Source: Siphonodentalium dalli (taxonomy: Eukaryota; Mollusca; Scaphopoda; Gadilida; Siphonodentaliidae). From it: a stretch of DNA of 64,000 bases. The notes beneath the pieces are model-generated. The model was not told the DNA's origin and searched no databases. It saw only the letters and a program-made list of their open reading frames with translations. Position 1 is the stretch's first letter, and each line of letters opens with the position of its first letter. Below, piece by piece: positions 1-64,000 of this stretch. The stretch covers positions 38,290,194 through 38,354,193 of the forward strand of contig CP136069.1 in NCBI GenBank assembly GCA_032622095.1. Direction: 5' to 3'. A program made the position numbers and the translations under genes.

Positions 1-755
1 CGTTTTGCGAGATATTGGATTTGAGCTATTCCGCTCCCCCAAACACGTTTTGGGACCAAAACATGACTCAGATGATGACAATTTTGTCCGTAAACACCGT
101 TAATGTGGTTACAGATGTCAACAGGCTTCCACAAGTAACGACAACAATAACACACTTTATTTATAACATCTAATTTTATATTAATAGCGACTTTGTATAG
201 CAGAAGTATATGTTTTAAACGACACAAGACTCGTACATAATATAGACTATCAAGTACTAAACAATGCCATTGTTGCTGTCAAAGTGATTGTTAGTGTCCC
301 TCTGAATCGACCAAAACATAGAAAAAATAGATAGACTATTTTATATCTCACAAACTATATATATTATATAGCCTGACGAAGATGGCAAGTGTTGGCTAAA
401 CAAAATTTCTATGTTTGAGGTCCCCCTATATATACCCTAATTTTAGCCTTGAACCGCGAATGGAAAGGATGTGCTCTCATTGTTAACTGCGGGTGTGGAA
501 AATGAGTATTAATATTAGGAAATATACGATGTTTATGGATGGGTTGGTGTCCCGAAAGCCTTTGCAAACGATCTTTAACGATAATAAGGCCTCGCATATA
601 TAAGAGAATACATTAGCCTAACAGTATTTACCGTGTAAGCCAGTGTATTCTCTTATATATGCGAGGCTCCCTATGGGAGACTCGCATATAAGATAATGCA
701 CTGGCACATGATCTTTAAAGCTGCACCAGCACAGCTTCCGTCACGAATGGGTTAC
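1..755. other. Flank unique within the window, left of the tandem array
   Basis: This AT-rich sequence does not recur before U2, U3 or U4. The sequence shared by all four units starts at about 756 (atgcaggttac). Before that point U1 reads ...gggttac, whereas the other units read ...ccattatgtacaagt. I see no convincing gene here. The last 170 bases hold a palindromic MITE-like block. The stretch is either the true edge of the array or a variant unit end. Confidence 0.7.
587..700. mobile_element. MITE-like palindromic block
   Basis: The motif tattctcttatatatgcgag and its reverse complement occur in alternating orientation (about 589-625, 645-667 and 675-705), with gcctaac/aagccagtg next to them. 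The same motif arrangement lies inside the TTAA MITE at 2751-3143 and, more decayed, inside the MITE at 17939-18196. No clear TTAA ends are visible, so this is a fragment or a diverged family member. Confidence 0.55.
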
Positions 756-976
756 ATGCAGGTTACAAAGACATACACACAGAAGGAGTTTTTCAAACTT
801 TGTGGAACAACAATGCAACGTTCAAATTGTTCCCATGCGGTAGATTTATTAAATTACTCAAGGTTATTGCCCAAGTTTGGAAATCAGATATTATTGAGAC
901 ATCAGTCATCCCCACCCACTGAAACGAATACCCCAGAAGGTGCTGACGGATGACATGTCTCACATTTACATTGCAG

Positions 977-1006
977 AAACTCTCAGAAAAAGCGGCCGCT
1001 CCACTG
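977..1006 (+). other. Candidate 30-nt microexon
   Basis: A plausible 3' splice site (cacatttacattgcag, ending at 976) is followed by exactly 30 nt containing a gcggccgc octamer, then a consensus donor gtaagt (1007-1012). In one frame the segment reads within MSHIYIAETLRKSGRSTG. The segment is unchanged in every unit (19167-19196, 36964-36993, 54758-54787). No family is recognised and no partner exon could be assigned. A chance match is possible. Confidence 0.25.
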
Positions 1007-1012
1007 GTAAGT

Positions 1013-1778
1013 AAATTATGTTTAATAATTTAGATGGAACATTCTGGGTTAGAGCTAGCTTCGTCATCGCTGGTCGGCCTATATATCGGCATAATGCGTC
1101 ATCCACCTCACCAACTTAGCCGCATGAGGTTCATCAATGTTACAACACGAAATCCATATTTCGGAATTTAGTGACTCTGAAGCAAATTTTACATTATTTT
1201 GACTGGGATGATGGGGAAATTCCCAAATAATTTGAAAGAACGTTTGATTCATCCCTAACTTTTACCCAAAAAACAAATAAACACTTTGAAACGTCATGCC
1301 GGACACAACATTGGTTCGAAATTTAAGAGCAAATATAGGATGAAATTGTTCTGATAGTTTGCTTTGTAACGAACATCTAAAAAAATCCTGTGGCAGCCAT
1401 TATTGACTGTAAAAATCTCATAACAATAAGCCCATGCGTGTTCCTATGGCACCAGACGAATAACACGGCGTCAGCGAACTCACCTCTATGGACGGTGTAA
1501 ACTGTTGTGTAAAGGGACCCAAAGGCACTCGAAGTGAGTGAGTGTGCAAAATATAAATAAAAGTCTGTAAAAACGTCACTATTATGAAGGACACGAATAA
1601 ATAAACAAATTTTGTTCTTATATAAATTATAAAAAGTTATCCAATAATTAACTGTCGCGTGTTGAAATCATTGTAAGGTAAACAAAACTGTTACAGTGAT
1701 TTGTCAACATGCTAATCGCGTAGGAAGTTCAAATATTTTATTCCAAATATTATTTTGAGAATATGCTTCAATGCTTAG
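1013..1778. other. AT-rich stretch without recognisable features
   Basis: There are many stops in all frames, scattered AATAAA-like strings and a short gagtgagtgagtg run near 1530. I see no gene or mobile-element ends. The corresponding stretches in U2-U4 are equally featureless. Confidence 0.6.
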
Positions 1779-2034
1779 ACAAGCCTTGAAATAGTGTGTC
1801 TGTCATTTGCAGAATGAGGTCCCCAGGGGGTGAATTTAGTGATGCTACCCCACATAGCGGGCTAGCATCACCAAATTCACCCTCTGGGGATCTAATTCTG
1901 CTTACACCTGAGCAGAATGAGGTTCCCAGAGGGTGAATTTGGTGATGCTAGCCCGCTATGCGGGGTAGCATCACTAAATTCACCCTCTGGGGACCTCATT
2001 CTGCAAACGACAGACACACTATGTCAAGGCTTGT
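1779..2034. repeat. 256-bp double-hairpin palindrome (U1)
   Basis: The whole block is a near-perfect inverted repeat: acaagccttga...tgtgtctgtc...ttgcagaatgagg at the left, mirrored by cctcattctgcaa...gacagacaca...tcaaggcttgt at the right. Each half is itself a hairpin, so four copies of a ~45-bp motif (gaatgaggtcccc...gggtgaattt.gtgatgct) alternate in orientation around acctgagca. This looks like a foldback-type element or MITE. No flanking duplication is clear. Confidence 0.85.
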
Positions 2035-2236
2035 GCTTAGACCTTTTACAATTTTTCATTGCTTGATGACAGTTGTTTTACAAACATTTATAATATTTAT
2101 TTTATTTTTACGTGAACCCACTGCAAATGTATTATGTCCCTTTAAAGAAGATCCGTATGATTTGACTCCATATCCTGAATGTGTGTCTGTTCGAGACAGT
2201 CCAATCATACACCTCTATACTGACCGTTTCAGATAA
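2021..2236 (+). CDS. Small ORF with signal-peptide-like N-terminus (U1), unknown
   Basis: 71 codons from an ATG inside the right arm of the double-hairpin. An N-terminus with R3 and R7 is followed by a 22-residue hydrophobic core (residues 9-30). A short polar tail holds two cysteines (C39 and C54), prolines and acidic residues (CPFKEDPYDLTPYPEC), and the ORF ends in TDRFR-stop. This composition fits a secreted or membrane-anchored first exon, but there is no recognisable family and no strong start context. The ORF is open in all units. The only coding difference between U1 and U3/U4 is SPIIHL versus SPIVHL. It could equally be a chance ORF. Confidence 0.25.
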   Translation: MSRLVLRPFTIFHCLMTVVLQTFIIFILFLREPTANVLCPFKEDPYDLTPYPECVSVRDSPIIHLYTDRFR

Positions 2237-2373
2237 GTTTTCATAATTCTCATAACTCTCATATCGTTATTACATTCCCCAATCTGCCAGAAACTGAATT
2301 CACATCCACATTTTTAAAAGCCATCCTATACCGTGCGGTGTGACTAAACACCGCCCGGACCAGCCCGGACCAG

Positions 2374-2652
2374 CCCGGACCGCCCCTGTGGAGTATAGGG
2401 GTGATTTTAGTGGCAATATATGTGCAGGTGTGTCATGGAAACCCACACACGCACGGGCAGGGGTCGCGATCACACAGAAGTGTCGCTATAAACCCTCAGA
2501 ATATGTTCGCCGCGAATGAAGCTAACAACCCGGACCGCCCCTGTTGCGTCTATGGGTGATTTTAATGTCCATATATGTGCGCGGGTGTCAATGAAACCCA
2601 CATACGCACGGAGTGTGGTCACGGCCAAACAAAAGTGTCGATATTAACCCCT
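2374..2652 (+). repeat. Diverged direct duplication, period about 155 bp
   Basis: Segment 2374-2497 (cccggaccgcccctgt...gtgattttagtg.caatatatgtgc...aaacccaca.acgcacgg...agaagtgtcgctataaaccct) is repeated, diverged, at 2529-2652. It is preceded by a short 10-bp tandem (cagcccggac, about three copies, 2351-2386). Other units: 20564-20842, 38361-38639 and 56155-56433. No coding function is apparent. Confidence 0.75.
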
Positions 2653-2746
2653 AAACTTGCCGTGTAGTGGCGTGCCTCTTTCTCATGGTGTGTTAATTGA
2701 CATCGTGGACACTCCGACGCACCGTTCTCCTATGGAATCCAGCGCC

Positions 2747-3147
2747 TTAACCCTTTACCCAACAAAACGGCCAAAACCGGCCAAATAAAGCTTCAACAGC
2801 CTAAAATATCTTCGGTCTGTCTCAATAGAACCATACAAATATGGATATCATTGGAACCGGCTCCTTGACCACATTGTGATAGTTACAGTTATGCCCTGTG
2901 CCAATGCATTCTCTTATATATGCGAGTCGACCATAGGTCGCCTCGCATATATAAGAGAATGCATTGGCCTAAACAAAATCTTTTTTTAACACTTTTTACC
3001 ATTTGTTTCTTACATTCTTTAACAATTTTATAATTTTTAATGTGTTAAGCCAATGCATTCTCTTATATATGCGAGGCGACCTATGGTCGACTCGCATATA
3101 TAAGAGAATGCATTGGTATAGGGCCGTTCTGTTGGGTAAAGGGTTAA
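2747..3147. mobile_element. piggyBac-like MITE, 393 bp, with TTAA target duplication (U1 only)
   Basis: The element spans 2751-3143 and is flanked by TTAA at 2747-2750 and 3144-3147. Terminal inverted repeats start CCCTTTACCCAACA and end TGTTGGGTAAAGGG, extending to about 22 bp with one mismatch. It encodes no transposase. Inside are two ~68-bp palindromes (about 2903-2968 and 3050-3116) built from gcattctcttatatatgcgag. U2, U3 and U4 have a single clean TTAA at the same point. A TTAA duplication with CCC-ended TIRs is the known signature of the piggyBac superfamily; the assignment beyond that is inference. Confidence 0.9.
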
Positions 3148-3162
3148 TTTATTAGCTTTCTA

Positions 3163-3700
3163 TACCATCCCTGGGCAAGTGGTCCATCTAATCTGCTATG
3201 ATCCTGGTGTCCCTGCTGAATTGATATGATCCTGGTGTCCCTGCTGAATTGATATGATGCTGGTGTCCCTGCTGAATTGCTATGATGCTGGAAGGCAAAC
3301 TGATGCCGTTACGACAAAATACCGATATGTTTTCCAATGTTGTCATTTTCTCGGTGTTTGGCTAATCCGAGCAATTTGAGAACAAATCGTGTCTGTATGA
3401 AACATCAAGAACATATGTATTCAATTCAATAATGATTGCGTTGGTGTTTGCAAAACGGCCTGAATAGCCATCTTGATTATAGTCGAATTGCAACAGATAA
3501 TACAACCAGTATTAACATATATATAAATATGTTTTTGAATGTGTTCAGATTATCCGAATACCGCGAAATTGAAAACTTTAGACAAAATCACGGTACTTTT
3601 TCTTAACAGCATCAGTTTGCCTTAACATGCATCACCATAGAAATTCAGCAGGAACCACCAGCATCATAGCACATTAGCAGGACCTCATAACCAGGGTGTA
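3163..3700. mobile_element. Inverted-repeat element with internal minisatellite (U1)
   Basis: The left end (taccatccctggg..agtggtccatctaatctgctatgat...ccctgctgaatt...aaggcaaactgatgccgtta) is mirrored imperfectly by the right end (ttaacagcatcagtttgcc...aattcagcagg...catcatagcacattagcaggacc...ccagggtgta). Arms are about 110 bp around an AT-rich core of some 300 bp. It has no coding capacity, so it is MITE-like. A target duplication is not clear. Confidence 0.65.
3197..3290 (+). repeat. 28-bp minisatellite, three full copies plus a partial (U1)
   Basis: Period 28 (tatgatSctggtgtccctg + ctgaattgM), with copies starting at 3197, 3225 and 3253 and a truncated fourth at 3281. The first two copies carry cctgg and the last two gctgg. 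U2-U4 have two full copies plus a partial, all of the gctgg type. Confidence 0.9.
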
Positions 3701-4071
3701 CAAACACCATCGTCATTTTCACTAAAATCTGTTTCCAGAGGCGATATTTCGTGGGAGAACATGAATCAGTAATTTATTACGTGGGGAGGGGGGGGAAGGG
3801 CGGAGTTAAACTGCGATTACGCGGATTATAGGTCATTATTGGTTTTGAATTGCACGTGGTCGCCGGTACCAGGTTTAAAGGGGAGACACACGTTTTGCAT
3901 AAATCCAGCAAAAAATGGCAAGTGATTTTCAACAAATAGTTTCTCTGGATTTATCTGGCAAACAATCTCGAGTTTTTCATATCAGCATCTTCATTGTATA
4001 TATAATCTGAGCAGTTATCAAGAGGCAAAAAAAAATGGAATTTAATACATTTGAGGGGGTGAAAATATTAT

Positions 4072-4310
4072 TTAATTTTGTTCTCCCTTTCGGTACCAAG
4101 AACTGCTAGAATAATTAATAATTTCACACAAAACTGCATCACCAAATAGCTTATTGCCTTGGCTCCATGAAAGGAGGCTTCATATCTTTCATAAAGTTGA
4201 GTTAGAATTGTAATTGCATAATATAGCATCATACCCCCCATATATTACAATGAAGAATAAAGCAGTCACAATATTCCAGCCCAATAGAAAACAGATGTTG
4301 ATATGCAGTG
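4072..4310 (-). pseudogene. Broken copy of the two-helix ORF (U1)
   Basis: Homologous to the open frame at 21812-22078, but with single-base deletions (aactgcatcacc for aactgcaatcacc, cacaatattcc for cacaaatattcc). A deletion of about 60 bp at 4310/4311 removes the N-terminal end. If the ORF ever was coding, this copy is dead. Confidence 0.4.
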
Positions 4311-5477
4311 GTGGCCAGCTTTAACTTGATTATGAAAACATGACCCATGCATAGGGGTGGCTTTCCGATAGTGTTTTGTTGTTTCATCAGGATACCAATC
4401 ATTTAATTGTACTACATGTAGATTGCATTCACCATATGCAGTGTCACATATTTATAAACACCCATTTATCCCGATACACATGAACAAATTATGCACAGGT
4501 GAAGTGAGAGGCGTGGATATATGTGGTCTGGTCTGTGCTGAGGTTGGTCTGTGCTGAGGTTATCCAAATAGGAAATCCAGCTGCACCCCATTTGAGGCAG
4601 ACCGAAATATCCTAGTCTTAAAATGTCATTTGCGCCCCCCCCCCCCCCCCCGCTGCAATTGAAATTATCCAACTGATGGCCATTTTAGTCCAAACCCATT
4701 GACATAAAGTAGGAACATATTCAACTTTTCGTCGAAAAGCAAACCATTTCACACTAAATACTGGTTGGAGTAGCAACATATCAGATCAAATTTTAACCTA
4801 GTTTTGCTGTGAAATGTTGTGTCAGTTATGCCATTTCCAAAAGATCTTATATTTGTTTAACTTTCGAATCCGGTTAAAATTGCTTCCGCGGAATTAGAAT
4901 TAAAATTTGTCACGTGGCAGTCACCTCACATATGGACAAATCTCACATTCGAACATTTCGTTCTGATTAATTATCTGTATTGGCCTCCAGAGCACAACAG
5001 TAACAACAAATCGAATACAAGTGTTTCATTAATTTTGCCTCCATAATACAAATACTAATAACAGCTAATTATATTAGCACTCGCACCAATCGTACCAAAC
5101 ATCTATTATGTAGTGGCATTTCTTAAATACAAATTTTCCTCGACCAGTAGCCAACCTCGTTCTAGCCCGATAATCTCTGGAAGGCAATACATATTACGTA
5201 CCTCAAAACTTATCACCATGTAAATACGTTTGTATCGTCATCTTGATTTCATGTGTGTTGCTATATTGTATTGGGAGAGGTTCTTCATAAGTTGTAAGAA
5301 ATTGTGCCCCAGTCCCTTTTGTATATTATGCAAATAAAATATGTTTCAAGTCAAGTCATGACATTTCCAAATGTTAAACGATTTAGCCAAAACTCCACGT
5401 GTCACCAAGTTTATTTTTGGAATAGAAAGTCAGTTGAATTTCGCGTGTCTTCGGTGTTCATTCAGTCAGACGAAACA

Positions 5478-5482
<5 letters not shown>
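4311..5482. other. No gene seen; poly-C tract and duplicated 14-mer
   Basis: Contains tggtctgtgctgaggt twice in tandem (about 4528-4560) and a poly-C tract near 4635. The poly-C differs in length in every unit: U2 22434-22444, U3 about 40231-40242, U4 58023-58040. Otherwise AT-rich with no supported gene. The matching stretches of U2-U4 hold the same. Confidence 0.6.
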
Positions 5483-5542
<60 letters not shown>

Positions 5543-5548
5543 TCTCTC
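5483..5548 (+). repeat. (TC)n microsatellite (U1)
   Basis: Long (TC)n run interrupted near its end by ccc. Serine/leucine repeat ORFs here are artefacts of the repeat. Confidence 0.95.
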
Positions 5549-6684
5549 ACACTCCCCGCCTCTTGCTATCCCTAACACTATCTTCTCCCAGTTTCCATCC
5601 CTAACTGAAACTTAGTTATATATCTCCATTTCTCCTAAAAAACATTATACAATCCTTTCCCGTCTGATCGATACCCCTCCCTCACTTATTGGGGAAGGGG
5701 CATGTCGCCAAAGAGGAGAATACTTCATATAAGCCCTCGGGCTTGTTGTCTGATCCCCATTTCCATACATTAACTCTTCTATTTTAGCATATTTGTATCA
5801 TCTGTATATTATGTTATGTTGGATTTGAAAATAAACATATGTTTACACCAAACATGCATGGCATTCGTGGCACCAAAACCAGCGTGAAAACGTCTACATG
5901 AATCATCGAAAGTATCGCATTCTACAATACATATAAATATACAAGTAGGGATATTACATGATGTATTAGAGCAGGAGTGAACATTGAGTGTAATCATTTC
6001 AACACTATGAAGTTTCCAATAATTAGCAATATCTCCAACTCAAATTGCAATTTCATGTTGATATTTTCACCGAGATGTAATTATAAGTAATAATCTCGGT
6101 TCCCTAGTACAGTTACAGTTTAATGCCATCTTACCGATTAACAAACCCTTCATAAATTAGGGCCCTGTGAATCTGCACTTTTCCACAAATGCGAAATCCG
6201 ATATTGAATCAGGACTCGGGAGGCAGATGTCAATATGGAAAAGCATCTCGCTGGGGGATAACATCCTCGTAGTCGCAAGACAATCGAGATCCATACAATT
6301 CTTCATGCGCGATATACTCCTCTGTTGTAGAACCGGGGAAAACGCAGTTGTACCAGCACCAGCAGCTCGTCGGAGGACATGACCTCATCGACCACTAGCT
6401 CACTTGCTGACTGCACTGATGATTGATGGTGAGTATCTCCCGATAAACACACACTACCAAATTCTACCAATCACTTCAAACCGGGTGGTTCGTGTTGCTA
6501 CAGCTATACAGGTGATGATGCAGATGGATCATAAAATTCCCTGTCTGTTGGTTTTTACACAATTATAAAAGCTACGATTTCTTTATATGGTTAATATAAT
6601 AGCTATTCGTTACTGTTACCAGTGGTAGTTCATTGTGCAAAAAGTCTCCATTGAACTCTAGGGCTCGTATTCACCAACTGAGTT
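5549..6684. other. No supported gene
   Basis: AT-rich sequence with short, inconsistent ORFs. A 5-6 codon region around gaaccggggaaaacgcagttg is open in all units but does not align to anything I recognise. A gatggtgagtat donor-like string occurs near 6427. Counterparts in U2-U4 are the same. Confidence 0.5.
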
Positions 6685-6784
6685 TATGTACATGTATATA
6701 GTCCAGGTAGTTTATACTAGGCGGGGCTCAATGCGGAGCTATATATATGATGGCTGTCGATCGGAGATATATAATTATATTGTA

Positions 6785-6945
6785 TCTCACGTGACTTACC
6801 CGCCTTCTGATTGGCTGATAGCTGTACCCCTATTCCGTGTAGTGTTCGATCGTAAGATGGTCGACACTACACCCGGGCACTTCACACATGTAGTCCACTA
6901 CACACATGTAGTCCCGGCCATATTACGTTTGTGACGTCACGGCTT
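6785..6945. promoter_or_regulatory. Promoter-like cluster: E-box, inverted CCAAT, CRE (U1)
   Basis: Within 155 bp lie cacgtg (E-box, 6788-6793), attgg (inverted CCAAT, 6810-6814), a hairpin gtgtagtg...cactacac (6837-6872), two copies of cacacatgtagtcc (about 6892 and 6902) and gtgacgtcac (CRE palindrome, 6931-6940). The density of classical promoter elements is higher than elsewhere in the unit. No TATA box position or start site can be fixed, and no convincing gene lies on either side. Confidence 0.3.
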
Positions 6946-7676
6946 TGCGCTTGCAGTTGAACACTTGTGATTCATGCTATGTACCCTATGTGGTACAAAT
7001 GTATGAGGGGACGAATTCCACCTAATATTGCAATGCCCGTGTTTAAAAGACCTGCGAGTCAAATACATAAACAAATACTATTATTGTAGACCAAACACCA
7101 TCAAATTAAGCGAACATTTTAATGTAAACGACGTAAAACCTTGAAAACCTTTCTGTATTCATTAGACGGGTCCTGATTTTATTCAAAAACTCCTGAGGCA
7201 TACTATATACGCAATACATCAAAATCCGTCTTTTGTACATCTATGGGCTGTTCTCAATCAACTGTTTTATTAAAATATGTGTAATTTTCACCGCGCACCA
7301 CTTTTGTAATTTGCACAGAAATGATATGCACTGTTCAATTGTATACCACCACGCCCTATTGTGTCATATTTGACGATTTGAGTGAATAAATAATTGAATT
7401 GAATTGCTAAATGATTGAACATTCGATATTGTTTGCGTTATACGGAGTTAGCTGAGTTCACCAAATTTCCAGAATTTTTGGTTTTGTTGTTCGTACTGTG
7501 AGCGGAATCTTTGCGGTCGTTTAATTATAAACGTTATACACACAACAGCGCTTCCGTATTTTACTTTGTCTCAAAAAGTCGCTCGACTACCGGATGCAAA
7601 TTTGACAAATTCGCGTCCTTATTTTCGTTTGTTTTTGTACATTTCTAAATGGTAAGATTTTCCTTCTTCGTTGTGG

Positions 7677-8003
7677 TCACTTCGTTGTGATATACCAGGT
7701 TGAAATATTTATAATGTGAGTGAACACAGTGAACATGTCAATTTGATCTTGAACACGTTGCAAATCAACTTCGAATTGCGAGATTCGTAAATGTAACAGG
7801 CCTCCATATATAAGGCAATATGTCACCAGCGTTGTTGATAACACACGTTGTTCAATACAATATAATGAATAGAGCATGTCTTGTAGTTGACTACGCCAAC
7901 TTAGTGCCCGGTGGGAGTGATGTAGTTGCCCAAACTCCATGCAGGGTTTACCTCCCTTGACGACTCGGTAAGACCGCAGATACCGGCGAAATTTTACACA
8001 CAA
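7677..8003 (-). CDS. 108-codon open frame, unknown
   Basis: Reads MCVKFRRYLRSYRVVKGGKP at the start and ends STWYITTK. The N-terminal half is basic, followed by a mixed hydrophobic middle (TYCLIYGGLLHLRISQFEVD). It is open in all units (25477-25803, 43271-43597, 61087-61413). The changes I see between U1 and U2-U4 (STT/STK, DMF/DKF) alter the protein, so there is no sign of purifying selection. No family is recognised. It may be chance. Confidence 0.15.
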   Translation of the reverse strand: MCVKFRRYLRSYRVVKGGKPCMEFGQLHHSHRALSWRSQLQDMLYSLYCIEQRVLSTTLVTYCLIYGGLLHLRISQFEVDLQRVQDQIDMFTVFTHIINISTWYITTK

Positions 8004-8153
8004 AATGTGTGTAAATTTGGACCGTAAGTTTGAAATGTCCCACTAAAACCGAAGAACTATATTTCGAAACGGTGTGATTCGGTTCTCCGATTACGTTATC
8101 ATCACAAACGTCAAAACGCACGTGTACGACACTGTCACAACTCGCACGGCAAG

Positions 8154-8315
8154 TCAAACACAAGAGTTATAATTTGCTGCCATTTTGAATTGTAGCTTGC
8201 GAAAATCGTCAACAAAACTATCGCTCTGATTTTCCATTCTGTCATTATGTTCAGTGCGGGAATTGTTCTCAATGCTCATAGAAAATTTGACTTTGGAGCG
8301 CTCGGGTTTCGCCAT
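8154..8315 (-). CDS. 53-codon open frame with good start context, unknown
   Basis: Starts in aaaaATGG (Kozak-like) and reads MAKPERSKVKFSMSIENN onward, hydrophilic and acidic in the second half (QSDSFVDDFRKLQ). It could be a first exon pointing toward 7677. U2-U4 differ from U1 by two amino-acid changes (K to Q, S to C) and no silent change that I can see. No family is recognised. Confidence 0.15.
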   Translation of the reverse strand: MAKPERSKVKFSMSIENNSRTEHNDRMENQSDSFVDDFRKLQFKMAANYNSCV

Positions 8316-8536
8316 TTTTGCTGGAAAACCCCATGCTAAATATAGAAACACAGACTAGTACACAGCCGGTGACAGAGTCAGAAATGAAATATGACTGGTG
8401 CGCTCTAGTAGAGGTTGGTAGTTGCCAACGCGAAGCGGAGGTTACTACAACACTCCCAAGCGGCACTAAATTATCAACTCCAAACCATGCTCAATTCATT
8501 AAATAGTTTATTGGATAATATAGTACATTTATATCG

Positions 8537-8794
8537 GTGGAAAAATACATGCATATCTGTATAATAAATTTATATTATCCGGGCGAAGCCATGGTCATGT
8601 TGGTCCTCTTCTTGGCAACGCCCAGGTATATTAGAACCACTGCACTCCTATACTCCCCAAAGACATTTACTGTATCTCAAGTTTTGCTAGAGTTCCTAGA
8701 TCAGGATGCAAACTATGAATTATGTGAATTGGTTAGAATTTCATGTTATTGTATCATGAATTGTGGTGGAAGGGTTAAGAATTATTTTTCTTAA
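8537..8794 (+). CDS. 85-codon open frame, unknown
   Basis: Identical in all four units (26337-26594, 44131-44388, 61947-62204). It includes PGEAMVMLVLFLATPRYIRT and a cysteine-rich C-terminus (CELVRISCYCIMNCGG). Identity reflects the general identity of this half of the unit, so it is not evidence of selection. A 10-bp inverted repeat (ggataatata/tatattatcc, 8513-8580) overlaps its start. Confidence 0.12.
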   Translation: MEKYMHICIINLYYPGEAMVMLVLFLATPRYIRTTALLYSPKTFTVSQVLLEFLDQDANYELCELVRISCYCIMNCGGRVKNYFS

Positions 8795-8888
8795 CTTATT
8801 TACCAACATTATGTTGAATTATTTCTTTATGGATTCAATTATCCAGAAATTATGACCTTCACGTATATTGAACACTTGTCTTTTTCAG

Positions 8889-9064
8889 AGGAAATGTGGT
8901 CTGGAGATTTGGAAGTTACTTGGTGACCGGTAGCTGCATCATGTGCTTATCAACCAAGACTCATATTTGCCATCGATGTATTGAACTAACTACCTCACAT
9001 GATGAAGACCCAATACTACCATCAATGTATTAGACTAACTACATCACCATTAGAATGAAATAAA
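8889..9064 (+). other. Terminal-exon-like segment with polyadenylation signal
   Basis: A pyrimidine-rich acceptor (gtctttttcag, ending at 8888) is followed by a frame open for about 48 codons, ending DPILPSMY-stop near 9030. AATAAA follows at 9059-9064. The layout resembles a 3' terminal exon of a non-coding or unknown transcript. The same segment occurs in each unit at +17800 (U2), with further copies in U3 and U4. Evidence is weak. Confidence 0.2.
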
Positions 9065-9138
9065 TTCATCATCTCAAATATTGTTATTTTCTTCTGCTGT
9101 ATGCTTCTACAGCGAATCGCAAACTTCATGCCTCAAAT

Positions 9139-9260
9139 TAAACACCGTGGCTGGATTCTTCATGTACGGTTTAACGACGGGAGTTGCGCTGGTGCAGCAT
9201 TCTAGATAATGTGCCAGTGCAGTCCCTTATACATACGAGCTAGTCTCCCATAGTATTAAC
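9139..9260. repeat. Decayed relative of the TTAA-MITE family
   Basis: Contains taaacaccgtggctgga, then gcgctggtgcagcattctagataatgtgccagtgcagtcccttatacatacgag, a decayed version of gccagtgcattctcttatatatgcgag seen in the MITEs. Similar strings flank the MITE at 17939 (aagctggtgcagcattagc near 17893) and occur at 16660 (taaacaccacggctgga). Copies in U2-U4 at corresponding positions. Confidence 0.45.
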
Positions 9261-9426
9261 TAAATATTGACAATTGCCACAGCTTATTCGCAGAAAACAC
9301 CATTATCTATTGGGGTGGGGTGGGGTGTACAATGACTCAATGCCTTCGAAGTGGGTTCATGCGAAATAACAAGAAAGCCTGTATAACAGCACCCATCTTA
9401 TGAGATTTTGCATGTCAAAACCATTG

Positions 9427-9592
9427 ATATAAGGATTAACTGTCATGTGGACTGTTTTTTATGGAGATGTAACCGTGAGGTAAGTGGTCATAACTTGTGT
9501 AAAACCAGAAGGGTTTTACATACAAGTTATGAACACTTACCTCACGGTTACATCTCCATAAAAACAGTCCACATGACAGTTAATCCTTATAT
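9427..9592. repeat. 166-bp near-perfect hairpin (U1)
   Basis: Arms of about 80 bp run from atataaggattaactgtcatg to its mirror catgacagttaatccttatat, with a 5-nt loop near 9507. There is one mismatch, a 2-nt bulge and one T-run length difference. Flanking TA dinucleotides allow a TA-target MITE. A long pre-miRNA or siRNA hairpin is the alternative. Confidence 0.85.
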
Positions 9593-11256
9593 TTATATAC
9601 ATTTAGCGAAAAAGCCACTTTTGTAAAAAAAAAAGTGTATCGTGACAAAACCAGCCCAAAATATCCCATAGCACCCTTGGCAAAAGTTAACAGGAAAAAA
9701 AAATTCTTTATATTGAAACCTGATGATTTAATTTAAGTCAATCCTGCGCGAGTCCAAATGCGCCCAAAACATTACGCGTTTTTCTTTCCGGTATCAATGA
9801 CTTATCGATGTAATTATGGGCTTGCAGTTATGAGCTGTTGCGCGTTCACCGAGAAATAACTGCAACTAGTCACGTGGGCGCCGACCAATCGAAATGCTGG
9901 ATTTAGTGATAATCACACTTAGTATGTAAATATATATAAATATTACTGTTACAGTGGAATTGTCGATAAAAGTCCAATTAGTCAAATAAGATACCAAAGT
10001 GTAAACTAGACGGTAACATTGGAATAGTTCAAAGCAATGGAAACATATCCTCAGTGAAAATCATATCTGGACTAAAACATTCAAACTTACTGTTCGATTA
10101 TCGATGTCTTTTGACAGATCACTGTCACAGTTTTGTTTACATAACACTAGTTTCAACACGCAAAAGTGTGTTATTGGAGAACTATCCATAATGAAAATGA
10201 GAACAAAGTATAGATATTTCTCCATGCTCCAAGTCAATTGTTATAGGTTAAAATAAGTTTTGTTCCCAGGGGAATAGATGGTCTATCTCTTTGTAAACAT
10301 GTATTATATAGTTACCGGGGTATAAAATATTAGATCTGAATCGAAGACTCCTGTCCGAAAATGCTTCTATCGATTAATATTAATTTTATTTCGAATATTT
10401 TCTGGTCTAAAAAGGTGTGGTTGTTTAGCTAACGACCAATAGTGGTTACTGTTAACAGAGACCAGCAATTTTATTGTGTAGTTTTGTCACAAATAAACAT
10501 TAATTATATAATCAGCAACAATCCGATCTCAGTCCCCGTATAGATTTCCATATTCAATGAGGTATCGGTATCGTAGCCGTTATCAACAAATAAATTCGTC
10601 CACGTATATAATACTCCAGAATCATAAAGTTTACATCCGCGGTTTCTGCCACATTATCATTGTCAAAATTGTCAAAATTCCTCCCTTCACCATTTACTAA
10701 TAACAATACGTATATCTCGGCACAAAGTACAATATTCTTCCTTAATATACTCTTTTTTCAACCTCGATGTCCCCAAAATTTCAAATGCACACACGCTTTC
10801 TAGATGCACGAACTAAAACACCGCACTTCGTGTCGCCTCTCGTCATATGTATACGTAATCCAATACGCATAAAGAGCGCTCGTTCAACGATAATTCTCTC
10901 GCACCTTCGCGTAGTATATGTGTTACCTTTGCTGATGCAACGAAAGGACGTTCAATGTATATTATATTGCGTGAAAAATATATTGACTATCACATTGATT
11001 ATTAACTATATTATGAACATCGCTCTTTTATGATTCCCATGTATTTGAGGGCGGCGACCTGTGATATTATATAGTTCGCATGTGACTGTTTCTGTTTGAA
11101 AATATCTTTCGGACAGGCATGTACGATATTTCGTCATTGCTGTGTGTGTTCGGGAGGGTTTATGTGGACACGCATGCCCATGTTCAGATCACATATATGC
11201 ATGGCCGTCATACTAGCGTCTGATAAGTCTTGAACCAGCCAGACGATACAATATAT
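9593..11256. other. AT-rich stretch, no supported gene
   Basis: Poly-A runs near 9626 and 9694 and many short frames. U1 shows only a handful of single-base differences from U2 and U3 here (for example acacGctttc/acacActttc near 10797 and gcaaCgaaag/gcaaTgaaag near 10940). I see no recognisable gene or element ends. Confidence 0.55.
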
Positions 11257-11414
11257 ACACAGAACGACACGATGTGTAAATGGGTTTGTCGATACGGCAC
11301 GAGTGCTGTCGCGGAAGGATAGAACGAGAGGCGCTTGCGCCTCGAGTTTTATCCTTTCGCAACAGCACGAGTGCCGTGTCGACAAACCCATTTACACAAC
11401 GTGTAGTTCTGTGT
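11257..11414. repeat. 158-bp CpG-bearing hairpin (U1)
   Basis: Left arm acacagaacg...tgtgtaaatgggtttgtcga.acggcacgagtgctgt...aggcgc pairs with the mirrored right arm gcctcg...acagcacgagtgccgt.tcgacaaacccatttacaca...ttctgtgt. The loop ttgc is near 11336. There are several mismatches, so it is older than the 166-bp hairpin. Both strands give an ORF starting MGLS[TI]RH, an artefact of the palindrome. Confidence 0.85.
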
Positions 11415-11724
11415 TTATTACACGCTTCGAGTCCTAGAATCCGTGCATTAAAAATACAAGATTAGAAGGTTTATTTAGGCTCATACAGGGCGTGTTTGTC
11501 ATGTGTGATGATTCTTTTATTTAAATAGTTCCAGTTTCATGGTTGAGTCGAACGTCATTTTACGTCAACGAGATGGGTATGGAACGTACGTTCCATACGG
11601 ATTTGTAAATATGGAACAGCAATAACACTGTACTTCTAGGAACAAGCGTGAAATAAATGTGTATCCGATCATATGAATAGGTTTCATTGCCGCGTTAATG
11701 TCTACTCGAGTGGAATTATATAAC

Positions 11725-14700
11725 ACTAGCAGGTTAGCCCGCCACTGGCGGCAATCGTCAGAAACATGACAATTTTTAATATTTTTAATTAATGTTTTTA
11801 ATTAATTTTTTTTAATTAATTATTTAATTGAATTTTTTGTTTTTCAATGAGTTAATTGTGCCTTTTTAATTTTTTAATTGAATTTTATTTTTTAATTTTA
11901 CCCGATTTTTTTTTTCAATGAGTTAATTGTGCCTTTGAATTTACTAGCTTTAAAAAAAAAAATTTTATACATTTTTTAATTTAATTTTATGTTTTTCAAT
12001 GAGTTAATGGTGCCTTTTTAATTTTGTAATTATTTTTTTTTTCAATTTGACCCGATTTGACCTTGAATTGATCTTTTTCAAGGTCAAGGTCAGGTCGGGG
12101 TCACAATTTAACCCGCCCATGACACTTTCCGTAGGTAGCAAGTTTGAGCTCAATCGGTTCGAGTCTATAAAGGACACACACATATATATCATTTGTAGGT
12201 ACCCGTTTCAAGGTGAAGATCACCTTGGGCGGAAAAACTGACCCGATCCCCGTTCCTATGAAGCCCTGAGTACGTAGGAATCACACAACACGCTCATGTC
12301 TGGATACCGACGCTGACGCCCGTATACAGACGTAATAATCACATTACCACACGGCACAATCGTTTCGACGAGTCTACGACCAATTCCACGATTCTGCGAC
12401 TTGACAATCACGGTGCTACGGCAGTTTAACGATTCTGCGACCAGTCTAATGCGATAAACACGAAAACAACATTGAGAAATGAATAATTCCAGAAATATGG
12501 ACAGGAATGTACCATATATTATATTTCTATTAGGTACGGCGATCTTCGATTCGATAATCTGTAAAGAGTTCATCACTAGATGGTTAGCACAACAATACAT
12601 ACTCTTTGACATAAATAGACCGGTTGTTTTGGTTTTACTGTGTAAAATTCGTCTTGAGAGTTGAGAAAATATATATAACGTCCTATAAAATTGAGTGGAA
12701 ACCAAATAATATGATCGTACGTGACACGTAACGGGGCAACCTCACGCGGTGCTTCGTCGGATCTAGTTATGCGAAATTTGACCAGATTTGACCTTGAATT
12801 TACCGTTTTGAATGTCAATGTCAGGTCGGGGTTACGAGTTAAGCCGTCCAAAACACTGCCCGGACAAAAGTATCCCTAGCTATCGAATATCGTCGAAATC
12901 CGCCACTATTACCCGATTTGATCTTGAATCGACCATTTTGAAGATCAAGCATCACACTTTGACCCGTCCAAAACACTTCCCGGACAAACGTACACTTAGG
13001 TATCAAGTTTCGTCGAAATCCGTCCGGAAGTTTTCCCGGCCATCATAGCTAACAGACAAAAGTCACGAACTATACATTAGGTTTTAGCCGGGTACCTGTC
13101 TGACGGGCATGTGGGTGAGACGAAATTTGTTGGCATCCCCATCTACACCAACACCCCCAAAAAATGGTGGAAATCGGCCCAGTGGATACCCAGATACAGT
13201 TCAATGTCATTTAAAATCTCAAGTTCACGCCGCACGGGCATCCGGGTGTGACGAAATTGCTCAGCGCCTGAAACTACCACCACATACCAAATTTGGTGAA
13301 AATCGGCTCAGCGGAGAACTTGAGTTCAAGGTCATTTGAAGGTCAAGGTCAAGATATACCCATGTTAGTCCTCAGGTCAAACTACATACCCGTACCAAGT
13401 TTCGTCAAAATCGGTTAGCCGTTTCCGATTCCATCGCGGAAACACACACACATACATACATACACACACGCACAGACCACAAACTTTCCTCAAATATATA
13501 ATAGATTCTTTATGGAGGTCAAGTTTAAATTGATATCGTACTCCCATGTTTCTGTTCGTCAGATACAGACTCGAGTATGTAGGAGCCTCGATACCGGTAT
13601 ATTTCTAAAGGATAGCTATAAAAGGCCTCTGAATATTGACATGAGCGCGTACATCGCAACACATATCTAGCAAAATGGCCCTTTAAGTGAGATGTCTTTC
13701 AACAGAGGTCAAGGTCGTTTTATGGTCAAGGTCAAGGTCATATAAGCCCCCCACATCAACTTGACAACAAATTTGGTTGAGGCTTAATTCCAATTTGCCC
13801 AACGAAGGCGACCCATGTTATGATGGACATATAATTTGACTTCCTCGCTGCCACCACTGCTCACAAATGATTTCAAATAATAAGCCGCGTTCCGATGTTG
13901 AGTGTGAATACCTGGCAGCCAGCCAATACTATTCGCGCGACATACAACCGTGAAAAAATCCCCCTTGTTAGGGTAGATTGGTTCAATCATTTATCTCGAA
14001 GGAATTGATAAGCCGCTGATATGTCTGTGAGGCCAAATCGTTGCGAGACGGGAACTTATTGAATATGTTGTCCGCCTATTAGGGGGATTTTTCGCTAAGC
14101 AATTTGTCCGGAGGAAAATTACACGCAGCTAAGGCGGGATCGTTATTACAAAACACCATAAGTAAACATCGGCGCAACACACGATGTCGTGCTATACATT
14201 GTTGGAAAGGGTACATCCTTGGCTATTCAACTGTGGTAATTTGATTCTGAAGCAGGCACGTTTGCTTGTGCTATTTTCGCATATATCTTTTGCGAAAACG
14301 GTTATAAATGCAACCAAGTCTAGTATACTGATGTGAAATCAGTGTTTCCTGCGGAGACCAATTTTTTTCTGGATTCTAGCCCACAACACCAAATGACGCA
14401 AATGACGTCATGGACCATGTCATGACGTCTTCGCTGATTTTATTCAGCTAACCAACGAAATTGGTCAAACGAAACTAATCTATAGGCCAAAATCATATAG
14501 GAATTGTTCAGAAAAACTAAAGTTGTTAATTTTATAACCATCCCGTTGGTCCACTTCCGATTCTGTGTCACCGTTTCTTTTTGGGATATTATTGTTCCCA
14601 TGATTCTATGCGAAAGCGAAGCGGAAGTCACGTGATTTTTAACCCATTTTTCTTGTCCGGATTTTCATCGCGTCGAAATGCTGTTTCATGGTATTGTAAA

Positions 14701-15294
14701 AATTAATGACGTCATTCACGCCTAAACTTGAAAAGCAACAACTAGTCAGGAGGCTGGTCAGAGAAAATGTTGCCAGAACAATTTTTGCTAAACATTTTTA
14801 GTACCATATGCCAACAATGTTAATAATGTGCTATGGGATACCCCGATAATTAAAATCATTGTTGGCAATTTTCTAGTTACCTCTGTCAAGGTCAAAGGTC
14901 AAGGTCAAATTAGATATGCCAAATTTGCATAAATTGGACTATGCGGCGCGTTGTGGTTGCTAATAACATAGCCATACGTCTTTGGGTGATTTTTCACAAC
15001 AAATGTTCACCTCAGTTCTGTGATTGATGTCCATATTTGCGGGGGTATTTTCGCACTCAATTGACAACGGTCTTTAACTATCAAAGCGATTAACCCCGCA
15101 GTGCCGATGGCGGTGATTTTGGTGATTGGGAGTGGAGAATGAGTGCTCAGAGCTCGTCCAAAACGCGACAACGACGCGTCCCGTGGTTTTTTACCCTTAG
15201 ATGGGAAGTTTGGTCTCGATCGGTGCAGCCGTTTTCGATTCTATAAAGGATATACACACATATATATATACGTAGTTCTCAAATTATATAGGAG
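11725..15294 (+). mobile_element. Composite modular repeat A (U1)
   Basis: Begins actagcaggttagcccgcca and ends ttctataaaggatatacacacatatatatatacgtagttctcaaattatatag. Inside: an AT-rich block with three caatgagttaat copies (11845, 11916, 11997); decayed modules of type 'tttgaccttgaa..gacc..aaggtcaaggtca..acccgtccaaaacact..aagttt(cgtc).aaatc(c/g)g' at about 12048-12185, 12776-12905 and 12905-13030; and a tail at 13090-13500 ending in (aca)(tac) microsatellite. It is probably several nested non-autonomous insertions. The class is widespread in invertebrates; the superfamily is not assigned. Confidence 0.5.
14403..14714. promoter_or_regulatory. Three CRE-type TGACGTC sites, one as an inverted pair
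   Basis: tgacgtca at 14403-14410 forms an inverted pair with catgacgtc at 14421-14429 (gacgtcatg...catgacgtc). A further tgacgtca lies at 14707-14714. A ctgatgtgaaatcag dyad lies near 14330. These match CREB/ATF sites by sequence only; regulation is inference. Copies at the same relative positions in U2 and U3. Confidence 0.2.
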
Positions 15295-15465
15295 ACTAGC
15301 AGGTTAGCCCGCCACTGGCGGCATTCGTCCCATGGCTTTGTTCGAAAAAGCAATTGGAACAGGTTCCGATACACTTGTGCTGCATTTGCAGCCGACATTG
15401 CCGTGGGGATGCCCGTTCCTACACGCGTTTTCGATTCTATGAAGTACCCACATATATACACACAT

Positions 15466-15554
<89 letters not shown>

Positions 15555-15578
15555 CGGAAGTCTCAAATTATATAGTAG
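15295..15578 (+). mobile_element. Modular repeat B (U1)
   Basis: Begins actagcaggttagcccgcca like A and ends gaagtctcaaattatatagtag. It contains the (CA/TA)n microsatellite at 15451-15554. Sharing both end motifs with A and C shows they are one family inserted side by side. U2 33095-33376, U3 50889-51170. Confidence 0.55.
15451..15554 (+). repeat. (TA)n/(CA)n compound microsatellite
   Basis: Alternating catata/cacaca runs. U1 is 2 bp longer than U2 (33251-33352) and U3 (51045-51146). Tyrosine/isoleucine repeat ORFs here are artefacts. Confidence 0.95.
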
Positions 15579-16119
15579 ACTAGCCGATGAGCCCGACGTT
15601 GTCCGGGCTATTCAAAAACCAAATTTCAAGTCGATAGCTCTACCCGTTTCCGAGATCTGGTCTGCGCATGCGCGAAGCTGGCGTCGCACGGGCTCGGCGA
15701 CCCGATATAATTCGTATCCGGGGCAAGATACATTCAAATACCAAATTTCAAGTCGACAGCTCCATCCGTTTCCGAGATCTGGTCTGCGCATGCGCTAAGC
15801 TGGCGTCGCACGGGCTCGGCGACCCGATCAAATTCGTATCCGGGGCAAGATACATTCACATAGCAAATTTCAAGTCGATAGCTCCATCCGTTTCCGAGAT
15901 CTCGTCTGCGCATGCGTGAAGCGGGCGCCGCACGGGCTCGACAATACGACAACGTCCACCGCCTGGTCAAACTACACACACGTACCAAGTTTCGTCCCGA
16001 TCGGTCGAGAATCGTAGATTTGTATTAATGACATACATACAGACAGACAGACATACAGACAGACAGAGGTCTTCAACATATATATCAGATATATACGTAG
16101 TTCTCAAAATATATAGTAG
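15579..16119 (+). mobile_element. Modular repeat C (U1)
   Basis: Begins actagccgatgagcccgacg, carries the 122-bp tandem repeat, then a tail (taccaagtttcgtcccgatc) and (cagacaga) microsatellite, and ends tacgtagttctcaaaatatatagtag. Same end motifs as A and B. U2 33377-33917, U3 51171-51711. Confidence 0.55.
15619..15943 (+). repeat. 122-bp CpG-rich tandem repeat, about 2.7 copies (U1)
   Basis: Copies start at 15619, 15741 and 15863 (third partial): ccaaatttcaagtcgatagc, then cgtttccgagatctggtctg, cgcatgcgc, gtcgcacgggctcggcgacc and cgtatccggggcaagatac. Markedly richer in CpG than the surrounding sequence. U2 33417-33741, U3 51211-51535. Confidence 0.9.
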
Positions 16120-16486
16120 TTTGGAATTATAATTCCAAGAATAAATTTGCAGAACGAGCTATCACGATTCAAACTTTACTTTTTGGAGATCCAAGCTTAT
16201 CAAATTCCAATAATGAAGAAATTTATTTTCAAGCCTGTCCAAAACTTTATACAAGAGACACATCCCAGGATAAGAGCATACGGATTTTAATAGCAGATGA
16301 CTATTGGGGGGGGGGGGTATACAATAGCAATAATAATTCTGAGTATACATGTACAGGTGACAACTGCAGTCGAAAACACCTCATGAACTTAGCCACTGCA
16401 TTTTTACCTTGAAGATGAACAGTATATTTCATCACAACCAGATAGATACTGTCGATTCGTATAATTTTGAACAAGTTGGAAGAGAC

Positions 16487-16496
16487 CAGCAGCAGC

Positions 16497-16541
<45 letters not shown>
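16487..16541 (+). repeat. (CAG)/(CAA)n microsatellite (U1)
   Basis: Three CAG then about 15 CAA. The minus strand reads as poly-leucine, an artefact. U2 34285-34339, U3 52079-52133. Confidence 0.95.
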
Positions 16542-16542
<1 letters not shown>

Positions 16543-16959
16543 TATACCATTCATACACGTATAAATACCATATATAATTGTTTAATGCCATGTCCATTTT
16601 TTTTCACTTGACTGTTTGGTGAACGGGAGAGAAGTCAAACTGTCTAGTTTGGCATACTAAACACCACGGCTGGAACGCCGCATAAATATCGCTATCAGTT
16701 AACCCTGTTTTTATCCTGAATTATTGTTCGTCTTGGCATGTTTGTTTAAACAAGATTTCTCTCACGACTCAAGCGCCGTAACTCTATCTCTAATTGGTTC
16801 GCGCGAGATATTGGTCAGAAATTTTAATACGAAAGGGAATGGTTTGTCTGTGTCAAGCAAGCATAATGACCATAGTTGTACGGGTCCGGTGGTGGTGGAG
16901 GGGTGGGCGGTGGTGGGCTCGTTCGGTTCTGAGTTTGTTGCTGCCTGATTTTGAACAGT

Positions 16960-17680
16960 TGTCACGCGAAGTGACACTGGTAACATAATTCGACATTCTG
17001 CAAGCTGCATCTACATGTATATACAGAGGATAGCTTCTTAGTTCTGCACGGACAGCATTATTTGATGAATATTTTCCAGCACCTAATAAACGTTTGCAAC
17101 ATTTAATATGAACTGACTCACACGTTAGGCGATCGTGATTTTTAGATGTTATTTCGACACCCCACAGTTCACTGCCATATATATATAGGATTATTGGTTT
17201 GATCCGTTTATGGAACAGTTTGAGTGGCGTTAACAGGGGGGGGGGGGTGATGTATGGTTACACGCATCGAATAGTGATTGCATCGCTTTTAGCCCTTTTG
17301 CACTTAAGTTTGTGATAGCTTTGTGAACTTGTCATTACTAGAAAAGGTTATTCCAAGGTAAGTATATATTCCCTGATATTTTCGAGTTTGGTCTCAGATA
17401 TATGAAAGGATGGAATTATTGTTGTTTGTCTCGCCCGAAAAATCATGCAATTAGTTTTTTCCGTGTTAAGTTCATTCGCATCAGTGTACATTTTCAGATG
17501 GTTTAGACAGTTTTGGAGTCTCGTTGAACTATCAGACAATACAACGAGGTCGTCAGCGAAAGGAATGTGATTGCATTGACTACCCCCGGTCGTCACTGGA
17601 TCACATGCACGATTCGTCAAAGATATTCCTAATGTCATCGATGAATATTTTGAATAAATTCGGTGATAATATATGTATGA
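16960..17680 (-). pseudogene. Non-LTR retrotransposon (LINE) reverse-transcriptase fragment (U1)
   Basis: Reading minus strand from 17680: LSPNLFKIFIDDI (RT motif 4 region); a frameshift near 17607; DPVTTGG...HIPFADDLVVLS (catalytic FADD at about 17549-17560); KTNCMIF; a stop near 17348; KLSQTLSAKGLKAMQSLF; a second break at the poly-C (12 G on the plus strand near 17230); LKLFHKRIKPIILY..GSELWG (thumb/connection region); and AVRAELRSYPLYI. This order is typical of the RT C-terminal part of CR1/L2-like LINEs. Endonuclease and 5' RT motifs are absent. It is dead, with at least two frameshifts and a stop. Confidence 0.85.
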
Positions 17681-17938
17681 GGTGGTGAGGTTGAAAAGGA
17701 CATTTCAGATGTCGATGTGGTGCGGTGGTGGATTACATGGAATTACCTGGTTACTCCTAAAAGGAGGTTGCTCATATGTGGGCGTAAAGAAGAACAAGTA
17801 AGTAAGATATTCACAGTGTGACAGGAAGTGGAACCTGGGTGAACATTAATTTGCAAGTATGTATCACTGGTTAACCTTTTTACGGCGGGAGCCAAGCTGG
17901 TGCAGCATTAGCGATCCTGTGTCATTATATATATTCAA

Positions 17939-18196
17939 CCTTCCATGGCTGGAGCTTACTGGAATTTTGCCCAAACTATGTGCCAAATCCATTCGTTTAT
18001 TTATGACAGTCTTCCGTAGGGAGCCTCGCGTATACAGCAGAATGCACTGGCTTACAATGTCCAGATAAATATTGTTATAGGCCAATATGTATTCTTTTAT
18101 GCGAGGCTCCCTATGGGAGACTCGCGTATATCAACGAATGCCTTTGGCACAGCTAGATTTTGCGCAAAATCCCAGTAAGCGGCAGTCATGGAAGGG
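17939..18196. mobile_element. Second TTAA-type MITE, 258 bp (U1)
   Basis: Right end is GGAAGGG followed by TTAA (18197-18200). Left end is CCTTCCATGGCTGG preceded by TCAA (17935-17938, one change from TTAA). TIRs of about 40 bp match imperfectly (CC(C)TTCCATGRCTG, GCTTACTGG, ATTTTGC.CAAA). Inside are palindromic copies of gcattctcttatatatgcgag around ctccctatgggag, the motif also inside the 393-bp MITE. It is older than that element and fixed in all units. Confidence 0.75.
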
Positions 18197-18202
18197 TTAA
18201 TA

Positions 18203-18799
18203 TATATTGTTTTGCAGAACGTGCTATTTCAGAAATACCGGTATATATGGTGTTGACTTTCATTAACAAGACCAGGGGCGCCGGAGGATAGGGTGCAGGT
18301 GGGGGGGGGGGGTACAGATATGAAACGAAACATTGCAATTTTGCCATTGCTGATACATTTATATTTGACAAGAATCGTTATTTTATAATTTTATTGAAGA
18401 TAGCATTTAAACTCAACTTTGATTATATCGGCTTTTTAAATATAGTTAGGCAGCACCACGCAGGCTCCTTAGTGAATTTGGTTTTCAGTATAAATGCGAT
18501 ATTGACCTTAAAATGCGGCATCAATTCGTCAATTCTAAAACAATCTCTAATTTCAAACTATCGATTTGAACTAAATAATCATTATCCTTTGTAACAAATG
18601 TATGGTTTAGTATTATAACAAACATGGCCACATTCACAATATGAAAGATAACACATCCTAATTATGTAAAAACAAATAGATGATTTTATTTAGTAAAACC
18701 ACTTTGTCACATAATTAGAACATATCGCTCACATTGTGAGGTTGGTCAGGTGTTGCGAGAGTACGAAATCATACATTCGTTATGGAGGACAATGATTTT
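18203..18799. other. No supported gene; poly-G tract
   Basis: AT-rich with a poly-G run near 18301-18312. A 66-codon frame starting MKIAFKLNFDYIGFL is open in U1-U3 but has no recognisable similarity. U2 36000-36596 and U3 53794-54390 are the same. Confidence 0.5.
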
Positions 18800-18839
18800 T
18801 AGAGAGAGAGAGAGAGGGAGAGAGAGAGATAGAGAGATA
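18800..18839 (+). repeat. (GA)n tract near the unit end
   Basis: agagagagagagagggagag... interrupted. U2 36597-36636, U3 54391-54430. It lies about 110 bp before the point where the next unit's shared sequence begins. Confidence 0.9.
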
Positions 18840-19968
18840 TCTTTGTTACCTCCACGTATAGGAGAGATCGATATACATGACATATAAATACAGTTGGATT
18901 AAAGTGGGCCCCCCTGGCCAGTGTGGTGGGCCATTATGTACAAGTATGCAGGTTACAAAGACATACACACAGAAGGAGTTTTTCAAACTTTGTGGAACAA
19001 CAATGCAACGTTCAAATTGTTCCCATGCGGTAGATTTATTAAATTACTCAAGGTTATTGCCCAAGTTTGGAAATCAGATATTATTGAGACATCAGTCATC
19101 CCCACCCACTGAAACGAATACCCCAGAAGGTGCTGACGGATGACATGTCTCACATTTACATTGCAGAAACTCTCAGAAAAAGCGGCCGCTCCACTGGTAA
19201 GTAAATTATGTTTAATAATTTAGATGGAACATTCTGGGTTAGAGCTAGCTTCGTCATCGCTGGTCGGCCTATATATCGGCATAATGTGTCATCCACCTCA
19301 CCAACTTAGCCGCATGAGGTTCATCAATGTTACAACACGAAATCCATATTTCGGAATTTAGTGACTCTGAAGCAAATTTTACATTATTTTGACTGGGATG
19401 ATGGGGAAATTCCCAAATAATTTGAAAGAACGTTTGATTCATCCCTAACTTTTACCCAAAATAAAATAAACACTTTGAAACGTCATGCCGGACACAACAT
19501 TGGTTCGAAATTTAAGAGCAAATATAGGATGAAATTGTTCTGATAGTTTGCTTTGTAACGAACATCTAAAAAAAATCCTGTGGCAGCCATTATTGCCTGT
19601 AAAAATCTCATAACAATAAGCCCATGCGTGTTCCTATGGCACCAGACGAATAACACGGCGTCAGCGAACTCACCTTTATGGACGGTGTAAACTGTTGTGT
19701 AAAGGGACCCAAAGGCACTCGAAGTGAGTGAGTGTGCAAAATATAAATAAAAGTCTGTAAAAACGTCACTATTATGAAGGACACGAATAAATAAACAAAT
19801 TTTGTTCTTATATAAATTATAAAATGTTATCCAATAATTAACTTTCGCGTGTTGAAATCATTGTAAGGTAAACAAAACTGTTACAGTGATTTGTCAACAT
19901 GCTAATCGCGTAGGAAGTTCAAATATTTTATTCCAAATATTATTTTGAGAATATGCTTCAATGCTTAG

Positions 19969-20224
19969 ACAAGCCTTGAAATAGTGTGTCTGTCATTTGC
20001 AGAATGAGGTCCCCAGGGGGTGAATTTAGTGATGCTACCCCGCATAGCGGACTAGCATCACCAAATTCACCCTCTGGGGATCTAATTCTGCTTACACCTG
20101 AGCAGAATGAGGTTCCCAGAGGGTGAATTTGGTGATGCTAGCCCGCTATGCGGGGTAGCATCACTAAATTCACCCTCTGGGGACCTCATTCTGCAAACGA
20201 CAGACACACTATGTCAAGGCTTGT
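19969..20224. repeat. 256-bp double-hairpin palindrome (U2)
   Basis: Same length and structure as 1779-2034, with two substitutions near the first loop (gcatagcgga). Confidence 0.85.
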
Positions 20225-20507
20225 GCTTAGACCTTTTACAATTTTTCATTGCTTGATGACAGTTGTTTTACAAACATTTATAATATTTATTTTATTTTTA
20301 CGTGAACCCACTGCAAATGTATTATGTCCCTTTAAAGAAGATCCGTATGATTTGACTCCATATCCTGAATGTGTGTCTGTTCGAGACAGTCCAATCGTAC
20401 ACCTCTCAGGACAGCCACACAGACGTACGAACAACACAGAGAGAGAATTCATATCGTTATTACATTCCCCAATCTGCCAGAAACTGAATTCACATCCACA
20501 TTTTTAA
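20211..20507 (+). CDS. Small ORF with signal-peptide-like N-terminus, altered C-terminus (U2)
   Basis: Same start and first ~65 codons as the U1 ORF. The 43-bp substituted block (20407-20449) replaces the tail and removes the stop, so the frame runs on to 98 codons and ends ...LNSHPHF. The altered tail is basic and polar (SGQPHRRTNNTEREF) and unlike the other copies, which argues against a conserved C-terminus. Confidence 0.2.
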   Translation: MSRLVLRPFTIFHCLMTVVLQTFIIFILFLREPTANVLCPFKEDPYDLTPYPECVSVRDSPIVHLSGQPHRRTNNTEREFISLLHSPICQKLNSHPHF

Positions 20508-20936
20508 AAGCCATCCTATACCGTGCGGTGTGACTAAACACCGCCCGGACCAGCCCGGACCAGCCCGGACCGCCCCTGTGGAGTATAGGGGTGATTTTAG
20601 TGGCAATATATGTGCAGGTGTGTCATGGAAACCCACACACGCACGGGCAGGGGTCGCGATCACACAGAAGTGTCGCTATAAACCCTCAGAATATGTTCGC
20701 CGCGAATGAAGCTAACAACCCGGACCGCCCCTGTTGCGTCTATGGGTGATTTTAATGTCCATATATGTGCGCGGGTGTCAATGAAACCCACATACGCACG
20801 GAGTGTGGTCACGGCCAAACAAAAGTGTCGATATTAACCCCTAAACTTGCCGTGTAGTGGCGTGCCTCTTTCTCATTGTGTGTTAATTGACATCGTGGAC
20901 ACCCTGGTGCACCGTTCTCCTATGGAATCCAGCGCC

Positions 20937-20940
20937 TTAA
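20937..20940. other. Empty TTAA insertion site (U2)
   Basis: Reads agcgccTTAAtttatt. The flanks match those of the U1 MITE exactly on both sides. This is the pre-insertion state, or a precise excision. Confidence 0.9.
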
Positions 20941-20955
20941 TTTATTAGCTTCCTG

Positions 20956-21441
20956 TACCATCCCTGGTCAAGTGGTCCATCTAATCTGCTATGATGCTGG
21001 TGTCCCTGCTGAATTGATATGATGCTGGTGTCCCTGCTGAATTGCTATGATGCTGGAAGGCAAACTGATGCCGTTACGACACAATACCGATATGTTTTCC
21101 AATGTTGTCATTTTCTCGTTGTTTGGCTAATTTGGGAAAAATCCGTGCCTGTATATGAAACAACAAGAGCATATGTATTCAATTCAATTCAATAATGATT
21201 GCGTTGGTGTTTGCAAAACGGCCTGAATAACCATCTTGATTATAGTCGAATTGCAACATATATATAAATATGTTTTTGAATGTGTTCAGATTATCCGAAT
21301 ACCGCGAAATTGAAAACTTAAGACAAAATGACGGTACTTTTTCTTAACAGCATCAGTTTTCTTTAACATGCATCACCATAGAAATTCAGCAGGAACCGCC
21401 CGCATCATAGCACATCAGCAGGACCTCATAACCAGGGTGTA
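20956..21441. mobile_element. Inverted-repeat element with internal minisatellite (U2)
   Basis: Counterpart of 3163-3700, shorter by one minisatellite copy and a few small deletions in the core. Confidence 0.65.
20990..21055 (+). repeat. 28-bp minisatellite, two copies plus a partial (U2)
   Basis: One copy fewer than U1. The same state is present at 38787-38852 (U3) and 56581-56646 (U4). Confidence 0.9.
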
Positions 21442-21811
21442 CAAACACCATCGTCATTTTCACTAGAATCTGTTTCCAGAGGTGATATTTCGTGGGAGAA
21501 CATGAATCAGTAATTTATTACGTGGGGGGGGGGGGGGGGCGGAGTTAAACTGCGATTACGCGGATTATAGGTCATTATTGGTTTTGAATTGCACGTGGTC
21601 GCCGGTACCAGGTTTAAGGGGAGACACACGATTTGCATAAATCCAGCAAAAATGGCAAGTGATTTTCAACAAAGAGTTTCTCTGGATTTATCTGGCAAAC
21701 AATCTCGAGTTTTTCATATCAGCATCTTCATTGTATATATAATCTGAGCAGTTATCAAGAGACAATAAAAACAACGGAATTTAATACATTTGAGGGGGGT
21801 GAAAATATTAT

Positions 21812-22078
21812 TTAATTTTGTTCTCCCTTTCGGTACCAAGAACTGCTAGAATAATTAATAATTTCACACAAAACTGCAATCACCAAATAGCTTATTGCCT
21901 TGGCTCCATGAAAGGAGGCTTCATATCTTTCATAAAGTTGAGTTAGAATTGTAATTGCATAATATAGCATCATACCCCCATATATTACAATGAAGAATAA
22001 AGCAGTCACAAATATTCCAGCCCAATAGAAAACAGATGTTGATATGCAGTGTGGTCCACTCAAGCAGAGAGTAATCAA
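21812..22078 (-). CDS. Open frame with two hydrophobic segments, unknown (U2)
   Basis: About 88 codons open on the minus strand. There is no ATG at the upstream end; the frame opens after a stop and its first start-like codon is TTG, so if real it would be an internal or 3' exon. Two membrane-helix-like stretches are visible (about residues 18-47, FYWAGIFVTALFFIVIYGGM onward, and about residues 61-76, AISYLVIAVLCEIINY), separated by a charged loop (LYERYEASFHGAK). It ends WYRKGEQN-stop. The layout is loosely like small multi-pass membrane proteins, but I cannot name a family. Confidence 0.25.
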   Translation of the reverse strand: MITLCLSGPHCISTSVFYWAGIFVTALFFIVIYGGMMLYYAITILTQLYERYEASFHGAKAISYLVIAVLCEIINYSSSSWYRKGEQN

Positions 22079-23266
22079 CTTGAATTAGGCCAGAGTTTTA
22101 AGAGAAATGGTGGTCAGCTTTAACTTGATTATGAAAACATGACCCATGCATAGGGGTGGCTTTCCGATAGTGTTTTGTTGTTTCATCAGGATACCAATCA
22201 TTTAATTGTACTACATGTAGATTGCATTCACCATATGCAGTGTCACATATTTATAAACACCCATTTATCCCGATACACATGAACAAATTATGCACAGGTG
22301 AAGTGAGAGGCGTGGATATATGTGGTCTGGTCTGTGCTGAGGTTGGTCTGTGCTGAGGTTATCCAAATAGGAAATCCAGCTGCACCCCATGTGAAGCAGA
22401 CCGAAATATCCTAGTCTTAAAATATCATTTGCGCCCCCCCCCCCGCTGCAATTGAAATTATCCAACTGATGGTCATTTTAGTCCAAACCCATTGACATAA
22501 AGTAGGAACATATTCAACTTTTCGTCGAAAAGCAAACCATTTCACACTAAATACTGGTTGGAGTAGCAACATATCAGATCAAATTTTAACCTAGTTTTGC
22601 TGTGAAATGTTGTGTCAGTTATGCCATTTCCAAAAGATCTTATTTGTTTAACTCTCGAATCCGGTTAAAATTGCTTCCGGAATTAGAATTAAAATTTGTC
22701 ACGTGGCAGTCACCTCACATATGGACAAATCTCACATTCGAACATTTCGTTCTGATTAATTATCTGTATTGGCCTCCAGAGCACAACAGTAACAACAAAT
22801 CGAATACAAGTGTTTCATTAATTTTGCCTCCATAATACAAATACTAATAATAGCTAATTATATTAGCACTCGCACCAATCGTACCAAACATCTATTATGT
22901 AGTGGCATTTCTTAAATACAAATTTTCCTCGACCAGTAGCCAACCTCGTTCTAGCCCGATAATCTCTGGAAGGCAATACATATTACGTACCTCAAAACTT
23001 ATCACCATGTAAATACGTTTGTATCGTCATCTTGATTTCATGTGTGTTGCTATATTGTATTGGGAGAGGTGCTTCATAAGTTGTAAGAAATTGCGCCCCA
23101 GTCCCTTTTGTATATTATGCAAATAAAATATGTTTCAAGTCAAGTCATGACATTTACAAATGTTAAACGATTTAGCCAAAACTCCATGTGTCACCATGTT
23201 TATTTTTGGAATAGAGAGTCAGTTGAATTTCGCGTGTCTTCGGTGTTCATTCGGCCAGACGAAACG

Positions 23267-23271
<5 letters not shown>

Positions 23272-23339
<68 letters not shown>
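23272..23339 (+). repeat. (TC)n microsatellite (U2)
   Basis: Same locus as U1, ending ctttctcgcacacac. Confidence 0.95.
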
Positions 23340-23341
<2 letters not shown>

Positions 23342-24589
23342 ACACACACTCCCCGCCTCTTGCTATCCCTAACACTATCTTCTCCCTGTTTCCATCCCTA
23401 ACTCAAACTTAGTTATATATCTCCATTTCTCCTAAAAACATTATACAATCATTTCCCGTTTGATCGATACCCCTCCCTCACTTATTGGGGAAGGGGCATG
23501 TCGCCAAAGAGGAGAATACTTCACATAAGCCCTCGGGCTTGTTGTCTGATCCCCATTTCCATACATTAACTCTTCTATTTTAGCATATTTGTATCATCTG
23601 TATATTATGTTATGTTGGATTTGAAAATAAAAATATGTTTACACCAAACATGGCATTCGTGGCACCAAAACCAGCGTGAAAACGTCTACATGCATCATCG
23701 AAAGTATCGCATTCTACAATACATATAAATATACAAGTAGGGATATTACATGATGTATTAGAGCAGGAGTGAACATTGAGTGTAATCATTTCAACACTAT
23801 GAAGTTTCCAATAATTAGCAATATCTCCAACTCAAATTGCAATTTCATGTTGATATTTTCACCGAGATGTAATTATAAGTAATAATCTCGGTTCCCTAGT
23901 ACAGTTACAGTCTAATGCCATCTTACCGATTAACAAACCCTTTATAAATTAGGGCCCTGTGAATCTGCACTTTTCCACAAATGCGAAATCCGATATTGAA
24001 TCAGGACTCGGGAGGCAGATGTCAATATGGAAAAGCATCTCGCTGGGGGATAACATCCTATAGTCGCAAGAAAATCGAGATCCATACAATTCTTCATGCG
24101 CGATATACTCCTCTGTTGTAGAACCGGGGAAAACGCAGTTGTACCAGCACCAGCAGCTCGTCGGAGGACATTACATCATCGACCACTAGCTCACTCGCTG
24201 ACTGCGGTGATGATTGATGGTGAGTATCTCCCGATAAACACACACTACCAAATTATACCAATCACTTCAAACCGGGTGGTTCGTGTTGCTACAGCTATAC
24301 AGGTGATGATGCAGATGGATCATAAAATTCCCTGACTGTTGGTTTTTACACAATTATAAAAGCTACGATTTCTTTATATGGTTAATATAATAGCTATTCG
24401 TTATTGTTACCAGTGGTAGTGTTCATTGTGCAAAAAGTCTCCATTGAACTAGTTATAAAACTCTAGGGCTCGTATTCACCAACTGAGTTTATGTACATGC
24501 ATATAGTCCAGGTAGTTTATACTAGGCGGGGCTCAATGCGGAGCTATATATATGATGGCTGTCGATCGGAGATATATAATTATATTGTA

Positions 24590-24750
24590 TCTCACGTGAC
24601 TTACCCGCCTTCTGATTGGCTGATAGCTGTACCCCTATTCCGTGTAGTGTTCGATCGTAAGATGGTCGACACTACACCCGGGCACTTCACACATGTAGTC
24701 CACTACACACATGCAGTCCCGGCCATATTACGTTTGTGACGTCACGGCTT
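24590..24750. promoter_or_regulatory. Promoter-like cluster (U2)
   Basis: Same motifs: cacgtg 24593-24598 and gtgacgtcac 24736-24745. One of the two direct repeats is cacacatgCagtcc here. Confidence 0.3.
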
Positions 24751-27226
24751 TGCGCTTGCAGTTGAACACTTGTGTTTCATGCTACGTACCCTATGTGGTA
24801 CAAATGTAGGGGACGAATTCCACCTAATATTGCAATGCCCGTGTTTAAAAGACCTGCGAGTCAAATACATAAACAAATACTATTATTGTAGACCAAACAC
24901 CATCAAATTAAGCGAACATTTTAATGTAAACGACGTAAAACCTTGAAAACCTTTCTGTATTCATTAGACGGGTCCTGATTTTATTCAAAAACTCCTGAGG
25001 CATACTATATACGCAATACATCAAAATCCGTCTTTTGTACAACCATGGGCTGTTCTCAATCAACTGTTTTATTAAAATATGTGTAATTTTCACCGCGCAC
25101 CACTTTTGTAATTTGCACAGAAATGATATGCACTGTTCAATTGTATACCACCACGCTCTATTGTGTCATATTTGACGATTTGAGTGAATAAATAATTGAA
25201 TTGAATTGCTAAATGATTGAACATTCGATATTGTTTGCGTTACACGGAGTTAGCTGAGTTCACCAAATTTCCAGAATTTTTGGTTTTGTTGTTCGTACTG
25301 TGAGCGGAATCTTTGCGGTCGTTTAATTATAAACGTTATACACAACAGCGCTTCCGTATTTTACTTTGTCTCAAAAAGTCGCTCGGCTACCGGATGCAAA
25401 TTTGACAAATTCGCGTCCTTATTTTCGTTTGTTTTTGTACATTTCTAAATGGTAAGATTTTCCTTCTTCGTTGTGGTCACTTCGTTGTGATATACCAGGT
25501 TGAAATATTTATAATGTGAGTGAACACAGTGAACTTGTCAATTTGATCTTGAACACGTTGCAAATCAACTTCGAATTGCGAGATTCGTAAATGTAACAGG
25601 CCTCCATATATAAGGCAATATGTCACCAGCTTTGTTGATAACACACGTTGTTCAATACAATATAATGAATAGAGCATGTCTTGTAGTTGACTACGCCAAC
25701 TTAGTGCCCGGTGGGAGTGATGTAGTTGCCCAAACTCCATGCAGGGTTTACCTCCCTTGACGACTCGGTAAGACCGCAGATACCGGCGAAATTTTACACA
25801 CAAAATGTGTGTAAATTTGGACCGTAAGTTTGAAATGTCCCACTAAAACCGAAGAACTATATTTCGAAACGGTGTGATTCGGTTCTCCGATTACGTTATC
25901 ATCACAAACGTCTAAACGCACGTGTACGACACTGTCACAACTCGCACGGCAAGTCAAACACAAGAGTTATAATTTGCTGCCATTTTGAATTGTAGCTTGC
26001 GAAAATCGTCAACAAAACTATCGCTCTGATTTTCCATTCTGTCATTATGTTCAGTGCGGGAATTGTTCTCAATGCACATAGAAAATTTGACTTGGGAGCG
26101 CTCGGGTTTCGCCATTTTTGCTGGAAAACCCCATGATAAATATAGAAACACAGACTAGTACACAGCCGGTGACAGAGTCAGAAATGAAATATGACTGGTG
26201 CGCTCTAGTAGAGGTTGGTAGTTGCCAACGCGAAGCGGAGGTTACTACAACACTCCCAAGCGGCACTAAATTATCAACTCCAAACCATGCTCAATTCATT
26301 AAATTGTTTATTGGATAATATAGTACATTTATATCGGTGGAAAAATACATGCATATCTGTATAATAAATTTATATTATCCGGGCGAAGCCATGGTCATGT
26401 TGGTCCTCTTCTTGGCAACGCCCAGGTATATTAGAACCACTGCACTCCTATACTCCCCAAAGACATTTACTGTATCTCAAGTTTTGCTAGAGTTCCTAGA
26501 TCAGGATGCAAACTATGAATTATGTGAATTGGTTAGAATTTCATGTTATTGTATCATGAATTGTGGTGGAAGGGTTAAGAATTATTTTTCTTAACTTATT
26601 TACCAACATTATGTTGAATTATTTCTTTATGGATTCAATTATCCAGAAATTATGACCTTCACGTATATTGAACACTTGTCTTTTTCAGAGGAAATGTGGT
26701 CTGGAGATTTGGAAGTTACTTGGTGACCGGTAGCTGCATCATGTGCTTATCAACCAAGACTCATATTTGCCATCGATGTATTGAACTAACTACCTCACAT
26801 GATGAAGACCCAACACTACCATCAATGTATTAGACTAACTACATCACCATTAGAATGAAATAAATTCATCATCTCAAATATTGTTATTTTCTTCTGCTGT
26901 ATGCTTCTACAGCGAATCGCAAACTTCATGCCTCAAATTAAACACCGTGGCTGGATTCTTCATGTACGGTTTAACGACGGGAGTTGCGCTGGTGCAGCAT
27001 TCTAGATAATGTGCCAGTGCAGTCCCTTATACATACGAGCTAGTCTCCCATAGTATTAACTAAATATTGACAATTGCCACAGCTTATTCGCAGAAAACAC
27101 CATTATCTATTGGGGTGGGGTGGGGTGTACAATGACTCAATGCCTTCGAAGTGGGTTCATGCGAAATAACAAGAAAGCCTGTATAACAGCACCCATCTTA
27201 TGAGATTTTGCATGTCAAAACCATTG

Positions 27227-27392
27227 ATATAAGGATTAACTGTCATGTGGACTGTTTTTTATGGAGATGTAACCGTGAGGTAAGTGGTCATAACTTGTGT
27301 AAAACCAGAAGGGTTTTACATACAAGTTATGAACACTTACCTCACGGTTACATCTCCATAAAAACAGTCCACATGACAGTTAATCCTTATAT
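27227..27392. repeat. 166-bp hairpin (U2)
   Basis: Identical to the U1 copy. Confidence 0.85.
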
Positions 27393-29056
27393 TTATATAC
27401 ATTTAGCGAAAAAGCCACTTTTGTAAAAAAAAAAGTGTATCGTGACAAAACCAGCCCAAAATATCCCATAGCACCCTTGGCAAAAGTTAACAGGAAAAAA
27501 AAATTCTTTATATTGAAACCTGATGATTTAATTTAAGTCAATCCTGCGCGAGTCCAAATGCGCCCAAAACATTACGCGTTTTTCTTTCCGGTATCAATGA
27601 CTTATCGATGTAATTATGGGCTTGCAGTTATGAGCTGTTGCGCGTTCACCGAGAAATAACTGCAACTAGTCACGTGGGCGCCGACCAATCGAAATGCTGG
27701 ATTTAGTGATAATCACACTTAGTATGTAAATATATATAAATATTACTGTTACAGTGGAATTGTCGATAAAAGTCCAATTAGTCAAATAAGATACCAAAGT
27801 GTAAACTAGACGGTAACATTGGAATAGTTCAAAGCAATGGAAACATATCCTCAGTGAAAATCATATCTGGACTAAAACATTCAAACTTACTGTTCGATTA
27901 TCGATGTCTTTTGACAGATCACTGTCACAGTTTTGTTTACATAACACTAGTTTCAACACGCAAAAGTGTGTTATTGGAGAACTATCCATAATGAAAATGA
28001 GAACAAAGTATAGATATTTCTCCATGCTCCAAGTCAATTGTTATAGGTTAAAATAAGTTTTGTTCCCAGGGGAATAGATGGTCTATCTCTTTGTAAACAT
28101 GTATTATATAGTTACCGGGGTATAAAATATTAGATCTGAATCGAAGACTCCTGTCCGAAAATGCTTCTATCGATTAATATTAATTTTATTTCGAATATTT
28201 TCTGGTCTAAAAAGGTGTGGTTGTTTAGCTAACGACCAATAGTGGTTACTGTTAACAGAGACCAGCAATTTTATTGTGTAGTTTTGTCACAAATAAACAT
28301 TAATTATATAATCAGCAACAATCCGATCTCAGTCCCCGTATAGATTTCCATATTCAATGAGGTATCGGTATCGTAGCCGTTATCAACAAATAAATTCGTC
28401 CACGTATATAATACTCCAGAATCATAAAGTTTACATCCGCGGTTTCTGCCACATTATCATTGTCAAAATTGTCAAAATTCCTCCCTTCACCATTTACTAA
28501 TAACAATACGTATATCTCGGCACAAAGTACAATATTCTTCCTTAATATACTCTTTTTTCAACCTCGATGTCACCAAAATTTCAAATGCACACACACTTTC
28601 TAGATGCACGAACTAAAACACCGCACTTCGTGTCGCCTCTCGTCATATGTATACGTAATCCAATACGCATAAAGAGCGCTCGTTCAACGATAATTCTCTC
28701 GCACCTTCGCGTAGTATATGTGTTACCTTTGCTGATGCAATGAAAGGACGTTCAATGTATATTATATTGCGTGAAAAATATATTGACTATCACATTGATT
28801 ATTAACTATATTATGAACATCGCTCTTTTACGATTCCCATGTATTTGAGGGCGGCGACCTGTGATATTATATAGTTCGTATGTGACTGTTTCTGTTTGAA
28901 AATATCTTTCGGACAGGCATGTACGATATTTCGTCATTGCTGTGTGTGTTCGGGAGGGTTTATGTGGACACGCATGCCCATGTTCAGATCACATATATGC
29001 ATGGCCGTCATACTAGCGTCTGATAAGTCTTGAACCAGCCAGACGATACAATATAT

Positions 29057-29214
29057 ACACAGAACGACACGATGTGTAAATGGGTTTGTCGATACGGCAC
29101 GAGTGCTGTCGCGGAAGGATAGAACGAGAGGCGCTTGCGCCTCGAGTTTTATCCTTTCGCAACAGCACGAGTGCCGTGTCGACAAACCCATTTACACAAC
29201 GTGTAGTTCTGTGT
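29057..29214. repeat. 158-bp hairpin (U2)
   Basis: Same as the U1 copy. Confidence 0.85.
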
Positions 29215-29524
29215 TTATTACACGCTTCGAGTCCTAGAATCCGTGCATTAAAAATACAAGATTAGAAGGTTTATTTAGGCTCATACAGGGCGTGTTTGTC
29301 ATGTGTGATGATTCTTTTATTTAAATAGTTCCAGTTTCATGGTTGAGTCGAACGTCATTTTACGTCAACGAGATGGGTATGGAACGTACGTTCCATACGG
29401 ATTTGTAAATATGGAACAGCAATAACACTGTACTTCTAGGAACAAGCGTGAAATAAATGTGTATCCGATCATATGAATAGGTTTCATTGCCGCGTTAATG
29501 TCTACTCGAGTGGAATTATATAAC

Positions 29525-32500
29525 ACTAGCAGGTTAGCCCGCCACTGGCGGCAATCGTCAGAAACATGACAATTTTTAATATTTTTAATTAATGTTTTTA
29601 ATTAATTTTTTTTAATTAATTATTTAATTGAATTTTTTGTTTTTCAATGAGTTAATTGTGCCTTTTTAATTTTTTAATTGAATTTTATTTTTTAATTTTA
29701 CCCGATTTTTTTTTTCAATGAGTTAATTGTGCCTTTGAATTTACTAGCTTTAAAAAAAAAAAATTTATACATTTTTTAATTTAATTTTATGTTTTTCAAT
29801 GAGTTAATGGTGCCTTTTTAATTTTGTAATTATTTTTTTTTTCAATTTGACCCGATTTGACCTTGAATTGATCTTTTTCAAGGTCAAGGTCAGGTCGGGG
29901 TCACAATTTAACCCGCCCATGACACTTTCCGTAGGTAGCAAGTTTGAGCTCAATCGGTTCGAGTCTATAAAGGACACACACATATATATCATTTGTAGGT
30001 ACCCGTTTCAAGGTGAAGATCACCTTGGGCGGAAAAACTGACCCGATCCCCGTTCCTATGAAGCCCTGAGTACGTAGGAATCACACAACACGCTCATGTC
30101 TGGATACCGACGCTGACGCCCGTATACAGACGTAATAATCACATTACCACACGGCACAATCGTTTCGACGAGTCTACGACCAATTCCACGATTCTGCGAC
30201 TTGACAATCACGGTGCTACGGCAGTTTAACGATTCTGCGACCAGTCTAATGCGATAAACACGAAAACAACATTGAGAAATGAATAATTCCAGAAATATGG
30301 ACAGGAATGTACCATATATTATATTTCTATTAGGTACGGCGATCTTCGATTCGATAATCTGTAAAGAGTTCATCACTAGATGGTTAGCACAACAATACAT
30401 ACTCTTTGACATAAATAGACCGGTTGTTTTGGTTTTACTGTGTAAAATTCGTCTTGAGAGTTGAGAAAATATATATAACGTCCTATAAAATTGAGTGGAA
30501 ACCAAATAATATGATCGTACGTGACACGTAACGGGGCAACCTCACGCGGTGCTTCGTCGGATCTAGTTATGCGAAATTTGACCAGATTTGACCTTGAATT
30601 TACCGTTTTGAATGTCAATGTCAGGTCGGGGTTACGAGTTAAGCCGTCCAAAACACTGCCCGGACAAAAGTATCCCTAGCTATCGAATATCGTCGAAATC
30701 CGCCACTATTACCCGATTTGATCTTGAATCGACCATTTTGAAGATCAAGCATCACACTTTGACCCGTCCAAAACACTTCCCGGACAAACGTACACTTAGG
30801 TATCAAGTTTCGTCGAAATCCGTCCGGAAGTTTTCCCGGCCATCATAGCTAACAGACAAAAGTCACGAACTATACATTAGGTTTTAGCCGGGTACCTGTC
30901 TGACGGGCATGTGGGTGAGACGAAATTTGTTGGCATCCCCATCTACACCAACACCCCCAAAAAATGGTGGAAATCGGCCCAGTGGATACCCAGATACAGT
31001 TCAATGTCATTTAAAATCTCAAGTTCACGCCGCACGGGCATCCGGGTGTGACGAAATTGCTCAGCGCCTGAAACTACCACCACATACCAAATTTGGTGAA
31101 AATCGGCTCAGCGGAGAACTTGAGTTCAAGGTCATTTGAAGGTCAAGGTCAAGATATACCCATGTTAGTCCTCAGGTCAAACTACATACCCGTACCAAGT
31201 TTCGTCAAAATCGGTTAGCCGTTTCCGATTCCATCGCGGAAACACACACACATACATACATACACACACGCACAGACCACAAACTTTCCTCAAATATATA
31301 ATAGATTCTTTATGGAGGTCAAGTTTAAATTGATATCGTACTCCCATGTTTCTGTTCGTCAGATACAGACTCGAGTATGTAGGAGCCTCGATACCGGTAT
31401 ATTTCTAAAGGATAGCTATAAAAGGCCTCTGAATATTGACATGAGCGCGTACATCGCAACACATATCTAGCAAAATGGCCCTTTAAGTGAGATGTCTTTC
31501 AACAGAGGTCAAGGTCGTTTTATGGTCAAGGTCAAGGTCATATAAGCCCCCCACATCAACTTGACAACAAATTTGGTTGAGGCTTAATTCCAATTTGCCC
31601 AACGAAGGCGACCCATGTTATGATGGACATATAATTTGACTTCCTCGCTGCCACCACTGCTCACAAATGATTTCAAATAATAAGCCGCGTTCCGATGTTG
31701 AGTGTGAATACCTGGCAGCCAGCCAATACTATTCGCGCGACATACAACCGTGAAAAAATCCCCCTTGTTAGGGTAGATTGGTTCAATCATTTATCTCGAA
31801 GGAATTGATAAGCCGCTGATATGTCTGTGAGGCCAAATCGTTGCGAGACGGGAACTTATTGAATATGTTGTCCGCCTATTAGGGGGATTTTTCGCTAAGC
31901 AATTTGTCCGGAGGAAAATTACACGCAGCTAAGGCGGGATCGTTATTACAAAACACCATAAGTAAACATCGGCGCAACACACGATGTCGTGCTATACATT
32001 GTTGGAAAGGGTACATCCTTGGCTATTCAACTGTGGTAATTTGATTCTGAAGCAGGCACGTTTGCTTGTGCTATTTTCGCATATATCTTTTGCGAAAACG
32101 GTTATAAATGCAACCAAGTCTAGTATACTGATGTGAAATCAGTGTTTCCTGCGGAGACCAATTTTTTTCTGGATTCTAGCCCACAACACCAAATGACGCA
32201 AATGACGTCATGGACCATGTCATGACGTCTTCGCTGATTTTATTCAGCTAACCAACGAAATTGGTCAAACGAAACTAATCTATAGGCCAAAATCATATAG
32301 GAATTGTTCAGAAAAACTAAAGTTGTTAATTTTATAACCATCCCGTTGGTCCACTTCCGATTCTGTGTCACCGTTTCTTTTTGGGATATTATTGTTCCCA
32401 TGATTCTATGCGAAAGCGAAGCGGAAGTCACGTGATTTTTAACCCATTTTTCTTGTCCGGATTTTCATCGCGTCGAAATGCTGTTTCATGGTATTGTAAA

Positions 32501-33094
32501 AATTAATGACGTCATTCACGCCTAAACTTGAAAAGCAACAACTAGTCAGGAGGCTGGTCAGAGAAAATGTTGCCAGAACAATTTTTGCTAAACATTTTTA
32601 GTACCATATGCCAACAATGTTAATAATGTGCTATGGGATACCCCGATAATTAAAATCATTGTTGGCAATTTTCTAGTTACCTCTGTCAAGGTCAAAGGTC
32701 AAGGTCAAATTAGATATGCCAAATTTGCATAAATTGGACTATGCGGCGCGTTGTGGTTGCTAATAACATAGCCATACGTCTTTGGGTGATTTTTCACAAC
32801 AAATGTTCACCTCAGTTCTGTGATTGATGTCCATATTTGCGGGGGTATTTTCGCACTCAATTGACAACGGTCTTTAACTATCAAAGCGATTAACCCCGCA
32901 GTGCCGATGGCGGTGATTTTGGTGATTGGGAGTGGAGAATGAGTGCTCAGAGCTCGTCCAAAACGCGACAACGACGCGTCCCGTGGTTTTTTACCCTTAG
33001 ATGGGAAGTTTGGTCTCGATCGGTGCAGCCGTTTTCGATTCTATAAAGGATATACACACATATATATATACGTAGTTCTCAAATTATATAGGAG
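29525..33094 (+). mobile_element. Composite modular repeat A (U2)
   Basis: Same content as 11725-15294, apparently without indels apart from the A/T run near 29761. Confidence 0.5.
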
Positions 33095-33265
33095 ACTAGC
33101 AGGTTAGCCCGCCACTGGCGGCATTCGTCCCATGGCTTTGTTCGAAAAAGCAATTGGAACAGGTTCCGATACACTTGTGCTGCATTTGCAGCCGACATTG
33201 CCGTGGGGATGCCCGTTCCTACACGCGTTTTCGATTCTATGAAGTACCCACATATATACACACAT

Positions 33266-33352
<87 letters not shown>

Positions 33353-34294
33353 CGGAAGTCTCAAATTATATAGTAGACTAGCCGATGAGCCCGACGTTGT
33401 CCGGGCTATTCAAAAACCAAATTTCAAGTCGATAGCTCTACCCGTTTCCGAGATCTGGTCTGCGCATGCGCGAAGCTGGCGTCGCACGGGCTCGGCGACC
33501 CGATATAATTCGTATCCGGGGCAAGATACATTCAAATACCAAATTTCAAGTCGACAGCTCCATCCGTTTCCGAGATCTGGTCTGCGCATGCGCTAAGCTG
33601 GCGTCGCACGGGCTCGGCGACCCGATCAAATTCGTATCCGGGGCAAGATACATTCACATAGCAAATTTCAAGTCGATAGCTCCATCCGTTTCCGAGATCT
33701 CGTCTGCGCATGCGTGAAGCGGGCGCCGCACGGGCTCGACAATACGACAACGTCCACCGCCTGGTCAAACTACACACACGTACCAAGTTTCGTCCCGATC
33801 GGTCGAGAATCGTAGATTTGTATTAATGACATACATACAGACAGACAGACATACAGACAGACAGAGGTCTTCAACATATATATCAGATATATACGTAGTT
33901 CTCAAAATATATAGTAGTTTGGAATTATAATTCCAAGAATAAATTTGCAGAACGAGCTATCACGATTCAAACTTTACTTTTTGGAGATCCAAGCTTATCA
34001 AATTCCAATAATGAAGAAATTTATTTTCAAGCCTGTCCAAAACTTTATACAAGAGACACATCCCAGGATAAGAGCATACGGATTTTAATAGCAGATGACT
34101 ATTGGGGGGGGGGGGTATACAATAGCAATAATAATTCTGAGTATACATGTACAGGTGACAACTGCAGTCGAAAACACCTCATGAACTTAGCCACTGCATT
34201 TTTACCTTGAAGATGAACAGTATATTTCATCACAACCAGATAGATACTGTCGATTCGTATAATTTTGAACAAGTTGGAAGAGACCAGCAGCAGC

Positions 34295-34340
<46 letters not shown>

Positions 34341-34757
34341 TATACCATTCATACACGTATAAATACCATATATAATTGTTTAATGCCATGTCCATTTTTT
34401 TTCACTTGACTGTTTGGTGAACGGGAGAGAAGTCAAACTGTCTAGTTTGGCATACTAAACACCACGGCTGGAACGCCGCATAAATATCGCTATCAGTTAA
34501 CCCTGTTTTTATCCTGAATTATTGTTCGTCTTGGCATGTTTGTTTAAACAAGATTTCTCTCACGACTCAAGCGCCGTAACTCTATCTCTAATTGGTTCGC
34601 GCGAGATATTGGTCAGAAATTTTAATACGAAAGGGAATGGTTTGTCTGTGTCAAGCAAGCATAATGACCATAGTTGTACGGGTCCGGTGGTGGTGGAGGG
34701 GTGGGCGGTGGTGGGCTCGTTCGGTTCTGAGTTTGTTGCTGCCTGATTTTGAACAGT

Positions 34758-35477
34758 TGTCACGCGAAGTGACACTGGTAACATAATTCGACATTCTGCA
34801 AGCTGCATCTACATGTATATACAGAGGATAGCTTCTTAGTTCTGCACGGACAGCATTATTTGATGAATATTTTCCAGCACCTAATAAACGTTTGCAACAT
34901 TTAATATGAACTGACTCACACGTTAGGCGATCGTGATTTTTAGATGTTATTTCGACACCCCACAGTTCACTGCCATATATATATAGGATTATTGGTTTGA
35001 TCCGTTTATGGAACAGTTTGAGTGGCGTTAACAGGGGGGGGGGGTGATGTATGGTTACACGCATCGAATAGTGATTGCATCGCTTTTAGCCCTTTTGCAC
35101 TTAAGTTTGTGATAGCTTTGTGAACTTGTCATTACTAGAAAAGGTTATTCCAAGGTAAGTATATATTCCCTGATATTTTCGAGTTTGGTCTCAGATATAT
35201 GAAAGGATGGAATTATTGTTGTTTGTCTCGCCCGAAAAATCATGCAATTAGTTTTTTCCGTGTTAAGTTCATTCGCATCAGTGTACATTTTCAGATGGTT
35301 TAGACAGTTTTGGAGTCTCGTTGAACTATCAGACAATACAACGAGGTCGTCAGCGAAAGGAATGTGATTGCATTGACTACCCCCGGTCGTCACTGGATCA
35401 CATGCACGATTCGTCAAAGATATTCCTAATGTCATCGATGAATATTTTGAATAAATTCGGTGATAATATATGTATGA
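34758..35477 (-). pseudogene. LINE reverse-transcriptase fragment (U2)
   Basis: Same fragment. The poly-G is 11 long, so the GSELWG part opens from a downstream ATG (open frame 34651-35064), but the internal stop and the FADD-side frameshift remain. Confidence 0.85.
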
Positions 35478-35735
35478 GGTGGTGAGGTTGAAAAGGACAT
35501 TTCAGATGTCGATGTGGTGCGGTGGTGGATTACATGGAATTACCTGGTTACTCCTAAAAGGAGGTTGCTCATATGTGGGCGTAAAGAAGAACAAGTAAGT
35601 AAGATATTCACAGTGTGACAGGAAGTGGAACCTGGGTGAACATTAATTTGCAAGTATGTATCACTGGTTAACCTTTTTACGGCGGGAGCCAAGCTGGTGC
35701 AGCATTAGCGATCCTGTGTCATTATATATATTCAA

Positions 35736-35993
35736 CCTTCCATGGCTGGAGCTTACTGGAATTTTGCCCAAACTATGTGCCAAATCCATTCGTTTATTTA
35801 TGACAGTCTTCCGTAGGGAGCCTCGCGTATACAGCAGAATGCACTGGCTTACAATGTCCAGATAAATATTGTTATAGGCCAATATGTATTCTTTTATGCG
35901 AGGCTCCCTATGGGAGACTCGCGTATATCAACGAATGCCTTTGGCACAGCTAGATTTTGCGCAAAATCCCAGTAAGCGGCAGTCATGGAAGGG
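35736..35993. mobile_element. Second TTAA-type MITE (U2)
   Basis: Same as 17939-18196, with TTAA at 35994-35997. Confidence 0.75.
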
Positions 35994-37765
35994 TTAATAT
36001 ATATTGTTTTGCAGAACGTGCTATTTCAGAAATACCGGTATATATGGTGTTGACTTTCATTAACAAGACCAGGGGCGCCGGAGGATAGGGTGCAGGTGGG
36101 GGGGGGGGGTACAGATATGAAACGAAACATTGCAATTTTGCCATTGCTGATACATTTATATTTGACAAGAATCGTTATTTTATAATTTTATTGAAGATAG
36201 CATTTAAACTCAACTTTGATTATATCGGCTTTTTAAATATAGTTAGGCAGCACCACGCAGGCTCCTTAGTGAATTTGGTTTTCAGTATAAATGCGATATT
36301 GACCTTAAAATGCGGCATCAATTCGTCAATTCTAAAACAATCTCTAATTTCAAACTATCGATTTGAACTAAATAATCATTATCCTTTGTAACAAATGTAT
36401 GGTTTAGTATTATAACAAACATGGCCACATTCACAATATGAAAGATAACACATCCTAATTATGTAAAAACAAATAGATGATTTTATTTAGTAAAACCACT
36501 TTGTCACATAATTAGAACATATCGCTCACATTGTGAGGTTGGTCAGGTGTTGCGAGAGTACGAAATCATACATTCGTTATGGAGGACAATGATTTTTAGA
36601 GAGAGAGAGAGAGGGAGAGAGAGAGATAGAGAGATATCTTTGTTACCTCCACGTATAGGAGAGATCGATATACATGACATATAAATACAGTTGGATTAAA
36701 GTGGGCCCCCCTGGCCAGTGTGGTGGGCCATTATGTACAAGTATGCAGGTTACAAAGACATACACACAGAAGGAGTTTTTCAAACTTTGTGGAACAACAA
36801 TGCAACGTTCAAATTGTTCCCATGCGGTAGATTTATTAAATTACTCAAGGTTATTGCCCAAGTTTGGAAATCAGATATTATTGAGACATCAGTCATCCCC
36901 ACCCACTGAAACGAATACCCCAGAAGGTGCTGACGGATGACATGTCTCACATTTACATTGCAGAAACTCTCAGAAAAAGCGGCCGCTCCACTGGTAAGTA
37001 AATTATGTTTAATAATTTAGATGGAACATTCTGGGTTAGAGCTAGCTTCGTCATCGCTGGTCGGCCTATATATCGGCATAATGTGTCATCCACCTCACCA
37101 ACTTAGCCGCATGAGGTTCATCAATGTTACAACACGAAATCCATATTTCGGAATTTAGTGACTCTGAAGCAAATTTTACATTATTTTGACTGGGATGATG
37201 GGGAAATTCCCAAATAATTTGAAAGAACGTTTGATTCATCCCTAACTTTTACCCAAAATAAAATAAACACTTTGAAACGTCATGCCGGACACAACATTGG
37301 TTCGAAATTTAAGAGCAAATATAGGATGAAATTGTTCTGATAGTTTGCTTTGTAACGAACATCTAAAAAAAATCCTGTGGCAGCCATTATTGCCTGTAAA
37401 AATCTCATAACAATAAGCCCATGCGTGTTCCTATGGCACCAGACGAATAACACGGCGTCAGCGAACTCACCTTTATGGACGGTGTAAACTGTTGTGTAAA
37501 GGGACCCAAAGGCACTCGAAGTGAGTGAGTGTGCAAAATATAAATAAAAGTCTGTAAAAACGTCACTATTATGAAGGACACGAATAAATAAACAAATTTT
37601 GTTCTTATATAAATTATAAAATGTTATCCAATAATTAACTTTCGCGTGTTGAAATCATTGTAAGGTAAACAAAACTGTTACAGTGATTTGTCAACATGCT
37701 AATCGCGTAGGAAGTTCAAATATTTTATTCCAAATATTATTTTGAGAATATGCTTCAATGCTTAG

Positions 37766-38021
37766 ACAAGCCTTGAAATAGTGTGTCTGTCATTTGCAGA
37801 ATGAGGTCCCCAGGGGGTGAATTTAGTGATGCTACCCCGCATAGCGGACTAGCATCACCAAATTCACCCTCTGGGGATCTAATTCTGCTTACACCTGAGC
37901 AGAATGAGGTTCCCAGAGGGTGAATTTGGTGATGCTAGCCCGCTATGCGGGGTAGCATCACTAAATTCACCCTCTGGGGACCTCATTCTGCAAACGACAG
38001 ACACACTATGTCAAGGCTTGT
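37766..38021. repeat. 256-bp double-hairpin palindrome (U3)
   Basis: Appears identical to the U2 copy. Confidence 0.85.
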
Positions 38022-38223
38022 GCTTAGACCTTTTACAATTTTTCATTGCTTGATGACAGTTGTTTTACAAACATTTATAATATTTATTTTATTTTTACGT
38101 GAACCCACTGCAAATGTATTATGTCCCTTTAAAGAAGATCCGTATGATTTGACTCCATATCCTGAATGTGTGTCTGTTCGAGACAGTCCAATCGTACACC
38201 TCTATACTGACCGTTTCAGATAA
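38008..38223 (+). CDS. Small ORF with signal-peptide-like N-terminus (U3)
   Basis: 71 codons, identical to U1 except SPIVHL for SPIIHL. The same caveats apply as for 2021-2236. Confidence 0.25.
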   Translation: MSRLVLRPFTIFHCLMTVVLQTFIIFILFLREPTANVLCPFKEDPYDLTPYPECVSVRDSPIVHLYTDRFR

Positions 38224-38733
38224 GTTTTCATAATTCTCATAACTCTCATATCGTTATTACATTCCCCAATCTGCCAGAAACTGAATTCACATCCACATTT
38301 TTAAAAGCCATCCTATACCGTGCGGTGTGACTAAACACCGCCCGGACCAGCCCGGACCAGCCCGGACCGCCCCTGTGGAGTATAGGGGTGATTTTAGTGG
38401 CAATATATGTGCAGGTGTGTCATGGAAACCCACACACGCACGGGCAGGGGTCGCGATCACACAGAAGTGTCGCTATAAACCCTCAGAATATGTTCGCCGC
38501 GAATGAAGCTAACAACCCGGACCGCCCCTGTTGCGTCTATGGGTGATTTTAATGTCCATATATGTGCGCGGGTGTCAATGAAACCCACATACGCACGGAG
38601 TGTGGTCACGGCCAAACAAAAGTGCCGATATTAACCCCTAAACTTGCCGTGTAGTGGCGTGCCTCTTTCTCATTGTGTGTTAATTGACATCGTGGACACC
38701 CTGGTGCACCGTTCTCCTATGGAATCCAGCGCC

Positions 38734-38737
38734 TTAA
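38734..38737. other. Empty TTAA insertion site (U3)
   Basis: Same uninterrupted agcgccTTAAtttatt as in U2. Confidence 0.9.
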
Positions 38738-38752
38738 TTTATTAGCTTCCTG

Positions 38753-39238
38753 TACCATCCCTGGTCAAGTGGTCCATCTAATCTGCTATGATGCTGGTGT
38801 CCCTGCTGAATTGATATGATGCTGGTGTCCCTGCTGAATTGCTATGATGCTGGAAGGCAAACTGATGCCGTTACGACACAATACCGATATGTTTTCCAAT
38901 GTTGTCATTTTCTCGTTGTTTGGCTAATTTGGGAAAAATCCGTGCCTGTATATGAAACAACAAGAGCATATGTATTCAATTCAATTCAATAATGATTGCG
39001 TTGGTGTTTGCAAAACGGCCTGAATAACCATCTTGATTATAGTCGAATTGCAACATATATATAAATATGTTTTTGAATGTGTTCAGATTATCCGAATACC
39101 GCGAAATTGAAAACTTAAGACAAAATGACGGTACTTTTTCTTAACAGCATCAGTTTTCTTTAACATGCATCACCATAGAAATTCAGCAGGAACCGCCCGC
39201 ATCATAGCACATCAGCAGGACCTCATAACCAGGGTGTA
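38753..39238. mobile_element. Inverted-repeat element with internal minisatellite (U3)
   Basis: Same as the U2 copy. Confidence 0.65.
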
Positions 39239-39607
39239 CAAACACCATCGTCATTTTCACTAGAATCTGTTTCCAGAGGCGATATTTCGTGGGAGAACAT
39301 GAATCAGTAATTTATTACGTGGGGGGGGGGGGGGGCGGAGTTAAACTGCGATTACGCGGATTATAGGTCATTATTGGTTTTGAATTGCACGTGGTCGCCG
39401 GTACCAGGTTTAAGGGGAGACACACGATTTGCATAAATCCAGCAAAAATGGCAAGTGATTTTCAACAAAGAGTTTCTCTGGATTTATCTGGCAAACAATC
39501 TCGAGTTTTTCATATCAGCATCTTCATTGTATATATAATCTGAGCAGTTATCAAGAGACAATAAAAACAACGGAATTTAATACATTTGAGGGGGGTGAAA
39601 ATATTAT

Positions 39608-39874
39608 TTAATTTTGTTCTCCCTTTCGGTACCAAGAACTGCTAGAATAATTAATAATTTCACACAAAACTGCAATCACCAAATAGCTTATTGCCTTGGC
39701 TCCATGAAAGGAGGCTTCATATCTTTCATAAAGTTGAGTTAGAATTGTAATTGCATAATATAGCATCATACCCCCATATATTACAATGAAGAATAAAGCA
39801 GTCACAAATATTCCAGCCCAATAGAAAACAGATGTTGATATGCAGTGTGGTCCACTCAAGCAGAGAGTAATCAA
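39608..39874 (-). CDS. Open frame with two hydrophobic segments, unknown (U3)
   Basis: Identical translation to the U2 copy. Confidence 0.25.
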   Translation of the reverse strand: MITLCLSGPHCISTSVFYWAGIFVTALFFIVIYGGMMLYYAITILTQLYERYEASFHGAKAISYLVIAVLCEIINYSSSSWYRKGEQN

Positions 39875-41064
39875 CTTGAATTAGGCCAGAGTTTTAAGAG
39901 AAATGGTGGTCAGCTTTAACTTGATTATGAAAACATGACCCATGCATAGGGGTGGCTTTCCGATAGTGTTTTGTTGTTTCATCAGGATACCAATCATTTA
40001 ATTGTACTACATGTAGATTGCATTCACCATATGCAGTGTCACATATTTATAAACACCCATTTATCCCGATACACATGAACAAATTATGCACAGGTGAAGT
40101 GAGAGGCGTGGATATATGTGGTCTGGTCTGTGCTGAGGTTGGTCTGTGCTGAGGTTATCCAAATAGGAAATCCAGCTGCACCCCATGTGAAGCAGACCGA
40201 AATATCCTAGTCTTAAAATATCATTTGCGCCCCCCCCCCCCCGCTGCAATTGAAATTATCCAACTGATGGTCATTTTAGTCCAAACCCATTGACATAAAG
40301 TAGGAACATATTCAACTTTTCGTCGAAAAGCAAACCATTTCACACTAAATACTGGTTGGAGTAGCAACATATCAGATCAAATTTTAACCTAGTTTTGCTG
40401 TGAAATGTTGTGTCAGTTATGCCATTTCCAAAAGATCTTATTTGTTTAACTCTCGAATCCGGTTAAAATTGCTTCCGGAATTAGAATTAAAATTTGTCAC
40501 GTGGCAGTCACCTCACATATGGACAAATCTCACATTCGAACATTTCGTTCTGATTAATTATCTGTATTGGCCTCCAGAGCACAACAGTAACAACAAATCG
40601 AATACAAGTGTTTCATTAATTTTGCCTCCATAATACAAATACTAATAATAGCTAATTATATTAGCACTCGCACCAATCGTACCAAACATCTATTATGTAG
40701 TGGCATTTCTTAAATACAAATTTTCCTCGACCAGTAGCCAACCTCGTTCTAGCCCGATAATCTCTGGAAGGCAATACATATTACGTACCTCAAAACTTAT
40801 CACCATGTAAATACGTTTGTATCGTCATCTTGATTTCATGTGTGTTGCTATATTGTATTGGGAGAGGTGCTTCATAAGTTGTAAGAAATTGCGCCCCAGT
40901 CCCTTTTGTATATTATGCAAATAAAATATGTTTCAAGTCAAGTCATGACATTTACAAATGTTAAACGATTTAGCCAAAACTCCATGTGTCACCATGTTTA
41001 TTTTTGGAATAGAGAGTCAGTTGAATTTCGCGTGTCTTCGGTGTTCATTCGGCCAGACGAAACG

Positions 41065-41069
<5 letters not shown>

Positions 41070-41133
<64 letters not shown>
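41070..41133 (+). repeat. (TC)n microsatellite (U3)
   Basis: Same locus, slightly shorter than in U2. Confidence 0.95.
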
Positions 41134-41135
<2 letters not shown>

Positions 41136-42383
41136 ACACACACTCCCCGCCTCTTGCTATCCCTAACACTATCTTCTCCCTGTTTCCATCCCTAACTCAA
41201 ACTTAGTTATATATCTCCATTTCTCCTAAAAACATTATACAATCATTTCCCGTTTGATCGATACCCCTCCCTCACTTATTGGGGAAGGGGCATGTCGCCA
41301 AAGAGGAGAATACTTCACATAAGCCCTCGGGCTTGTTGTCTGATCCCCATTTCCATACATTAACTCTTCTATTTTAGCATATTTGTATCATCTGTATATT
41401 ATGTTATGTTGGATTTGAAAATAAAAATATGTTTACACCAAACATGGCATTCGTGGCACCAAAACCAGCGTGAAAACGTCTACATGCATCATCGAAAGTA
41501 TCGCATTCTACAATACATATAAATATACAAGTAGGGATATTACATGATGTATTAGAGCAGGAGTGAACATTGAGTGTAATCATTTCAACACTATGAAGTT
41601 TCCAATAATTAGCAATATCTCCAACTCAAATTGCAATTTCATGTTGATATTTTCACCGAGATGTAATTATAAGTAATAATCTCGGTTCCCTAGTACAGTT
41701 ACAGTCTAATGCCATCTTACCGATTAACAAACCCTTTATAAATTAGGGCCCTGTGAATCTGCACTTTTCCACAAATGCGAAATCCGATATTGAATCAGGA
41801 CTCGGGAGGCAGATGTCAATATGGAAAAGCATCTCGCTGGGGGATAACATCCTATAGTCGCAAGAAAATCGAGATCCATACAATTCTTCATGCGCGATAT
41901 ACTCCTCTGTTGTAGAACCGGGGAAAACGCAGTTGTACCAGCACCAGCAGCTCGTCGGAGGACATTACATCATCGACCACTAGCTCACTCGCTGACTGCG
42001 GTGATGATTGATGGTGAGTATCTCCCGATAAACACACACTACCAAATTATACCAATCACTTCAAACCGGGTGGTTCGTGTTGCTACAGCTATACAGGTGA
42101 TGATGCAGATGGATCATAAAATTCCCTGACTGTTGGTTTTTACACAATTATAAAAGCTACGATTTCTTTATATGGTTAATATAATAGCTATTCGTTATTG
42201 TTACCAGTGGTAGTGTTCATTGTGCAAAAAGTCTCCATTGAACTAGTTATAAAACTCTAGGGCTCGTATTCACCAACTGAGTTTATGTACATGCATATAG
42301 TCCAGGTAGTTTATACTAGGCGGGGCTCAATGCGGAGCTATATATATGATGGCTGTCGATCGGAGATATATAATTATATTGTA

Positions 42384-42544
42384 TCTCACGTGACTTACCC
42401 GCCTTCTGATTGGCTGATAGCTGTACCCCTATTCCGTGTAGTGTTCGATCGTAAGATGGTCGACACTACACCCGGGCACTTCACACATGTAGTCCACTAC
42501 ACACATGCAGTCCCGGCCATATTACGTTTGTGACGTCACGGCTT
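42384..42544. promoter_or_regulatory. Promoter-like cluster (U3)
   Basis: Same motifs as U2, with the CRE at 42530-42539. Confidence 0.3.
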
Positions 42545-45020
42545 TGCGCTTGCAGTTGAACACTTGTGTTTCATGCTACGTACCCTATGTGGTACAAATG
42601 TAGGGGACGAATTCCACCTAATATTGCAATGCCCGTGTTTAAAAGACCTGCGAGTCAAATACATAAACAAATACTATTATTGTAGACCAAACACCATCAA
42701 ATTAAGCGAACATTTTAATGTAAACGACGTAAAACCTTGAAAACCTTTCTGTATTCATTAGACGGGTCCTGATTTTATTCAAAAACTCCTGAGGCATACT
42801 ATATACGCAATACATCAAAATCCGTCTTTTGTACAACCATGGGCTGTTCTCAATCAACTGTTTTATTAAAATATGTGTAATTTTCACCGCGCACCACTTT
42901 TGTAATTTGCACAGAAATGATATGCACTGTTCAATTGTATACCACCACGCTCTATTGTGTCATATTTGACGATTTGAGTGAATAAATAATTGAATTGAAT
43001 TGCTAAATGATTGAACATTCGATATTGTTTGCGTTACACGGAGTTAGCTGAGTTCACCAAATTTCCAGAATTTTTGGTTTTGTTGTTCGTACTGTGAGCG
43101 GAATCTTTGCGGTCGTTTAATTATAAACGTTATACACAACAGCGCTTCCGTATTTTACTTTGTCTCAAAAAGTCGCTCGGCTACCGGATGCAAATTTGAC
43201 AAATTCGCGTCCTTATTTTCGTTTGTTTTTGTACATTTCTAAATGGTAAGATTTTCCTTCTTCGTTGTGGTCACTTCGTTGTGATATACCAGGTTGAAAT
43301 ATTTATAATGTGAGTGAACACAGTGAACTTGTCAATTTGATCTTGAACACGTTGCAAATCAACTTCGAATTGCGAGATTCGTAAATGTAACAGGCCTCCA
43401 TATATAAGGCAATATGTCACCAGCTTTGTTGATAACACACGTTGTTCAATACAATATAATGAATAGAGCATGTCTTGTAGTTGACTACGCCAACTTAGTG
43501 CCCGGTGGGAGTGATGTAGTTGCCCAAACTCCATGCAGGGTTTACCTCCCTTGACGACTCGGTAAGACCGCAGATACCGGCGAAATTTTACACACAAAAT
43601 GTGTGTAAATTTGGACCGTAAGTTTGAAATGTCCCACTAAAACCGAAGAACTATATTTCGAAACGGTGTGATTCGGTTCTCCGATTACGTTATCATCACA
43701 AACGTCTAAACGCACGTGTACGACACTGTCACAACTCGCACGGCAAGTCAAACACAAGAGTTATAATTTGCTGCCATTTTGAATTGTAGCTTGCGAAAAT
43801 CGTCAACAAAACTATCGCTCTGATTTTCCATTCTGTCATTATGTTCAGTGCGGGAATTGTTCTCAATGCACATAGAAAATTTGACTTGGGAGCGCTCGGG
43901 TTTCGCCATTTTTGCTGGAAAACCCCATGATAAATATAGAAACACAGACTAGTACACAGCCGGTGACAGAGTCAGAAATGAAATATGACTGGTGCGCTCT
44001 AGTAGAGGTTGGTAGTTGCCAACGCGAAGCGGAGGTTACTACAACACTCCCAAGCGGCACTAAATTATCAACTCCAAACCATGCTCAATTCATTAAATTG
44101 TTTATTGGATAATATAGTACATTTATATCGGTGGAAAAATACATGCATATCTGTATAATAAATTTATATTATCCGGGCGAAGCCATGGTCATGTTGGTCC
44201 TCTTCTTGGCAACGCCCAGGTATATTAGAACCACTGCACTCCTATACTCCCCAAAGACATTTACTGTATCTCAAGTTTTGCTAGAGTTCCTAGATCAGGA
44301 TGCAAACTATGAATTATGTGAATTGGTTAGAATTTCATGTTATTGTATCATGAATTGTGGTGGAAGGGTTAAGAATTATTTTTCTTAACTTATTTACCAA
44401 CATTATGTTGAATTATTTCTTTATGGATTCAATTATCCAGAAATTATGACCTTCACGTATATTGAACACTTGTCTTTTTCAGAGGAAATGTGGTCTGGAG
44501 ATTTGGAAGTTACTTGGTGACCGGTAGCTGCATCATGTGCTTATCAACCAAGACTCATATTTGCCATCGATGTATTGAACTAACTACCTCACATGATGAA
44601 GACCCAACACTACCATCAATGTATTAGACTAACTACATCACCATTAGAATGAAATAAATTCATCATCTCAAATATTGTTATTTTCTTCTGCTGTATGCTT
44701 CTACAGCGAATCGCAAACTTCATGCCTCAAATTAAACACCGTGGCTGGATTCTTCATGTACGGTTTAACGACGGGAGTTGCGCTGGTGCAGCATTCTAGA
44801 TAATGTGCCAGTGCAGTCCCTTATACATACGAGCTAGTCTCCCATAGTATTAACTAAATATTGACAATTGCCACAGCTTATTCGCAGAAAACACCATTAT
44901 CTATTGGGGTGGGGTGGGGTGTACAATGACTCAATGCCTTCGAAGTGGGTTCATGCGAAATAACAAGAAAGCCTGTATAACAGCACCCATCTTATGAGAT
45001 TTTGCATGTCAAAACCATTG

Positions 45021-45186
45021 ATATAAGGATTAACTGTCATGTGGACTGTTTTTTATGGAGATGTAACCGTGAGGTAAGTGGTCATAACTTGTGTAAAACC
45101 AGAAGGGTTTTACATACAAGTTATGAACACTTACCTCACGGTTACATCTCCATAAAAACAGTCCACATGACAGTTAATCCTTATAT
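45021..45186. repeat. 166-bp hairpin (U3)
   Basis: Identical to the U1 copy. Confidence 0.85.
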
Positions 45187-46850
45187 TTATATACATTTAG
45201 CGAAAAAGCCACTTTTGTAAAAAAAAAAGTGTATCGTGACAAAACCAGCCCAAAATATCCCATAGCACCCTTGGCAAAAGTTAACAGGAAAAAAAAATTC
45301 TTTATATTGAAACCTGATGATTTAATTTAAGTCAATCCTGCGCGAGTCCAAATGCGCCCAAAACATTACGCGTTTTTCTTTCCGGTATCAATGACTTATC
45401 GATGTAATTATGGGCTTGCAGTTATGAGCTGTTGCGCGTTCACCGAGAAATAACTGCAACTAGTCACGTGGGCGCCGACCAATCGAAATGCTGGATTTAG
45501 TGATAATCACACTTAGTATGTAAATATATATAAATATTACTGTTACAGTGGAATTGTCGATAAAAGTCCAATTAGTCAAATAAGATACCAAAGTGTAAAC
45601 TAGACGGTAACATTGGAATAGTTCAAAGCAATGGAAACATATCCTCAGTGAAAATCATATCTGGACTAAAACATTCAAACTTACTGTTCGATTATCGATG
45701 TCTTTTGACAGATCACTGTCACAGTTTTGTTTACATAACACTAGTTTCAACACGCAAAAGTGTGTTATTGGAGAACTATCCATAATGAAAATGAGAACAA
45801 AGTATAGATATTTCTCCATGCTCCAAGTCAATTGTTATAGGTTAAAATAAGTTTTGTTCCCAGGGGAATAGATGGTCTATCTCTTTGTAAACATGTATTA
45901 TATAGTTACCGGGGTATAAAATATTAGATCTGAATCGAAGACTCCTGTCCGAAAATGCTTCTATCGATTAATATTAATTTTATTTCGAATATTTTCTGGT
46001 CTAAAAAGGTGTGGTTGTTTAGCTAACGACCAATAGTGGTTACTGTTAACAGAGACCAGCAATTTTATTGTGTAGTTTTGTCACAAATAAACATTAATTA
46101 TATAATCAGCAACAATCCGATCTCAGTCCCCGTATAGATTTCCATATTCAATGAGGTATCGGTATCGTAGCCGTTATCAACAAATAAATTCGTCCACGTA
46201 TATAATACTCCAGAATCATAAAGTTTACATCCGCGGTTTCTGCCACATTATCATTGTCAAAATTGTCAAAATTCCTCCCTTCACCATTTACTAATAACAA
46301 TACGTATATCTCGGCACAAAGTACAATATTCTTCCTTAATATACTCTTTTTTCAACCTCGATGTCCCCAAAATTTCAAATGCACACACACTTTCTAGATG
46401 CACGAACTAAAACACCGCACTTCGTGTCGCCTCTCGTCATATGTATACGTAATCCAATACGCATAAAGAGCGCTCGTTCAACGATAATTCTCTCGCACCT
46501 TCGCGTAGTATATGTGTTACCTTTGCTGATGCAATGAAAGGACGTTCAATGTATATTATATTGCGTGAAAAATATATTGACTATCACATTGATTATTAAC
46601 TATATTATGAACATCGCTCTTTTACGATTCCCATGTATTTGAGGGCGGCGACCTGTGATATTATATAGTTCGTATGTGACTGTTTCTGTTTGAAAATATC
46701 TTTCGGACAGGCATGTACGATATTTCGTCATTGCTGTGTGTGTTCGGGAGGGTTTATGTGGACACGCATGCCCATGTTCAGATCACATATATGCATGGCC
46801 GTCATACTAGCGTCTGATAAGTCTTGAACCAGCCAGACGATACAATATAT

Positions 46851-47008
46851 ACACAGAACGACACGATGTGTAAATGGGTTTGTCGATACGGCACGAGTGC
46901 TGTCGCGGAAGGATAGAACGAGAGGCGCTTGCGCCTCGAGTTTTATCCTTTCGCAACAGCACGAGTGCCGTGTCGACAAACCCATTTACACAACGTGTAG
47001 TTCTGTGT
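46851..47008. repeat. 158-bp hairpin (U3)
   Basis: Same as the U1 copy. The window ends before this position in U4. Confidence 0.85.
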
Positions 47009-47318
47009 TTATTACACGCTTCGAGTCCTAGAATCCGTGCATTAAAAATACAAGATTAGAAGGTTTATTTAGGCTCATACAGGGCGTGTTTGTCATGTGT
47101 GATGATTCTTTTATTTAAATAGTTCCAGTTTCATGGTTGAGTCGAACGTCATTTTACGTCAACGAGATGGGTATGGAACGTACGTTCCATACGGATTTGT
47201 AAATATGGAACAGCAATAACACTGTACTTCTAGGAACAAGCGTGAAATAAATGTGTATCCGATCATATGAATAGGTTTCATTGCCGCGTTAATGTCTACT
47301 CGAGTGGAATTATATAAC

Positions 47319-50300
47319 ACTAGCAGGTTAGCCCGCCACTGGCGGCAATCGTCAGAAACATGACAATTTTTAATATTTTTAATTAATGTTTTTAATTAAT
47401 TTTTTTTAATTAATTATTTAATTGAATTTTTTGTTTTTCAATGAGTTAATTGTGCCTTTTTAATTTTTTAATTGAATTTTATTTTTTAATTTTACCCGAT
47501 TTTTTTTTTCAATGAGTTAATTGTGCCTTTGAATTTACTAGCTTTAAAAAAAAAAAATTTATACATTTTTTAATTTAATTTTATGTTTTTCAATGAGTTA
47601 ATGGTGCCTTTTTAATTTTGTAATTATTTTTTTTTTCAATTTGACCCGATTTGACCTTGAATTGATCTTTTTCAAGGTCAAGGTCAGGTCGGGGTCACAA
47701 TTTAACCCGCCCATGACACTTTCCGTAGGTAGCAAGTTTGAGCTCAATCGGTTCGAGTCTATAAAGGACACACACATATATATCATTTGTAGGTACCCGT
47801 TTCAAGGTGAAGATCACCTTGGGCGGAAAAACTGACCCGATCCCCGTTCCTATGAAGCCCTGAGTACGTAGGAATCACACAACACGCTCATGTCTGGATA
47901 CCGACGCTGACGCCCGTATACAGACGTAATAATCACATTACCACACGGCACAATCGTTTCGACGAGTCTACGACCAATTCCACGATTCTGCGACTTGACA
48001 ATCACGGTGCTACGGCAGTTTAACGATTCTGCGACCAGTCTAATGCGATAAACACGAAAACAACATTGAGAAATGAATAATTCCAGAAATATGGACAGGA
48101 ATGTACCATATATTATATTTCTATTAGGTACGGCGATCTTCGATTCGATAATCTGTAAAGAGTTCATCACTAGATGGTTAGCACAACAATACATACTCTT
48201 TGACATAAATAGACCGGTTGTTTTGGTTTTACTGTGTAAAATTCGTCTTGAGAGTTGAGAAAATATATATAACGTCCTATAAAATTGAGTGGAAACCAAA
48301 TAATATGATCGTACGTGACACGTAACGGGGCAACCTCACGCGGTGCTTCGTCGGATCTAGTTATGCGAAATTTGACCAGATTTGACCTTGAATTTACCGT
48401 TTTGAATGTCAATGTCAGGTCGGGGTTACGAGTTAAGCCGTCCAAAACACTGCCCGGACAAAAGTATCCCTAGCTATCGAATATCGTCGAAATCCGCCAC
48501 TATTACCCGATTTGATCTTGAATCGACCATTTTGAAGATCAAGCATCACACTTTGACCCGTCCAAAACACTTCCCGGACAAACGTACACTTAGGTATCAA
48601 GTTTCGTCGAAATCCGTCCGGAAGTTTTCCCGGCCATCATAGCTAACAGACAAAAGTCACGAACTATACATTAGGTTTTAGCCGGGTACCTGTCTGACGG
48701 GCATGTGGGTGAGACGAAATTTGTTGGCATCCCCATCTACACCAACACCCCCAAAAAATGGTGGAAATCGGCCCAGTGGATACCCAGATACAGTTCAATG
48801 TCATTTAAAATCTCAAGTTCACGCCGCACGGGCATCCGGGTGTGACGAAATTGCTCAGCGCCTGAAACTACCACCACATACCAAATTTGGTGAAAATCGG
48901 CTCAGCGGAGAACTTGAGTTCAAGGTCATTTGAAGGTCAAGGTCAAGATATACCCATGTTAGTCCTCAGGTCAAACTACATACCCGTACCAAGTTTCGTC
49001 AAAATCGGTTAGCCGTTTCCGATTCCATCGCGGAAACACACACACATACATACATACACACACGCACAGACCACAAACTTTCCTCAAATATATAATAGAT
49101 TCTTTATGGAGGTCAAGTTTAAATTGATATCGTACTCCCATGTTTCTGTTCGTCAGATACAGACTCGAGTATGTAGGAGCCTCGATACCGGTATATTTCT
49201 AAAGGATAGCTATAAAAGGCCTCTGAATATTGACATGAGCGCGTACATCGCAACACATATCTAGCAAAATGGCCCTTTAAGTGAGATGTCTTTCAACAGA
49301 GGTCAAGGTCGTTTTATGGTCAAGGTCAAGGTCATATAAGCCCCCCACATCAACTTGACAACAAATTTGGTTGAGGCTTAATTCCAATTTGCCCAACGAA
49401 GGCGACCCATGTTATGATGGACATATAATTTGACTTCCTCGCTGCCACCACTGCTCACAAATGATTTCAAATAATAAGCCGCGTTCCGATGTTGAGTGTG
49501 AATACCTGGCAGCCAGCCAATACTATTCGCGCGACATACAACCGTGAAAAAATCCCCCTTGTTAGGGTAGATTGGTTCAATCATTTATCTCGAAGGAATT
49601 GATAAGCCGCTGATATGTCTGTGAGGCCAAATCGTTGCGAGACGGGAACTTATTGAATATGTTGTCCGCCTATTAGGGGGATTTTTCGCTAAGCAATTTG
49701 TCCGGAGGAAAATTACACGCAGCTAAGGCGGGATCGTTATTACAAAACACCATAAGTAAACATCGGCGCAACACACGATGTCGTGCTATACATTGTTGGA
49801 AAGGGTACATCCTTGGCTATTCAACTGTGGTAATTTGATTCTGAAGCAGGCACGTTTGCTTGTGCTATTTTCGCATATATCTTTTGCGAAAACGGTTATA
49901 AATGCAACCAAGTCTAGTATACTGATGTGAAATCAGTGTTTCCTGCGGAGACCAATTTTTTTCTGGATTCTAGCCCACAACACCAAATGACGCAAATGAC
50001 GTCATGGACCATGTCATGACGTCTTCGCTGATTTTATTCAGCTAACCAACGAAATTGGTCAAACGAAACTAATCTATAGGCCAAAATCATATAGGAATTG
50101 TTCAGAAAAACTAAAGTTGTTAATTTTATAACCATCCCGTTGGTCCACTTCCGATTCTGTGTCACCGTTTCTTTTTGGGATATTATTGTTCCCATGATTC
50201 TATGCGAAAGCGAAGCGGAAGTCACGTGATTTTTAACCCATTTTTCTTGTCCGGATTTTCATCGCGTCGAAATGCTGTTTCATGGTATTGTAAAAATTAA

Positions 50301-50888
50301 TGACGTCATTCACGCCTAAACTTGAAAAGCAACAACTAGTCAGGAGGCTGGTCAGAGAAAATGTTGCCAGAACAATTTTTGCTAAACATTTTTAGTACCA
50401 TATGCCAACAATGTTAATAATGTGCTATGGGATACCCCGATAATTAAAATCATTGTTGGCAATTTTCTAGTTACCTCTGTCAAGGTCAAAGGTCAAGGTC
50501 AAATTAGATATGCCAAATTTGCATAAATTGGACTATGCGGCGCGTTGTGGTTGCTAATAACATAGCCATACGTCTTTGGGTGATTTTTCACAACAAATGT
50601 TCACCTCAGTTCTGTGATTGATGTCCATATTTGCGGGGGTATTTTCGCACTCAATTGACAACGGTCTTTAACTATCAAAGCGATTAACCCCGCAGTGCCG
50701 ATGGCGGTGATTTTGGTGATTGGGAGTGGAGAATGAGTGCTCAGAGCTCGTCCAAAACGCGACAACGACGCGTCCCGTGGTTTTTTACCCTTAGATGGGA
50801 AGTTTGGTCTCGATCGGTGCAGCCGTTTTCGATTCTATAAAGGATATACACACATATATATATACGTAGTTCTCAAATTATATAGGAG
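47319..50888 (+). mobile_element. Composite modular repeat A (U3)
   Basis: Same content as the U2 copy. Confidence 0.5.
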
Positions 50889-51059
50889 ACTAGCAGGTTA
50901 GCCCGCCACTGGCGGCATTCGTCCCATGGCTTTGTTCGAAAAAGCAATTGGAACAGGTTCCGATACACTTGTGCTGCATTTGCAGCCGACATTGCCGTGG
51001 GGATGCCCGTTCCTACACGCGTTTTCGATTCTATGAAGTACCCACATATATACACACAT

Positions 51060-51146
<87 letters not shown>

Positions 51147-52088
51147 CGGAAGTCTCAAATTATATAGTAGACTAGCCGATGAGCCCGACGTTGTCCGGGC
51201 TATTCAAAAACCAAATTTCAAGTCGATAGCTCTACCCGTTTCCGAGATCTGGTCTGCGCATGCGCGAAGCTGGCGTCGCACGGGCTCGGCGACCCGATAT
51301 AATTCGTATCCGGGGCAAGATACATTCAAATACCAAATTTCAAGTCGACAGCTCCATCCGTTTCCGAGATCTGGTCTGCGCATGCGCTAAGCTGGCGTCG
51401 CACGGGCTCGGCGACCCGATCAAATTCGTATCCGGGGCAAGATACATTCACATAGCAAATTTCAAGTCGATAGCTCCATCCGTTTCCGAGATCTCGTCTG
51501 CGCATGCGTGAAGCGGGCGCCGCACGGGCTCGACAATACGACAACGTCCACCGCCTGGTCAAACTACACACACGTACCAAGTTTCGTCCCGATCGGTCGA
51601 GAATCGTAGATTTGTATTAATGACATACATACAGACAGACAGACATACAGACAGACAGAGGTCTTCAACATATATATCAGATATATACGTAGTTCTCAAA
51701 ATATATAGTAGTTTGGAATTATAATTCCAAGAATAAATTTGCAGAACGAGCTATCACGATTCAAACTTTACTTTTTGGAGATCCAAGCTTATCAAATTCC
51801 AATAATGAAGAAATTTATTTTCAAGCCTGTCCAAAACTTTATACAAGAGACACATCCCAGGATAAGAGCATACGGATTTTAATAGCAGATGACTATTGGG
51901 GGGGGGGGGTATACAATAGCAATAATAATTCTGAGTATACATGTACAGGTGACAACTGCAGTCGAAAACACCTCATGAACTTAGCCACTGCATTTTTACC
52001 TTGAAGATGAACAGTATATTTCATCACAACCAGATAGATACTGTCGATTCGTATAATTTTGAACAAGTTGGAAGAGACCAGCAGCAGC

Positions 52089-52134
<46 letters not shown>

Positions 52135-52551
52135 TATACCATTCATACACGTATAAATACCATATATAATTGTTTAATGCCATGTCCATTTTTTTTCACT
52201 TGACTGTTTGGTGAACGGGAGAGAAGTCAAACTGTCTAGTTTGGCATACTAAACACCACGGCTGGAACGCCGCATAAATATCGCTATCAGTTAACCCTGT
52301 TTTTATCCTGAATTATTGTTCGTCTTGGCATGTTTGTTTAAACAAGATTTCTCTCACGACTCAAGCGCCGTAACTCTATCTCTAATTGGTTCGCGCGAGA
52401 TATTGGTCAGAAATTTTAATACGAAAGGGAATGGTTTGTCTGTGTCAAGCAAGCATAATGACCATAGTTGTACGGGTCCGGTGGTGGTGGAGGGGTGGGC
52501 GGTGGTGGGCTCGTTCGGTTCTGAGTTTGTTGCTGCCTGATTTTGAACAGT

Positions 52552-53271
52552 TGTCACGCGAAGTGACACTGGTAACATAATTCGACATTCTGCAAGCTGC
52601 ATCTACATGTATATACAGAGGATAGCTTCTTAGTTCTGCACGGACAGCATTATTTGATGAATATTTTCCAGCACCTAATAAACGTTTGCAACATTTAATA
52701 TGAACTGACTCACACGTTAGGCGATCGTGATTTTTAGATGTTATTTCGACACCCCACAGTTCACTGCCATATATATATAGGATTATTGGTTTGATCCGTT
52801 TATGGAACAGTTTGAGTGGCGTTAACAGGGGGGGGGGGTGATGTATGGTTACACGCATCGAATAGTGATTGCATCGCTTTTAGCCCTTTTGCACTTAAGT
52901 TTGTGATAGCTTTGTGAACTTGTCATTACTAGAAAAGGTTATTCCAAGGTAAGTATATATTCCCTGATATTTTCGAGTTTGGTCTCAGATATATGAAAGG
53001 ATGGAATTATTGTTGTTTGTCTCGCCCGAAAAATCATGCAATTAGTTTTTTCCGTGTTAAGTTCATTCGCATCAGTGTACATTTTCAGATGGTTTAGACA
53101 GTTTTGGAGTCTCGTTGAACTATCAGACAATACAACGAGGTCGTCAGCGAAAGGAATGTGATTGCATTGACTACCCCCGGTCGTCACTGGATCACATGCA
53201 CGATTCGTCAAAGATATTCCTAATGTCATCGATGAATATTTTGAATAAATTCGGTGATAATATATGTATGA
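52552..53271 (-). pseudogene. LINE reverse-transcriptase fragment (U3)
   Basis: Identical to the U2 copy. Confidence 0.85.
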
Positions 53272-53529
53272 GGTGGTGAGGTTGAAAAGGACATTTCAGA
53301 TGTCGATGTGGTGCGGTGGTGGATTACATGGAATTACCTGGTTACTCCTAAAAGGAGGTTGCTCATATGTGGGCGTAAAGAAGAACAAGTAAGTAAGATA
53401 TTCACAGTGTGACAGGAAGTGGAACCTGGGTGAACATTAATTTGCAAGTATGTATCACTGGTTAACCTTTTTACGGCGGGAGCCAAGCTGGTGCAGCATT
53501 AGCGATCCTGTGTCATTATATATATTCAA

Positions 53530-53787
53530 CCTTCCATGGCTGGAGCTTACTGGAATTTTGCCCAAACTATGTGCCAAATCCATTCGTTTATTTATGACAG
53601 TCTTCCGTAGGGAGCCTCGCGTATACAGCAGAATGCACTGGCTTACAATGTCCAGATAAATATTGTTATAGGCCAATATGTATTCTTTTATGCGAGGCTC
53701 CCTATGGGAGACTCGCGTATATCAACGAATGCCTTTGGCACAGCTAGATTTTGCGCAAAATCCCAGTAAGCGGCAGTCATGGAAGGG
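53530..53787. mobile_element. Second TTAA-type MITE (U3)
   Basis: Same as 17939-18196, with TTAA at 53788-53791. Confidence 0.75.
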
Positions 53788-55559
53788 TTAATATATATTG
53801 TTTTGCAGAACGTGCTATTTCAGAAATACCGGTATATATGGTGTTGACTTTCATTAACAAGACCAGGGGCGCCGGAGGATAGGGTGCAGGTGGGGGGGGG
53901 GGGTACAGATATGAAACGAAACATTGCAATTTTGCCATTGCTGATACATTTATATTTGACAAGAATCGTTATTTTATAATTTTATTGAAGATAGCATTTA
54001 AACTCAACTTTGATTATATCGGCTTTTTAAATATAGTTAGGCAGCACCACGCAGGCTCCTTAGTGAATTTGGTTTTCAGTATAAATGCGATATTGACCTT
54101 AAAATGCGGCATCAATTCGTCAATTCTAAAACAATCTCTAATTTCAAACTATCGATTTGAACTAAATAATCATTATCCTTTGTAACAAATGTATGGTTTA
54201 GTATTATAACAAACATGGCCACATTCACAATATGAAAGATAACACATCCTAATTATGTAAAAACAAATAGATGATTTTATTTAGTAAAACCACTTTGTCA
54301 CATAATTAGAACATATCGCTCACATTGTGAGGTTGGTCAGGTGTTGCGAGAGTACGAAATCATACATTCGTTATGGAGGACAATGATTTTTAGAGAGAGA
54401 GAGAGAGGGAGAGAGAGAGATAGAGAGATATCTTTGTTACCTCCACGTATAGGAGAGATCGATATACATGACATATAAATACAGTTGGATTAAAGTGGGC
54501 CCCCCTGGCCAGTGTGGTGGGCCATTATGTACAAGTATGCAGGTTACAAAGACATACACACAGAAGGAGTTTTTCAAACTTTGTGGAACAACAATGCAAC
54601 GTTCAAATTGTTCCCATGCGGTAGATTTATTAAATTACTCAAGGTTATTGCCCAAGTTTGGAAATCAGATATTATTGAGACATCAGTCATCCCCACCCAC
54701 TGAAACGAATACCCCAGAAGGTGCTGACGGATGACATGTCTCACATTTACATTGCAGAAACTCTCAGAAAAAGCGGCCGCTCCACTGGTAAGTAAATTAT
54801 GTTTAATAATTTAGATGGAACATTCTGGGTTAGAGCTAGCTTCGTCATCGCTGGTCGGCCTATATATCGGCATAATGTGTCATCCACCTCACCAACTTAG
54901 CCGCATGAGGTTCATCAATGTTACAACACGAAATCCATATTTCGGAATTTAGTGACTCTGAAGCAAATTTTACATTATTTTGACTGGGATGATGGGGAAA
55001 TTCCCAAATAATTTGAAAGAACGTTTGATTCATCCCTAACTTTTACCCAAAATAAAATAAACACTTTGAAACGTCATGCCGGACACAACATTGGTTCGAA
55101 ATTTAAGAGCAAATATAGGATGAAATTGTTCTGATAGTTTGCTTTGTAACGAACATCTAAAAAAAATCCTGTGGCAGCCATTATTGCCTGTAAAAATCTC
55201 ATAACAATAAGCCCATGCGTGTTCCTATGGCACCAGACGAATAACACGGCGTCAGCGAACTCACCTTTATGGACGGTGTAAACTGTTGTGTAAAGGGACC
55301 CAAAGGCACTCGAAGTGAGTGAGTGTGCAAAATATAAATAAAAGTCTGTAAAAACGTCACTATTATGAAGGACACGAATAAATAAACAAATTTTGTTCTT
55401 ATATAAATTATAAAATGTTATCCAATAATTAACTTTCGCGTGTTGAAATCATTGTAAGGTAAACAAAACTGTTACAGTGATTTGTCAACATGCTAATCGC
55501 GTAGGAAGTTCAAATATTTTATTCCAAATATTATTTTGAGAATATGCTTCAATGCTTAG

Positions 55560-55815
55560 ACAAGCCTTGAAATAGTGTGTCTGTCATTTGCAGAATGAGG
55601 TCCCCAGGGGGTGAATTTAGTGATGCTACCCCGCATAGCGGACTAGCATCACCAAATTCACCCTCTGGGGATCTAATTCTGCTTACACCTGAGCAGAATG
55701 AGGTTCCCAGAGGGTGAATTTGGTGATGCTAGCCCGCTATGCGGGGTAGCATCACTAAATTCACCCTCTGGGGACCTCATTCTGCAAACGACAGACACAC
55801 TATGTCAAGGCTTGT
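55560..55815. repeat. 256-bp double-hairpin palindrome (U4)
   Basis: Appears identical to the U2 copy. Confidence 0.85.
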
Positions 55816-56017
55816 GCTTAGACCTTTTACAATTTTTCATTGCTTGATGACAGTTGTTTTACAAACATTTATAATATTTATTTTATTTTTACGTGAACCC
55901 ACTGCAAATGTATTATGTCCCTTTAAAGAAGATCCGTATGATTTGACTCCATATCCTGAATGTGTGTCTGTTCGAGACAGTCCAATCGTACACCTCTATA
56001 CTGACCGTTTCAGATAA
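55802..56017 (+). CDS. Small ORF with signal-peptide-like N-terminus (U4)
   Basis: 71 codons, identical to the U3 copy. The same caveats apply as for 2021-2236. Confidence 0.25.
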   Translation: MSRLVLRPFTIFHCLMTVVLQTFIIFILFLREPTANVLCPFKEDPYDLTPYPECVSVRDSPIVHLYTDRFR

Positions 56018-56527
56018 GTTTTCATAATTCTCATAACTCTCATATCGTTATTACATTCCCCAATCTGCCAGAAACTGAATTCACATCCACATTTTTAAAA
56101 GCCATCCTATACCGTGCGGTGTGACTAAACACCGCCCGGACCAGCCCGGACCAGCCCGGACCGCCCCTGTGGAGTATAGGGGTGATTTTAGTGGCAATAT
56201 ATGTGCAGGTGTGTCATGGAAACCCACACACGCACGGGCAGGGGTCGCGATCACACAGAAGTGTCGCTATAAACCCTCAGAATATGTTCGCCGCGAATGA
56301 AGCTAACAACCCGGACCGCCCCTGTTGCGTCTATGGGTGATTTTAATGTCCATATATGTGCGCGGGTGTCAATGAAACCCACATACGCACGGAGTGTGGT
56401 CACGGCCAAACAAAAGTGCCGATATTAACCCCTAAACTTGCCGTGTAGTGGCGTGCCTCTTTCTCATTGTGTGTTAATTGACATCGTGGACACCCTGGTG
56501 CACCGTTCTCCTATGGAATCCAGCGCC

Positions 56528-56531
56528 TTAA
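56528..56531. other. Empty TTAA insertion site (U4)
   Basis: Same uninterrupted agcgccTTAAtttatt as in U2. Confidence 0.9.
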
Positions 56532-56546
56532 TTTATTAGCTTCCTG

Positions 56547-57033
56547 TACCATCCCTGGTCAAGTGGTCCATCTAATCTGCTATGATGCTGGTGTCCCTGC
56601 TGAATTGATATGATGCTGGTGTCCCTGCTGAATTGCTATGATGCTGGAAGGCAAACTGATGCCGTTACCGACACAATACCGATATGTTTTCCAATGTTGT
56701 CATTTTCTCGTTGTTTGGCTAATTTGGGAAAAATCCGTGCCTGTATATGAAACAACAAGAGCATATGTATTCAATTCAATTCAATAATGATTGCGTTGGT
56801 GTTTGCAAAACGGCCTGAATAACCATCTTGATTATAGTCGAATTGCAACATATATATAAATATGTTTTTGAATGTGTTCAGATTATCCGAATACCGCGAA
56901 ATTGAAAACTTAAGACAAAATGACGGTACTTTTTCTTAACAGCATCAGTTTTCTTTAACATGCATCACCATAGAAATTCAGCAGGAACCGCCCGCATCAT
57001 AGCACATCAGCAGGACCTCATAACCAGGGTGTA
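56547..57033. mobile_element. Inverted-repeat element with internal minisatellite (U4)
   Basis: Same as the U2 copy with one extra C in gttaccgac. Confidence 0.65.
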
Positions 57034-57400
57034 CAAACACCATCGTCATTTTCACTAGAATCTGTTTCCAGAGGCGATATTTCGTGGGAGAACATGAATC
57101 AGTAATTTATTACGTGGGGGGGGGGGGGCGGAGTTAAACTGCGATTACGCGGATTATAGGTCATTATTGGTTTTGAATTGCACGTGGTCGCCGGTACCAG
57201 GTTTAAGGGGAGACACACGATTTGCATAAATCCAGCAAAAATGGCAAGTGATTTTCAACAAAGAGTTTCTCTGGATTTATCTGGCAAACAATCTCGAGTT
57301 TTTCATATCAGCATCTTCATTGTATATATAATCTGAGCAGTTATCAAGAGACAATAAAAACAACGGAATTTAATACATTTGAGGGGGGTGAAAATATTAT

Positions 57401-57667
57401 TTAATTTTGTTCTCCCTTTCGGTACCAAGAACTGCTAGAATAATTAATAATTTCACACAAAACTGCAATCACCAAATAGCTTATTGCCTTGGCTCCATGA
57501 AAGGAGGCTTCATATCTTTCATAAAGTTGAGTTAGAATTGTAATTGCATAATATAGCATCATACCCCCATATATTACAATGAAGAATAAAGCAGTCACAA
57601 ATATTCCAGCCCAATAGAAAACAGATGTTGATATGCAGTGTGGTCCACTCAAGCAGAGAGTAATCAA
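57401..57667 (-). CDS. Open frame with two hydrophobic segments, unknown (U4)
   Basis: Identical translation to the U2 copy. Confidence 0.25.
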   Translation of the reverse strand: MITLCLSGPHCISTSVFYWAGIFVTALFFIVIYGGMMLYYAITILTQLYERYEASFHGAKAISYLVIAVLCEIINYSSSSWYRKGEQN

Positions 57668-58862
57668 CTTGAATTAGGCCAGAGTTTTAAGAGAAATGGT
57701 GGTCAGCTTTAACTTGATTATGAAAACATGACCCATGCATAGGGGTGGCTTTCCGATAGTGTTTTGTTGTTTCATCAGGATACCAATCATTTAATTGTAC
57801 TACATGTAGATTGCATTCACCATATGCAGTGTCACATATTTATAAACACCCATTTATCCCGATACACATGAACAAATTATGCACAGGTGAAGTGAGAGGC
57901 GTGGATATATGTGGTCTGGTCTGTGCTGAGGTTGGTCTGTGCTGAGGTTATCCAAATAGGAAATCCAGCTGCACCCCATGTGAAGCAGACCGAAATATCC
58001 TAGTCTTAAAATATCATTTGCGCCCCCCCCCCCCCCCCCCGCTGCAATTGAAATTATCCAACTGATGGTCATTTTAGTCCAAACCCATTGACATAAAGTA
58101 GGAACATATTCAACTTTTCGTCGAAAAGCAAACCATTTCACACTAAATACTGGTTGGAGTAGCAACATATCAGATCAAATTTTAACCTAGTTTTGCTGTG
58201 AAATGTTGTGTCAGTTATGCCATTTCCAAAAGATCTTATTTGTTTAACTCTCGAATCCGGTTAAAATTGCTTCCGGAATTAGAATTAAAATTTGTCACGT
58301 GGCAGTCACCTCACATATGGACAAATCTCACATTCGAACATTTCGTTCTGATTAATTATCTGTATTGGCCTCCAGAGCACAACAGTAACAACAAATCGAA
58401 TACAAGTGTTTCATTAATTTTGCCTCCATAATACAAATACTAATAATAGCTAATTATATTAGCACTCGCACCAATCGTACCAAACATCTATTATGTAGTG
58501 GCATTTCTTAAATACAAATTTTCCTCGACCAGTAGCCAACCTCGTTCTAGCCCGATAATCTCTGGAAGGCAATACATATTACGTACCTCAAAACTTATCA
58601 CCATGTAAATACGTTTGTATCGTCATCTTGATTTCATGTGTGTTGCTATATTGTATTGGGAGAGGTGCTTCATAAGTTGTAAGAAATTGCGCCCCAGTCC
58701 CTTTTGTATATTATGCAAATAAAATATGTTTCAAGTCAAGTCATGACATTTCCAAATGTTAAACGATTTAGCCAAAACTCCATGTGTCACCATGTTTATT
58801 TTTGGAATAGAGAGTCAGTTGAATTTCGCGTGTCTTCGGTGTTCTTTCGGCCAGACGAAACG

Positions 58863-58867
<5 letters not shown>

Positions 58868-58949
<82 letters not shown>
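58868..58949 (+). repeat. (TC)n microsatellite (U4)
   Basis: Same locus, clearly the longest allele in the window. Confidence 0.95.
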
Positions 58950-58951
<2 letters not shown>

Positions 58952-60199
58952 ACACACACTCCCCGCCTCTTGCTATCCCTAACACTATCTTCTCCCTGTT
59001 TCCATCCCTAACTCAAACTTAGTTATATATCTCCATTTCTCCTAAAAACATTATACAATCATTTCCCGTTTGATCGATACCCCTCCCTCACTTATTGGGG
59101 AAGGGGCATGTCGCCAAAGAGGAGAATACTTCACATAAGCCCTCGGGCTTGTTGTCTGATCCCCATTTCCATACATTAACTCTTCTATTTTAGCATATTT
59201 GTATCATCTGTATATTATGTTATGTTGGATTTGAAAATAAAAATATGTTTACACCAAACATGGCATTCGTGGCACCAAAACCAGCGTGAAAACGTCTACA
59301 TGCATCATCGAAAGTATCGCATTCTACAATACATATAAATATACAAGTAGGGATATTACATGATGTATTAGAGCAGGAGTGAACATTGAGTGTAATCATT
59401 TCAACACTATGAAGTTTCCAATAATTAGCAATATCTCCAACTCAAATTGCAATTTCATGTTGATATTTTCACCGAGATGTAATTATAAGTAATAATCTCG
59501 GTTCCCTAGTACAGTTACAGTCTAATGCCATCTTACCGATTAACAAACCCTTTATAAATTAGGGCCCTGTGAATCTGCACTTTTCCACAAATGCGAAATC
59601 CGATATTGAATCAGGACTCGGGAGGCAGATGTCAATATGGAAAAGCATCTCGCTGGGGGATAACATCCTATAGTCGCAAGAAAATCGAGATCCATACAAT
59701 TCTTCATGCGCGATATACTCCTCTGTTGTAGAACCGGGGAAAACGCAGTTGTACCAGCACCAGCAGCTCGTCGGAGGACATTACATCATCGACCACTAGC
59801 TCACTCGCTGACTGCGGTGATGATTGATGGTGAGTATCTCCCGATAAACACACACTACCAAATTATACCAATCACTTCAAACCGGGTGGTTCGTGTTGCT
59901 ACAGCTATACAGGTGATGATGCAGATGGATCATAAAATTCCCTGACTGTTGGTTTTTACACAATTATAAAAGCTACGATTTCTTTATATGGTTAATATAA
60001 TAGCTATTCGTTATTGTTACCAGTGGTAGTGTTCATTGTGCAAAAAGTCTCCATTGAACTAGTTATAAAACTCTAGGGCTCGTATTCACCAACTGAGTTT
60101 ATGTACATGCATATAGTCCAGGTAGTTTATACTAGGCGGGGCTCAATGCGGAGCTATATATATGATGGCTGTCGATCGGAGATATATAATTATATTGTA

Positions 60200-60360
60200 T
60201 CTCACGTGACTTACCCGCCTTCTGATTGGCTGATAGCTGTACCCCTATTCCGTGTAGTGTTCGATCGTAAGATGGTCGACACTACACCCGGGCACTTCAC
60301 ACATGTAGTCCACTACACACATGCAGTCCCGGCCATATTACGTTTGTGACGTCACGGCTT
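60200..60360. promoter_or_regulatory. Promoter-like cluster (U4)
   Basis: Same motifs as U2, with the CRE at 60346-60355. Confidence 0.3.
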
Positions 60361-62836
60361 TGCGCTTGCAGTTGAACACTTGTGTTTCATGCTACGTACC
60401 CTATGTGGTACAAATGTAGGGGACGAATTCCACCTAATATTGCAATGCCCGTGTTTAAAAGACCTGCGAGTCAAATACATAAACAAATACTATTATTGTA
60501 GACCAAACACCATCAAATTAAGCGAACATTTTAATGTAAACGACGTAAAACCTTGAAAACCTTTCTGTATTCATTAGACGGGTCCTGATTTTATTCAAAA
60601 ACTCCTGAGGCATACTATATACGCAATACATCAAAATCCGTCTTTTGTACAACCATGGGCTGTTCTCAATCAACTGTTTTATTAAAATATGTGTAATTTT
60701 CACCGCGCACCACTTTTGTAATTTGCACAGAAATGATATGCACTGTTCAATTGTATACCACCACGCTCTATTGTGTCATATTTGACGATTTGAGTGAATA
60801 AATAATTGAATTGAATTGCTAAATGATTGAACATTCGATATTGTTTGCGTTACACGGAGTTAGCTGAGTTCACCAAATTTCCAGAATTTTTGGTTTTGTT
60901 GTTCGTACTGTGAGCGGAATCTTTGCGGTCGTTTAATTATAAACGTTATACACAACAGCGCTTCCGTATTTTACTTTGTCTCAAAAAGTCGCTCGGCTAC
61001 CGGATGCAAATTTGACAAATTCGCGTCCTTATTTTCGTTTGTTTTTGTACATTTCTAAATGGTAAGATTTTCCTTCTTCGTTGTGGTCACTTCGTTGTGA
61101 TATACCAGGTTGAAATATTTATAATGTGAGTGAACACAGTGAACTTGTCAATTTGATCTTGAACACGTTGCAAATCAACTTCGAATTGCGAGATTCGTAA
61201 ATGTAACAGGCCTCCATATATAAGGCAATATGTCACCAGCTTTGTTGATAACACACGTTGTTCAATACAATATAATGAATAGAGCATGTCTTGTAGTTGA
61301 CTACGCCAACTTAGTGCCCGGTGGGAGTGATGTAGTTGCCCAAACTCCATGCAGGGTTTACCTCCCTTGACGACTCGGTAAGACCGCAGATACCGGCGAA
61401 ATTTTACACACAAAATGTGTGTAAATTTGGACCGTAAGTTTGAAATGTCCCACTAAAACCGAAGAACTATATTTCGAAACGGTGTGATTCGGTTCTCCGA
61501 TTATGTTATCATCACAAACGTCTAAACGCACGTGTACGACACTGTCACAACTCGCACGGCAAGTCAAACACAAGAGTTATAATTTGCTGCCATTTTGAAT
61601 TGTAGCTTGCGAAAATCGTCAACAAAACTATCGCTCTGATTTTCCATTCTGTCATTATGTTCAGTGCGGGAATTGTTCTCAATGCACATAGAAAATTTGA
61701 CTTGGGAGCGCTCGGGTTTCGCCATTTTTGCTGGAAAACCCCATGATAAATATAGAAACACAGACTAGTACACAGCCGGTGACAGAGTCAGAAATGAAAT
61801 ATGACTGGTGCGCTCTAGTAGAGGTTGGTAGTTGCCAACGCGAAGCGGAGGTTACTACAACACTCCCAAGCGGCACTAAATTATCAACTCCAAACCATGC
61901 TCAATTCATTAAATTGTTTATTGGATAATATAGTACATTTATATCGGTGGAAAAATACATGCATATCTGTATAATAAATTTATATTATCCGGGCGAAGCC
62001 ATGGTCATGTTGGTCCTCTTCTTGGCAACGCCCAGGTATATTAGAACCACTGCACTCCTATACTCCCCAAAGACATTTACTGTATCTCAAGTTTTGCTAG
62101 AGTTCCTAGATCAGGATGCAAACTATGAATTATGTGAATTGGTTAGAATTTCATGTTATTGTATCATGAATTGTGGTGGAAGGGTTAAGAATTATTTTTC
62201 TTAACTTATTTACCAACATTATGTTGAATTATTTCTTTATGGATTCAATTATCCAGAAATTATGACCTTCACGTATATTGAACACTTGTCTTTTTCAGAG
62301 GAAATGTGGTCTGGAGATTTGGAAGTTACTTGGTGACCGGTAGCTGCATCATGTGCTTATCAACCAAGACTCATATTTGCCATCGATGTATTGAACTAAC
62401 TACCTCACATGATGAAGACCCAACACTACCATCAATGTATTAGACTAACTACATCACCATTAGAATGAAATAAATTCATCATCTCAAATATTGTTATTTT
62501 CTTCTGCTGTATGCTTCTACAGCGAATCGCAAACTTCATGCCTCAAATTAAACACCGTGGCTGGATTCTTCATGTACGGTTTAACGACGGGAGTTGCGCT
62601 GGTGCAGCATTCTAGATAATGTGCCAGTGCAGTCCCTTATACATACGAGCTAGTCTCCCATAGTATTAACTAAATATTGACAATTGCCACAGCTTATTCG
62701 CAGAAAACACCATTATCTATTGGGGTGGGGTGGGGTGTACAATGACTCAATGCCTTCGAAGTGGGTTCATGCGAAATAACAAGAAAGCCTGTATAACAGC
62801 ACCCATCTTATGAGATTTTGCATGTCAAAACCATTG

Positions 62837-63002
62837 ATATAAGGATTAACTGTCATGTGGACTGTTTTTTATGGAGATGTAACCGTGAGGTAAGTGGTCA
62901 TAACTTGTGTAAAACCAGAAGGGTTTTACATACAAGTTATGAACACTTACCTCACGGTTACATCTCCATAAAAACAGTCCACATGACAGTTAATCCTTAT
63001 AT
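62837..63002. repeat. 166-bp hairpin (U4)
   Basis: Identical to the U1 copy. Confidence 0.85.
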
Positions 63003-64000
63003 TTATATACATTTAGCGAAAAAGCCACTTTTGTAAAAAAAAAAGTGTATCGTGACAAAACCAGCCCAAAATATCCCATAGCACCCTTGGCAAAAGTTAA
63101 CAGGAAAAAAAAATTCTTTATATTGAAACCTGATGATTTAATTTAAGTCAATCCTGCGCGAGTCCAAATGCGCCCAAAACATTACGCGTTTTTCTTTCCG
63201 GTATCAATGACTTATCGATGTAATTATGGGCTTGCAGTTATGAGCTGTTGCGCGTTCACCGAGAAATAACTGCAACTAGTCACGTGGGCGCCGACCAATC
63301 GAAATGCTGGATTTAGTGATAATCACACTTAGTATGTAAATATATATAAATATTACTGTTACAGTGGAATTGTCGATAAAAGTCCAATTAGTCAAATAAG
63401 ATACCAAAGTGTAAACTAGACGGTAACATTGGAATAGTTCAAAGCAATGGAAACATATCCTCAGTGAAAATCATATCTGGACTAAAACATTCAAACTTAC
63501 TGTTCGATTATCGATGTCTTTTGACAGATCACTGTCACAGTTTTGTTTACATAACACTAGTTTCAACACGCAAAAGTGTGTTATTGGAGAACTATCCATA
63601 ATGAAAATGAGAACAAAGTATAGATATTTCTCCATGCTCCAAGTCAATTGTTATAGGTTAAAATAAGTTTTGTTCCCAGGGGAATAGATGGTCTATCTCT
63701 TTGTAAACATGTATTATATAGTTACCGGGGTATAAAATATTAGATCTGAATCGAAGACTCCTGTCCGAAAATGCTTCTATCGATTAATATTAATTTTATT
63801 TCGAATATTTTCTGGTCTAAAAAGGTGTGGTTGTTTAGCTAACGACCAATAGTGGTTACTGTTAACAGAGACCAGCAATTTTATTGTGTAGTTTTGTCAC
63901 AAATAAACATTAATTATATAATCAGCAACAATCCGATCTCAGTCCCCGTATAGATTTCCATATTCAATGAGGTATCGGTATCGTAGCCGTTATCAACAAA

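Follow-up and report, generated by a model that had tools for sequence, protein, structure and literature searches.

The window analyzed here, a stretch of 64,000 nucleotides (C9:38290194-38354193) from an assembly of 2,226,750,531 bases in 9 contigs, lies in an array that is very probably a gene-poor chromosomal macrosatellite (megasatellite), which contains remains of mobile elements and expanded recently after the deletion of a spacer. Units tile the window head to tail, in one orientation and without spacers, as judged by exact-word offsets (dominant at ~17.8, 35.6, and 53.4 kb) and by self-alignment. Shifted by one unit, the alignment of U1 to U3 reveals 99.85% identity over 25.8 kb, with 6 mismatches and 7 gap openings, a similarity that is far beyond chance. 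These results bear out the head-to-tail array with a ~17.8 kb period that had been described in an earlier note on this DNA, and its junctions at 18945, 36742, and 54536 proved exact when the unit borders were compared. The array thus has the kilobase-size, head-to-tail units that define a macrosatellite. Coordinates are collected in the table below.

Features of the array (window positions unless a contig is named)
Feature	Position	Strand	Remarks
End of S5, spacer of older long unit; outside short-unit array	1..755	+	spacer-body border matches
U0, transitional unit	756..18945	+	18,190 bp
Short-unit junction, body end and body start joined at ATG	18929..18962	+	also 36742/36743, 54536/54537
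U1, short type	18946..36742	+	17,797 bp
Near-perfect palindrome, MITE-like	19969..20224	+	124-nt arms; also 1779-2034, 37766-38021, 55560-55815
Second difference site	28466..28473	+	~6 bp vs 67 bp; 40 candidates scored
Internal tandem	33408..33738	+	122-bp unit, 2.7 copies
LINE-type reverse transcriptase-like fragment	35235..35420	-	RVT_1 E 6.9e-4, 19.8 bits, under cut-off 29.6
U2, short type	36743..54536	+	17,794 bp
U3, left part	54537..64000	+	ends beyond window at C9:38362546
N run	C9:38420181-38420280		within unit; right stop of C9 array
N run	C8:90577355-90577454		within unit; C8 array starts directly after
N run	after C9:37800815		in inverted copy

The region examined around the window comprised C9:38150001-38424000, minus the 193 bases immediately left of the window. 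Past the window, short units continue through U6 and reach 4.2 kb into U7, up to C9:38420180. The earlier note counted three complete units within the window. U1, with a private segment of ~42 bp (20407-20448), and U2 are of the short type, but U0 is not equivalent to them: on the left it is mostly of the long type described below and, by alignment, contains ~393 extra bases at 2751-3143. Similarly, the repeat family does not start at position 756: window positions 1-755 are the end of the spacer of an older, longer unit.

Upstream of the window are five older bodies (one partial), each followed by a spacer, designated S1-S5. The spacers measure 5.7-8.6 kb by coordinates, with imprecise left edges for S3 and S5, which fall within a microsatellite; the first part of S5 begins upstream, from ~C9:38282764. 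Long-unit copies extend leftward to at least C9:38150001, the left limit of the region examined, and body B carries an insertion of 14.2 kb. In six other long units, the border between spacer and body matches window positions 1-1250 in full, at 97-99%; one further border matches at 96%, from position 248 on. The left spacer edge, in the three of five spacers for which it is precise (S1, S2, and S4), consists of the body end ..ACAAGT followed by the spacer start ATGGAGAGG. The right edge reads ..GGGTTAC followed by ATGCAGG of the next body in all five. In the short-unit junction, ..ACAAGT is joined directly to ATGCAGG.., and ATG is common to both sides of the join. This border comparison therefore places the absence of the spacer between two ATG triplets, and the spacer would have been lost through one deletion. 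Spacer sequence is likewise present in the diverged copies at C9:175.66 and 181.35 Mb, which favors the long unit as the older form.

A genome-wide search with the exact 34-nt short junction gave 19 matches, all on the plus strand, of which 12 are on C8 (spanning 90590226-90819554), 7 on C9, and none on other contigs; the reversed-sequence control had no matches genome-wide. DNA searches scored 40 candidates, and the repeat-copy counts from them are lower bounds. The spacer probe recovered at least 10 long-unit spacers, five over its whole length and five over positions 1-600. At least nine of these matches are on C9: five precede the short units of the window, two are inverted (37.76-37.78 Mb), and two are diverged (175.66 and 181.34 Mb). 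On C8, the one match among those listed (90742623) lies within the C8 array.

The short units differ from one another by a mean of 0.037% in pairwise SNV comparisons (21 pairs among U1-U6 of C9 and one C8 unit), against 0.85-1.75% among four long bodies (6 pairs); the comparison omits three low-complexity or replaced stretches. The contrast indicates that the short units were copied or homogenised much more recently. With the three stretches omitted, the mean also corresponds to the high identity between units that is characteristic of macrosatellites. A four-gamete test on the four informative SNVs of U1-U6 found no recombination; exchange among the short units is for this reason deduced from their similarity.

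In comparing U0 with both kinds of unit at the 239 sites that differ between long copy D and U1, we noticed a change of type along its length. Up to body position 7500 (137 informative sites), 97 sites are D-like, 30 are U1-like, and 10 are neither; beyond it (102 sites), 99 are U1-like and 3 are D-like. The switch falls between body positions 7360 and 7503, which correspond to 8505-8648 of the window. The left part is mixed rather than purely long-type, most so at 1001-1500. Most simply, U0 would have arisen when a short body and a D-like long body underwent crossover or conversion. The second difference site was typed in further copies, with 40 candidates scored: the ~6 bp version was found in 18 copies (7 on C9, including U0, and 11 on C8) and the 67 bp version in 10 (8 on C9 and 2 on C8). 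The same search also matched more distant dispersed copies. On C8, the 67 bp copies at 90.726 and 90.757 Mb have a site type at odds with that of the junctions: by coordinates, the unit that holds the former is bounded on the left by a short junction (90717362), and the body that holds the latter lies between a spacer, to its left, and a short junction, to its right (90766055). Both copies look transitional, as does U0.

These observations suggest a model that starts from an older long-unit array, with a 17.8-kb body and a 5.7-8.6-kb spacer. An end-joining deletion would first have brought two bodies together without a spacer; the short unit may then have been multiplied and homogenised as 17.8-kb bodies underwent unequal homologous exchange. 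Crossover or conversion between the long and short kinds would account for the mosaic U0. Growth of the array would be driven by recombination of long identical repeats and not by a carried gene. A young segmental-duplication array, one of the options in the earlier note, fits this model.

The unit contains dispersed repeats, as seen with three in-unit probes, one of them picked as the palindrome; parts of each recur across the genome, and such repeats are a feature of gene-free megasatellites. At least 16 copies of the palindrome lie beyond this repeat family, at 96-97% and across C1-C9 (40 candidates scored). When the whole of U1 was translated in six frames, with stops written as X, and scanned against Pfam, nothing exceeded the curated cut-off. 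Below that threshold, U1 matched RVT_1 in one frame, the most informative of these hits, within the open frame at 35145-35501; a single low-complexity place also matched DUF3915 and Atrophin-1. In most of spacer S5, only DUF3915 and zf-RVT came up, again below threshold. Rfam at gathering scores had no matches in the window. Under permissive settings, U1 gave 22 matches, all under the gathering score and mostly to palindromes and an AT microsatellite. ARAGORN detected no tRNA or tmRNA. An array of rDNA, 5S, tRNA, or snRNA genes was rejected on the tRNA/tmRNA and Rfam scans, which revealed no structural RNA gene, and a histone or other known dosage-gene cluster was rejected on the six-frame scan, in which U1 has no recognisable protein family. 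A miRNA identity of the large hairpin was likewise ruled out; the hairpin is a dispersed element. Short exons or an unfamiliar ncRNA would escape such scans. U1 has 58 ORFs of at least 70 aa, and the comparison across copies covered the 40 longest. No clear constraint was found among these 40: seven have non-synonymous changes not above synonymous ones, with 10 or fewer changes each, and several copies have frameshifts or stops in the compared ORFs. At the sequence level, the Pfam, Rfam, tRNA/tmRNA, and ORF constraint scans support the earlier statement that the array has no obvious gene payload.

An unrecognised gene or ncRNA amplified for dosage would be an alternative reason for the array, and the number of ORFs points in its direction. 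U1 contains 22 stop-to-stop ORFs of at least 90 aa, in excess of a null mean of 10.3 and a 95th percentile of 16 (200 first-order Markov simulations), an excess computed with microsatellites unmasked and with several of these ORFs overlapping within microsatellites. The longest ORF, at 161 aa, is inside the null (95th percentile 181). Some hairpins have miRNA-like scores below gathering scores; the strongest of them, however, is the dispersed element. The absence of Pfam families above cut-off, the damaged reading frames in several copies, and the sums over the 22 ORFs of 262 non-synonymous against 59 synonymous changes (overlapping ORFs counted apart) all oppose amplification for dosage, which we regard as decidedly unlikely. 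It is hardly credible that the array is an assembly artefact or the concatemeric rendering of a circular element. The N gap that terminates the C9 array on the right speaks for such a reading, but SNVs and microsatellite lengths are unit-specific, which makes duplication of one read path improbable, in line with the earlier argument. Moreover, the left edge runs continuously through the transitional U0 into older, diverged chromosomal units, and the circular element listed as an option in the earlier note is not supported in view of this passage.

The recently expanded macrosatellite remains the preferred explanation, and a separate question concerns its placement. Repeat copies are interrupted by three N runs, each exactly 100 long, and this length is the reason for which we infer that the runs are assembly gaps. 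The C8 and C9 arrays are probably one C9 array that was cut by the assembler, its right part having been misscaffolded into C8; such a split would be compatible with the macrosatellite explanation. Both the stop on C9 and the start on C8 fall at 100 N within a unit and on the same strand: the left side of the array is on the C9 piece, the right side is on the C8 piece in the same orientation, and both pieces end inside the array. Outside masked stretches, 1 of 15502 sites distinguishes the C8 unit at 90.628 Mb from U5 (2 differences over about 15,700 sites with masked stretches included), so that this pair is closer than every C9 unit pair compared; the C8 unit also has the variants of U5 at body positions 5834, 9727, 9886, and 9934. 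In addition, nine of the 10 long-unit spacers among the matches listed are on C9. A split is weakened to the extent that the gap status of the N runs is read from their length. Two real arrays on two chromosomes, alike through very recent transfer or interchromosomal exchange, are possible, albeit rather unlikely. They would agree with the assembly as given, which divides the junctions between C8 and C9, and with the right end of the C8 array, which gives way to other sequence at C8:90819598 with no intervening gap. Two arrays are harder to reconcile with N gaps at both of the array ends that would face one another, and with the remaining family members among the matches listed, which are on C9. 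In a more far-reaching version, both arrays would be real and homogenised between C8 and C9 more than units are within one array, through ongoing exchange between non-homologous chromosomes over 17.8-kb gene-poor units, a prospect that we consider quite unlikely.

Among known systems, the closest counterparts of the array are human megasatellites without genes (PMC2588610, Table 2D class), which that paper describes as repeating patterns of interspersed mobile elements and whose expansion is presumed there to occur by unequal crossing over. Like our array, these megasatellites have large tandem units that contain mobile elements and in which no gene is recognised, their arrays contain or adjoin assembly gaps, and some families are located on more than one chromosome. 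They differ in organism and in unit size (5.4 kb and ~6 kb in the examples described there, as opposed to 17.8 kb here), and in our case an older long-unit array persists alongside. The 12-kb array at human 8q21.2 (Gor1; PMC2588610) is alike in its long unit and in an assembly gap with few copies assembled; unlike our array, it has one gene per unit, and its size and copy number come from pulsed-field gels. The DXZ4 macrosatellite also consists of uninterrupted kilobase-size units that are not obviously protein coding; it differs in its 3-kb unit, its location on the human X, and its proposed chromatin role. Among the literature titles and abstract openings listed, none concerned a molluscan array of a comparable kind.

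The structure is of an ordinary, known kind and does not reveal a new system. The locus marks the chromosome-scale assembly as probably incomplete and perhaps misjoined, because N gaps lie within the array and the C8 and C9 halves are nearly identical. For the repeat family, it offers a readable order of events by which a macrosatellite may arise, from an old spaced array through loss of the spacer to rapid spread of the compact unit, with mosaic units at the border.

The insertion that interrupts long body B, one of five copies (one of them partial) of the older long type upstream of the window, appears to be Polinton/Maverick-like. Terminal inverted repeats bound the insertion, a 6-bp target duplication was spotted by eye, and DNA_pol_B_2 was matched by two of the five ORFs searched.

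The extra bases in U0, the transitional unit in which long and short types form a mosaic, probably represent a mobile-element insertion. Neither the short units nor long copy C has them, nor does the diverged copy at C9:181.35 Mb. An extra segment is found in three long copies; in B and D its length is similar to that in U0, and in A it is longer. A stretch resembling the U0 segment is also present beyond the 100-N run at which the main array on C9 stops. Alignment of U1, the first short unit, to U2-U7 is broken by a private stretch, and the internal tandem has many more matches upstream, in the region of long units.

Features of the units and of related copies on C9
Feature	Position	Context	Basis
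Inverted long-type copies	C9:37754507-37800815	ends at a 100-N run	
14.2-kb insertion	C9:38218176-38232420	outside the window, within long body B	alignment
Extra segment in U0, about 393 bases	window 2751-3143	directly after TTAA	alignment
U1 private stretch, about 42 bp	window 20407-20448	unlike the five copies compared (U0, U2, A, C, D)	
Internal tandem, 122-bp unit, 2.7 copies	window 15610-15940, 33408-33738, 51202-51532		

At least 0.35 Mb separates the inverted long-type copies from the analysed part of the main array to their right. Judged by probe matches, two units on C8 combine short- and long-type features (C8:90717379-90766055). Among the matches listed for a roughly 410-bp dispersed repeat, five are spaced 7.4-8.1 kb apart at C8:185806753-185837375, near the end of C8, where they perhaps mark another large tandem array.
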